64,000 nucleotides of DNA, taken from the NCBI RefSeq assembly GCF_045679555.1, contig NC_092096.1, positions 20,808,688-20,872,687 on the forward strand, written 5' to 3'. Below the pieces are notes generated by a model that did no database searches, was not told the origin of the DNA, and saw only the letters and a list, made by a program, of their open reading frames with translations. The DNA is from Salvelinus alpinus (Eukaryota > Chordata > Actinopteri > Salmoniformes > Salmonidae). The position numbers were made by a program, and so were the translations under genes. Within the stretch, counting starts at the first letter, position 1. The number at the start of each line of letters is the position of its first letter. Below are positions 1 through 64,000 of this stretch, one piece after another.

Positions 1-43
1 ATTCTCAACATATCCCTAAAACAGCCATTTACAATGTTTCAAT

Positions 44-1215
44 ATATATCATTTTTGGAACCATTCATCATAATTGTGCATTACCATGGTAGAATGTATA
101 ATACCGTTTAACACCATGGTATTTCCATGATCCACATCTATACCATGTTATAAATGAGGCAATACCATGGTAGTATTTAGGTACAATGGCAGTACCATGG
201 TAATACCATCACACTTCAAGGCTAAAACCATGGTACATGACTACAACAGGCTAGCTTGACTGGAGCGAACTTTAGCTGACTTCTAGTTAATGTTAACGGG
301 CTTTTATAAATTAATGAAACTATCAAAACATTAAATAACAATTATATAACTACACTCCGTTTAACTTGGTGTTTCCTATCCTATGGTTTACAACTCGCTC
401 ACCGTGATGATAACGTTTAAAATATTTCGTTTATCTGGTGCCTCATCAGTTTTCTTGAATTGACTCACTAACTAGGCAGGCTAGCGCGAGAGCCACTGTG
501 AGAGAGCGCGTGAAGCACCCACTAGAGCGAGCGGCTCCCTCTGCGGGCTGAAACAAGCACAACGCCCCTTGACTATAAATACTAAATTATTACAAAATGC
601 CAAAGATCAGGCTACCATATATCTCACTTTCTCCCACATTTCAGGTTGGCAACACAGGGAACCCAAACATGAGCAAAAAAACGGTACTATTAAAACAGAA
701 AGTATTACCCCTTTTTTCACAGCAACTATTTCCCTTTTTCTTTGATGTTTCAGAAAACTAGGACCAACAAGTAGCCTGCCTCTTTTATCAGAAACTTGCC
801 CATACTGGTATATCAATTCATCAATATAATGCCAACCAACGTCTTTTCACATTGGGGGGTTTATTTATTTAATGCATTATATAGCCATTGTACCATGGTA
901 ACGCACACTTAATAAAGATAGTACCATATATCATTTTTGGAACCATTCATCACAATTGTGCATTACCATGGTAGAATGTATAATGCCGTTTAACACCATG
1001 GTATTTCCATGATCCACATCTATACCATGGTATAAATGAGGCAATACCATGGTAGTATTTAGGTACAATGGCAGTACCATGGTAGTACCATCACACTTCA
1101 AGGCTAAAACCATGGTACATTTCCATAATTCAGACAATACCATGGTTTAAGTGAAAGTACCTTAGTAGTACCATGGTATGAATGAAAGTACCATAGTACT
1201 AGCATGGTACATTTT
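44..1215. repeat. Palindromic TACCATGGTA repeat region with a 195-bp direct duplication
   Basis: The 10-bp palindrome TACCATGGTA, or a one-base variant of it, occurs about five times between 80 and 235 and about ten times between 885 and 1200. Positions 44-238 and 926-1120 are near-identical direct copies of one 195-bp block. The 690 bp between the two blocks lacks the motif. No open frame or known transposon end was recognised. It looks like a degenerate minisatellite or the ends of an unknown non-autonomous element. Confidence 0.75.
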
Positions 1216-2735
1216 TGTAAGGGAATTGTCAACTGATCATTAGAGTGTTTTTGTTTGACAGATGCGAACGGAACCAAAGACTAACAGGTAGCAATTTAGC
1301 CGCGTGGATATAATTATAATTATTAAACATGTTTTATTGCAACAATAATAGCAATATTACACATCAATACAGGGACATTCCTGTGTATACAATAAATATT
1401 TAAAAAAAACAACACCAGGACATCTTTAGATGTGACAAGACTATGAGACATTAACAGACATTCAGAGACATGACTTCTAATAATTTCCCCAACTTTTTAA
1501 GTTTCACAAGTTTGAGGGATTTATAACATTTTAACAGTTCAATGAAAAAGAAAAAAAAATGAATTTTCCTACCCCATTTACATGTGTGAATATATTATTT
1601 GGCCAAGAGAATAATAATGTTAATAAAATAGTTATTATCGGAATTACAAAGATAAGCATAATGCCATTTAACATCATCAAAGGTAAACATATACAGTGGA
1701 TATGTACAAAGGAATGTGATATTTGAGGCTCTCTCCCCATTTTTATTCTTACATTTAATTTAACCTTAACTGACTTGCCTAGTTAAATAAAGAACAAATT
1801 CTTATTTACAATGAGGGCCTACAACTTGATAGTACAATGTACACAAATATTTTCAGTGTGTGATATGAGGGTTGGAGACATGTTTATTTTGACATTACAA
1901 AGAATAACTTTTCTAAACAATGACAACACTGCCATGTTGCACTGAGCCTTGCTGTTAGAAAACCACATCAATGTCAGTCTTTAAACTGTAGCAGATTCAC
2001 TTCCCCTGACTTCACTCCTCAAATTTTTGTCTGCAGACGGTTGCTTCAGCCTTACCACTCATACAAGCCCACATAACACTGCTTTTATGGGCAGCAAGCA
2101 CATCCCAGGGGGCATCAGTTCCAATGAAGTGTAGAGAATATGGGAATGGTCATTGATTATGGTGTGGGCTTTTTTCCAGTTTGCTGTTTGTGGAAGGAGC
2201 ATTACAGGGGTAAATCCATCTAGTAGGTTACACACGAGGAGATGGAGAAAGAGGGCAATCTTGATTTCAATGCACATAATGTGACCCACATAGTTTATGG
2301 TGTACTGTACATTGTTTCAAAGTCATCTTTTTAGGCTGTGTTTTCTTGTTGCACATTGTTGACCCTCACATTTAGGGACACATCCCAGACTCTGGGATTT
2401 ACACAGTTGCAGGTGAGTTTCTAAATGTTGTTTTATGATTATACAAGGGGATTGCTAACTATTGTGAGAATTATTTTTAGTTGGCACACCAAGTCGATAA
2501 CCGAACTTGCTGACAAAGATGACTTTCAAAAAAATCTATTCCGAATTTTAACTCAATTCACGAGGACTTTTATTCTGGGGGGTGTAAACGCAACCGGAAA
2601 TTGAACGGACTACGTTCAGTGTCACACTCAGTGCTACCGACGGTTAGGTTTTAAAACTGTTGTAAGCCTTTTAACTTTGGAAACCATCTTTAGAACAAAC
2701 ACTTAGCTAATTGACTACTTTTGTATGAGGACGAG
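1216..2735. other. Non-coding region upstream of gene A
   Basis: About 1.5 kb of AT-rich sequence in which I see no credible coding exon on either strand. The short open frames lack family resemblance and splice context. It contains a SINE tail fragment near 1762-1822. The last few hundred bases before 2736 must contain the promoter and 5' UTR of gene A, but no TATA box or CpG-rich block stands out. Confidence 0.5.
1762..1822. mobile_element. HpaI-type SINE tail fragment, rearranged
   Basis: Contains the salmonid HpaI SINE tail motif CTGACTTGCCTAGTTAAATA, followed directly by an inverted piece of the same tail (GAACAAATTCTTATTTACAA). The tRNA-like head is absent, so this is a short rearranged remnant. 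Identification is from memory of the family. Confidence 0.55.
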
Positions 2736-5700
2736 ATGCAATGTCAAAATCCCAGCGAAAATGGTATTGCGGATTTTTTTTTACTAGATTTGGTGTGCTT
2801 GATGTTCAACATGGCGTATCCTCGCTAAATTTCCGTCTGTCTCGATCTTTTTAGTATGCTAGAAGCGGGAGGACTAGTACTTCTGAATCATCCACTGTTA
2901 TGTTTTGTAAGGGATAGCCTATTTAGATGTTACAAATACCTTGGCAAGCATGTCATGTTTTTTTCCCTTTAACTAAATGAGTTGCTAGATAGGGACCTCA
3001 ATATTTGGAACTAATCTGGTGCGCTTGATTAGTTTGTATGAATGCAGTTTCCACGTTTGGGGCAATTCCATTGGTTTCATTTTGTCTTACAAGTTAAATC
3101 AGGAACCTTGAGGAAATATTTTTAAGGTTTTTGAACCAGCTCTAACTTTCAATATCAGTTCAGTATTATTTCAATTATTATTGCGGCTCATATCCTTATT
3201 TTTAGGTCCCCCTCTTCTTCTTCCCTCTCTGCGTCTCTTCATTCCACCACTGCGGCTTGTCTCTGCAGCCATGTGGCAAGTGGTTCAGCGAGGAGACTTT
3301 CAAGATTATGGGATGCTGGAGGAGTTTGTCACCACGGTGACAGAGATTGTGCCAGAGCTTTTGAGTTGCAGTCAGAGGGCCCAACTCATTCTGGGGCTTC
3401 GAGCAAGGGTAAGAGATTGGGTTCAGAATGGGGGAAAAGAAACATGCAACAAGATCATGTGAGGTTACTCTCTGACAACAATATTGTTGACTCTAGCCTA
3501 AAACAGCCAGCTGTTAAACATTGATTGAGATAAAGACCCTGAAACTGGTTTCTCAAATACTGCCGTTGGCCCTTAGCTAGTCTATCTATCATTATCTCCA
3601 AATGTGTCCCAATAAGAACAGAGCAATGCCTATGAAGCGTGTGGTTGACCTTTTCACTACTCCTGACTGGTCATCTGTAATTTTAGATGGTTCTGGAGTT
3701 GTGTCGCACTGAGCAGACAGCAGACCAAGACATTCAGCAACACCTGGACAGGATCCGAAGCCTCATATCCACTGGGGAAGCAGAGGTGAGTATCTTTCAG
3801 GAAGGGAGCAAAGACCTATGTCACTCAAATTATTTTGTCATTGAGTTGTAAAATGTGATGATTTAATAGTTGTGCGTGTTTTGTTGCAGTCAAGTGATGC
3901 AGAGGTGGAATTATCTGAATCAAACTTTGTGGAGCTGGTTGAATCTCTGCTGAAAGACCCAAGTGAAAGGGAGACCTTCTACCAGGTTTGTGTTGCTCTT
4001 ATATGGTAGGAAAGTGACCACCTCTTTCTGCTTGATTTCCCTATCCAGTTCCATGATTATTTTGGATAAAAAAATAACTCCAGGCTACACTTTAACATAT
4101 AAAACCAAAATAGAAAGTATGTAGAAATAATAATGGACCTATATAATTTCAGATAACTGCCCTTATCTTGACAAACAAAAGCTGTGCGGCCCTCGGAATT
4201 TTGAAACCCCGATGTGGCCCTTGAGCCAAAAAGTTTGCTGGTCTAGGTTACAAAAGGAAAATACTAGGCTAATTATTGATATTCATTATTACATGAATTT
4301 ATTCTCTCCTAGGACGTGTTCCCTGTGAAATTTGGGCCCAAGTATGACACTGCAATACAGATGCTGATGATAGAATTCCTTTCCAGACTTGAGAAGTTAC
4401 TTCCCATACCAGACCTTGAACAGGTAATAAGAATGAATAACACCTTTATCTAATTCGTTTGGGAAATTAGAATTCAAGAATACCAAGCAAGAATCAATAA
4501 TATTTTCATGTTTAATAAACTATGAGTCGGACATGAGTTTGTAGTGAGTTAATGATTTCAAACATGTTCCTCTCTCTCAAGACTGCCTCCTTGTTAAATG
4601 CTGTCCCCTCTGCCCTGGAGAAATGTGTACAGTTTGTACCTGACCCCATACAATTGAGGACCCTGCTCCAATACCACAGAAAACATGGGCGTTTGGACTC
4701 CATCGGTGAGTATCATACAGTCTCAGAGGATCCATAGCAGGTAGCCTAGCGGTTAGAGCGTTGGGCCAGTAACCGAGAGGTTGCTGGTTCGAATATCTGA
4801 GCCGACAAGGTGAAAATCTGTCTTTGCAATTGAGCAAGGCACTCAACCCTAATTTGCTCCAGGGGTGCCGTATTACTATGGCTGACCATGTAAAACAACA
4901 CATTTCACTGCACCTATCTGGTGTATTTGACAATAAAACAGGTTTGTTTTGTGCCAAAATTGCAAATATTTGAAGTATAAGCTTGTTGTACATGATGCAA
5001 ATATGAATTGTGCATCTAAAGTGTAAAATGTAATTTTGTTTTTGTGTTTTTTTGCACAAGTGCTTGATGAATAGTGTCTTGTAAGTCATGGGTTGGGCAC
5101 CAAATGGAATAGGAAACTGAAATTAAATAAATAACAATTATATAAGATTGTGGAAAAGTAATTGACATGTATGACGTTGGTCAAACACTGTTGCAGAAAA
5201 TATATTAATTCAGTTTAACCTGTCTTTTGTCTCCCTCTTGCACAAAAAGAAACTCCATCGTCCTTTGGTGACTACATCCTTTCCTCTCTGTCTCTCCCTC
5301 CACATGTACGTGTGGTGACTGCCACAGAAGTAGATTCACAATCAGAATATTTGGCTAGAGTGGAAGGAAAAGGGTTGGTGGAGGGTACAATGGAGAAAAA
5401 TGGAGGACTACTTGCACCAAATGAGGATCAAAGAGACGCATTTACTGAGAAGGAGCATGCTATGAATAGGAAGCATGTAAGTGGGGAAACGGACAATCAA
5501 GCTGTCACCGGAATTCATGTTCAAACCTCAAAACAAAGCAAAAGGCTGCAGATTAAGAAAATACGGTCAAAAGTACAAAAGACATGTAAAACGGATTCTT
5601 CCGGGAATGCAATCCAACAGCCATCCTCCTCCAAGGTGCATACCTCCCTGAGGAAGTCATGCAAAAGAGGCCAGTTCAGTAAGACATGCCCAGACTGTGA

Positions 5701-7885
5701 GAGGACTTTTGCTCGAGCCACGTCCTTTAGAAGGCACCAGCGAAGCCACACTCAAGATCATGATCATAGGTTTAAGTGCCTCAAATGTGCAATAGGCTTC
5801 AAGGATCTTTATGATCTGAAGAAACACCAGCAGGGAGTTTGTGAAAAGAACCTCTCAACTTTGGTTAATGGGGAAAATAAAGAAGAGATCCCACAACCCT
5901 CAACTAGCAAATCTCCGAACACATCACCCCTTAAGACGCTCTCTCCATCAGGGCTAACACAGAAAAGACCTCTGGACACCAAAACATGCTCTTTGTGTAG
6001 GAGGTTTTTCACTCGTACTTCAGACATGGCAAGGCACATGAGATCCCACTCAAAAGAGCATCCATTTTGGTGTGTAAATTGTGATAAGAGATTCAAGTAT
6101 TCATATGATTTGAAGAGGCACCAGAGAGATTTGTGTAAGAAAGTGAACCAGGAAGATTTAGGTCAGGTTGGTCAAAATTTGTCACAACAGAAGGGGAAAC
6201 CGCAGCCAGAGAAAGATGAATCCCAATCAATGGGTAGCACTGGGTCTCTTGGCACTGATGAAAACCCGCAACCATCTCACAAAGGTCTGTCCGACTCAAA
6301 AACCTGTTGTGTCTGTGGTAGGATTTTGACTCGTACCTCAGACATGGAAAGGCACTTGAAATCTCACTCAAAGGAGCGTCCCTTTCATTGTGCTATTTGT
6401 GAAAGAAGTTTTAAGTACAAAGATACTTTGAAGAAACATCAGGAAATCCTTGGACACGAGGGCATCCTAGAAGACTTGGGTCAGAGTGTGGACCAGCAAC
6501 AAGCGGAAGTTAAAAACGAAGGTTGCAGCAGCCCTCTCACTACCAAGGAAATCGACACTGAGCCCCTTATCACGGCTGCTACTTCAGTGCCGACTCTCAA
6601 AGAACCCAAACCATGCACTGTGTGTGGGAAGATTTTTAACCGTGCTTCAGGAATGGCTATTCATATGAGATCCCATTCAGATGAGCGTCCTTATCAATGT
6701 GGCAACTGTGAGCAGCGCTTCAAGTACATGCATGGTTTAAAGAAACACCAGAGGGATATCTGTCTGAAGGTAAACCAAGAGGAAGCATCTAAGTTGGTGG
6801 ACCAGCAACAAGAGGATGCTACTCCAGAGGAGGCTGGTGAACTGCTAGCCACTGATGACACAAGGGCAGAATGCAAGGAGGAAGAAAGAAAGGTGGTATT
6901 CAAATGTGATGAATGCGACAAAGAATTCAAAGGCTCATCCTCCCTAAGAACACACAAACGAATTCACAATCCATTCTATTGCTCTGATTGTGGAAGGATA
7001 TACCCGAACTCCATTGCCTTTGACAGACACAAGCTGATGCACAAGGAAATCCAGTGTACCATGTGTGAGAAGACCTTTACCCTGTTGGGGCGTCTGAGAG
7101 AACACTATCTGCATCAACATAAATTCGCAGGACCATACGCCTGCTCTCAATGTGAGAAAACGTTCACTCAGTTATCGTACCTTGTCATCCATGAGAGGGT
7201 TCATTCAGGAGAGTACTTGTACCAGTGCTCTGTTTGTCCAGAAAAATTCAGAACAGCCAATTCTCTAACAATACACAGTAGGAAGCACACAGGAGAAAAG
7301 CCGTTCCTGTGCTGGCAGTGTGGAAAGAGCTACCGGGCCGCTTCTGAACTGTCAGTGCATATGGGGACTCACTCAGAGAAGAAACCCTTTTCTTGTTCGC
7401 AGTGTGACATGACTTATCGGACAAAGATTCAGCTGAATACACATATTGAGCAAGTTCATGAGGGGGTGAGATTTACCTGTACAGTCTGTGGAAAGCAGTT
7501 TTACAAAGCAGTGTCATTGAAAAGACATGAACTTACTCACACAGGAGAAAGACCATTTCCATGCTCCTATTGCGAAAAAACTTTCATCACAGCAAATGAA
7601 AGGAGGTTGCATGAAAGATACCATACTGGTGAGCGACCATACAAATGCCAAGACTGTGGAAAGTCCTTCATCCAGTCAGGTTACCTGAAATCACACCAAC
7701 GACTTCACACAGGAGAGAAGCCATTTTCATGCAGCGTTTGTGACAAACGTTTCAGATTTTCTCATCATATGAAAAGGCACCAGAAAACCCATATAGAGAA
7801 GCATGTATGTGGGGAATGTGGAGAATCTTTCACCCAAATTCGATGCCTCAAGGCTCACCAACTCACTCACTCACTCCCTCAATGA
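2736..7885 (+). CDS. Gene A: TINF2_N domain-C2H2 zinc-finger protein, about 1098 aa, 7 exons
   Basis: Predicted exons: 2736-2763, 3206-3408, 3687-3785, 3890-3985, 4313-4423, 4582-4705, 5250-7885. All have GT donors and AG acceptors, phases agree, and the sum is 3297 bp. Residues about 10-220 match the TIN2 N-terminal TRFH-like domain: an AAMWQVVQ motif, a LEEF helix, GLRAR followed by LEL, then EFLSRLEKLLPIPDLEQ. Residues about 366-1095 hold some 20 C2H2 fingers. The first eight form four two-finger modules with spacers, and the second finger of three of these modules ends in Cys (C2HC). The linker and all fingers share one 2.6-kb exon, unlike genes B-D. Probably a nuclear DNA-binding protein; target unknown. 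The exon 1 ATG was chosen because it ends in phase 1 with a G before GT, as in the paralogues. The exon 7 acceptor (ACAAAAAG) is purine-rich and the least certain junction. Confidence 0.82.
4170..4250. mobile_element. hAT-like transposon end fragment in intron 4 of gene A
   Basis: The stretch with GATGTGGCCCTTGAGCCAAA followed by AAGTTTGC resembles the tip of hAT (Charlie-like) elements. It is short, with no partner end found nearby. The match is from memory, so this is a weak call. Confidence 0.3.
4735..4945 (+). mobile_element. tRNA-derived SINE in intron 6 of gene A
   Basis: The head has a polymerase III A box (TAGCCTAGCGGTTAGAGCG) and B box (GGTTGCTGGTTCGAATATC), as in the salmonid HpaI SINE. 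The body and tail (ACATTTCACTGCACC, then a GACAATAAAAC end) differ from classical HpaI, so it is a related subfamily. It lies about 30 bp after the exon 6 donor of gene A and in the same orientation as the gene. Confidence 0.75.
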
Positions 7886-8158
7886 AAATTGAGTTATTGT
7901 TGTACATTTGCATATCAGTTGTTGAATGTTTTTTTGATTTTTCTTTTGGATAGATTTAATAACTAGGTCCGTCAGATAGTTAAGTGGATATTTTGAATAG
8001 ATCATCTAAAATGTTGTATAGAGTCGGCTGCAAGTATTGATAGTAAGTCATTTGTAGAGAGAATCTAAATGACCAATGGGCAACTGATTTTACTTAATGG
8101 ACAAATCCACCCAAAAACATATATTTGGTATTTGTTTCAATAGTCCATTGTTGACGTA
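7886..8158. other. 3' flank of gene A
   Basis: AT-rich sequence after the stop codon of gene A and before the Tc1-like element. It should hold the 3' UTR. No canonical AATAAA was seen before the transposon end at 8159. No other gene. Confidence 0.45.
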
Positions 8159-9611
8159 CAGTGCATTTGAAAAGTATTTTGACCCCTTGACATTTTGTTA
8201 CATTACAGCCTTATTCTAAAATTGATACATTTGTTTTTTCCCCTCAATCTAAACACAATACCCCATAATGACAAAGCAAAAAACTGGTTTTTAGAAATGT
8301 TTGCAAATTTATAAAAAAAACTATTATAATAATATCACATTTACATAAGTATTCAGACCCTGTACTCAGTACTTTGTTGAAGCACCTTTAGCAGTGATTA
8401 CAGCCTCGAGTCTTCTTGGGTATGATGCTACAAGCTTGGCACGCCTGTATTTGGGGAGTTTCTCCCATTCTTCTCTGCAGATTCTCTCAAGCTCTGTCAG
8501 GTTGGATGGGGAGCGTCGCTGCACAGTTATTTTCAGGATACTCCAAAAATGGTTCAAGTCTGGGTTCTGGTTGGACCACTCAAGGACTTTCAGAAACTTG
8601 TCCCGAAGCCACTCCTGCATTGTCTTGGCTGTGTGCTTAGGGTCGTTGTCCTGTAGGAAGGTGAACCTTATCACAGTCTGAGGTCCTGATTAGGTTTTCA
8701 TCAAGGATCTCTCTGTACTTTGCTCTAATCATATTTTTCCTCGATCCTGACTAGTCTCCCAGTGCCTGCCGCTGAAAAACATCCCAACAGCATGATGCTG
8801 CCACCATGCTTCACTGTAGGGATGGTGCTAGGTTTTTTCCAGATGTGACGCTTGGGATTCAGGCCAAAGAGTTCAATCTTGGTTTTATCAGACCAGAGAA
8901 TCCTGTTTCTCCTGTTTGCCTTTTGGCAAACTCCAAGCGGGCTGTCATGTGCCTTTTACTGAGGAGAGGCTTCCGTCTAGCCACTCTACCATAAAGGCCT
9001 GATTGGTGGAGTGCTGCAGAGATGGTTGGCCTTCTGGAAGGTTCTCCCATCTCCACAGAGGAACTCTGGAGCTCTTTCAGAGTGAACATCGGGTTCTTGG
9101 TCATCTCCCTGACTAAAGCCCTTCTCCCCTGATTGCTCAGTTTAGCCAGACGGCCAGCTCTAGGAAGAGTCTTGGTGGTTCCAAGCTTCTTCCATTTAAG
9201 AATGATGGAGGCCACTGTGTTCTTGGAGACCTTTAATGCTGCAGAAATGTTTTGGTACCCTTCCCCAGATCTGTGCCTCGACACAATCCTGTCTCGGAGC
9301 ACTACGGACAATTCTTCCGACCTCTTGGCTTGGTTTTTGCACTGACATGCACTGTCAACTGTGGGACCTTATATAGACAGGTCTGTGCCTTTCCAAATCA
9401 TGTCCAATCAATTGAATTTAGCACAGGTGGACTCCAATCAAGTTGTAGAAACATCTCAAAGATGATCAATGGAAACAGGATGCACCAGAGCTCAATTTTG
9501 GGTCTCATAGCAAAGGATCTGAATACTTTTCTAAATGAGGTATTTCAGTTTTTTATTTTTAATACATTTGCAAAAAATTCTAAAAACCTGTTTTAGCTCT
9601 GTCATTATGGG

Positions 9612-12600
9612 TTATGTTTCACTATATTGGATCACTCCAATATATTGGTATCACTCCGCGGCGGAGGGATACATCCGAGGTGAGGATTTACAGATTTACT
9701 CCTGTGTACACCTGTGTCACGGCTGGTGTCCGCCCCTATATATAGAACCCATGGCCGCAACACATGTTCTCTTTCATTTTCTCGGCGGACGTCCGTATGG
9801 TTTGAGGTACAAACTTTCTGAAGTTTGCTTGGTAAGTCACTGGTAAGTGTATTATCTTGCGTGTAAGTATACTCACTGGCTGTTTGCTGCTGGCCACATG
9901 GCCAGCCCCTCCTCTTGAGTGCTCCACTCGGTTGATCTGTATCTTCCGCCCGTGGTTTGTCGTACTTGTGTTTCGTTAGCGTTACACTACAACTCCGTGT
10001 GCATCCTTTAATATATTGGTGGCTCTTGCTGCCACAAACTGTATTTACCTTACACAACTTGCCGACTGGCTTGTTCTTTGTGTGTTGTGAATTGCTTAAG
10101 TGGCTTCTCTGCTAATTACTCTACAAGGTTTTTTTTCCTGTTCTTTCCCCTGCAGAATGTAAGAGCATCGTGGTGGGCTTCTACTACATTGAGGCATTAA
10201 CTTTGGAGTTCCTTAGCGGAGTTACTCCATCATATGGTGCTGTTTTTACTGCTTAGATATTAAAACAGCTAGGTAATATTGCAGTTGGCGTAAAAAACAA
10301 ACTACCAAAAAACATATAAATCAAATCCATTACCTGGTTGCTGTTTTTTGTCTGCCTGTTTTTCCCACACGGGTCTTCCCCATTTTGCAGAGGTACTGAG
10401 TAATTTATCCCTCACCGGGTTCCTATTCCTCCAAGCGGGTCACGACAAGCTCTCCCAGGGCGTCGGACCCCTGCTCCGTGGCCTTGCTGGCTTGGCTGAG
10501 CTTATGGCTTCCCTTTGTGACAGGTGTGATGGTGGCATCCCCCCTGGAGATCGGCACACCTTGTGTATGCACTGCCTGGGTTTGAGCCACATGGAGAGGG
10601 CGGTGGAGCGCCCTACTGGATGCCTGTTCTGTGTGTTGTTCTCAGAACGCCTGCGCCTGGCGCGATTGGAGGCCATGCGCGAGTGAGTTGGCCAGGCTCG
10701 GGCTCAGGCTGGGGACGAGCTCCCTCCCTCAGGAATGGTGCGCCAGCGAGCTGTTATTCCCTCTACTGGGCCCAGTACCCCTCCCAGGAAGTGTAGCTGG
10801 AGCCACCGCAGGCAGAGCCCATCTTCTGCCAGTCCTGGACGGGGGCAGGAGTTGGACCGCTGGGACCACCTTGAACGGATGGCACATGCCCTGCGTCAGG
10901 AGGTCAATAGCTTCGATGACGACCACAGCTGTTCCCCGTTCGCCAGTGATGGGCTGTTCCTGGGGGACAATGCTGGAACTGTTCACCACCGTGAGCGGGG
11001 CTACCAGGCTGACAGGTCATCAGAAGCCGGCCGGTGGAGCTTCATTGCCCCCAGCGGCTCGAGATGCTAGGAGGGGCCTACTCACTCGGGTAGCCACTGC
11101 ACTGGACATCAAACTGGTGGACAGTGATGTCTCCATCTGTCCCCATCTCTGCTAAGTTCCGTGAGGCCTTGCAGGAGAGCTGGGCCTCTGCCAGGGGGCG
11201 CTTTTTCGGGAGATTATAGAGCGGAACCCGCAACTGAAGCCGGGACTCCCCAGAGTCTTTGAAGCCACATATGGGTCCCTCTGCTCTCTTGGCCGCCAAC
11301 GCGGCCATGCTGCTGCAGGCCTACCTGCAGACTCTGTTTCCCCGGCTGCAGGGGGGCACAGAGGAGCTCCTCTAGGAAGCGATGGAGGTGTCTCGCCTGC
11401 TTTGCCTGCTTTGTGGATGTTGTCCGCTCCAACGGTCATGGTGCAGGTCGTTACCTCCCAGCGCCATATCTGGGTGGTCCAATCCCGCTTATTTCCAGAG
11501 CACATTTGTCACTCTCCCCATTACCCCAGGGCTGACCTTTGGCACAGGGGTTAATGACATTCTGGAGCAGACCGATAAGGTTCGTATGAACCGGGAGACC
11601 CTGAGACGGTTAATGCCGCCTCCTCAGGCCCCGGGTCCAAGGCAGACGGACCATCGCCTGCACCTGAATGACGGTGGGGTCCCTCCTGTCCCATCGCCTC
11701 GTGCTGAAGAACGACAGCGGGGAGGGGCACAGCAAGGTGGAACAACAACCTGTCAACCGTCACCACCATAGGGATGTGCCTGGGGGATCCAGGCGCCAGA
11801 GGAAAGGCGGGCCCCGGCAGGACCCCTGACACACCCTTCCCCAGCCTCGGCCGCTTCTCCTGGTCTCAAAGGGCAAAGTGGGAGGAGTGTGTGGAGTCCC
11901 CATGGGTGTTGTCCACAATGCTCGAAGGGTACCAACTCTAATTCCGCTGCCGGCCCCCGTCCTTCAGGGGCCTTCTTGTCACCACAGTGGCCGCCCCCCT
12001 GAAGAAAACCCTGCGGCTGGAGATCTCCTCACTCCTGGACAAGTGTACCATCCGCAGGATCGAGAGTTCAGAACGTTTAGGTGGGTTCTACTCCCCTTAT
12101 TTTGTGATCCCAAAAAGAGATAGAGGGTTTCGACCGATTCTGGACCTTCGCAACCTCAATGGGTACTTAAAGCTACTGAGGTTCTACATGCTGTCCCCAG
12201 CCCAGGTGTTGCAGGCTGTGTCCAGGGACCAGTGGTTTGTGATGCTGGACCTGAGGAATGTGTATTTCCATGTTCCTGTTTACCCAGCTCATTGGCAGTA
12301 CCTCCGATTCGCTTTCGAAGGGAGGGCTTACGAATTCATGGTTCTTCCCTTCGGCCTCTCCTTGGCACCCCGTACTTCACAAAGTGCATGCACGCTGTCC
12401 TGGCACCTCTCATGTCCCGAGGGTTGTTGATCCTCAATTACCTGGACGATTGGCTGATTTGTGCACCAACCAGGACCCAGGTCCTGTCAGACCGAGACAT
12501 GCTCCTGACCCACATCGGCGGGCTGGGCATTACTGTAAACGGCAAGAGTCGTCTGACGGCAACCCAGAGGGTGGCCTTCATTGGCATGGAACTGGACTCA

Positions 12601-14045
12601 GTCCTCATGAAAGCACGCCTGCCCACCAGAAGGGTTCAGGCAATCTTATCTTATTGACCACTTTCGGCAGGGGAAGATGGTATCCGTCCTAACCTGCCAA
12701 CGCCTTTTGGGCTTGCTGACGGCGTCCTCATTGTTGATTCCCCTGGGCCTGCTCTATCTCCGGCCTCTTCAACAGTGGTTCAACTCCCACCAGCTGCACC
12801 CGAAGCGCCACCGTCACCACCAGCTGTGGGTGACCGCACAGTGCCTCTTGGCATCTAGGTGGCGCTGTCACTCCTTTCTCTCAGGTGGGGTGGAGATGCT
12901 GAGGATGTGCCGCCGGGAGCTGATCAGCACAGACGCCTCCCAGTTCGGCTGGGGGGGGGGGGGGGGGGGGGGTGACCAAGGACAGGTCGGCCAGCAGCTG
13001 TTGGCTACCCCCTTGGAGCGGCAGGCACATCAATACACTAGAGCTCCGAGCTGCACTGCAGTCTTTCCTTCCACATCTGAAGGGAAGAAATGTCCTGGTG
13101 AGATTGGACAACACCACAGTGGTGGCTTACATCAACCATCAGGGTGAACTGAGGTCGCACCGCCTCCATCTTATGGCACGGGAGCTCCTTCTCTGGGCTC
13201 AGGGACGTCTAGCATATCTAGCCGTCCCTGAGCGCAGCACACGTACCTGGCATCCTGAATGTGGCAGTGGATATGCTCTCGAGGAAGGGCCCGCCACCTT
13301 GGGACTGAAGCCTACATCCCCAGGTGGAGCAGCACCTGTGGGACAAGTTCGGGAGGGTGCAGGTGGACCTGTTTGCCTCCCTGGACAATGCACACTGCCC
13401 CCAGTGGTACTCCATGTCTGGGCTTGGATGCTCTGGCTCACGATTGGCCAGGGCTGGAGCTTTACGCATTCCCCCCTTTTCCCCTGATCCAGGCTGTGCT
13501 GGACAGGACCAGGTTGGCAGAGCATCGTCTGCTTCTGGTGGCCCCATACTGGCCCAGACGACCCTGGTTCAGCCTTGTTCTGTAGCTGTTGTCTGGGACA
13601 CCTTGGCAACTTCCCCTGAGACCGGACCTGCTGTCTCAGGCCGGGGGAACTCTGTGGTATCCAAGGCCGCACCGCAGTCTGTGGGCTTGGCCACTGAACG
13701 GCACCAATGGTCCATTTTAGGACTACAGGAGGGTGTAATGAACACCATGCAGAACGCAAGGGCACCGGCTACAACCGCGGCATACCAGTTGCACTGGCGG
13801 TTGTTCTGCTCTTGGTGCACTGGTATTGAGGTTGTGCCCGAGTCATGCAGGGTGCAGTATGTCCTCCAATACCTGCAGTCTCGCTTGGATGAGGGCTTGA
13901 CAGCCTCTACATTGAGAGGGTATTTGGCCGCTATATCTGCCTGTCATGTGGGGTAGATGGACAGGCCAGTGGGGCGCCGTCCCTTGGTCTCCAGGTTTAT
14001 GAAGGGGGTTCGTCGTCTGCGTCCAGCAAGGAACCGCTCAATGTA
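9612..14045 (+). mobile_element. DIRS-like (tyrosine-recombinase) retroelement, broken; left end and body
   Basis: Fossil element inside the right end of a Tc1-like transposon. Parts seen in order: left inverted terminal repeat (about 9615-9790), gag-like region (about 10350-11800), reverse transcriptase (about 11990-12650; FVMLDLRN and YLDDWL motifs), RNase H (about 12900-13250) and the start of a tyrosine-recombinase domain (about 13700-13956). The combination of this RT type, inverted ends and a recombinase in place of an integrase indicates DIRS. It is broken by several changes. The right end is not present here but appears at 33072-33568. Long stretches still read clearly, so it is probably fairly young. 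Confidence 0.8.
12951..12972 (+). repeat. Poly-G run (22 G)
   Basis: An uninterrupted run of 22 G inside the RNase H region of the DIRS-like element. Such runs are prone to length error in sequencing and assembly. Confidence 0.9.
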
Positions 14046-14120
14046 ACCTTCGGTATTGTGTAGGTTGTAACATAAAATGTGGAAAAAGTCAAGGGCTCTG
14101 AAAACTTTCCGAATGCACTT

Positions 14121-15123
14121 TAAAAGTTACATATTTGAAAATCTTGATTCCTGACAAGCGAAACATCATCAATGGACTAATTACATATATTTTTTAAGAT
14201 CGTTATTGGGTGTAAATTTCCTTTAAGCTACTTATCATAGTGGGTATATCCAGTCCAATACTTCAAGTATTGTTTTTTCTGTGATTGCTGAACTTTTCAT
14301 TAAGAATGCACTCATTATTTTTATGGTTACATTTCTTTTATTAACCTTTATTTTAATATTGTATGAAACGTGTTGTAGATTATTGTTTTGTCATTTGAAT
14401 TAAATTGACTTTTTTGGCAACATCAGAGGAGTTTATTGCATTATATTAGCATTTGTGAGATGATTCACTGATTACTAGAGACGATCTAGCCAAAGATTTG
14501 TATCACTAAACCAAGATAGACCACAGCCTGTAGTTTCCAATGGGAACAGATGAGTCATAGTAGGAAGAACAAGCAAGGAGGTGGGCAGAGCCAAGCACGA
14601 GATCCTATAGGCCCGTTCTAGCAGACAACTGCATATATCCGTTAGGGAACGCCTACTCTGAAATGCACGTGTGCAATAACTCAAGTCAACTTTTCACTCA
14701 AAAACATCGCGATTAAAAAAAACTTTGACAAAACTTAGGCCACTCTATTCATAACATATTTTAGTTTTGGGAACAGAAAACTGTATTGAGATCAAATGTT
14801 TCATTAATGAGAAAATTTTCAGAATGTAGGCAAATCCATCTCGCTCCATCTTCTCCCATTGCCCGTCAGTGGGCTTCCGAGTGGAAAGGCCAAGCGGATA
14901 TTTATACATCCAGTACCTGTCTCATTGTTCAATCTGTGATATAGCGTTTCCCATGATCGTAACTTTTATTCTGAAGGCGAATATAAACCGGAACTAATGT
15001 TTTTTTTAAGCGACTTCCTGCAAAATGAGAAAAAAATTATAACTTCCAGGTAAACAGATATTTCACCCAAGTGACTAAATGATTGCTTGGGTTTAGTTTA
15101 GGACGTCCCTGTAACTGATAATA
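14121..15123. other. Intergenic region upstream of gene B
   Basis: About 1 kb between the Tc1 right tip and the first exon of gene B. No coding exon recognised. It must contain the promoter and 5' UTR of gene B. The region recurs at 33646-34650 with about 1-2% differences. Confidence 0.5.
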
Positions 15124-18100
15124 ATGGATTATCGGAATTTAACGGAACCAGTGGTGAATACGGGTAAGTTTATAGTTGTTGCATTGGAAGCTTCCACCAG
15201 ACAGAAGCAGAGCAGGCAGGGGTTCCAGCTAGCAAGCCAACTTTCCAATCGTAGCCCTGTAGTTAGCTACTTATGGTGTAACTATGTATGGAATCAATGC
15301 TTATTTCCGTTTAATTATCGCTTTTATGTGATCTGCATTCAGACACAATCTACTTAAAATGCAATGCGTAGTTAGCAAGTAGTATCAATGTTTTACTCTT
15401 CTAGTCATAGCCTAACTATGTGTGCTCTTGTTTGGCTCAGTCAGTGCAGCTGCTTACTGCCTGCGATATGTTCATTCATAGGGTTATCTTTTCCTCTACC
15501 TGCCCTGCGCCTGTTCATCCCACCGCTGCGGCTGTTTTCTGCAGCGATGTGGCAAGTGGCCCAACGAGGGGATATAATGGAATACGGGAAGCTGGAAGAG
15601 TTTGTGACATTTGTTACAGAGACGGTTCCAGAGCTGCTCAGTTTCAGACAGAGAACCCAGCTCATGTTGGGCTTACGAGCAAAGGTGAGAGAGAGAGGAG
15701 GTGATTATTTACAGTAACTTTGACTCTGTCATAGCGCCCACACACACACATCTTTCACGGTCCAAAAGAACCAGGAGTGAAAACCACAAATCTATATATC
15801 CAGATTTGTCCTGTGACTTGAAAAGAACATGGTTAATTTAGTAATGAGTTGTAAGAAATTATATTTTAGTCATGAAACAGGGAATGGAATATTTGAAAAG
15901 AAAGGTTAGGCCAAGTTGTTTACCCAACAGTGTTCTTGTAGGAATAATCTGTTTTTCCCCCCCCAGTTGGTTTTGGAGTTGTGCCGCACGGAGCAGACAG
16001 CAGGACTTCAGAGCCATCTGGACAGGATCCATTTCCACGCAGCAAGATCACATCTGGGGGATGCAGACGTGAGTTTTAAGATATTCCTCAATCCTCTGTA
16101 ATGATTTTCTCTCACTCTATCTTGTCAGAATTACAGTACATTTATTCAAGAGGTTATTTCCCCAGTTTTGTTGCGCAGAAGCGGAAGCCTCTAAATCAAA
16201 TTTCCTTTCACTGGTACAAACTCTCATCCAAGACCCAGTTGAGAGGAAACATTTCTTCCAGGTCAGTATATGGTTTTGTTGGTTCAGTTTTTTAAACATC
16301 AAAGTTTGAACATTTGTATGGTCTGTCAACATTGGTATAACAAAACAGATAAAACCAGTAGTATCTAGGCTACATTGTCAATGTTTTATGTTTTTGTGAT
16401 AATAAACCTATCGCTTCATATTCTTAGGCTACATTTAATCATTGAAAGAAATGTGAAAAGTAGCCAGCCAAATAATTGATCCCCCTGTCTTTCATCTCTC
16501 CCATTAGGAAGTGTTTCCTGTAGACTATGGACCCAAGTATGACTCTGCCCTGCAAGGATTAATGTGGGAGTTTCTCTCCAGGCTGGAGCAGCTCCTTCCA
16601 GTACCAGACCTCAAACAGGTACTCATGCAGAACCTCGTCATTAGACCACTCCTTTGACCTCCGTTATCAAGCATGAGCTTGTGAATAAAGTTGGCTTATT
16701 GGAATGTTTGCATAAAGAATGTCTGCATCTTTCATGTCATAATGCCCACGCTGAATTAACATGCTGTCTCATGTAGCACTGCAGCACTCTTCACAAAACG
16801 TTACATTGGTTACTTTGTATATGCATTAGACATGAGACATCTTGGCGCATTTTATTTAAGATAATGGGCATTTAGAATATTTTTTTGAAGAACAACTGGA
16901 CCGATTGATTGATGCATATTATATTAATGTGTGCTCCCCATCTCGTAGACAGTGTCTTGGCTCAATGCTGCACCCTCTGTCTTGGAAGAGTGTGTCAACT
17001 CTCTATCTCAACCTCTGCAGTTGAAGACTCTACTGCAACATCATAGAGAACTAGGATATTTGGACACCAATGGTAAACCACTTAAAAAAAACAAAAATCC
17101 AGAATTAGTAAAGGAGGTATGCAAATTGTTACATTTGAATGATTCAAGGAAATGCTTTCAGGATTGTAACATTCCCCCTTTATTCATATCATCCCTGCAG
17201 TTTATTAAAATAAATAACATCTCACTGTAATTGTCTCCTTTTACCTCTCACTCAGCAACTTCTTCCTCCTCTGCTGGCGACTGCATCTTCTCCTCTCTGT
17301 CTCTCACTCCGGTACTGGTGACGGCCACTAGAAAGACAGAAACAGAGATCCAATCAGAGTTGATGGATGGCTGTATGGACCCAGCCTTATATGGCGAAGA
17401 GATGGAAACAGAGTCTGTAGTAGTGACTGAGTATGCAGAAGTGGAGCTGGGGACCAGTACATACACCAGAGAGGAAAGGGAGTTTAGTATAGAGAAGACT
17501 GAGTCACAGAACCCAAGAGACAGTCAGGCTGAATTGAATGGGGAAGAGCGGGAGTTGGTAGCCATGCCAAGCGAGGAAGAACGTCAAGAGGGAGAAGTGG
17601 AGGTTATTTGTGAGGAAGTGGGGCATCCTAACGGAGACGCTGAGCTTGTTTCAGAGGAAACCAGTGCCATGAACACAGAGGAAGCCGTTTTCTGTGCAGA
17701 GGTGGGGGATGTGTGTGTGGATCTGGAGTCAATGAATAGAGAGGTGGAAATGATTTATGAGGAGGTGGAGCATGTTGAACATCAGGAGTTAGTTGGGCCT
17801 ATATGTGCAGAGAATACAATTGACAGACCGTCCACCCACAATGAGAACCTACATGACGAAAATGGGGTCACAGAGGAGGGGCGTGAGAAGGATGCGCAGG
17901 AGAGAAATGAAGCTGGTTATGTCCCCCAAACTGTCACGGATCAAGGAAGTTCCCAATGTACGCCACAAGATGTAATGAACCAGCCTGAACTGGTCACATC
18001 CTGTCTGCACCAAAAACCCACATTAGGGTTCCAGAGACTGGATGTCAGTGGGCTGCCTCTCCAAATGTCCTCCCCCTCTCAACCATGGAGAAGAAACACA

Positions 18101-20300
18101 AGACTCCAGATGAAGACAGTGGGATCAAAAGGACCCAATGGAGGGCAGCTCAAGGCATTGGAGGAGGGTAATGGGACCTGGGGTGTCCCTTTATACCTGT
18201 CTCCAGACCCAAGGTAAGAATGAGGGGTGGGAGGGGACTTAAGGTTTTAAAGCAATTTCACCATTTACTTTAAAAGGACCACAATGGAAATGCGTCATTG
18301 ACTTCATTGTGTTATCCCTGTCACGTTTTTAAAATGTTTGTACTGTCTGTATGGCTTTGTTAAACTGTCAAATAAAATCAATCAAGTGCAGTGTCATTGG
18401 ACATCAATTGTGCTTTATCGCTATCTTTAGGGAAGACTCTGAAGACCTCAGCGCCACTTCTGACAGCTCCACAATGAATGGAAATAAAGGTTTGCAATGT
18501 TATATCAACACAAGGTTTCTATGGTACTATAGGTACACTTGGATATCGTTAGAATTCTCAGAATGTTTCATCATTTTAATTGAATAGATTTGGCCATGTT
18601 GAATATGGTCCAGATGCCTGGTTCAGAATAAGTTGGATTATAAGTTTTGATAACTTTCTAAATTTACAGTATGCTCCTTTCTCTGTTCCCCTGCAGGTGG
18701 GACGGTGGAGGCTCCCTCTCTTGTCTTCGCCTGCTCTCAGTGCTCTTTTAACCATGCCGACGAGGTGTCCCTCCGGCAACACCTTAAAGCGCTTCACCCA
18801 GAGGAGTACAGAAGGATGCTTGCTGCTGGAGAAAATGAAACAGAAACCCCTCCAGGGTCTTCCAGTAGCACCCCTCTGAACCCATGTCTCTCAGACATTC
18901 CCCACACACTGGGGAAGTCTGGCAGGCATACATCACGCTCCAAAACATGCTCTGTGTGTGGAAAGACCTTCTCTCGAGCGACAGATATGAGGAGACACCA
19001 GAGATCCCACACTGGGGAGCGGCCTTACAGGTGCACCCAATGTGGGAAGACTTTCCAGTACTCCTTCGACTTGAAAAGACACCAGCGAAAGGGCCTAGGG
19101 TCAAGGCCGTTCCAGTGCTGCGCGTGTGGAGAGGGCTTCGATCGGGAGGAAGATCTAAAGACACACTGCAGTGTGGCTCATTTAGCAGAGTCGCCAGTCT
19201 CTGATGATGACGACGTTGGGATCAAGTTAAACCTCCCAGCAGGCCTTGAGAATGAGCAGTGTCCCAGCGAAGAGGGTCAACACAAATGTCCAGAATGTGA
19301 CATGTCTTTCAGTCAGATATCCCAAATGAAGCGACACCAGCTGATTCACTCCGGTGGTGACCCGCTGCAGTGCAACCAGTGTTTGAAGAAATGTCAAAAC
19401 TCTGATGCCCTCACAAAACACATGCAAATGCACAACGGCGCTCGACCATTCCAGTGTTCTATGTGCAAAATTAACTTCACGCAGCTAGTTTGTCTTAGGC
19501 AACACTATTTGAATGCTCATAAGGAAGAGGGTTCATTTCTGTGTTCCCATTGTCCTAAAAGTTTCTCAAGGCTATCGAACTTGATCAAACACCAGAGAAC
19601 TCATACAGGTGAGCGGCCTTACCAGTGCTCTCATTGTCCAAAGAGATTCACACAACTACAGATCTTGACTAGACATGAGAGAATTCACACAGGAGAGAGA
19701 CCATTTCTTTGCCCTGACTGTGGAAAAAGCTTTCTCTCTTCTGGTGAATTGTCAAAACATCTTCAGTGTCACTCAGAGGAGAGACCCTTCCCTTGTCTCG
19801 AGTGTGGAAAGACTTTCAAGGCCAATCGGTTTTTGAAGAAACACTTACAGACTCATACAGGAGAGCGTCCTTTCCCCTGCTCCCAGTGTGGGAAGAGATT
19901 TTCCAAGTCGACTGATCTGACCAGGCATAATCGCATGCATACAGGGGAGAGGCCACATATGTGCTCTCAGTGCGGTAAAAGTTTCTTAACTTACTCCGAA
20001 GTGGTGAAACATCAGCGTTACCACACTGGAGAACGACCATTCAAATGTGAGCAGTGTGGGAAAAGTTTTACCCAGTCCTGCTATCTTACAGTACATAAGC
20101 GGATACACACAGGAGAGAAGCCCTACTCCTGCAGCGTGTGTGGAAATCGCTATAACAGCACCACTCCACTGAAGAGACACATGCTCAGCCACACGGGAGA
20201 GAAGCCATACGTGTGTACTGAATGTGGGAAGGCTTATAACAGATTGCATCTTCTGCGCACACACGAGCGAACTCATGCAGCAGTTGAGGCTGTTTGTTGA
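15124..20300 (+). CDS. Gene B: TINF2_N domain-C2H2 zinc-finger protein, about 1098 aa, 9 exons
   Basis: Predicted exons: 15124-15163, 15482-15684, 15967-16068, 16166-16261, 16508-16618, 16949-17072, 17256-18213, 18431-18489, 18697-20300. Phases agree and the sum is 3297 bp. Exons 2-6 code for the TIN2-like TRFH domain (residues about 14-225; [39 protein letters not shown]). Exon 7 is a Glu-rich linker with GDCIFSSLSLTP, VTEYAEVELG and a basic RRNTRLQMKT. Exon 9 has 16 fingers. The first is atypical (CSQCSFNHADE) and the third has lost its final His (RHQRKG). Later ones use TGERPF/TGEKPY linkers, typical of DNA-binding arrays. Inferred nuclear protein; function unknown. Its near-identical partner is at 34651-39843. 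Confidence 0.85.
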
Positions 20301-21151
20301 GGATATTGGTGTGTCATTGCTATTCATATGTTGTAGTGTCTTTGGTGGATCATTTGTTGTTTTTTTGGAAATGTAAAGTAAGACAGGCCATTTGTATTAG
20401 AGGCCTGTAACAACAAGAGTTGAGCCTCATACTGTGAATTGTTAATTCTGTCACTGCTTGGAATTTGATTGTATTTTTGAGATGTGCATTTTTGTGGCCA
20501 AGAATCATACATCAAAGGGCATATTCTTTTATTTAGATTACTCACCTTGTTTTGACATTAAAAAGAGTGAAGTATTGCGCACCTTCCTTTGCAGAATGAA
20601 GAGGACAGTTGCTACTGGTACACAGGCTGGTTGTTCAGAGGCGAGTGCCAGCCCTCTACTGTATGTTCAAAACTGAGGGAAAATATGTATTCTCAAATGT
20701 AGGCTCGAGTGTTGTCTTTATGGTTGATAAACATAATATTAATCAATCTGCTATCTTGGTCAATAGACGATACATTATTTCCTTTTCTAAGGCACCCATT
20801 TTGGCTCATCAGCACCCCCAGAGGCAAAACTTCTTTATCTTTACTGGAGTATTCCTTAGGTAATAAAAATAGCGTTGCTTATTTTTGTCTTGCGGTAGGC
20901 TACAATATTTTTCAAAAGCAAATCAACTAAAATCTAACAGAGCCATGTTAGTGGTAATGTAAGTTGGCAGCTTGGAAGACTTATTCTATGACTTATTTTG
21001 GATAAGGTACAGGCGGAAAGAAAATTGAGTCCAGTCTTGGGTACCGGAAGTTTTGGGGAAGTAGATCGATGTTACTTCGCTCGTTAGGGAGCAGTTAAAT
21101 AATTTTTGTTTTCAAATTATTCTGCGCTTTTACATAAGTATATTTATAGCC
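20301..21151. other. Intergenic region between genes B and C
   Basis: The 3' UTR of B and the promoter/5' UTR of C must lie in these 850 bp. Short open frames here have no family resemblance. No transposon ends were recognised. Identical in the second copy at 39844-40694 as far as I compared. Confidence 0.5.
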
Positions 21152-24100
21152 ATGGATGCATGTGGACTATCTAAAGACATCAATGGTGTGTAAGAAAATA
21201 ACGTATAGCTAACGATACCATGCTAGCTAATATCTGCAGAACTAATATCAAAAGCCCCATGGAAAAAGTGGCATAGTTAGCTATCAGTTGAAAGCCGGTT
21301 AAAATAGGTTGTTATGACTGCATTGTTAAGCCAAGTGTGCTTGTAATCCTATCTAACTAGCTATCAATTTAAAGTAAAGACAATTTGAATAGTAAAGTTA
21401 TTGCTTAATGCAAATTAATCCTGACAAAGGCTAATGTCTGATGCTACTCTTATATTCTATGGAGCCCCATCCTTTAACGACTGGATGAGAAATGCATGTC
21501 TGCCATCTTTAGCTGACAGACATAATGATATATTACTGCTGTATATATTTTGAACAGTGTTCTGACTTCTGATTAAATGTTTGTCAATTTGTACACCTAC
21601 ATTTTAGATCCAGTTCTCAGTCTTTCTTCTCTGCACCTCCTGGTTCCACCCTTGCGGCTCCTGTCTGCTGCCATGTGGCAGGTGGCTCAGCAAAGAGATG
21701 TGAGGCACTATGAGAAGTTGGAGGAGTTTGTGACTCTGGCGACAGAGGCCATTCCAGAGCTGCTGAGCCACAGACATAGAGCTCAGCTCATTCTAGGTCT
21801 GAGAGCACGGGTGAGAGACAAGTCAGGGGGCATAGGGTTATTCAGTTGGATGGAGAGCCCTGAAAAGCGCAAATTAAATATATTGAACAGAAGAGAATTT
21901 CCTATGATGATGAGTAGAGAATTGGGTCTGTTCTATACATTATGTAACTGTCTGCAATCCTATGAATGGGTACTCCCCACCTGAGTTGATTGAGAGATGA
22001 CAATGACATGGTTTCCCCAGCTACAGGTTTGTACCACAGTTAATACTTGTTTCTACTGCGTGTGATTCAGCTGGTTCTGGAGCTGTGCCGAGGCCCTGCC
22101 GACCCTCAAACCATCCAACCTTACCTGGACAGAATGCCCACTGTAACTCCAGGATGTACAGGAGTAAGTGGGCTACAGTCCTTTTAGAACAGAACTTGGT
22201 TGTTTTCCAAGTGGATTTGAGTGCACACAGCCACTATGTGATGATGATTGTATCTGTTTACTGTCTTGCAGTACAGAGACGCAGAGGTGGAAGCATCTGA
22301 ATCAAATTTTGTGGTGCTTGTCCAATCACTGCTAAAGGACCCAGTCGAGAGGGAGTGCTTCTTTCAGGTAATTTTACACTCAGCTCTGTGAGCCTCTTGC
22401 AGGACCGCGCTGCTTACGCCAAGGTTTTACTGAAAACAATGGGAGTGTCACGCCCGGGAAAAGTTACTCATCCAGGCCTTCAAGAAAAAAAGTACTTGAA
22501 GTTACAATCCATCACCTTGCCTTAATTTTTAAATAATGTTCCCACAACAGGAGGTGTTCCCGGAACAATATGGCCGACATTATGACACAGCGGTGCAGAC
22601 ATTAACATGGGAGTTCCTCTCCAGACTGGAACAACTGTTTCCAGTACCAGACCTCAAGCAGGTATTGAGCAATATGGCATGCATAGCTTTTGGCAATTTA
22701 CCCTTTCTGATATTGGATGTAGCATAAATCTAGCACAAGTTAGGCATAGTACATTTTGGGAAGACAAACACAATTCTTTAGGCTACGTTGATTGAATATA
22801 AAATGCCTTTCTAAAAGACATTCCCTTTCAGACGGCGACATGGCTCAGCTCTGCACCTTCAGTCCTGGAGGAGTGTATGCAGTCTACCCCAGAGAATCTG
22901 AACCTCATTCTCCAGCACCATAAGAGTTTTGGACATTTAAAAGAACCTTGTAAGTCTCCTGTAATGATTACCAAATCATGATGCAACGTCTTGTAGTTTA
23001 AAACTCGCAGGTCTTTTTATGACACAGTTCTTGTTTTCTCTCGTTCAGCTGCGCTCTCCTCCTCCATGGGCGACAACATCCTTTCCTCTCTGTCCACCCC
23101 TAAAATGGTGGTCACCACTGAGCCGACCACTTTTGTAATCCGGTCAGAGTCGTCACATAACTCGGCAGACGTGCTGGGCCCCATGTCTTTAGAGGACACT
23201 GATGCGGTAGTGGTAACAGTTTACACTGAAGTGGAGGTTGGAACAGAGGTGGAAGAAGAGATTGTAGAGACGATGAACGAGGAATACGTACCGTCAAACG
23301 CCTCTCCACTGCGGGAGGAGGTGGTTGAACTTAAAGCTGAGGATATGAATCTGGAGATGACAGTCGTTGAAGAATATGGCTACGTGGGGGAGGAGATGAG
23401 TGCAGCCGAGGAAGAGATGGACACAGTGAGTGTTCCAGTGGAGCAAGCCGATGAAGCCGTTAATATCAGTGAAGACATTGGAACTGGGACAGAGACTGTA
23501 GCAGTCAAAACATATGTCCAAGATGAGGTGGTGGCAGATCAGGACGGCCAATCAGAGACTGTGAATGTATGTGTGAACCAGCAAGGGAAGGACACGTCCC
23601 ATGTGGTCAACTTTCAAACCCAACAACCTGCGACATCAAATGTGAGGCGGTCTACACGGCTGCAGTCGAAGACACCAAGAACTTGGAGGAGGAAAAATAA
23701 CACTGAGAACAAGTATGAGTGATTATAGAATAGGAGTACTGTCGTTTAAAAAGGAATCTGCCATTTTGTCATCAAATTAGTGATATTTTTGTTTTTGTTT
23801 TTAATCACAGGAAAAACGGTGAGGCCTCAAGCGTGGTTTATGTCATCTCACCCAGGGGAAGAGAAGCCGGTAATAATGATCTCTCCAACTATTCTGACAG
23901 TGACTATTCTGACAGTCATCAGGGAAATGGTTATATACAGTGAAGTTGGAAGTTTACACACACTTAGGTTGGAGTCATTAAAACTCATTTTTCAACCACT
24001 CCACAAATTTCCTGTTAGCAAACTATAGTTTTGGCAAGCCAGTTAGGACATCTACTTTGTGCATGACAAGTAAGTAATTTTGCCAACAATTGTTTACAGA

Positions 24101-26927
24101 AAGATTATTTCACTTATAATTCACTGTATCACAATTCCAGTGGGTCAAAAGTTTACATTAACTAAGTTGACTGTGCCTTTTAAACAGCTTGGAAAATTCC
24201 AGACATTCTGTCTCCTAGAGATGAATGTACTTTGTTGTGAAAAGTGCAAATCAATCCCAGAACAACAGCAAAGGACCTTGTGAAGATGCTGGAGGAAACG
24301 GGTACAAAAGTATCTATATCCACAGTCAAACGAGTCCTATAACGACATAACCTGAAAGGCCGCTCAGCAAGGCAGAAGCCACTGCTCCAAAACCGCCATA
24401 AAAAGCCAGACTACGGTTTGAAACTGCACATGGGGACAAAGATTGTACTTTTTGGAGAAATGTCCTCTGGTCTGATGACACAAAAATAGAACTGTTTGGC
24501 CATAATGACCATCGTTATGTTTAGAGGAAAAAGGGAGAGGCTGCAAGCTGAAGAAACACCATCCCAACCGTGAAACACGGGGGTGGCAGCATCATGTTGT
24601 GGGTGTGCTTTGCTGCAGGAGGAACTGGTGCACTTCACAAAATAGATGTCATCATGAGGAAGGACAATTGTGTGGTTATAATTGAAGCAACATCTCAAGA
24701 CATCAGTCAGGAAGTTAAAGCTTGGTCGCAAATGGGTCTTCTAAATGGACAATGACCCCAAGCATACTTCCAAAGTTGTGGCTTAAGGACAACAAAATCG
24801 AGGTGTCGGACTGGCCATCACAAAGCCCTGACCTCAATCCTATAGAAAATCTTTCGCAGAACTGAAAAAGCATGTGCGAGCAAGGAGGCCTATAAACCTG
24901 ACTCAGTTACACCAGCTCTGTCAGGGGGAATGGTTCAAAATTCACCCAACTTATTGTGGGAAGCTTGTGGAAGGCTACCCAAAATGTTTGATCCAAGTTA
25001 AACAATTTAAAGGCAATGCTACCAAATACTAATTGAGTGTATGATAACTTCTGACCCACTGGGAATGTCATTCTCTACTATTATTCTGACATTTCACATT
25101 CTTAAAATAAAGTGGTGATCCTAACTCACCTAAGACAGGGAATTTTTACTAGGATTAAATGTCAGGAATTGTGAAACACCTTTGCCAAATACATTTAAAC
25201 TCAGGTTATGTAAACTTCCGACTTCAACTGTACATATTTACAGTAGCAAGAACTGAGGGACCAAAATTTGGAAAAAATATGAATGTTTGGAAGATGTATT
25301 GTATATTTACATGTCTTTCATTGTGTGGTCTCAAGATATTTTTCAATGAGCATGCCCTTTATTTCATTCTCAAGCCATGCAAATAAAACATGCCTTGTCT
25401 GACTTCTGTCTCCCAGGTGGATCTGACAAGGTGACCCCCTTTACCTGCCCTAAGTGTGCCTACCACAGTCTGGAGGAAAAGAGCCTTCACCTCCACATGC
25501 AAAGCATTCACACAGAGGAGTACAACAAGCCCAATGTGTCTGGGAAAAACAGAGCAGAGGTTTCACCATGTCCCGACAGCACTCGCCAGATATTCACATC
25601 AATCAAACCTCTCCTTTCTTCAAAAACTTTAACAACTGAAAACTCTGAGAATCAAACCGGTAATGCTGGGACTCCCACCAAAGCAAAAGGCTACCATAAG
25701 GCCCACACATGCGCCACGTGCGGTAGGATCTTCACTCGCTCCTCAGATGTGAGGAGACACCAGCTCACCCACACGGGTGAGAGACCTTTCCACTGCTCTC
25801 AATGCGACAGGACCTTCCAGCATTCGTGGGACCTGACCAAGCATGAGAAGAAACATGGTGGGACATCTATCTCTTTCCCCTGCCAGAAGTGCGGGAGCTC
25901 CTTTGCCAACCTCCGCTCTCTGACAGCCCACCACAGAAGTTCCCACCTGGGCGAGAGCGACCTGCCCCACCTCTGCTCCATCTGTGGCAAGAGCTTCCCC
26001 TCCTCCTCTGAGTTGCTGGAGCACAGGAAGAGCCACGGGACCAGCCTCCAGTACATCTGCCAGCAGTGTGGCGAAAGCTTCCACTCCCTGCTGGCTCGCT
26101 CCCAACACCGGCAGACCCACCTGGTAAAGCGGCAGTTCAAGTGCCCGCACTGCGACAAGAGCTATACGCGCAAAGCTGATGTGAAGAGGCACATGTTCTC
26201 CCACAGCGGCGAGCGACCGCACCAGTGCAACCAGTGTGGGAGATGCTTTTCCTTCCTCTTCCTGCTCAAGAAACACCAAATAGTTCACACGGGCGAGAGG
26301 CCTTTCCAGTGCTCCTACTGTCCCAAGAGGTTCACATTGATATCCATCCTGAGCAGACATGAGAGAATGCACACCGGGGAGAGACCCTTCCTCTGCTCTC
26401 AGTGTGGGAAGAGCTTTCTGTCCCAGGGGGAGCTGTCCAAGCACCACCGCTCCCACACTGATGAGAGACCGTACGCTTGCAATCAGTGTGACAAGAGGTT
26501 TAAGAGCAAAAAATCCCAACAGGAACATATCATCTCCCACACCGGCGTGCGCCCTTACCCTTGCTCTTATTGTGGGAAAGGGTTCACCAAACCATACGCT
26601 CTGACCAGGCACCATCTCATACACACAGGGGAAAGACCATTCCCCTGCGTCCACTGTGGGAAGACATTTCTCACCCCCGCAGAGGTACAACTACACATCC
26701 GCATTCACACAGGGGAACGCCCTTACCCCTGCCCTGATTGTCAGCTGAAGTTTAGGAGTTCGTCAGACTTGGCACGACACAAACGCTTTCATACAGGGGT
26801 GCAGACATTTGTCTGTAACCAGTGTATGAAAAACTTTCCCACCTCGTCCAAACTGAAGAAACACATGGAGAACCACTCAGAGGCAGTCCAGAGCTCAGAC
26901 TTTGGAGAAAATTCAAACCAAGTGTGA
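21152..26927 (+). CDS. Gene C: TINF2_N domain-C2H2 zinc-finger protein, about 982 aa, 9 exons
   Basis: Predicted exons: 21152-21185, 21608-21810, 22071-22163, 22272-22367, 22551-22661, 22832-22949, 23049-23712, 23811-23929, 25417-26927. The sum is 2949 bp in one frame. Exons 2-6 code for the TIN2-like domain ([36 protein letters not shown]). Exon 7 opens with [10 protein letters not shown], is acidic ([13 protein letters not shown]) and ends with a basic [10 protein letters not shown]. Exon 8 is Ser/Asp-rich with a repeated [10 protein letters not shown]. Exon 9 holds 15 C2H2 fingers. Its first finger ([11 protein letters not shown]) is the same atypical type as in B and D. Intron 8 carries a Sleeping Beauty-type transposon starting 8 nt after the donor. 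Likely a nuclear DNA-binding factor; role unknown. Confidence 0.85.
23938..25230 (+). mobile_element. Sleeping Beauty-type Tc1-like transposon in intron 8 of gene C, broken
   Basis: A 1293-bp element flanked by TA on both sides. Both ends have the paired direct repeats inside long inverted repeats typical of the salmonid Sleeping Beauty lineage: the outer repeat near 23945 (GAAGTTGGAAGTTTACACAC), the inner repeat near 24138 (CCAGTGGGTCAAAAGTTTAC), and mirrored repeats near 25040 and 25200. The transposase frame runs with the gene but is fragmented by stops and small deletions. Sequence from about 24780 to 25215 differs more from the second copy (43481-44779) than the surrounding DNA does. Confidence 0.9.
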
Positions 26928-27852
26928 AGTAAGGGCAGCAGCACAATTGGCAAAACTGGCAGACAATTCATTAAAGTAAATTTACCTTCACAGCTATTAT
27001 ATTCTACAATGTCTCTGTCAAGGAAAATCTTTCAACACCATTAGATCTCTAAAATAAGATATCTTGTCAATCTGGCTCATGTCCATTGCAATATAGCTAT
27101 CAATTATTATTTTGTGTCTGATCAAAGGGAGTTGCAACTCAATCATGTCCTTGACATATTTTATTGTAAAACTGTATATGCTCAGCATCTTAAATGCAAC
27201 GGTTTTAAACTGTAAAATCAGTGCTATAATCATCCAATTAGTAGTCAATCAGTAGCTGGTCTATTGGAAGCGCTGGTAAATTAAAATGTTTGTCAACTTT
27301 TGAAGAATGTCAAAGATTAGTAAAATGTTCTGTTACGGTAATGAACCAGCCTTAGGTGGATGCCAACTTGTCTCCTTGTCTTTACAGTTCCCAGCACAAT
27401 ACATGTATTTTGTTCTACTTTGTAGCGCTCTGTTTCTCTGACACACATACCAGTAATTAAAATGAAATCAGTTGGGCGGGGGGAACAGGTTAGGCCCATG
27501 TAGTGAAAACAATAGGCTTTGAGTAGCTTTGTGCAGAAGATCTGTTGGATGTCAGTTGAATCATTCCTAGGTGAACTATCCGATGCATTTCCGATGACAG
27601 GACCCTTTGTGACGCGCAGCAATTCCAGGATCACTTCCGGATTGCTTTTCGTTCGTGGCTACAAGCATGTTATTAACTGGTTTACAATTAAATTAGTAAA
27701 ACATTCGTAGACAAAGCAAACGTAGTGTACACAACATTATTTGCTACAATCTGTAGCGTTCAGGAAGGAACCGATGCATTAAATCCCGTCGTCTAACGGG
27801 ATCCTCCATCTAACTTTTGTAACAACAGTCAGCATTTGGCCCACGCGACAAA
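26928..27852. other. Intergenic region between genes C and D
   Basis: About 925 bp holding the 3' end of C and the promoter/5' UTR of D. No coding exon or transposon recognised. ATTAAAG at about 26972 could serve as a weak polyadenylation signal for C. Confidence 0.45.
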
Positions 27853-30800
27853 ATGGACTCGGAATTTTCGGCAACGGACAATGCAGGTATGCAGGCTGTA
27901 TCTAATAAATGACCATGCAAATATGCCAGCCGCTGCATATACTATTTGCTACTTGAGTTATTTTGGGGTATGTTCAGCAAGACACCATGTTCACAGCTTG
28001 TTTCCAGTCAAAAATTAAGTCCACAGGACCCGAGCAGTACTCGTATATTTCTACAACAATTATGAACATTTGCTCCACTGAATATGCCCCAGTACCCATA
28101 ATTAAGATGCATAAGCTACATTCAATTACACAAGACTGTTGCGAAACGTTATTTAACAATTTCAGAGAATGCACTAGCTATGTTGCAGATTGATTTCAAA
28201 ATTGTTTACAATGTTCTTTTGAAATACTCTCCAAGCCAATGAAGGTACAACACATAACAACGTTTGTGGACACCTGCTCCTCGAACATCTAATTGAAAAG
28301 TCATGGGCATTAATATGGGGTTGGTCCCCCCTTTGCTGCTATAACAGCCTCCACTAGACATCCTGTGAAGGCTTTCCACTAGATGTTGGAAAATTGCTGC
28401 GGGGCTTGGTTTCTATTCGGCCACAAGAGCATTAGTGAGGTCGGGCACTGATGTTGGGCGATTAGGCCTGGCTCACAGTCGGCGTTCCAATTCATCCCAG
28501 AGGTGTTCGTTGAGGTCAGGGCTCAGTGCAGGCTAGTCAAGTTCTTACAGACCGATCTCGACAAACCATTTCTCTATGGATCTCGCTTTGTGCACGGGGG
28601 CATTGTCATGCTGAAACAGTAAAGGTCCTAACCCCAAACTTTTGCCACAAAGTTGAAAGGACAGAATCGTCTAGAATGTCATTGTTTGCTGTAGTGTTAA
28701 GATGTCCCTTCACCTGAACCATGAAAAACAACCCCAGACCATTATTCCTCCTCCACCAAACTTTAGAGTTGGCACTATGCATTGGGGCAAGTAGCGTTCT
28801 CCTGGACTCCGCCAAACCCAGATTCGTCGTTGGACTACCAGAGAACGCTCCAGAGTCCAATGGCGGCAAGCTTTACACCACTCCAGCTGACGCTTGGCAT
28901 TGCGCATGATGACCTTAGGCTTGTGTGCGGCTGCTCAGCCATGGAAACCCATTTCACGAAGCTCCCGACAAGCAGTTATTGTGCTGACATTGCTTCCAGA
29001 GGCAGTTTGGAACTCTATAGTGAGTGTTGCAAACAAGGACCGACAAATTGTACGAGCTATGCTCTTCAGCACTCGACGGTCTCGTTCTGTGAGCTTGTGT
29101 GGCCTACCACTTTGCGGCTGAGCTGTTGTTGCTCCTAGAGTTTCCACTTCACAATAACAACACTTACAGTTGACTGGGGCAGCTCTAGCAGGGCAGAAAT
29201 TTGGTGGTGCACGCTAATAGCATTTCAATCGGTGACGTCACTCGCTCTGAGACCTGAAGTAGTTGTTCCCCTTGCTCTGCAAGGGCCGTGGCTTTTGTGG
29301 CGCGATGGGTAACGATGCTTCGTGGGTGACTGTTGTTGATGTGTGCAGAGGGTCACTGGTTTGAGCCCAGGTAGGGGCGAGGAGAGGGACGGAAGCTATA
29401 CTGTTACATTGATGCTGTTGACCCGGATCACTGGTTGCTGGCGAATAAGGGTGAACGTGGAAAGAGGAAGCTGGCGGATCGTTGGGAGAACGACCTCTAT
29501 ATTGTTATGGAGAAGAATAGTGACAACCACATCTTCAAGATACAGAACATGTCGACTGGCCGAGAAAACGGTCCACCGTAATCTGATAATTCCTGTAAAC
29601 TTCTTGCTTCTCCCTGACACTGCCTTGGAGACACCTAATACGGGAGACCGTGAGGATCCGAATGAGGAGATGGAGGACTCATCCATGAACGACATACAAG
29701 AAATGGACATTGGTGAGAGGACTAGTGCGGGGGTATCAGAACAGACCTCGGGGAAGCACAGCCGGAGCACGCTGAAAAAGAAACCCCAGATGTGCTGGAA
29801 GATGGGCCACTGGCGAGGGACCCTCAGAACTCACCACATTCTGAGGGTGCCACTGGTGGCACAAGCATGTCAGAGCTAACCTTTGGAGAAGAAATGTCCG
29901 AACCCTTTGAAGAAGAAAGGCATTCTGAAGATGCCGCTGGTAGCACAAGCTCCAGCAACAGTCACCCACGAAGCATCGTTACCCATCGCGCCACAAAAGC
30001 CGCGGCCCTTGCAGAGCAAGGGGAACAACTACTTCAGGTCTCAGAGTGAGTGACGTCACCCGATTGAACCGCTAATAGCGCGCACCACCGCTAACAAGCC
30101 AGCCATTTCACATCGGTTACACCACGTTGAAAGTCACTGAGCTTCTCAGTAAGGCTATTCTACTGAAAATGTTTGTCTATGAAGATTGCATGGCTGTGTG
30201 CTAGATTTTATTCATCTGTCAGCAACTGGTGTAGCTGAAATAGCCAAATTCACTCATTTGAAGGGGTGTCCACATACTTTTGTATATACAGTGTATGCGT
30301 TTGACGTTCTGTCTGATTGCACCCTTATTATTCATTTTTCCATGCTGTTTTAGGTCTCCCTCTCCTCTCCCTCTGCCTCTTGGTTCCACCCATTCAGCTC
30401 ATGTCAGCGTCCATATGGCAGGTGGTGCAACAGCGAGATGCCATGAATTATGCAATGCTGGCGGAGTTTGTCTCCCTGGTGACAGAGATGGTCCCGGAGT
30501 TGCTGATCTATAGGCACAGGGCCCAACTTATTTTGGGATTGCGAGCAAGGGTGAGTGTTACAACCCTAATGAGTGAGTGTAGAGGCATAGATAGAGCCCT
30601 GATGTATTCGGATCCCTTTTAGAATCCAAGAGTGGAAGATTTAGTCTTGTGTAGGCACACTAATTTCAAAACAGTCCCTTTACAAGTCAGAATGTTGAAT
30701 AAACTTCATTTGGACAAACTTTACCTGTTGTCTGCTGATTTTGTATCCTTATGTCGGAGGTAATCGGTGACCAAATATCCACAGTGAAGTGTTATTAGCC

Positions 30801-32971
30801 CGACTTTCAGTACGCTGGTCTGTATATGTTTTCAATACTGATGCATGGGACGTAAACACCTGCACAATATCTTAACAAGGGCCAAGCGTGACCAAACGTT
30901 GACAACTTTTCATTTGTAGTATATCGCATGCGGTTCCAGCTGATTGCGAAGGGGACATGCTTCGGTCGACAACGTTTGGTTACGTTCGGCTATTGTTTGC
31001 ATATTGTGCATCATGTGCAATGCGTCAGGAGATAGAAAATACAAACCGTGGAAATGTTATCTTTATTTCCTACTGCCAAAAGGACAACAGCACGGGCAAC
31101 CGGTGAATTGAGTGTAAATATCATTTTATTCAACATTCTGGCTTGTAGAGACTACTGCATATTTTTTTGTGCGTCTTTTTCAGATTGAAAAGCCATGGGG
31201 TGACCATGGTAACAGTCTGACGTACTATAACTATATAACTAATGAATAATGGTTTATGGGGTATGTGTTATTGCAGCACATTCTGGAGTTGTGTCGCAGT
31301 GAGCATCCTGTAGAACCTCAGGTCATCTTAACCCAGCTGTACATGATTCAACCACTTACCCACTTCAGTAATGATGTAAGTTGATCTTCAATGAATACCT
31401 TCTTCCTGGAGGAGTAGACTGGAATAACTGTGGAGTGAAATGCACTGCTATAGATAAACTATGTTGGACAAATGTGTCCTTATTTGATGTATTCTACAGG
31501 TAAGTGACACAGAGGTGGAGTCGTCAGAGACTAATTTTCTGGAGCTGGTCCAGACCCTGCTTAAAGACCCTGATGAGAGAGAGCATTTTTTCACAGTGAG
31601 ACTTCATAGAACACATGTCCTCTTGCATTGGATTTACAGGTCAATGAAGTAAAGTGTTTTTTGCATTGCATTTACCTGTATATTAAATAATGTGGAGGGT
31701 TTTCTTCCTCATCTGTGTCCCTCAGGAGATATTCCCAGTGGAGTATGGACCACAATATGACATCGAGCTGCAGACTCTACTGTGGGAGTTCCTCTCCAGA
31801 TTGGTTCAACTGTTACCGACCCCTGACCTCACACAGGTGAGGGAAAGAATACCTTCCATTCACATCTACTGTTTAATAATCATTGTGCAGTACCAGATGA
31901 ATTAAACTGTGCAAGGAACCATGTGAAGTGGAATATTCAGTAGATACATATCTATTATTTTATCTATCCCCCAGACAATGGCATGGCTTGGTACTGCCCC
32001 CTCAGTCTTGGATGATTGTGCCCATGTTATATCTCATCCAGCAGATCTGAAGAGTCTGCTCCAGCACCATAAACGTCTTGGGCATTTGGAGCAACATGGT
32101 GGGTGACACGTAGCAAATGAATGAATCCTATTTTAAAACTGCACATGGCATACATCCAAATGGATTGACTTTAATTGTAGCATCCTCTCTTTGAACAGTA
32201 CCCCCCTGCGCCATGGGCGACTGCATCCTGTCCTCTCTCTCCATCCCGCCACACAGTAGAACGGTGATCAGCACTGAGCAGACCACCTGTGACAACCAGT
32301 CAGAACCCTCGCAGGAGTTTGTGGATGACTTCGAGGTGGAAATTGTAACTCTGACAGATTATGAAGAGGTTGAATTAGGTTTGAGTCAGGAGGAGGTGGA
32401 GGATGGGAACGATGACGAAGGACAGACCATGGAGGACAAGGAAGAAGAGCCTAAAGAAACGCCCGTTGAAGAAGTGGAGGAAGAGGAGAAAGTGATGGAG
32501 GACCATGAAGAGAGGGGCTTGGAGAACAACTCGCATCTAGAAGAAGCCGAGGATGACCCAGCATCCTCCCATCACCAAACATCCTCTGGGCCACACATCT
32601 GCTCAGTCTGTGAGAAGAGCTTCAAGTTTGCCTCTGCACTAATAGCCCACCAGGTCATCCATACAGGAGAGCGCCCGTATGTGTGCCATCTGTGCGGCCG
32701 GTGTTTCTCCTTCAGGCAGTCTCTGGACAGGCACAAACAGACACACAAGGATGGGCGCGTTTACGACTGCTTGATCTGTGGGGAGACCTTTCAGTCCTTG
32801 TCAGCCCGCACAGAGCACAAGAAGAGCCATATGGAGCAAGGCGCTTACCAGTGCTCACAGTGCCACAGGAAGTTCAACTGGGCGTCGGCTATGGTGAGAC
32901 ACCTGAAGGCTCACACAGAGGGCACTGAGGTCAAAACGCAGGAACTTACAAAAAGCCTGAAGTCTGAGAAA
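27853..32971 (+). CDS. Gene D, first copy: TINF2_N-C2H2 protein, cut by the assembly gap
   Basis: Predicted exons: 27853-27886, 30354-30550, 31277-31375, 31500-31595, 31726-31836, 31975-32098, and exon 7 from 32199 running into the Ns at 32972. Exons 2-6 code for the TIN2-like domain ([41 protein letters not shown]). Exon 7 starts with [18 protein letters not shown], continues with a very acidic stretch and holds four C2H2 fingers before the gap. Exons 8-9 are missing only because the contig ends; the full gene is at 47407-54759. Intron 1 (2.5 kb) is mostly a Tc1-like element with a nested insert. Confidence 0.85.
28248..30293 (-). mobile_element. Tc1-like transposon in intron 1 of gene D, broken, with nested insert
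   Basis: The ends read GTTTGTGGACACC on the left and GTGTCCACATACTTTTGTAT on the right, flanked by TA, matching a common salmonid Tc1-like family. Minus-strand pieces of transposase are visible: a helix-turn-helix part at 28935-29147 ([20 protein letters not shown]) and a catalytic-core part at 28606-28907 ([15 protein letters not shown]). Stops and frame changes make it inactive. It is interrupted by the insert at about 29203-30093. An identical arrangement recurs at 47802-49847. Confidence 0.85.
29203..30093. mobile_element. Inverted-repeat insert carrying a Ty3/gypsy-like pol remnant (fossil)
   Basis: About 890 bp inside the Tc1-like element. Its ends are inverted copies of each other over roughly 130 bp (GTGACGTCACTCGCTCTGAG at left, its mirror at right). 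Just inside the left arm is a tRNA-like B-box sequence (CACTGGTTTGAGCCC). The centre, about 29400-29640, resembles the C-terminal end of a Ty3/gypsy integrase. It is a broken fragment without other retroelement parts. Whether the unit moved as a foldback element or arose by inverted insertion is unclear. Confidence 0.6.
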
Positions 32972-33071
32972 NNNNNNNNNNNNNNNNNNNNNNNNNNNNN
33001 NNNNNNNNNNNNNNNNNNNNNNNNNNNNNNNNNNNNNNNNNNNNNNNNNNNNNNNNNNNNNNNNNNNNNNN
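32972..33071. other. Assembly gap, 100 N
   Basis: Exactly 100 Ns, the usual placeholder for a gap of unknown length. It interrupts exon 7 of gene D on the left. On the right the sequence resumes inside the right-hand part of a DIRS-like element. Confidence 1.
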
Positions 33072-33388
33072 TGCTAGGTACTATCAGGTAAATGTGGCAC
33101 CTCCCTCTGCGGTTGGTTCAGCGGTCCTGGGCGTCGCCTCCCGTTCCACATTGACGGCCCCTGCGTCTCGGTCTCGCACTTGGATTTCGCCGCAGGCTGG
33201 TCAGGTCCCTCTAGCACCGACTAATCTGGTACGGGTATACCAATATATTGGAGTGATCCAATATAGTGAAATATAACTAAAGTTATGTATGTAACCACGG
33301 TTATGTGAGCTATTTGGATCACTCCAATCCTCTACGGTGCTAGAGTCGCCTCAAAAATGATGTAGAGAACGCATGTCGCGGCCATGGG

Positions 33389-33431
<43 letters not shown>

Positions 33432-33568
33432 GGGCAAACCCCAGCCGTGACACAGGTGTACACGGGAGTAAATCTGTTAATCCTCACCTCGGATGTATCC
33501 CTCCGCCGCGGAGTGATACCAATATATTGGAGTGATCCAAATATCTCACATAACCGTGGTTACATATG
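33072..33568 (+). mobile_element. DIRS-like retroelement, right end (fossil fragment)
   Basis: The last 165 bp or so is the reverse complement of the left terminal repeat at 9615-9790, including the palindrome-rich CCAATATATTGGAGTGATCC. A second related inverted stretch at about 33235-33330 fits an internal complementary region, as known for DIRS elements. It is followed by the same Tc1 right tip that follows the first DIRS piece at 14045. It is thus the right end of the same insertion, seen in the second contig. Confidence 0.8.
33392..33430. repeat. (TA)n microsatellite
   Basis: About 19 TA units within the right-hand DIRS-like fragment. The corresponding left repeat near 9737 has only a few TA units (CCCCTATATATAGAACCC). 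Confidence 0.9.
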
Positions 33569-33575
33569 TAACCTT

Positions 33576-33645
33576 CGGTATTGTGTAGGTTGTAACATAA
33601 AATGTGGAAAAAGTCAAGGGCTCTGAATACTTTCCGAATGCACTT
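33576..33645 (-). mobile_element. Tc1-like transposon right tip (second copy)
   Basis: Repeats 14051-14120: GGTATTGTGTAGGTTG then the tip ending GAATGCACTT before TA. The rest of this transposon copy would lie left of the DIRS fragment and is not present after the gap. Confidence 0.8.
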
Positions 33646-34650
33646 TAAAAGTTACATATTTTAAAATCTTGATTCCTGACAAGCGAAACATCATCAATGG
33701 ACTAATTACATTTTTTTTTTAAGATCGTTATTGGGTGTAAATTTCCTTTTAAGCTACTTATCATAGTGGGTATATCCAGTCCAATACTTCAAGTATTGTT
33801 TTTTCTGTGATTGCTGAACTTTTCATTAAGAATGCACTCATTATTTTTATGGTTACATTTATTTTATTAACCTTTATTTTAATATTGTATGAAACGTGTT
33901 GTAGATTATTTTTTTGTCATTTGAATTAAATTGACTTTTTTGGCAACATCAGAGGAGTTTATTGCATTATATTAGCATTTGTGAGATGATTCACTGATTA
34001 CTTGAGACGATCTAGCCAAAGATTTGTATCACTAAACCAAGATAGACCACAGCCTGTAGTTTCCAATGGGAACAGATGAGTCATAGTAGGAAGAACAAGC
34101 AAGGAGGTGGGCAGAGCCAAGCACGAGATCCTATAGGCCCGTTCTAGCAGACAACTGCATATATCCGTTAGGGAACGCCTACTCTGAAATGCACGTGTGC
34201 AATAACTCAAGTCAACTTTTCACTCAAAAACAACGCGATTAAAAAAAACGTTGACAAAACTTAGTCCACTCTATTCATAACATATTTTAGTTTTGGGAAC
34301 AGAAAACTGTATTGAGATCAAATGTTTCATTAATGAGAAAATGTTCAGAATGTAGGCCAAAATCCATCTCGCTCCATCTTCTCCCATTGCCCGTCAGTGG
34401 GCTTCCGAGTGGAAAGGCCAAGCGGATATTTATACATCCAGTACCTGTCTCATTGTTCAATCTGTGATATAGCGTTTCCCACGATCGTAACTTTTATTCT
34501 GAAGGCGAATATAAACCGGAACTAATGTTTTTTTAGGCGACTTCCTGCAAAATGAGAAAAAAATTATAACTTCCAGGTAAACAGATATTTCAGCCAAGTG
34601 ACTAAATGATTGCTTGGGTTTAGTTTAGGACGTCCCTGTGACTGATAATA
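33646..34650. other. Intergenic region upstream of gene B'
   Basis: Second copy of 14121-15123, with scattered single-base and poly-A/T length differences. No coding exon seen. Confidence 0.5.
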
Positions 34651-37600
34651 ATGGATTATCGGAATTTAACGGAACCGGTGGTGAATACGGGTAAGTTTAT
34701 AGTTGTCGCATTGGAAGCTTCCACCAGACAGAAGCAGAGCAGGCAGGGGTTCCAGCTAGCAAGCCAACTTTCCAATCGTAACCCTGTAGCTAGCTACTTA
34801 TGGTGTAACTATGTATGGAATCAATGCTTATTTCCGTTTAATTATCGTTTTTATGTGATCTGCATTCAGACAATCTACTTAAAATGCAATGCGTAGTTAG
34901 CAAGTAGTATCAATGTTTTACTCTTCTAGTCATAGCCTAACTATGTGTGCTCTTGTTTGGCTCAGTCAGTGCAGATGCTTACTGCCTGCGATATGTTCAT
35001 TCATAGGGCTATCTTTTCCTCTACCTGCCCTGCGCCTGTTCATCCCACCGCTGCGGCTGTTTTCTGCAGCGATGTGGCAAGTGGCCCAACGAGGGGATAT
35101 AATGGACTACGGGAAGCTGGAAGAGTTTGTGACATTTGTTACAGAGACGGTTCCAGAGCTGCTCAGTTTCAGACAGAGAACCCAGCTCATGTTGGGCTTA
35201 CGAGCAAAGGTGAGAGAGAGAGAGGAGGTGATTATTTGAAGTAACTTTGACTCTGTCATAGCGCCCACACACACACACACACACATCTTTCACGGTCCAA
35301 AAGAACCAGGAGTGAAAACCACAAAATCTATATATCCAGATTTGTCCTGTGACTTGAAAAGAACATGGTTAATTTAGTAATGAGTTGTAAGAAATTATAT
35401 TTTAGTCATGATACAACAGGGAATGGAATATTTGAAAAGAAAGGTTAGGCCAAGTTGTTTACCCAACAGTGTTCTTGTAGGAATAATCTATGGGTTTCTT
35501 CCCCAGTTGGTTTTGGAGTTGTGCCGCACGGAGCAGACAGCAGGACTTCAGATCCATCTGGACAGGATCCATTTCCACGCAGCAAGATCACATCCGGGGG
35601 ATGCAGACGTGAGTTTTAAGATATTCCTCAATCTTCTGTAATGATTTTCTCTCACTCTATCTTGTCAGATTTACAGTACATTTATTCAAGAGGTTATTTC
35701 CCCAGTTTTGTTGCGCAGAAGCGGAAGCCTCTAAATCAAATTTCCTTGCACTGGTACAAACTCTTATCCAAGACCCAGTTGAGAGGGAACATTTCTTCCA
35801 GGTCAGTATATGGTTTTGTTGGTTCAGTTTTTTAAACACCAAAGTTTGAACATTTGTATGGTCTGTCAACATTGGTATAACAAAACAGATAAAACCAGTA
35901 GTATCTAGGCTACATTGTCAATGTTTTATGTTTTTGTGATAATAAACCTATCGCTTCATATTCTTAGGCTACATTTAATCATTGAAAGAAATGTGAAAAG
36001 TAGCCAGCCAAATAATTGATCCCCCTGTCTTTCATCTCTCCCATTAGGAAGTGTTTCCTGTAGACTATGGACCCAAGTATGACTCTGCCCTGCAAGGATT
36101 AATGTGGGAGTTTCTCTCCAGGCTGGAGCAGCTCCTTCCAGTACCAGACCTCAAACAGGTACTCATGCAGAACCTCGTCATTAGACCACTCCTTGGACCT
36201 CCGTTATCAAGCATGAGCTTGTGAATAAAGTTGGCTTATTGGAATGTTTGCATAAAGAATGTCTGCATCTTTCATGTCATAATGCCCACGCTGAATTAAC
36301 ATGCTGACACATCTCATGTAGCACTGCAGCACTCTTCACAAAACATTACATTGGTTACTTTGTATATGTATTAGACATGAGACATCTTGGCGCATTTTAT
36401 TTAAGATAATGGGCATTTAGAATATTTTATTGAAGAACAACTGGACTGGTTGATTGATGCATTATATTAATGTGTGCTCCCTCTCTCTTAGACAGTGTCT
36501 TGGCTCAATGCTGCACCCTCTGTCTTGGAAGAGTGTGTCAACTCTCTATCTCAACCTCTGCAGTTGAAGACTCTACTGCAACATCATAGAGAACTAGGAT
36601 ATTTGGACACCAATGGTAAACCACTTAAAAAAAACAAAAATCCAGAATTAGTAAAGGAGGTATGCAAATTGTTACATTTGAATGATTCAAGGAAATGCTT
36701 TTAGGATTGTAACATTCCCCCTTTATTCATATCATCCCTGCAGTTTATTAAAATAAATAACATCTCACTGTAATTGTCTCCTTTTACCTCTCACTCAGCA
36801 ACTTCTTCCTCCTCTGCTGGCGACTGCATCTTCTCCTCTCTGTCTCTCACTCCGGTACTGGTGACGGCCACTAGAAAGACAGAAACAGAGATCCAATCAG
36901 AGTTGATGGATGGCTGTATGGACCCAGCCTTATATGGCGAAGAGATGGAAACAGAGTCTGTAGTAGTGACTGAGTATGCAGAAGTGGAGCTGGGGACCAG
37001 TACATACACCAGAGAGGAAAGGGAGTTTAGTATAGAGAAGACTGAGTCACAGAACCCAAGAGACAGTCAGGCTGAATTGAATGGGGAAGAGCGGGAGTTG
37101 GTAGCCATGCCAAGCGAGGAAGAACGTCAAGAGGGAGAAGTGGAGGTTATTTGTGAGGAAGTGGGGCATCCTAACGGAGACGCTGAGCTTGTTTCAGAGG
37201 AAACCAGTGCCATGAACACAGAGGAAGCCGTTTTCTGTGCAGAGGTGGGGGATGTGTGTGTGGATCTGGAGTCAATGAATAGAGAGGTGGAAATGATTTA
37301 TGAGGAGGTGGAGCATGTTGAACATCAGGAGTTAGTTGGGCCTATATGTGCAGAGAATACAATTGACAGACCGTCCACCCACAATGAGAACCTACATGAC
37401 GAAAATGGGGTCACAGAGGAGGGGCGTGAGAAGGATGCGCAGGAGAGAAATGAAGCTGGTTATGTCCCCCAAACTGTCACGGATCAAGGAAGTTCCCAAT
37501 GTACGCCACAAGATGTAATGAACCAGCCTGAACTGGTCACATCCTGTCTGCACCAAAAACCCACATTAGGGTTCCAGAGACTGGATGTCAGTGGGCTGCC

Positions 37601-39843
37601 TCTCCAAATGTCCTCCCCCTCTCAACCATGGAGAAGAAACACAAGACTCCAGATGAAGACAGTGGGATCAAAAGGACCCAATGGAGGGCAGCTCAAGGCA
37701 TTGGAGGAGGGTAATGGGACCTGGGGTGTCCCTTTATACCTGTCTCCAGACCCAAGGTAAGAATGAGGGGTGGGAGGGGACTTAAGGTTTTAAAGCAATT
37801 TCACCATTTACTTTAAAAGGACCACAATGGAAATGCGTCATTGACTTCATTGTGTTATCCCTGTCACGTTTTTAAAATGTTTGTACTGTCTGTATGGCTT
37901 TGTTAAACTGTCAAATAAAATCAATCAAGTGCAGTGTCATTGGACATCAATTGTGCTTTATCGCTATCTTTAGGGAAGACTCTGAAGACCTCAGCGCCAC
38001 TTCTGACAGCTCCACAATGAATGGAAATAAAGGTTTGCAATGTTATATCAACACAAGGTTTCTATGGTACTATAGGTACACTTGGATATCGTTAGAATTC
38101 TCAGAATGTTTCATCATTTTAATTGAATAGATTTGGCCATGTTGAATATGGTCCAGATGCCTGGTTCAGAATAAGTTGGATTATAAGTTTTGATAACTTT
38201 CTAAATTTACAGTATGCTCCTTTCTCTGTTCCCCTGCAGGTGGGACGGTGGAGGCTCCCTCTCTTGTCTTCGCCTGCTCTCAGTGCTCTTTTAACCATGC
38301 CGACGAGGTGTCCCTCCGGCAACACCTTAAAGCGCTTCACCCAGAGGAGTACAGAAGGATGCTTGCTGCTGGAGAAAATGAAACAGAAACCCCTCCAGGG
38401 TCTTCCAGTAGCACCCCTCTGAACCCATGTCTCTCAGACATTCCCCACACACTGGGGAAGTCTGGCAGGCATACATCACGCTCCAAAACATGCTCTGTGT
38501 GTGGAAAGACCTTCTCTCGAGCGACAGATATGAGGAGACACCAGAGATCCCACACTGGGGAGCGGCCTTACAGGTGCACCCAATGTGGGAAGACTTTCCA
38601 GTACTCCTTCGACTTGAAAAGACACCAGCGAAAGGGCCTAGGGTCAAGGCCGTTCCAGTGCTGCGCGTGTGGAGAGGGCTTCGATCGGGAGGAAGATCTA
38701 AAGACACACTGCAGTGTGGCTCATTTAGCAGAGTCGCCAGTCTCTGATGATGACGACGTTGGGATCAAGTTAAACCTCCCAGCAGGCCTTGAGAATGAGC
38801 AGTGTCCCAGCGAAGAGGGTCAACACAAATGTCCAGAATGTGACATGTCTTTCAGTCAGATATCCCAAATGAAGCGACACCAGCTGATTCACTCCGGTGG
38901 TGACCCGCTGCAGTGCAACCAGTGTTTGAAGAAATGTCAAAACTCTGATGCCCTCACAAAACACATGCAAATGCACAACGGCGCTCGACCATTCCAGTGT
39001 TCTATGTGCAAAATTAACTTCACGCAGCTAGTTTGTCTTAGGCAACACTATTTGAATGCTCATAAGGAAGAGGGTTCATTTCTGTGTTCCCATTGTCCTA
39101 AAAGTTTCTCAAGGCTATCGAACTTGATCAAACACCAGAGAACTCATACAGGTGAGCGGCCTTACCAGTGCTCTCATTGTCCAAAGAGATTCACACAACT
39201 ACAGATCTTGACTAGACATGAGAGAATTCACACAGGAGAGAGACCATTTCTTTGCCCTGACTGTGGAAAAAGCTTTCTCTCTTCTGGTGAATTGTCAAAA
39301 CATCTTCAGTGTCACTCAGAGGAGAGACCCTTCCCTTGTCTCGAGTGTGGAAAGACTTTCAAGGCCAATCGGTTTTTGAAGAAACACTTACAGACTCATA
39401 CAGGAGAGCGTCCTTTCCCCTGCTCCCAGTGTGGGAAGAGATTTTCCAAGTCGACTGATCTGACCAGGCATAATCGCATGCATACAGGGGAGAGGCCACA
39501 TATGTGCTCTCAGTGCGGTAAAAGTTTCTTAACTTACTCCGAAGTGGTGAAACATCAGCGTTACCACACTGGAGAACGACCATTCAAATGTGAGCAGTGT
39601 GGGAAAAGTTTTACCCAGTCCTGCTATCTTACAGTACATAAGCGGATACACACAGGAGAGAAGCCCTACTCCTGCAGCGTGTGTGGAAATCGCTATAACA
39701 GCACCACTCCACTGAAGAGACACATGCTCAGCCACACGGGAGAGAAGCCATACGTGTGTACTGAATGTGGGAAGGCTTATAACAGATTGCATCTTCTGCG
39801 CACACACGAGCGAACTCATGCAGCAGTTGAGGCTGTTTGTTGA
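34651..39843 (+). CDS. Gene B': second copy of gene B, about 1098 aa
   Basis: Predicted exons: 34651-34690, 35007-35209, 35507-35608, 35706-35801, 36048-36158, 36492-36615, 36799-37756, 37974-38032, 38240-39843. Exon sizes equal those of gene B. The linker and all 16 fingers are identical to gene B. The few coding differences lie in exons 2-4, for example IMDYGK against IMEYGK, GLQIHL against GLQSHL and RSHPGD against RSHLGD. Domain layout is TIN2-like N-terminus, acidic linker and finger array. It may be the other allele of gene B and not a separate gene. Confidence 0.8.
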
Positions 39844-40694
39844 GGATATTGGTGTGTCATTGCTATTCATATGTTGTAGTGTCTTTGGTGGATCATTTGT
39901 TGTTTTTTTGGAAATGTAAAGTAAGACAGGCCATTTGTATTAGAGGCCTGTAACAACAAGAGTTGAGCCTCATACTGTGAATTGTTAATTCTGTCACTGC
40001 TTGGAATTTGATTGTATTTTTGAGATGTGCATTTTTGTGGCCAAGAATCATACATCAAAGGGCATATTCTTTTATTTAGATTACTCACCTTGTTTTGACA
40101 TTAAAAAGAGTGAAGTATTGCGCACCTTCCTTTGCAGAATGAAGAGGACAGTTGCTACTGGTACACAGGCTGGTTGTTCAGAGGCGAGTGCCAGCCCTCT
40201 ACTGTATGTTCAAAACTGAGGGAAAATATGTATTCTCAAATGTAGGCTCGAGTGTTGTCTTTATGGTTGATAAACATAATATTAATCAATCTGCTATCTT
40301 GGTCAATAGACGATACATTATTTCCTTTTCTAAGGCACCCATTTTGGCTCATCAGCACCCCCAGAGGCAAAACTTCTTTATCTTTACTGGAGTATTCCTT
40401 AGGTAATAAAAATAGCGTTGCTTATTTTTGTCTTGCGGTAGGCTACAATATTTTTCAAAAGCAAATCAACTAAAATCTAACAGAGCCATGTTAGTGGTAA
40501 TGTAAGTTGGCAGCTTGGAAGACTTATTCTATGACTTATTTTGGATAAGGTACAGGCGGAAAGAAAATTGAGTCCAGTCTTGGGTACCGGAAGTTTTGGG
40601 GAAGTAGATCGATGTTACTTCGCTCGTTAGGGAGCAGTTAAATAATTTTTGTTTTCAAATTATTCTGCGCTTTTACATAAGTATATTTATAGCC
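39844..40694. other. Intergenic region between B' and C'
   Basis: Second copy of 20301-21151. Nothing beyond presumed UTR and promoter sequence was seen. Confidence 0.5.
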
Positions 40695-43600
40695 ATGGAT
40701 GCATGTGGACTATCTAAAGACATCAATGGTGTGTAAGAAAATAACGTATAGCTAACGATACCATGCTAGCTAATATCTGCAGAACTAATATCAAAAGCCC
40801 CATGGAAAAAGTGGCATAGTTAGCTATCAGTTGAAAGCCGGTTAAAATAGGTTGTTATGACTGCATTGTTAAGCCAAGTGTGCTTGTAATCCTATCTAAC
40901 TAGCTATCAATTTAAAGTAAAGACAATTTGAATAGTAAAGTTATTGCTTAATGCAAATTAATCCTGACAAAGGCTAATGTCTGATGCTACTCTTATATTC
41001 TATGGAGCCCCATCCTTTAACGACTGGATGAGAAATGCATGTCTGCCATCTTTAGCTGACAGACATAATGATATATTACTGCTGTATATATTTTGAACAG
41101 TGTTCTGACTTCTGATTAAATGTTTGTCAATTTGTACACCTACATTTTAGATCCAGTTCTCAGTCTTTCTTCTCTGCACCTCCTGGTTCCACCCTTGCGG
41201 CTCCTGTCTGCTGCCATGTGGCAGGTGGCTCAGCAAAGAGATGTGAGGCACTATGAGAAGTTGGAGGAGTTTGTGACTCTGGCGACAGAGGCCATTCCAG
41301 AGCTGCTGAGCCACAGACATAGAGCTCAGCTCATTCTAGGTCTGAGAGCACGGGTGAGAGACAAGTCAGGGGGCATAGGGTTATTCAGTTGGATGGAGAG
41401 CCCTGAAAAGCGCAAATTAAATATATTGAACAGAAGAGAATTTCCTATGATGATGAGTAGAGAATTGGGTCTGTTCTATACATTATGTAACTGTCTGCAA
41501 TCCTATGAATGGGTACTCCCCACCTGAGTTGATTGAGAGATGACAATGACATGGTTTCCCCAGCTACAGGTTTGTACCACAGTTAATACTTGTTTCTACT
41601 GCGTGTGATTCAGCTGGTTCTGGAGCTGTGCCGAGGCCCTGCCGACCCTCAAACCATCCAACCTTACCTGGACAGAATGCCCACTGTAACTCCAGGATGT
41701 ACAGGAGTAAGTGGGCTACAGTCCTTTTAGAACAGAACTTGGTTGTTTTCCAAGTGGATTTGAGTGCACACAGCCACTATGTGATGATGATTGTATCTGT
41801 TTACTGTCTTGCAGTACAGAGACGCAGAGGTGGAAGCATCTGAATCAAATTTTGTGGTGCTTGTCCAATCACTGCTAAAGGACCCAGTCGAGAGGGAGTG
41901 CTTCTTTCAGGTAATTTTACACTCAGCTCTGTGAGCCTCTTGCAGGACCGCGCTGCTTACGCCAAGGTTTTACTGAAAACAATGGGAGTGTCACGCCCGG
42001 GAAAAGTTACTCATCCAGGCCTTCAAGAAAAAAAGTACTTGAAGTTACAATCCATCACCTTGCCTTAATTTTTAAATAATGTTCCCACAACAGGAGGTGT
42101 TCCCGGAACAATATGGCCGACATTATGACACAGCGGTGCAGACATTAACATGGGAGTTCCTCTCCAGACTGGAACAACTGTTTCCAGTACCAGACCTCAA
42201 GCAGGTATTGAGCAATATGGCATGCATAGCTTTTGGCAATTTACCCTTTCTGATATTGGATGTAGCATAAATCTAGCACAAGTTAGGCATAGTACATTTT
42301 GGGAAGACAAACACAATTCTTTAGGCTACGTTGATTGAATATAAAATGCCTTTCTAAAAGACATTCCCTTTCAGACGGCGACATGGCTCAGCTCTGCACC
42401 TTCAGTCCTGGAGGAGTGTATGCAGTCTACCCCAGAGAATCTGAACCTCATTCTCCAGCACCATAAGAGTTTTGGACATTTAAAAGAACCTTGTAAGTCT
42501 CCTGTAATGATTACCAAATCATGATGCAACGTCTTGTAGTTTAAAACTCGCAGGTCTTTTTATGACACAGTTCTTGTTTTCTCTCGTTCAGCTGCGCTCT
42601 CCTCCTCCATGGGCGACAACATCCTTTCCTCTCTGTCCACCCCTAAAATGGTGGTCACCACTGAGCCGACCACTTTTGTAATCCGGTCAGAGTCGTCACA
42701 TAACTCGGCAGACGTGCTGGGCCCCATGTCTTTAGAGGACACTGATGCGGTAGTGGTAACAGTTTACACTGAAGTGGAGGTTGGAACAGAGGTGGAAGAA
42801 GAGATTGTAGAGACGATGAACGAGGAATACGTACCGTCAAACGCCTCTCCACTGCGGGAGGAGGTGGTTGAACTTAAAGCTGAGGATATGAATCTGGAGA
42901 TGACAGTCGTTGAAGAATATGGCTACGTGGGGGAGGAGATGAGTGCAGCCGAGGAAGAGATGGACACAGTGAGTGTTCCAGTGGAGCAAGCCGATGAAGC
43001 CGTTAATATCAGTGAAGACATTGGAACTGGGACAGAGACTGTAGCAGTCAAAACATATGTCCAAGATGAGGTGGTGGCAGATCAGGACGGCCAATCAGAG
43101 ACTGTGAATGTATGTGTGAACCAGCAAGGGAAGGACACGTCCCATGTGGTCAACTTTCAAACCCAACAACCTGCGACATCAAATGTGAGGCGGTCTACAC
43201 GGCTGCAGTCGAAGACACCAAGAACTTGGAGGAGGAAAAATAACACTGAGAACAAGTATGAGTGATTATAGAATAGGAGTACTGTCGTTTAAAAAGGAAT
43301 CTGCCATTTTGTCATCAAATTAGTGATATTTTTGTTTTTGTTTTTAATCACAGGAAAAACGGTGAGGCCTCAAGCGTGGTTTATGTCATCTCACCCAGGG
43401 GAAGAGAAGCCGGTAATAATGATCTCTCCAACTATTCTGACAGTGACTATTCTGACAGTCATCAGGGAAATGGTTATATACAGTGAAGTTGGAAGTTTAC
43501 ACACACTTAGGTTGGAGTCATTAAAACTCATTTTTCAACCACTCCACAAATTTCCTGTTAGCAAACTATAGTTTTGGCAAGCCAGTTAGGACATCTACTT

Positions 43601-46482
43601 TGTGCATGACAAGTAAGTAATTTTGCCAACAATTGTTTACAGAAAGATTATTTCACTTATAATTCACTGTATCACAATTCCAGTGGGTCAAAAGTTTACA
43701 TTAACTAAGTTGACTGTGCCTTTAAACAGCTTGGAAAATTCCAGACATTCTGTCTCCTAGAGATGAATGTACTTTGTTGTGAAAAGTGCAAATCAATCCC
43801 AGAACAACAGCAAAGGACCTTGTGAAGATGCTGGAGGAAACGGGTACAAAAGTATCTATATCCACAGTCAAACGAGTCCTATAACGACATAACCTGAAAG
43901 GCCGCTCAGCAAGGCAGAAGCCACTGCTCCAAAACCGCCATAAAAAGCCAGACTACGGTTTGAAACTGCACATGGGGACAAAGATTGTACTTTTTGGAGA
44001 AATGTCCTCTGGTCTGATGACACAAAAATAGAACTGTTTGGCCATAATGACCATCGTTATGTTTAGAGGAAAAAGGGAGAGGCTGCAAGCTGAAGAAACC
44101 CATCCCAACCGTGAAACACGGGGGTGGCAGCATCATGTTGTGGGTGTGCTTTGCTGCAGGAGGAACTGGTGCACTTCACAAAATAGATGTCATCATGAGG
44201 AAGGACAATTGTGTGGTTATAATGAAGCAACATCTCAAGACATCAGTCAGGAAGTTAAAGCTTGGTCGCAAATGGGTCTTCTAAATGGACAATGACCCCA
44301 AGCATACTTCCAAAGTTGTGGCAAAATGGCTTAAGGACAACAATGTCAAGTTATTGGAGTGGCCATCACAAAGCCCTGACCTCAATCCTATAGAAAATCT
44401 TTGGGCAGAACTGAAAAAGCATGTGCGAGCAAGGAGGCCTACAAACCTGACTCGGTTACACCAGCTCTGTCAGGAGGAATGGTCCAAAATTCACCCAACT
44501 TATTGTGGGAAGCTTGTGGAAGGCTACCCAAAATGTTTGATCCAACTTAAACAATTTAAAGGCAATGCTACCAAATACTAATTGAGTGTATGATAACTTC
44601 TGACCAACAGGGAATGTCATTCTCTACTATTATTCTAACATTTCGCATTCTTAAAATGAAGTGGTGATCCTAACTGACCTAAGACAGGGAATTGTTACTA
44701 GGATTAAATGTCAGGAATTGTGAAAACCAGAGTATAAATGTATTTGGCTAAGGTGTATGTAAACTTCTGACTTCAACTGTACATATTTACAGTAACAAGA
44801 ACTGAGGGACCAAAATTTGGAGAAAATATGAATGTTTGGAAGATGTATTGTATATTTACATGTCTTTCATTGTGTGGTCTCAAGATATTTTTCAATGAGC
44901 ATGCCCTTTATTTCATTCCCAAGCCATGCAAATAAAACATGCCTTGTCTGACTTCTGTCTCCCAGGTGGATCTGACAAGGTGACCCCCTTTACCTGCCCT
45001 AAGTGTGCCTACCACAGTCTGGAGGAAAAGAGCCTTCACCTGCACATGCAAAGCATTCACACAGAGGAGTACAACAAGCCCAATGTGTCTGGGAAAAACA
45101 GAGCAGAAGTTTCACCATGTCCCGACAACACTCGCCAGATATTCACATCAATCAAACCTCTCCTTTCTTCAAAAACTTTAACAACTGAAAACTCTGAGAA
45201 TCAAACCGGTAATGCTGGGACTCCCACTAAAGCAAAAGGCTACCATAAGGCCCACACATGCGCCACGTGCGGTAGGATCTTCACTCGCTCCTCAGATGTG
45301 AGGAGACACCAGCTCACCCACACGGGTGAGAGACCTTTCCACTGCTCTCAATGCGACAGGACCTTCCAGCATTCGTGGGACCTGACCAAGCATGAGAAGA
45401 AACATGGTGGGACATCTATCTCTTTCCCCTGCCAGAAGTGCGGGAGCTCCTTTGCCAACCTCCGCTCTCTGACAGCCCACCACAGAAGTTCCCACCTGGG
45501 CGAGAGCGACCTGCCCCACCTCTGCTCCATCTGTGGCAAGAGCTTCCCCTCCTCCTCTGAGTTGCTGGAGCACAGGAAGAGCCACGGGACCAGCCTCCAG
45601 TACATCTGCCAGCAGTGTGGCGAAAGCTTCCACTCCCTGCTGGCTCGCTCCCAACACCGGCAGACCCACCTGGTAAAGCGGCAGTTCAAGTGCCCGCACT
45701 GCGACAAGAGCTATACGCGCAAAGCTGATGTGAAGAGGCACATGTTCTCCCACAGCGGCGAGCGACCGCACCAGTGCAACCAGTGTGGGAGATGCTTTTC
45801 CTTCCTCTTCCTGCTCAAGAAACACCAAATAGTTCACACGGGCGAGAGGCCTTTCCAGTGCTCCTACTGTCCCAAGAGGTTCACATTGATATCCATCCTG
45901 AGCAGACATGAGAGAATGCACACCGGGGAGAGACCCTTCCTCTGCTCTCAGTGTGGGAAGAGCTTTCTGTCCCAGGGGGAGCTGTCCAAGCACCACCGCT
46001 CCCACACTGATGAGAGACCGTACGCTTGCAATCAGTGTGACAAGAGGTTTAAGAGCAAAAAATCCCAACAGGAACATATCATCTCCCACACCGGCGTGCG
46101 CCCTTACCCTTGCTCTTATTGTGGGAAAGGGTTCACCAAACCATACGCTCTGACCAGGCACCATCTCATACACACAGGGGAAAGACCATTCCCCTGCGTC
46201 CACTGTGGGAAGACATTTCTCACCCCCGCAGAGGTACAACTACACATCCGCATTCACACAGGGGAACGCCCTTACCCCTGCCCTGATTGTCAGCTGAAGT
46301 TTAGGAGTTCGTCAGACTTGGCACGACACAAACGCTTTCATACAGGGGTGCAGACATTTGTCTGTAACCAGTGTATGAAAAACTTTCCCACCTCGTCCAA
46401 ACTGAAGAAACACATGGAGAACCACTCAGAGACAGAGGCAGTCCAGAGCTCAGACTTTGGAGAAAATTCAAACCAAGTGTGA
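40695..46482 (+). CDS. Gene C': second copy of gene C, about 984 aa
   Basis: Predicted exons: 40695-40728, 41151-41353, 41614-41706, 41815-41910, 42094-42204, 42375-42492, 42592-43255, 43354-43472, 44966-46482. Identical to gene C through exon 8. The finger exon is 6 bp longer, giving two extra residues near the C-terminus (HSETEAVQ against HSEAVQ), and has PDNTRQ in place of PDSTRQ. It carries the same Sleeping Beauty-type insertion in intron 8. Same domain order as gene C. Probably an allele or overlapping contig, possibly a true duplicate. Confidence 0.8.
43481..44779 (+). mobile_element. Sleeping Beauty-type transposon in intron 8 of gene C', better preserved
   Basis: Same TA-flanked insertion as 23938-25230 and 1299 bp long. 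The C-terminal third of the transposase is open at 44285-44581: it starts [18 protein letters not shown] and has [13 protein letters not shown], which includes the last two acidic residues of the DDE catalytic triad. The N-terminal part is broken, so it is still inactive. Confidence 0.9.
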
Positions 46483-47406
46483 AGTAAGGGCAGCAGCACA
46501 ATTGGCAAAAATGGCAGACAATTCATTAAAGTAAATTTACCTTCACAGCTATTATATTCTACAATGTCTCTGTCAAGGAAGATCTTTCAACACCATTAGA
46601 TCTCTAAAATAAGATATCTTGTCAATCTGGCTCATGTCCATTGCAATATAGCTATCAATTATTATTTTGTGTCTGATCAAAGGGAGTTGCAACTCAATCA
46701 TGTCCTTGACCTATTTTATTGTAAAACTGTATATGCTCAGCATCTTAAATGCAACGGGTTTAAACTGTAAAATCAGTGCTATGATCATCCAATTAGTAGT
46801 CAATCAGTAGCTGGTCTATTGGAAGCGCTGGTAAATTAAAATGTTTGTCAACTTTTGAAGAATGTCAAAGATTTGTAAAATGATCTGTTACGTAATGAAC
46901 CAGCCTTAGGTGGATGCCAACTTGTCTCCTTGTCTTTACAGTTCCCAGCACAATACATGTATTTTGTTCTACTTTGTAGCGCTCTGTTTCTCTGACACAC
47001 ATACCAGTAATTAAAATGAAATCAGTTGGGCGGGGGGAACAGGTTAGGCCCATGTAGTGAAAACAATAGGCTTTGAGTAGCTTTGTGCAGAAGATCTGTT
47101 GGATGCCAGTTGAATCATTCCTAGGTGAACTATCCGATGCATTTCCGATGACAGGACCCTTTGTGACGCGCAGCAATTCCAGGATCACTTCCGGATTGCT
47201 CTTCGTTCGTGGCTACAAGCATGTTATTAACTGGTTTACAATTAAATTAGTAAAACATTCGTAGACAAAGCAAACGTAGTGTACACAACATTATTTGCTA
47301 CAATCTGTAGCGTTCAGGAAGGAACCGATGCATTAAATCCCGTCGTCTAACGGGATCCTCCATCTAACTTTTGTAACAACAGTCAGCATTTGGCCCACGC
47401 GACAAA
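46483..47406. other. Intergenic region between C' and D'
   Basis: Second copy of 26928-27852 with about 1% differences. No coding exon recognised. Confidence 0.45.
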
Positions 47407-50400
47407 ATGGACTCGGAATTTTCGGCAACGGACAATGCAGGTATGCAGGCTGTATCTAATAAATGACCATGCAAATATGCCAGCCGCTGCATATACTATT
47501 TGCTACTTGAGTTATTTTGGGGTATGTTCAGCAAGACACCATGTTCACAGCTTGTTTCCAGTCAAAAATTAAGTCCACAGGACCCGAGCAGTACTCGTAT
47601 ATTTCTACAACAATTATGAACATTTGCTCCACTGAATATGCCCCAGTACCCATAATTAAGATGCATAAGCTACATTCAATTACACAAGACTGTTGCGAAA
47701 CGTTATTTAACAATTTCAGAGAATGCACTAGCTATGTTGCAGATTGATTTCAAAATTGTTTACAATGTTCTTTTGAAATACTCTCCAAGCCAATGAAGGT
47801 ACAACACATAACAACGTTTGTGGACACCTGCTCCTCGAACATCTAATTGAAAAGTCATGGGCATTAATATGGGGTTGGTCCCCCCTTTGCTGCTATAACA
47901 GCCTCCACTAGACATCCTGTGAAGGCTTTCCACTAGATGTTGGAAAATTGCTGCGGGGCTTGGTTTCTATTCGGCCACAAGAGCATTAGTGAGGTCGGGC
48001 ACTGATGTTGGGCGATTAGGCCTGGCTCACAGTCGGCGTTCCAATTCATCCCAGAGGTGTTCGTTGAGGTCAGGGCTCAGTGCAGGCTAGTCAAGTTCTT
48101 ACAGACCGTTCTCGACAAACCATTTCTCTATGGATCTCGCTTTGTGCACGGGGGCATTGTCATGCTGAAACAGTAAAGGTCCTAACCCCAAACTTTTGCC
48201 ACAAAGTTGAAAGGACAGAATCGTCTAGAATGTCATTGTTTGCTGTAGTGTTAAGATGTCCCTTCACCTGAACCATGAAAAACAACCCCAGACCATTATT
48301 CCTCCTCCACCAAACTTTAGAGTTGGCACTATGCATTGGGGCAAGTAGCGTTCTCCTGGACTCCGCCAAACCCAGATTCGTCGTTGGACTACCAGAGAAC
48401 GCTCCAGAGTCCAATGGCGGCAAGCTTTACACCACTCCAGCTGACGCTTGGCATTGCGCATGATGACCTTAGGCTTGTGTGCGGCTGCTCAGCCATGGAA
48501 ACCCATTTCACGAAGCTCCCGACAAGCAGTTATTGTGCTGACATTGCTTCCAGAGGCAGTTTGGAACTCTATAGTGAGTGTTGCAAACAAGGACCGACAA
48601 ATTGTACGAGCTATGCTCTTCAGCACTCGACGGTCTCGTTCTGTGAGCTTGTGTGGCCTACCACTTTGCGGCTGAGCTGTTGTTGCTCCTAGAGTTTCCA
48701 CTTCACAATAACAACACTTACAGTTGACTGGGGCAGCTCTAGCAGGGCAGAAATTTGGTGGTGCACGCTAATAGCATTTCAATCGGTGACGTCACTCGCT
48801 CTGAGACCTGAAGTAGTTGTTCCCCTTGCTCTGCAAGGGCCGTGGCTTTTGTGGCGCGATGGGTAACGATGCTTCGTGGGTGACTGTTGTTGATGTGTGC
48901 AGAGGGTCACTGGTTTGAGCCCAGGTAGGGGCGAGGAGAGGGACGGAAGCTATACTGTTACATTGATGCTGTTGACCCGGATCACTGGTTGCTGGCGAAT
49001 AAGGGTGAACGTGGAAAGAGGAAGCTGGCGGATCGTTGGGAGAACGACCTCTATATTGTTATGGAGAAGAATAGTGACAACCACATCTTCAAGATACAGA
49101 ACATGTCGACTGGCCGAGAAAACGGTCCACCGTAATCTGATAATTCCTGTAAACTTCTTGCTTCTCCCTGACACTGCCTTGGAGACACCTAATACGGGAG
49201 ACCGTGAGGATCCGAATGAGGAGATGGAGGACTCATCCATGAACGACATACAAGAAATGGACATTGGTGAGAGGACTAGTGCGGGGGTATCAGAACAGAC
49301 CTCGGGGAAGCACAGCCGGAGCACGCTGAAAAAGAAACCCCAGATGTGCTGGAAGATGGGCCACTGGCGAGGGACCCTCAGAACTCACCACATTCTGAGG
49401 GTGCCACTGGTGGCACAAGCATGTCAGAGCTAACCTTTGGAGAAGAAATGTCCGAACCCTTTGAAGAAGAAAGGCATTCTGAAGATGCCGCTGGTAGCAC
49501 AAGCTCCAGCAACAGTCACCCACGAAGCATCGTTACCCATCGCGCCACAAAAGCCGCGGCCCTTGCAGAGCAAGGGGAACAACTACTTCAGGTCTCAGAG
49601 TGAGTGACGTCACCCGATTGAAACGCTAATAGCGCGCACCACCGCTAACAAGCCAGCCATTTCACATCGGTTACACCACGTTGAAAGTCACTGAGCCTCT
49701 CAGTAAGGCTATTCTACTGAAAATGTTTGTCTATGAAGATTGCATGGCTGTGTGCTAGATTTTATTCATCTGTCAGCAACTGGTGTAGCTGAAATAGCCA
49801 AATTCACTCATTTGAAGGGGTGTCCACATACTTTTGTATATACAGTGTATGCGTTTGACGTTCTGTCTGATTGCACCCTTATTATTCATTTTTCCATGCT
49901 GTTTTAGGTCTCCCTCTCCTCTCCCTCTGCCTCTTGGTTCCACCCATTCAGCTCATGTCAGCGTCCATATGGCAGGTGGTGCAACAGCGAGATGCCATGA
50001 ATTATGCAATGCTGGCGGAGTTTGTCTCCCTGGTGACAGAGATGGTCCCGGAGTTGCTGATCTATAGGCACAGGGCCCAACTTATTTTGGGATTGCGAGC
50101 AAGGGTGAGTGTTACAACCCTAATGAGTGAGTGTAGAGGCATAGATAGAGCCCTGATGTATTCGGATCCCTTTTAGAATCCAAGAGTGGAAGATTTAGTC
50201 TTGTGTAGGCACACTAATTTCAAAACAGTCCCTTTACAAGTCAGAATGTTGAATAAACTTCATTTGGACAAACTTTACCTGTTGTCTGCTGATTTGTATC
50301 CTTATGTCGGAGGTAATCGGTGACCAAATATCCACAGTGAAGTGTTATTAGCCCGACTTTCAGTACGCTGGTCTGTATATGTTTTCAATACTGATGCATG

Positions 50401-53400
50401 GGACGTAAACACCTGCACAATATCTTAACAAGGGCCAAGCATGACCAAACGTTGACAACTTTTCATTTGTAGTATATCGCATGCGGTTCCAGCTGATTGC
50501 GAAGGGGACATGCTTCGGTCGACAACGTTTGGTTACGTTCGGCTATTGTTTGCATATTGTGCATCATGTGCAATGCGTCAGGAGATAGAAAATACAAACC
50601 GTGGAAATGTTATCTTTATTTCCTACTGCCAAAAGGACAACAGCACGGGCAACCGGTGAATTGAGTGTAAATATCATTTTATTCAACATTCTGGCTTGTA
50701 GAGACTACTGCATATTTTTTTGTGCGTCTTTTTCAGATTGAAAAGCCATGGGGTGACCATGGTAACAGTCTGACGTACTATAACTATATAACTAATGAAT
50801 AATGGTTTATGGGGTATGTGTTATTGCAGCACATTCTGGAGTTGTGTCGCAGTGAGCATCCTGTAGAACCTCAGGTCATCTTAACCCAGCTGTACATGAT
50901 TCAACCACTTACCCACTTCAGTAATGATGTAAGTTGATCTTCAATGAATACCTTCTTCCTGGAGGAGTAGACTGGAATAACTGTGGAGTGAAATGCACTG
51001 CTATAGATAAACTATGTTGGACAAATGTGTCCTTATTTGATGTATTCTACAGGTAAGTGACACAGAGGTGGAGTCGTCAGAGACTAATTTTCTGGAGCTG
51101 GTCCAGACCCTGCTTAAAGACCCTGATGAGAGAGAGCATTTTTTCACAGTGAGACTTCATAGAACACATGTCCTCTTGCATTGGATTTACAGGTCAATGA
51201 AGTAAAGTGTTTTTTGCATTGCATTTACCTGTATATTAAATAATGTGGAGGGTTTTCTTCCTCATCTGTGTCCCTCAGGAGATATTCCCAGTGGAGTATG
51301 GACCACAATATGACATCGAGCTGCAGACTCTACTGTGGGAGTTCCTCTCCAGATTGGTTCAACTGTTACCGACCCCTGACCTCACACAGGTGAGGGAAAG
51401 AATACCTTCCATTCACATCTACTGTTTAATAATCATTGTGCAGTACCAGATTAATTAAACTGTGCAAGGAACCATGTGAAGTGGAATATTCAGTAGATAC
51501 ATATCTATTATTTTATCTATCCCCCAGACAATGGCATGGCTTGGTACTGCCCCCTCAGTCTTGGATGATTGTGCCCATGTTATATCTCATCCAGCAGATC
51601 TGAAGAGTCTGCTCCAGCACCATAAACGTCTTGGGCATTTGGAGCAACATGGTGGGTGACACGTAGCAAATGAATGAATCCTATTTTAAAACTGCACATG
51701 GCATACATCCAAATGGATTGACTTTAATTGTAGCATCCTCTCTTTGAACAGTACCCCCCTGCGCCATGGGCGACTGCATCCTGTCCTCTCTCTCCATCCC
51801 GCCACACAGTAGAACGGTGATCAGCACTGAGCAGACCACCTGTGACAACCAGTCAGAACCCTCGCAGGAGTTTGTGGATGACTTCGAGGTGGAAATTGTA
51901 ACTCTGACAGATTATGAAGAGGTTGAATTAGGTTTGAGTCAGGAGGAGGTGGAGGATGGGAACGATGACGAAGGACAGACCATGGAGGACAAGGAAGAAG
52001 AGCCTAAAGAAACGCCCGTTGAAGAAGTGGAGGAAGAGGAGAAAGTGATGGAGGACCATGAAGAGAGGGGCTTGGAGAACAACTCGCATCTAGAAGAAGC
52101 CGAGGATGACCCAGCATCCTCCCATCACCAAACATCCTCTGGGCCACACATCTGCTCAGTCTGTGAGAAGAGCTTCAAGTTTGCCTCTGCACTAATAGCC
52201 CACCAGGTCATCCATACAGGAGAGCGCCCGTATGTGTGCCATCTGTGCGGCCGGTGTTTCTCCTTCAGGCAGTCTCTGGACAGGCACAAACAGACACACA
52301 AGGATGGGCGCGTTTACGACTGCTTGATCTGTGGGGAGACCTTTCAGTCCTTGTCAGCCCGCACAGAGCACAAGAAGAGCCATATGGAGCAAGGCGCTTA
52401 CCAGTGCTCACAGTGCCACAGGAAGTTCAACTGGGCGTCGGCTATGGTGAGACACCTGAAGGCTCACACAGAGGGCACTGAGGTCAAAACGCAGGAACTT
52501 ACAAAAAGCCTGAAGTCTGAGAAAGAGGATATAGGGATTAAAGACATTGTAGGAGAGGTGGCTATTGAACCCCCTGAAACAGACCCGGTGTTGGAGGATG
52601 GAGGGAAATCCTGTCACAATCCACAGGAAGGAGATGGTCAGTTTGGTCAGTCCACTTCGTCTGAGCCTGCAGTGTTGGTGCCTGGACTTCTGGACAAGGT
52701 CGTAACACTTGTCAAGGTCCGTACCAGTGGTAGGAAAACGAAACCGACCTTGAAGGTGCAGATGGTGAACCTGCAGAAGCTCAAAGGAAAGGTTGCCACC
52801 CCAAAGAGGAGGACGGGTGGAAGCTTGATGAACCCCCAGGGTTTCACACCATTGCATTTTAAGAGGTAAAGTAGATGGATGCAGACAGTTTTTAAGGTTA
52901 AATAACAAGTTTGGTATTTTAAGTGAGAAATAAAATGTTACTCAACTGTCATCTCATGGCATTAATACGGGCAATTCCACAGTAACAGAGTGACACTGAG
53001 ACTCAGATTTTTTTACTTTAAAATGTATGTCAAACAAAAAACTAAGTTTGGTAACAGACAGCACAAAATGTCATTCTGTTACCAAACTACTGTTTATCAA
53101 GTAAATGTATCCTTGAAAAATTCTGTGGAAATTGTTCAACGTAGTCCTTGTGCATAGTTGTATGGTTTGTTTAACTTTGCAATCATTGGTTTTTGTTTGA
53201 CATACATTTTCATGTGAAAAATCTGAGTCTCTGTGTCACTTTGTTACCTTGGAATTGCCCTCTACCTACTTGTTTATCTTCAACAGTGAGGAACACTCCT
53301 ATGGCTCACCAGTGGTCTCAACAAAGGAAGGAGATATAGGTACAGATACATGTATTACCTTATTAGTTTTGCATAAGTGTGTAATTGTTTGGTCTGTTGA

Positions 53401-54759
53401 GTGGTTACCTACATGTATTATTTTGTTACATACATTGCTTAAATAATTGTTTGTATCCTGCCCTTATTGAATCCATCAGGTTTTCACTTTTACTTTGTTG
53501 GTCCTTCAGGGTGGTGTCCATTCTCCTGTCCCGAGTGCTCATTCGTCAACTCAGACGAGGCGTCCGTCCAGCAGCATATTGAGACGAACCACTCGGGGGA
53601 AGTACAGGAAGACGCTCTGTCCGCTCCGCACCAAACAGGCCAAGCTGGACACTATGATTGCCCAGACTGTAACAGCAGCTACAAGTTTCAGTCCTTACTG
53701 AAATACCATCGGCGCGTCCACACCGGCGAGCGCCCATACGTGTGCCCTCAGTGCGGACGCCGCTTCTCCTTCAAGCAGTCACTAGAGAGGCACAAACAGA
53801 CACACAAGGATGGGCGCAAGCATGACTGTCTGATCTGTGGGCAGAACTTCAAGTCCTTGTCAGCGTACACAGAGCACAAGAAGAACCACATGGAGAATGG
53901 TGTGTATCGGTGTTCGGAATGCGACCGGCGGTTCTCCTGGAAGTCTGCGCTGGTAAGACACCTCCGGACTCACACGGAGAACGCCACCGAGGCTGAGCTC
54001 TCTTACAAATGCCCAAGGTGTGACTTGGGATTCAGCAGTAGTACGTACCTTAACAGGCACCTGCTCACACACCAAGAGGAGAGGTTGCATGTCTGCAGCT
54101 GTGGCAAGAACTTTGCCTACAAGGCTGCTCTGACCGCACACCAGCGCACCCACCTGAAAGAGAGGCCACACCAGTGCAAGCAGTGTGGAAAGGGTTTCCT
54201 CTACAAGGGAGGGCTGGTAAGTCACATGAAGATCCACTCTGAAGAAATGCCTTTCATGTGCTCATTCTGTGGGAAGAGCTTCAAGAGGGAGAGGAACATG
54301 AAGAAACACGAACGCTGCCACACCAGAGAGAACGTGTTCAGCTGCTCGCAGTGCGACAAGACCTTTGTGTACAAGGCCACACTGACCAGGCACGAGCTAA
54401 CCCACTCGGGGGAGAGACCGTTCCTGTGCTCCGATTGTGGCAAAGGGTTTTTCTCCCATGCGGAGCTTCTAAAGCATGAGCGCTTCCACACGGGCCACAA
54501 GCCGTTCCAGTGCTCCCACTGCGGGAAGCAGTTCACCCAGTCCTGCTACCTGACCATTCACCTGCGCTACCACACAGGGGTACGGCCTTACTCCTGCACC
54601 CATTGTGACAAGAGCTTTCTCAGCGCCAACCGTCTAAAGAGACACCTGAGAACCCACACAGGAGAGAAACCCTACCTGTGTTCAGAGTGTGGCAAAGGGT
54701 TCAAACAGTCATATCACCTCAAGATGCACCAGCAGACTCATGCCACTAAGATTTACTGA
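47407..54759 (+). CDS. Gene D' (complete gene D): TINF2_N-C2H2 protein, about 1025 aa, 9 exons
   Basis: Predicted exons: 47407-47440, 49908-50104, 50830-50928, 51053-51148, 51279-51389, 51528-51651, 51752-52865, 53287-53339, 53510-54759. The sum is 3078 bp in one frame. Residues about 12-220 form the TIN2-like domain. Exon 7 codes for [13 protein letters not shown], a Glu/Asp-rich region and four C2H2 fingers (about 353-465), then a basic spacer ([12 protein letters not shown]). Exon 9 has 14 more fingers. The four fingers of exon 7 closely resemble fingers 2-5 of exon 9, sharing the unusual linker THKDGR and the CLICG finger. Finger 7 of exon 9 has only one residue between its cysteines (HVCSCGKNF). 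Intron 7 contains a MITE. This is the only complete copy of gene D. Confidence 0.88.
47802..49847 (-). mobile_element. Tc1-like transposon in intron 1 of gene D', broken, with nested insert
   Basis: Second copy of 28248-30293 with the same TA flanks, the same broken minus-strand transposase pieces and the same nested insert. Confidence 0.85.
48757..49647. mobile_element. Inverted-repeat insert with Ty3/gypsy-like pol remnant (second copy, fossil)
   Basis: Second copy of 29203-30093. Inverted arms of about 130 bp enclose a broken fragment resembling the C-terminal end of a gypsy integrase. Confidence 0.6.
52969..53260. mobile_element. MITE with about 70-bp terminal inverted repeats in intron 7 of gene D'
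   Basis: A 292-bp unit that begins GGGCAATTCCACAGTAACAG and ends with the mirrored TTGTTACCTTGGAATTGCCC. The inverted arms are about 70 bp long and about 90% alike. The centre has a second perfect inverted pair, GTTTGGTAACAGA and TCTGTTACCAAAC, at about 53047-53091. No coding capacity. Family not identified. Confidence 0.8.
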
Positions 54760-54865
54760 GGCATGATTGTGTCTCTGTCCAGACTTCAGTCAAATGATTT
54801 GGTAGAATGTAATGGTGAGTTAGCTGTCGACTATGTAGACAACCAGGAGTGTTAAAATATAAATA

Positions 54866-55813
54866 CTGAATAAAAATATAAATTCAATATGCAACATATT
54901 CAAAGATTTTAGTGAGTTACAGTTCATATAAGGAAATCATTCAATTGAAATAAATTCATTAGGCCATAATCTATGGATTTCACATGAATGGGCAGGGGTG
55001 CAGCCAGGGGTGGGCCTGGGAGGGCTTAGGACCACCCACTGGGGAGCCAGACCCAGCCAGTCAGAATGAGTTTTTCCTCTCAAAACGGCTTTATTACAGA
55101 CAGAAATACTCCTCCATTTCATCAGCTGTCGGTGGCTGGTCTCAGATGATCCCGCAGGTGAAGAAGCCGGATGTGGAGGTCCTGGGCTGGCGTGGTTACA
55201 CGTGGTCTGCGGTTGTGAGACCGCCAACAGCTCTGGTGGACATTCCTGCAGTCAGCATAACAATTGCACGTTCCCTCAAAACTTGACGCCTCATCTGTGG
55301 CATTGTGTTGTGACAAAACTGCAAATTTTAAAGTGGCCTTTTATGGTCCCCCGCAGAAGGTGCACCTGTGAGCTCCCATCAGATCCTTGGGCTCCCGAGT
55401 GGCACAGCGGTCTAAGGCACTGCATCTCAGTGCTAGAGACGTCACTACAGACCCTGGTTCAATCCCGGGCTGTATCACAACCGGCCGTGATCGGGAGTGC
55501 CATAGGGCGGCGGACAATTTGCCCAGCGTCTTCTGGGTTAGGGGAGAGTTTGGCTATCATTGTAAAATAAAAATTGGGTTTTACATGACTTAACTAGTTA
55601 AATAATGATAATGCTGTTTAATCAGCTTCTTGATATGTCACACCTGTCAGGTGGATGTATTATTTTGGCACGGTAGAAATGCTCCCTAACATGGACGTAA
55701 ACAATTTTGTGCATGAAAATTGAGAGAAATACGTTTTTTGTGAGTATGAAACATACCTGGGATTTTTTATTTCAGCACATGAAACATGATTACACGTTTA
55801 TATTTTTGTTCAG
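54866..55813. mobile_element. Tc1/mariner-like non-autonomous transposon, interrupted by a SINE
   Basis: TA-flanked. The left end CTGAATAAAAATATAAATTC mirrors the right end ACGTTTATATTTTTGTTCAG, the pattern of an abundant teleost element. The inner part contains the characteristic CACACCTGTCAGGTGGATGT near the right end. No intact transposase frame. A SINE sits at 55385-55607. Confidence 0.8.
55385..55607 (+). mobile_element. tRNA-derived SINE (salmonid SmaI/HpaI-related)
   Basis: The polymerase III A box region (GTGGCACAGCGGTCTAAGGC) and B box (GGTTCAATCCCGG) are clear, followed by the body motif GGCCGTGATCGGGAGTGCC and a tail ending TTAACTAGTTAAATAATGA. It is inserted inside the Tc1/mariner-like element and is therefore younger than it. 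Confidence 0.8.
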
Positions 55814-55901
55814 TATATTAGTGATAATTCCTAATCTAAGGATTCATGAAATGCATTTGAATTCTTTCCGGCTTTCCTAAACTGAAATAATGATAGAAAT
55901 A

Positions 55902-55977
55902 CTGTGTCGTTGTTACTCATCAAGGCACATACAGCTCTTCTGTGTCGTTGTTACTCATCAAGGCACATACAGCTCTT
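55902..55977. repeat. Perfect 38-bp tandem duplication
   Basis: The 38-bp unit beginning CTGTGTCGTTGTTACTCATC is present twice head to tail without a mismatch. Confidence 0.9.
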
Positions 55978-57073
55978 CTGTGAGCTGAATCACTCATGTG
56001 ACACAACTTTGGCCTGGATTTAATCTGTAGAGCCCTGGCTGCAATTAATCCCGGACAAAATTTTGTTTTTGGTTGATTATAACAATGTAGAAGTACTAAA
56101 AGAATTGTGCCTTGTGTCCTTCTGCTAAAATGCATTTCATATGTATAGTACATTGTATTTTCATAGAGTTGTAGCTCAAATGAGTTTAATGAAGAGACTT
56201 CAATGAACAATACAAATTGTTACTGTCTTTTGTAATGAAAACCTCAACTTAAAACCTACTAATAAAAAAGGAAACTCAAGCATACGTAAAACTAAACTTT
56301 ATTAGATGCATGGGTACATTTACCATCTAAAAACTCAAGCTATGGTTTGGGATTTTTTGTTTTTTACAAAACAGGCATGTCTTAGAAACTTTGCTCCGAA
56401 CATTGGCAGTAAGGGGTGAGATACCACTGACATTGGTCTCATATCAGCTTTGCAGAGGTTGAACCATTTGACAATCTTAATACTGGCCATCAATCTGGGT
56501 CTGAATGTTTGCATGCTAAATCTGTACCATGATTTAATTGATCAATTCACTTAATGGTAATGACTTCATTACCATTATATATAATATTAATTAACAAAAT
56601 AGGACTCACATTCCCTTCAAAGGAGCAATGTTTCAATGACAGACTAGCAGTTATTTAGCACCAACATCAGTTTCACATGTTTAAAGAACACAGTGCCTCA
56701 AGAGGACTTGCAGGGATTATGCAGTTTGTTACCAGATGTCACTTAGGAGTGCATTGTGTGGGTGGGAAAGTAAAGGACAGTGTTGAATAGTCACTTCAAA
56801 TGGGTGACAGGACAATTGTGACTAGTTTATACAATTTAAGATTTGAGGTGAAAGTAAACTCATTTGAGAATCCCAGTTTCAGTAGGTTCTGATGTTTCAC
56901 TCATGTTGAGTGTGCACACCGGCATACAGATTAGTTTCAGTAGTTAGGAATGCCATGACTTCATCTGAGGTCCGCCACCTAGGTCACATTTAACATGAGA
57001 AAACAATGCATGGCCACACTGCCAAAACTATTGAACTGGGAAACAATTGATCCAGCACTTTGGCCAGACTGAT

Positions 57074-58742
57074 CTACACAACCATGTGTAGAGTGATGGG
57101 GCAGTGGTCACTGCCCATAGCTTGGTTGCGGATCTTGCTATCACAAAGGCCTGGCAGTAGAGCAGAGGACAACACAAAGTAGTCCAGACGCCAGCCTACG
57201 TTCTTAGACCGAGAGTTCATCATGTAGGTCCAGAAGGTGTACGCGTTGGCCTGCTCGGGGTACAGCTCGCGGAAGCTGTCGGTGAAGCCTGCAGCCAGCA
57301 GCTGATTGAAGCCCTCACGCTCCTCTGCTGTGAAGCCTGCGTTTTTTTTGTTGCCTTTGGAGTTCTTCAGGTCGATCTCCTCATGGGCCACGTTCAGATC
57401 CCCACACAGCACCAGGGGCTTGCGCTTGTCCAGGTCGCTCAGGTAGGCCTTGAACTCCACATCCCAGGTCTTGCGATAGTCCAGGCGCACCAGGCCTCGG
57501 CCAGAGTTGGGCACGTAGGCGGTGACCAGGAAGAAGGTGGGGAACTCAGCAGTGATAACACGGCCCTCCTTATCATGCTCCTCTTTACCTGCAGACAGAT
57601 TGGGGATAGGCAGGTTAACTAGGACACCTGGAGAGAACAGTCTGAATGAGTAAAGTTAAGACATTCACAGCCAACTAGAGTAACCAGGATCAGCCATTCA
57701 CTCACCAATGCCATAGGTAACTTTGAGGGGCTCAGTTTTGCACAGCATAGCTACCCCGCTATAGCCCTCCTTCTCATCGGAGCCAGCCCAGTACTTGTGG
57801 GGGAACTCGGGCATGGAGGTGATTTCATCAGGAAGGGACTTCTCAGCGCACTTCGTCTCCTGTAGGCACAGCACATCTGGGGCCTCGTCACGCACCCACT
57901 GGGCAAGAGAGAGGGAAAATAACCAGTCAGCTCCTTCACATTGCACTGCCATGTAAAGGTGCAGCCACTGTGCAGATGAATGAACCAGACAATAGTATTA
58001 AACAGACGTTCATAGACACTCAATGTTTAAATCTCATGCATTGTATAACTGTAGTGTGTGGACTTATTTCACATGTGTAGTTAACAATTCTATGCACTAT
58101 AGCTCAACTAACCGGTGCCTCTGCACATTGACTCTGTACCAGTACCCCTGTATATAGTCTCGCTATTGTTATTTTACTGCTGCTCTTTAACTACTTGTTA
58201 TTTTTATTTATTATTCTTATTCATATTTTTAAAACTGCATTGTTGGCAAGGGACTTGTCAGTAAGCATTTCACTGTAAGGTCTACACTTGTGGTATTCGG
58301 CGCATGTGACTAATACAATTTGATTTATAGCTCAATGCCAAGTCGTAATGCAGCTTTGGACTCTGTGGTTCCCAAACTCACATCAAGGCCCTTCTTCTTG
58401 ACCCAAGCTCTGAGCCCATCCACATTCCAGGAGGTGATCTTCATGTTAGCAGCACGACCATCTTTGCTGTTCATCTTATCAGGAGGGTCACTGTACAGAA
58501 TGGGGGCCTCTGGTTCCTTGACCTTCTTTCCTTTCTTGGCAGCGGAAGCTGTAAGGTGACAGAGAAAACAGGAGGGGTAGTGTTCTTTCCATTTGTATTC
58601 TGTTCTGCTTCAGACATACTGTAAGTGTAAGATACATATCGCAAAAAACAGTTAACATCAATTGACTAGATGTCTCACCTGTGCCGTTGTCATGGTCACC
58701 ATCTCCAGCCTCCTGCTCATTTTTCTTCGATCTTTTCGACAT
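57074..58742 (-). CDS. apex1: APEX1: DNA-(apurinic or apyrimidinic site) endonuclease, 312 aa
   Basis: Exons in transcript order: 58679-58742, 58382-58548, 57706-57898, 57074-57588. They sum to 939 bp. It cleaves DNA 5' of abasic sites in base-excision repair in the nucleus. A Lys-rich N-terminus ([19 protein letters not shown]) acts as the expected nuclear signal. The exonuclease-phosphatase fold is complete, with the catalytic Asn in [10 protein letters not shown], metal-binding Glu in LQETKC, active-site Tyr in TAYVPN, Asp/Asn in [10 protein letters not shown] and Asp-His in GSDHCPI. Human APE1 has 318 residues. The redox cysteine (Cys65 in human, ICSWNVDG) is Thr here (ITSWNVDG). An AG acceptor at 58817 suggests an upstream non-coding exon. 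It is divergent to osgep. Confidence 0.97.
58085..58325. repeat. Salmonid interspersed repeat in intron 2 of apex1
   Basis: Contains the common salmonid strings GCACATTGACTCTGTACCAG, GTAAGCATTTCACTGTAAGG and GTATTCGGCGCATGTGAC, a widespread retroposon tail. Class not certain (LINE 3' end or SINE). Confidence 0.6.
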
Positions 58743-58816
58743 ACTTGCACTCGTTCTTATCCCACACACGCCCCGAAGACACACAACACCCACACACAAG
58801 TACACACGCGCCGCCG

Positions 58817-60073
58817 CTGGGAAAAGAAAAACATATGATCTAGTCATTAGCTTTATTTATAGCAGCCAATTTAGCAAATACTATAGCGATGCTTAGCTCA
58901 TCAGCTACTGCCACAATAGCTACTAGTTTGTACGCCAGATATGTGATAAAGATGTTTACATTACTGCATTACATATCCATTTAACAATTCTGTAACTACT
59001 GCAAAAACAGGCGAATCTTTGATAATAAGCTAGTTAGCTAGGACATATACATAACTTTATGTGCGGCCTATGGCTCAATCCATGTCGAATGAAGATCGAG
59101 TCTGAATAAATGGGGGAAATGTGCACGAGCAATCTGGCAGAAAATGAATGCAACTAATGCTGCTACTGCTACTTCTTTGCAAATTAAGAATTGAACTAGA
59201 GAGAACCCAAAGTATTCTTACTTTGCTTTTTCACAACAAAGGATTCAACCGTGTCACACTCGCGCCGTCACTCCTCCAAAACAAAGCAGTGGGTTTTGAG
59301 GAACATTGTCACACAGACACGCATTTGCTGTTAGGCTGCCCTATATTATGCCTGATGTGATTTTCCTCTGAATCCGTGAACGCACCAGGTATCAGCTCTT
59401 TATGCATGTTATGTATTTGTTTACGTCAAACATTAAATGTCTGTAATTAGCTTCCAATTTGTTTTGGTTAATACAATACCTTGAAAGATACAATTATGTA
59501 AGGAAATCATCAAACGACCTCTTGTTATGGGTCCTCACTGCCTAGAGTACTGTCTGAAACCCGAAATACTCAGCAACTGAAAGGTTGGTATTACACTTTT
59601 TGCATTCTCTACTGAAATGATAATGTTTTTCATTTAAAACACGTGAAATTGGCTCTTAATGTGCCTTCGTTTTTGGCATGTGAAATGAATAATTGATGGT
59701 AGATCTAGATCGCCACCTGGTGTGCAACCCGAGTGTTAGCTAACTAATGATGCTCCTAATAGTTTTAACCAAACATGACACTGTTTTGATATCTATATTC
59801 TAGTGCTTATGTTCTACTTTTCGTATTGCTTTTGAAGAATGAATAAAAGAACACTTGTACTTTTTAGTCGTTGACATTGCACTGTTTATTCTTGTATGAA
59901 CTGATGTATGCAACTGTTTCTGGTATTTGTAGCTATGTCATCGCACTCTGAACATATTTTTTTCAGATGCACACAAGACCACTAGCTATGACATTTACGA
60001 CATTCTTTCAATGTGCACAAGTTTTTGTTTTATTCATAACAATATAATTCTCCATCTCCCTCAACCTCTCTAG
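58817..60073. promoter_or_regulatory. Shared upstream region between apex1 and osgep
   Basis: About 1.25 kb between the apex1 5' splice acceptor and the osgep first coding exon, which point away from each other. It must contain the promoters and non-coding first exons of both genes. No TATA box or strong CpG island is evident. A possible osgep 5' UTR donor (CTGAAAG then GTTGGT) lies near 59583. No other gene or transposon was recognised. Confidence 0.5.
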
Positions 60074-60078
60074 CTGTC

Positions 60079-62827
60079 ATGACTGTAGTGATTGGATTTG
60101 AGGGCAGTGCCAACAAGATTGGTGTGGGCATTGTGAGGGATGGGGAAGTACTCTCAAACCCCAGACGCACCTACATTACACCCCCTGGTCAAGGCAAGTT
60201 GGTTGAATTCAAAGTAGACTCAAATGACAACTGAACGATTGCGTTTGTCCTAATGCTCATGTGTGTAGTTGCAGTAACAGACTAACTCTCCATCCCAGGG
60301 TTCCTGCCTAGTGAGACAGCCAGACATCACCGCAGTGTCATCCTAACAGTTCTGAAGGAGGCGCTGGAGGAGGCAGGGCTGAAGCCTGCTGACGTTGATT
60401 GCGTGGCATACACAAAGGGTCAGGAACTCTTATGTCACTGATTCCTATAAAGCTGAAATGGCCTTTTCTGACCTGTAGTACCATTCAGTTTTCACCAACA
60501 CAATATTATTTACCCCAGGACCAGGGATGGGTGCCCCCTTGGTGACGGTGGCTCTGGTGGCGCGCACAGTGGCCCAGCTGTGGGGGAAGCCTCTCCTGGG
60601 TGTCAACCACTGTATTGGCCACATTGAGATGGGCCGCCTCATCACGCAAGCCAATAACCCCACTGTGCTATATGTCAGTGGGGGTAACACACAGGTCAGT
60701 CACCCATACATACTTACTAAGACAGACTTGGGATGCCCCGCACAACTTGAGAGTTCTTAGGGTTTCCCCTAAGTTAGCACTCATACCTGTCTCAACTGAG
60801 GGTTTGGGGTTTAGTTGTGCTCTAATGCAATGTTTCCTCATGAAGGTGATTGCATACTCTGAGCGGCGCTACAGGATATTTGGTGAGACCATCGACATTG
60901 CAGTGGGAAACTGCCTGGACAGGTTTGCCAGGGTGATAAAGGTGAGTTCTGCATGGCTCTTCGGGGGACTAAACTGAAACAAACCTGATTAAGTAATGCT
61001 CCTATAAAGGCTACATGTGGAAAAATGTAGTCCACTTCCATCGTCTTACAAGAGTTGCTGAATATAATTTTAAATTTGCTCCTCTTTTCATGCATCTTGT
61101 TTTTAAAACGAGATAGCAACATCATTTTTTCTCCTCTTTAAGATTTATTGTGGACTCGGACTATACCTTTTATGAATTGTTTTACCATTCTCATGAATCA
61201 AAATGGTTTGTGCTCAGATTTCCAATGATCCCAGCCCTGGATACAACATTGAGCAGATGGCCAAGAAGTGAGTACATGTGTTTTCTTTGGAATTGCTGTC
61301 GGCCAGTTGATATTTTCATATGTATATATTTACACCATTGATTTCCTGTTTGTTTTGTCAGGGGTACACAGTATGTGGAGCTTCCATACACAGTGAAGGG
61401 GATGGACGTGTCATTCTCTGGGATTTTATCCTATATCGAGGTAAGATGCAGAGCCTTTAAGTGGGAATAAAGTTCTGCATTGAGTTGCATTGCATTGGGT
61501 TACATTGCATTGGGTTGCATAGCATTGTTGTGGAGAGACAGGGTTTTTGTGATAGTTAGATGGACTGTGGTTATAATAAGGGGTGCATGTTTGATGTGTT
61601 CATATTTGTCCCTTTTCTTTCAGGAAGCAGCTGGGAAGATGTTGAAATGTAATCAGTGTACAGCAGAAGACCTGTGCTTCTCCCTACAGGTCAGAACAAA
61701 AGCAATAAACTGCCCCAGTGCATTGTCAGCCTGTTTCCTGCATCGGCACGGCAACACCCTTCCCCTTCAAAATGATGGCGGCTACATGGTGGCATCATTC
61801 ACTGTCTGAGAGGTGGCAGAGCACACCACTGTGTAATGATCCGTTCACTACTTGTGTGTCCTGTAGGAGACCCTGTTTTCCATGCTGGTGGAGATCACAG
61901 AGAGGGCCATGGCTCACTGCAGCTCCCAGGAAGTGCTCATCGTTGGAGGCGTTGGCTGTAAGTCAACTGTACTTCATTGGGGGGGTTGTGGGCTTTCCAA
62001 TGTAATTCATTAAAACACATAAGATGTAATATCATGTAAATCTGGCTGACCACTCATTATAGACGGGCACAACTCAAACACAACCCTTCAGGAATGCTGA
62101 TGAGGGTTTTGCTCTGTAGGTAATCTGCGTCTGCAGGAGATGATGGGAGTCATGTGCAAGGAGAGAGGCGCAAAGCTCTTCGCTACAGATGAGAGGTAAG
62201 GTTCTACATACTATGTTTTCAATACAAGGGATCTGACAAGTGTAACTAAGACATTCAATGCTTACCTTTTACTATTTATGAACTAATACAAGTAAAATGG
62301 CTTATGTTGATGCTAATTTCATAATGTACTTTAACTTTGTACATTCTTCTGTTATTAAAATGTGATATTCTGTTTCGTTGTGTCACAGCTTTTGTATCGA
62401 TAACGGAGCAATGATTGCACAGGCTGGCTGGGAGATGTTCCGGTCCGGTCAGACGACTGAGCTGTCAGACTCATGGATCACTCAAAGGTAATTCCACTAT
62501 ACCTGCAACTCAAATGATTCCCTTTCATTATATTATACAGTGAATCCCTTTCCTTATATTCTATTATACATTACAGTGATTTATCATATTTATATTGTAC
62601 AGTACAATGATTTCCTTTCATTCTATTGTACAGTGATTCCCTTTACATAAAATTTTTTGCTAAACTGTTACAGGAAGTTCTTGTCTATTTTACGAAAGTG
62701 TATTGAGATGTTAACTGGATATTTTTGACAACAGGTCTACCATATTGTGCTGTCATCCAGTGACAAGAGAAACATTGTTGTTGGCAGGTACAGAACAGAT
62801 GAAGTGGAGGTGACCTGGAGAGATTGA
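60079..62827 (+). CDS. osgep: OSGEP: tRNA N6-adenosine threonylcarbamoyltransferase (KEOPS catalytic subunit), 335 aa
   Basis: Coding exons: 60079-60193, 60299-60418, 60519-60694, 60846-60941, 61218-61267, 61362-61440, 61624-61689, 61867-61957, 62120-62195, 62389-62487, 62788-62827. They sum to 1008 bp, giving exactly the human length of 335 residues. It transfers threonylcarbamoyl to A37 of ANN-decoding tRNAs as part of KEOPS, in cytosol and nucleus. The ASKHA-fold motifs are present: [12 protein letters not shown] near the N-terminus, the metal-binding [10 protein letters not shown], the nucleotide-binding VSGGNTQV and [16 protein letters not shown] and [12 protein letters not shown]. The first coding intron uses a GC donor (CAAG then GCAAGT). 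An AG at 60072-60073 just before the ATG indicates an upstream non-coding exon. It is head to head with apex1. Confidence 0.97.
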
Positions 62828-64000
62828 CAGCTCACTACCCAACAGGCTCTAACTTGCACCCACCTTCCCTTTACCTGGATTGTATGCGTTGTGTCATGAT
62901 GGAGGGAAAGAATGTAGAAATTATCTATGCCTCACTTCTATTGTTCTGAACCTCTCAACACAACAGTTTTTAGCCACACGCATTAGTATTTTAGGTTTAG
63001 ATTAAATCCGGACTGCAGAAAATCTGCGCTATAGCGCGATTGAAATGTAAAGGCAATGTTCCCGCATTTGGAGAAAACACCTTTATCTTTTGATATTTTT
63101 TGGCTTTCTCTAGCGCTGGATTCAATCCGTATCGCAGAAGATCCGCATTAAAATAAGTCATTTCTGATTCAGCCAACATATGCACGTTTACTGTGAATGA
63201 AGTCTCCGCGAACGCAGGAACTATGCCTTTAAATTTCAATATAATGCAGATCTTCCGCGATACGCATTTAATCCAGCCCCTAGTCCACAATATAGCCACC
63301 TTTATACTTGGTGTTAACGTGTCCTGATCTTGTCAACATTCTGATTGCGCCCATATTTTGACAAATGTATACATTTAAAAGTGATTGTAATCAGATCTTC
63401 CTGACCACCTCCGGAGATAGTCAGTGATGCGTTGTAATGTAGCTAGATTTCTTTACAACTAAACAGATCTGGATTATCAAACCATTTAAATCATCCCTTC
63501 TAAAATCATTGACAGGTGGCAATATTGGCTTAACGTTAAATAAAAATTTGCTTTACACTGAAAGCTGAAATGTACCTTTTTCGAGGATGGGGATCAGCAA
63601 GATTAGAACCTGTGATCTTCTGGTCCCTAATCAATGCATTGCACCAGAGGTGAGGGCACTATGCCTTTTCCCCACATATTTAAATCTGTTCAGGCAGAAA
63701 GTTAGGCAAGTTTTGAACTCAAGACGCAACAGATTTTCCCCCTCCTGAGCATTTATCCAATCAAGTCGTCCAAGGATCACAATCAATTATTTTTGGGCTT
63801 TATTCAGTCCGTATTGCAGGTGTTCAGCACCATAGAAATTGAAAGGCAATGTTCTTGCGTTAGCAGCACTGCATTCACAGTAAACACTGCATGTCGACTA
63901 AATTGGAAATAACCTTTACATTTCAATCGTGCTGAACTTCGGCGACAAGGATAGTCAAGCCCTCAGTGTACTTAAAAAAAAAAAGGTAAATACATTTTAA
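62828..64000. other. 3' flank of osgep, rich in MITE-like repeats
   Basis: Holds the osgep 3' UTR followed by AT-rich sequence with several related repeat pieces. I see no coding exon; the short minus-strand frame at 62997-63299 lies inside a repeat. Confidence 0.6.
63116..63282. mobile_element. MITE-like element with about 27-bp inverted ends
   Basis: The left end CTGGATTCAATCCGTATCGC, continuing AGAAGATC, mirrors the right end GATCTTCCGCGATACGCATT, continuing TAATCCAG. Related pieces sharing the 'ATTGAAA-GGCAATGTTC' block lie at about 62995-63060 and 63805-63960. No coding capacity. Confidence 0.65.

What the first reader, a model, noticed from the sequence alone, without database searches (positions are those of the whole stretch)
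2736..54759. A cluster of shelterin-like TINF2_N domains fused to long C2H2 zinc-finger arrays
Seen: genes A-D share an N-terminal domain spread over exons of constant length (203 or 197, 93-102, 96, 111 and 118-124 bp), with motifs AAMWQV, LEEF, GLRAR then LEL, FYQ/FFQ, and EFLSRLE-LLP-PDL. Known: the human TIN2 N-terminal TRFH-like domain has the same motif order (AAASWQVV, LEFL, GLKAK then VVEL, FYQQ, LFEYLCQLEKALPTP) and binds TPP1 and TRF2, but human TIN2 has no zinc fingers. Inference: in this lineage a TIN2-type protein-interaction domain was joined to finger arrays and amplified, giving sequence-specific DNA binders that may recruit shelterin partners, or a finger family using this domain the way KRAB or SCAN domains are used in mammals. 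I recall no published characterisation but cannot search.
Basis: partly seen in the sequence, partly recalled or inferred. Interest (0 to 1): 0.88.

Follow-up and report, generated by a model that had tools for sequence, protein, structure and literature searches.

The report
TIN2-domain zinc-finger gene family in fish
A fish genome carries dozens of gene copies in which the protein-binding domain of the telomere protein TIN2 is joined to DNA-binding modules, mostly zinc-finger arrays, possibly a fish counterpart of the mammalian KRAB and SCAN zinc-finger families.

Summary
Genes A-D have the stated exon lengths with AG/GT borders and compatible phases, and splice into open frames of a TIN2-type domain plus 20, 15, 15 and 17 C2H2 fingers. 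All four match Pfam TINF2_N (E 2e-55 to 3e-51). D alone finds human TIN2 (5xyf) at E 7e-12; an eight-sequence profile does at 2.4e-21. The window holds seven such units, because a 19-kb block appears twice at 99.2% identity beside an assembly gap.

The source genome gives 125 TINF2_N exon matches, a lower bound, 60 of them first-domain exons. Of 28 such loci fetched, 25 have same-strand fingers downstream and none has antisense fingers. Of the other three, one carries Myb/SANT repeats, one shows no known DNA-binding domain, and one is cut short. One of the 25 carries SANT plus fingers.

The domain is under purifying selection; finger contacts vary more than the scaffold. Best reading: a SCAN/KRAB-like adaptor. 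Shelterin recruitment is possible but untested. No paper found in the library searched describes the family.

The parts
2736..7885 (+). Gene A: provisional exon 1 2736-2763; TINF2_N exons 3206-3408, 3687-3785, 3890-3985, 4313-4423, 4582-4705; single linker plus finger exon 5250-7885 (20 fingers)
15124..20300 (+). Gene B, first copy: provisional exon 1 15124-15163; TINF2_N exons 15482-15684, 15967-16068, 16166-16261, 16508-16618, 16949-17072; acidic exon 17256-18213; small exon 18431-18489; finger exon 18697-20300 (15 fingers)
21608..26927 (+). Gene C, first copy: TINF2_N exons 21608-21810, 22071-22163, 22272-22367, 22551-22661, 22832-22949; finger frame within 25350-26927. First and last borders set by analogy with the second copy
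30354..32971 (+). Gene D, first copy, cut by the assembly gap: TINF2_N exons 30354-30550, 31277-31375, 31500-31595, 31726-31836, 31975-32098; the next exon's frame runs into the gap
32972..33071 (.). Run of 100 N (assembly gap)
35007..39843 (+). Gene B, second copy: TINF2_N exons 35007-35209, 35507-35608, 35706-35801, 36048-36158, 36492-36615; acidic frame 36774-37760; finger frame 38197-39843. First and last domain borders set by analogy with the first copy
41151..46482 (+). Gene C, second copy: TINF2_N exons 41151-41353, 41614-41706, 41815-41910, 42094-42204, 42375-42492; acidic exon 42592-43255; small exon 43354-43412; finger exon 44966-46482 (15 fingers)
49908..54759 (+). Gene D, second copy: TINF2_N exons 49908-50104, 50830-50928, 51053-51148, 51279-51389, 51528-51651; acidic exon with the first fingers 51752-52865; small exon 53287-53339; finger exon 53510-54759 (17 fingers in all)
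14041..32971 (.). First copy of a 19-kb block, 99.2% identical to 33566-52524; differences are clustered, with identical stretches between them
33566..52524 (.). Second copy of the 19-kb block

Best explanation
These genes belong to a large family in this fish genome in which the TRFH-like N-terminal domain of TIN2 serves as an adaptor on sequence-specific DNA-binding factors. Shown: the domain, its exon structure, its joining in phase to C2H2 arrays in the window (and Myb/SANT repeats beside the same domain in relatives), its copy number, its constraint, and the greater variability of finger contacts. Inferred: the fingers bind particular DNA sequences, and the TIN2-type domain docks short peptides of a nuclear partner (or pairs with its own kind) to bring an effector there, much as SCAN or KRAB domains do in mammals. 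The partner may or may not be a shelterin subunit.
For: Full-length TINF2_N matches; human TIN2 is the only credible PDB match; open spliced frames with domain and fingers together; 25 of 28 fetched loci with same-strand downstream fingers and 0 of 28 with antisense fingers; other DNA-binding modules after the same domain: Myb_DNA-bind_4 in L023 and Myb_DNA-bind_4 plus fingers in L034. Domain omega is 0.05-0.47 in 13 of 16 pairs tested; of the other three, both block copies of C and of D were identical and the two copies of B gave 0.93 from four changes. Contact dN/dS is 0.45-1.02 against 0-0.48 for the finger scaffold in the 9 of 11 pairs with usable values. In L009 two neighbouring genes differ by 3 of 402 bases in three domain exons but at 28 of 44 contact residues.
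Against: No transcript, protein or binding data. No contact dN/dS is clearly above 1, so relaxed constraint explains the variability as well as diversifying selection does. Residues critical for TPP1 binding in human TIN2 are only partly kept. Some loci look decayed: L027 and L029 show stops in the domain as I modelled it, and five of the 25 loci have only 3 to 5 strict fingers.
Confidence: 0.62

Rival explanations
1. The domain still binds TPP1- or TRF2-type motifs, so these proteins bring shelterin parts to finger-specified sites, at telomeres or elsewhere.
For: The position of E153, needed for TPP1 and TRF2 binding in human TIN2 (PMC8262337), holds Glu in 17 of 29 fish rows, including every window row, L023 and L025. 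The sequence relation to TIN2 is strong.
Against: F152 is never Phe (W 19, G 5, C 4, I 1 of 29), the A15 position holds a larger residue in all 29, and five rows of one subgroup have Gly at both 152 and 153. None of 286 fingers is GGG-like. A, B1, C2 and D2 hold no [FY]xLxP motif. Searches for the Pfam TPP1 and TRF families gave nothing here but nothing in the controls either, so the presence of partners is untested. In telomere pull-downs TIN2 and TPP1 were absent or not enriched in several non-mammalian vertebrates (PMC5309834, passage).
Confidence: 0.2
2. The joined genes are an error of proximity: separate TIN2-like and zinc-finger genes that lie side by side.
For: No transcripts were available. 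L025 shows that the domain can occur without fingers nearby.
Against: Same-strand order in 25 of 28 loci and no antisense arrays; matching splice phases through all modelled exons in A, B1, C2 and D2. In A and B the exon after the domain holds the family motif D-x-I-L/F-S-S-L-S before its first Met, so that part must be read from an upstream exon.
Confidence: 0.03
3. The cluster is mainly an assembly or pseudogene artefact.
For: The 19-kb block is repeated at 99.2% identity beside a gap. Some distant pairs of loci give identical scores. L027 and L029 look broken.
Against: Domain dS is 1.37-1.72 in the three pairs of window genes tested (A-B, B-C, C-D), near saturation, and A, B1, C2 and D2 have open frames. 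The matches listed lie on 13 contigs.
Confidence: 0.03
4. The domain is a self-association module like SCAN, with no effector partner of its own.
For: TRF1 and TRF2 homodimerise through their TRFH domains (review PMC7617103, passages). The SANT-plus-finger order of L034 resembles that of mammalian ZSCAN20/29 (recalled).
Against: The same review describes the TIN2 TRFH domain as binding motifs of TPP1 and TRF2. No dimerisation test was made here.
Confidence: 0.12

Closest known systems
Human TIN2 (TINF2), PDB 5XYF
   Same: TRFH-like N-terminal domain: full-length Pfam match to the same model, 22-31% identity in the aligned columns over 29 fish rows
   Different: [quoted passage not shown] these genes carry fingers or SANT repeats after the domain
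FiNZ zinc-finger genes of cyprinid fish (PMC10547256)
   Same: An expanded fish C2H2 family with an N-terminal associated domain
   Different: FiNZ is described as unique to cyprinids, and a later paper proposes a common origin with KRAB (abstract starts and passages); the domain here is TINF2_N
SCAN zinc-finger genes, including ZSCAN20/29 with SANT domains (recalled)
   Same: One N-terminal protein-interaction domain combined with C2H2 arrays and SANT domains
   Different: In the Pfam scans the domain region matched TINF2_N alone, not SCAN
KRAB zinc-finger genes (recalled)
   Same: Tandem clusters, variable finger contacts on a conserved scaffold
   Different: Different domain; I know of no TRIM28-type partner for TINF2_N

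Membership tests
TINF2_N domain family (PF14973) | Profile match above the curated cut-off over the whole model | tested here: met
   A-D 174-188 bits against 29.4, positions 1-149
TINF2_N domain family (PF14973) | TRFH-like three-dimensional fold | not tested
TIN2 orthologue (shelterin subunit) | TRFH-like domain without a DNA-binding domain | tested here: not met
   A-D carry 15-20 fingers
TIN2 orthologue (shelterin subunit) | FxLxP TRF1-binding motif | tested here: not met
   No [FY]xLxP anywhere in the modelled A, B1, C2 or D2 proteins. After the domain they read [32 protein letters not shown]. L025 reads YLLSP there, its homologue L037 SILSS
TIN2 orthologue (shelterin subunit) | Binding to TPP1 and TRF2 | not testable with these tools
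   Key residues partly kept
C2H2 zinc-finger transcription factors | Tandem C2H2 fingers in the same frame as the N-terminal domain | tested here: met
   20, 15, 15 and 17 fingers in spliced frames; zf-C2H2 matches in the A and D pieces scanned
C2H2 zinc-finger transcription factors | Sequence-specific DNA binding | not testable with these tools
   Contact residues more variable than scaffold in 28 of 33 pairs, which are not independent
KRAB or SCAN zinc-finger family | The KRAB or SCAN domain itself | tested here: not met
   Pfam gives TINF2_N alone for the N-terminal region of A-D
FiNZ zinc-finger family | The FiNZ domain itself | tested here: inconclusive
   No Pfam match other than TINF2_N in that region, but whether FiNZ has a Pfam model was not checked

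The most novel reading that the evidence does not exclude
A telomere-protection domain was turned into a general targeting adaptor in fish. Dozens of TIN2-derived domains on diversifying finger or SANT arrays recruit shelterin-type or other TIN2-partner complexes to chosen genomic sites, for example to silence mobile elements, in a system parallel to KRAB and FiNZ.
Probability: 0.2. Interest if true: 0.88.

Novelty: new variant of a known kind. Interest (0 to 1): 0.64.

Why it matters
C2H2 families are usually sorted by their N-terminal domains (KRAB, SCAN, ZAD, FiNZ). A TIN2-type domain in that role would link telomere biology to the radiation of DNA-binding factors. It may also mislead shelterin annotation in fish, since most of the TINF2_N loci read here carry fingers and are not plain TIN2. 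The work gives a testable set: genes with fingers, with SANT repeats, with both, and with no DNA-binding domain seen.

Tried and rejected
TRF1-binding motif: L025 has YLLSP just after the domain, which looked like a canonical TIN2 with a docking motif. Its homologue L037 has SILSS at that place, and L025 is no closer to human TIN2 than the finger genes are (26.1%, range 21.7-30.6%), so I do not claim either as the true tinf2.

Telomeric target: no finger with R(-1), H(3), R(6) among 286; a crude test that counts duplicated copies more than once.

Partner genes: Pfam TPP1 and TRF searches found nothing here and nothing in the controls, so they say nothing.

Positive selection: contact dN/dS reaches about 1 but not clearly above it. 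Two of eleven pairs gave no value because of saturation. Contact residues differ more often than scaffold residues in 28 of 33 pairs; of the other five, two pairs (block copies of B and C) have no difference at all, one is equal, and two have scaffold changes only.

Tree: the places of L025, L023, WinC and WinD are unresolved, and human TIN2 is a long branch. It holds 29 fish rows. Left out: L027 and L029 (broken frames), two duplicate window units, and rows identical to another; L035 and L037 were not added. Exon borders for L033, L034 and L036 were set roughly.

Block duplication: I compared the start of the second contig with the window to see whether it overlaps the first copy's left flank. 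Outside the block it matched only itself and short repetitive stretches, so false duplication and real tandem duplication remain open.

Splice borders of the SANT stretches in L023 were scanned but not settled. In one search the eight short search loci L001-L008 were printed too; L005 and L006 show two fingers on the printed minus strand because those two minus-strand loci were not turned; they are not among the 28.

Full report
What is there. With downstream exons included, four genes splice into open frames that end in a stop. A runs from a provisional exon 1 for 1098 aa with 20 fingers, and B1 likewise for 1098 aa with 15. C2 and D2 run from exon 2 for 952 aa with 15 fingers and 1013 aa with 17. 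In A one long exon carries the linker and all fingers. In B, C and D an acidic exon, a small exon and a finger exon follow the domain, in matching phases; in D the acidic exon already carries four fingers. A strict finger pattern occurs 86 times on the window's plus strand and never on the minus strand.

What the domain is. All four domains match Pfam TINF2_N over the whole model at E 2e-55 to 3e-51. The human TIN2 segment scores about the same on that model (190.9 bits). A single fish sequence (D) finds human TIN2 (5xyf_A) in the PDB at E 7e-12 over 166 residues. A profile of eight fish domains finds it at 2.4e-21, with nothing else below 0.38. Identity to human TIN2 is 22-31% across 29 fish rows. 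This is homology, not a chance motif order.

How many copies. The window is part of an unnamed 2.37-Gb genome in 928 contigs; the size and the mobile elements suggest a salmonid (inference, no name was given). The family search lists 125 TINF2_N exon matches on 13 contigs, a lower bound since 150 of 196 candidates were scored; I count 60 as the first domain exon. I fetched 28 loci around such exons: 20, 4 and 4. Seven more units lie in the window, so 35 of the 60 were looked at, plus a short piece at one more (L037); some fetched stretches overlap, and the choice was not random. Of the 28, 25 have C2H2 motifs downstream on the same strand, 20 of them with six or more and 5 with three to five; none has C2H2 motifs on the other strand. 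The exceptions are L023, L025 and L035. L035 ends before its later domain exons and cannot be judged.

Other architectures. L023 follows the domain with repeated Myb/SANT-like domains: the three tested score 62-65 bits to Myb_DNA-bind_4, and seven such stretches were picked up by a pattern; their splicing was not settled. L034 has one Myb_DNA-bind_4 (E 4e-20) and then a finger array. L025 has no C2H2 motif within 10 kb and no Pfam match in its C-terminal exon. A search with that exon finds one homologue, on C11, read as L037 with a 267-aa open frame there; L037 was not scanned for domains. The domain thus sits beside at least three kinds of sequence. That is how a shuffled adaptor behaves, and it recalls SCAN-SANT-finger proteins of mammals (recalled).

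A shared motif. Just after the domain, 29 of 38 rows (some rows are the same gene seen twice) show D-x-I/V/L-L/F-S-x-L-S; nine show no clear match. In A and B it lies before the first Met of its exon, which argues that the exon is read from upstream. It stands where a TRF1-binding FxLxP motif might be looked for, but only L025 reads YLLSP and its homologue L037 does not; A, B1, C2 and D2 hold no [FY]xLxP at all. The motif's role is unknown.

Selection. Of 16 pairs compared over domain exons 2, 4, 5 and 6, 13 show omega 0.05-0.47; the older pairs, including those among the window genes, show 0.12-0.26. The two copies of B in the block give 0.93, from four changes only, and the copies of C and of D are identical. 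In the fingers, contact positions differ more often than scaffold positions in 28 of 33 pairs, which are not independent, and contact dN/dS is 0.45-1.02 against 0-0.48 for the scaffold in the 9 of 11 pairs with values. In L009, two neighbouring genes have three domain exons that differ by 3 of 402 bases but differ at 28 of 44 contact residues, as if new finger arrays were paired with a homogenised front end. The dN/dS values do not clearly exceed 1, so relaxed constraint is not excluded.

Shelterin or not. In human TIN2, A15R, F152A and E153A abolish TPP1 binding (PMC8262337, passages and section 8). In the 29 fish rows, E153 is kept in 17, F152 becomes W in 19 and is never F, and A15 is M, V, L, F or T. 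The window rows all keep the Glu. This neither proves nor excludes TPP1 binding. None of 286 fingers shows R/H/R contacts for GGG. In telomere pull-downs, TIN2 and TPP1 were absent or not enriched in several non-mammalian vertebrates (PMC5309834, passage).

The window's assembly. 14041-32971 and 33566-52524 are 99.2% identical, and a 100-N gap follows the first. Differences cluster: six successive kilobases show no mismatch, while one shows 35. This may be an unresolved haplotype, a recent tandem copy or gene conversion. It doubles B and C and gives one cut copy of D, but the window genes themselves are old paralogues (dS 1.37-1.72 in the three pairs tested, near saturation).

Literature. Full-text searches of the held open-access library for TINF2_N with zinc finger, TINF2 with zebrafish and C2H2, TIN2 with TRFH and fish, salmonid C2H2 expansions, TERF1-interacting nuclear factor 2 with fish, the Pfam and InterPro accessions, shelterin with teleost, and TINF2 with teleost returned nothing on this family, judging by titles and abstract starts. 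The FiNZ paper (PMC10547256) and the KRAB-like/FiNZ paper (PMC11603059) do not contain the word TINF2 in their main text (passages only were seen). Most subscription papers are not held, and automatic database entries for this architecture may well exist (recalled), so I claim only that no characterisation was seen.

Verdict. A real, sizeable and apparently uncharacterised family: a known kind (C2H2 genes with an N-terminal partner domain) in a new variant (a TIN2-type domain, also found with SANT repeats). The step from architecture to function is inferred.

Noticed in passing
window 14041-32971 and 33566-52524: A 19-kb block repeated at 99.2% identity beside a 100-N gap, with clustered differences; either false duplication or a recent tandem copy.
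   Followed up: partly
L023 (G000:C11:31755911-31765910, minus strand): TINF2_N exons followed by repeated Myb/SANT-like (Myb_DNA-bind_4) stretches instead of fingers; splice borders of these not settled.
   Followed up: partly
L034 (G000:C26:9361015-9370014, minus strand): TINF2_N, one Myb_DNA-bind_4 domain and a C2H2 array in order.
   Followed up: partly
L025 (G000:C31:17897753-17907752) and L037 (G000:C11:54029900-54032299): Two homologous genes with the domain; no DNA-binding domain was found in L025, and L037 was not scanned. Exons 5 and 6 are contiguous in both. Candidates for the true tinf2, unproven.
   Followed up: partly
C37:13.97-13.99 Mb (L009, L011, L012) and C11:31.59-31.61 Mb (L013, L014, L017): Two similar arrays with near-identical domains but two kinds of finger array, as if finger arrays were exchanged behind a homogenised front end.
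   Followed up: partly
window 57074-57655, minus strand: Frame with an Exo_endo_phos match, probably apex1 (name recalled); human APEX1 and TINF2 both lie on 14q (recalled).
   Followed up: no
window 8859-9368 (minus) and about 10294-13950 (plus): Tc1/Sleeping Beauty-like transposase piece (HTH_SB and Tc3_2 matches) and a retroelement-like stretch with a weak RVT_1 match, next to the block's left end.
   Followed up: no
window 43500-44790: A Tc1-like stretch lies in the intron before the finger exon of C (judged by eye).
   Followed up: no
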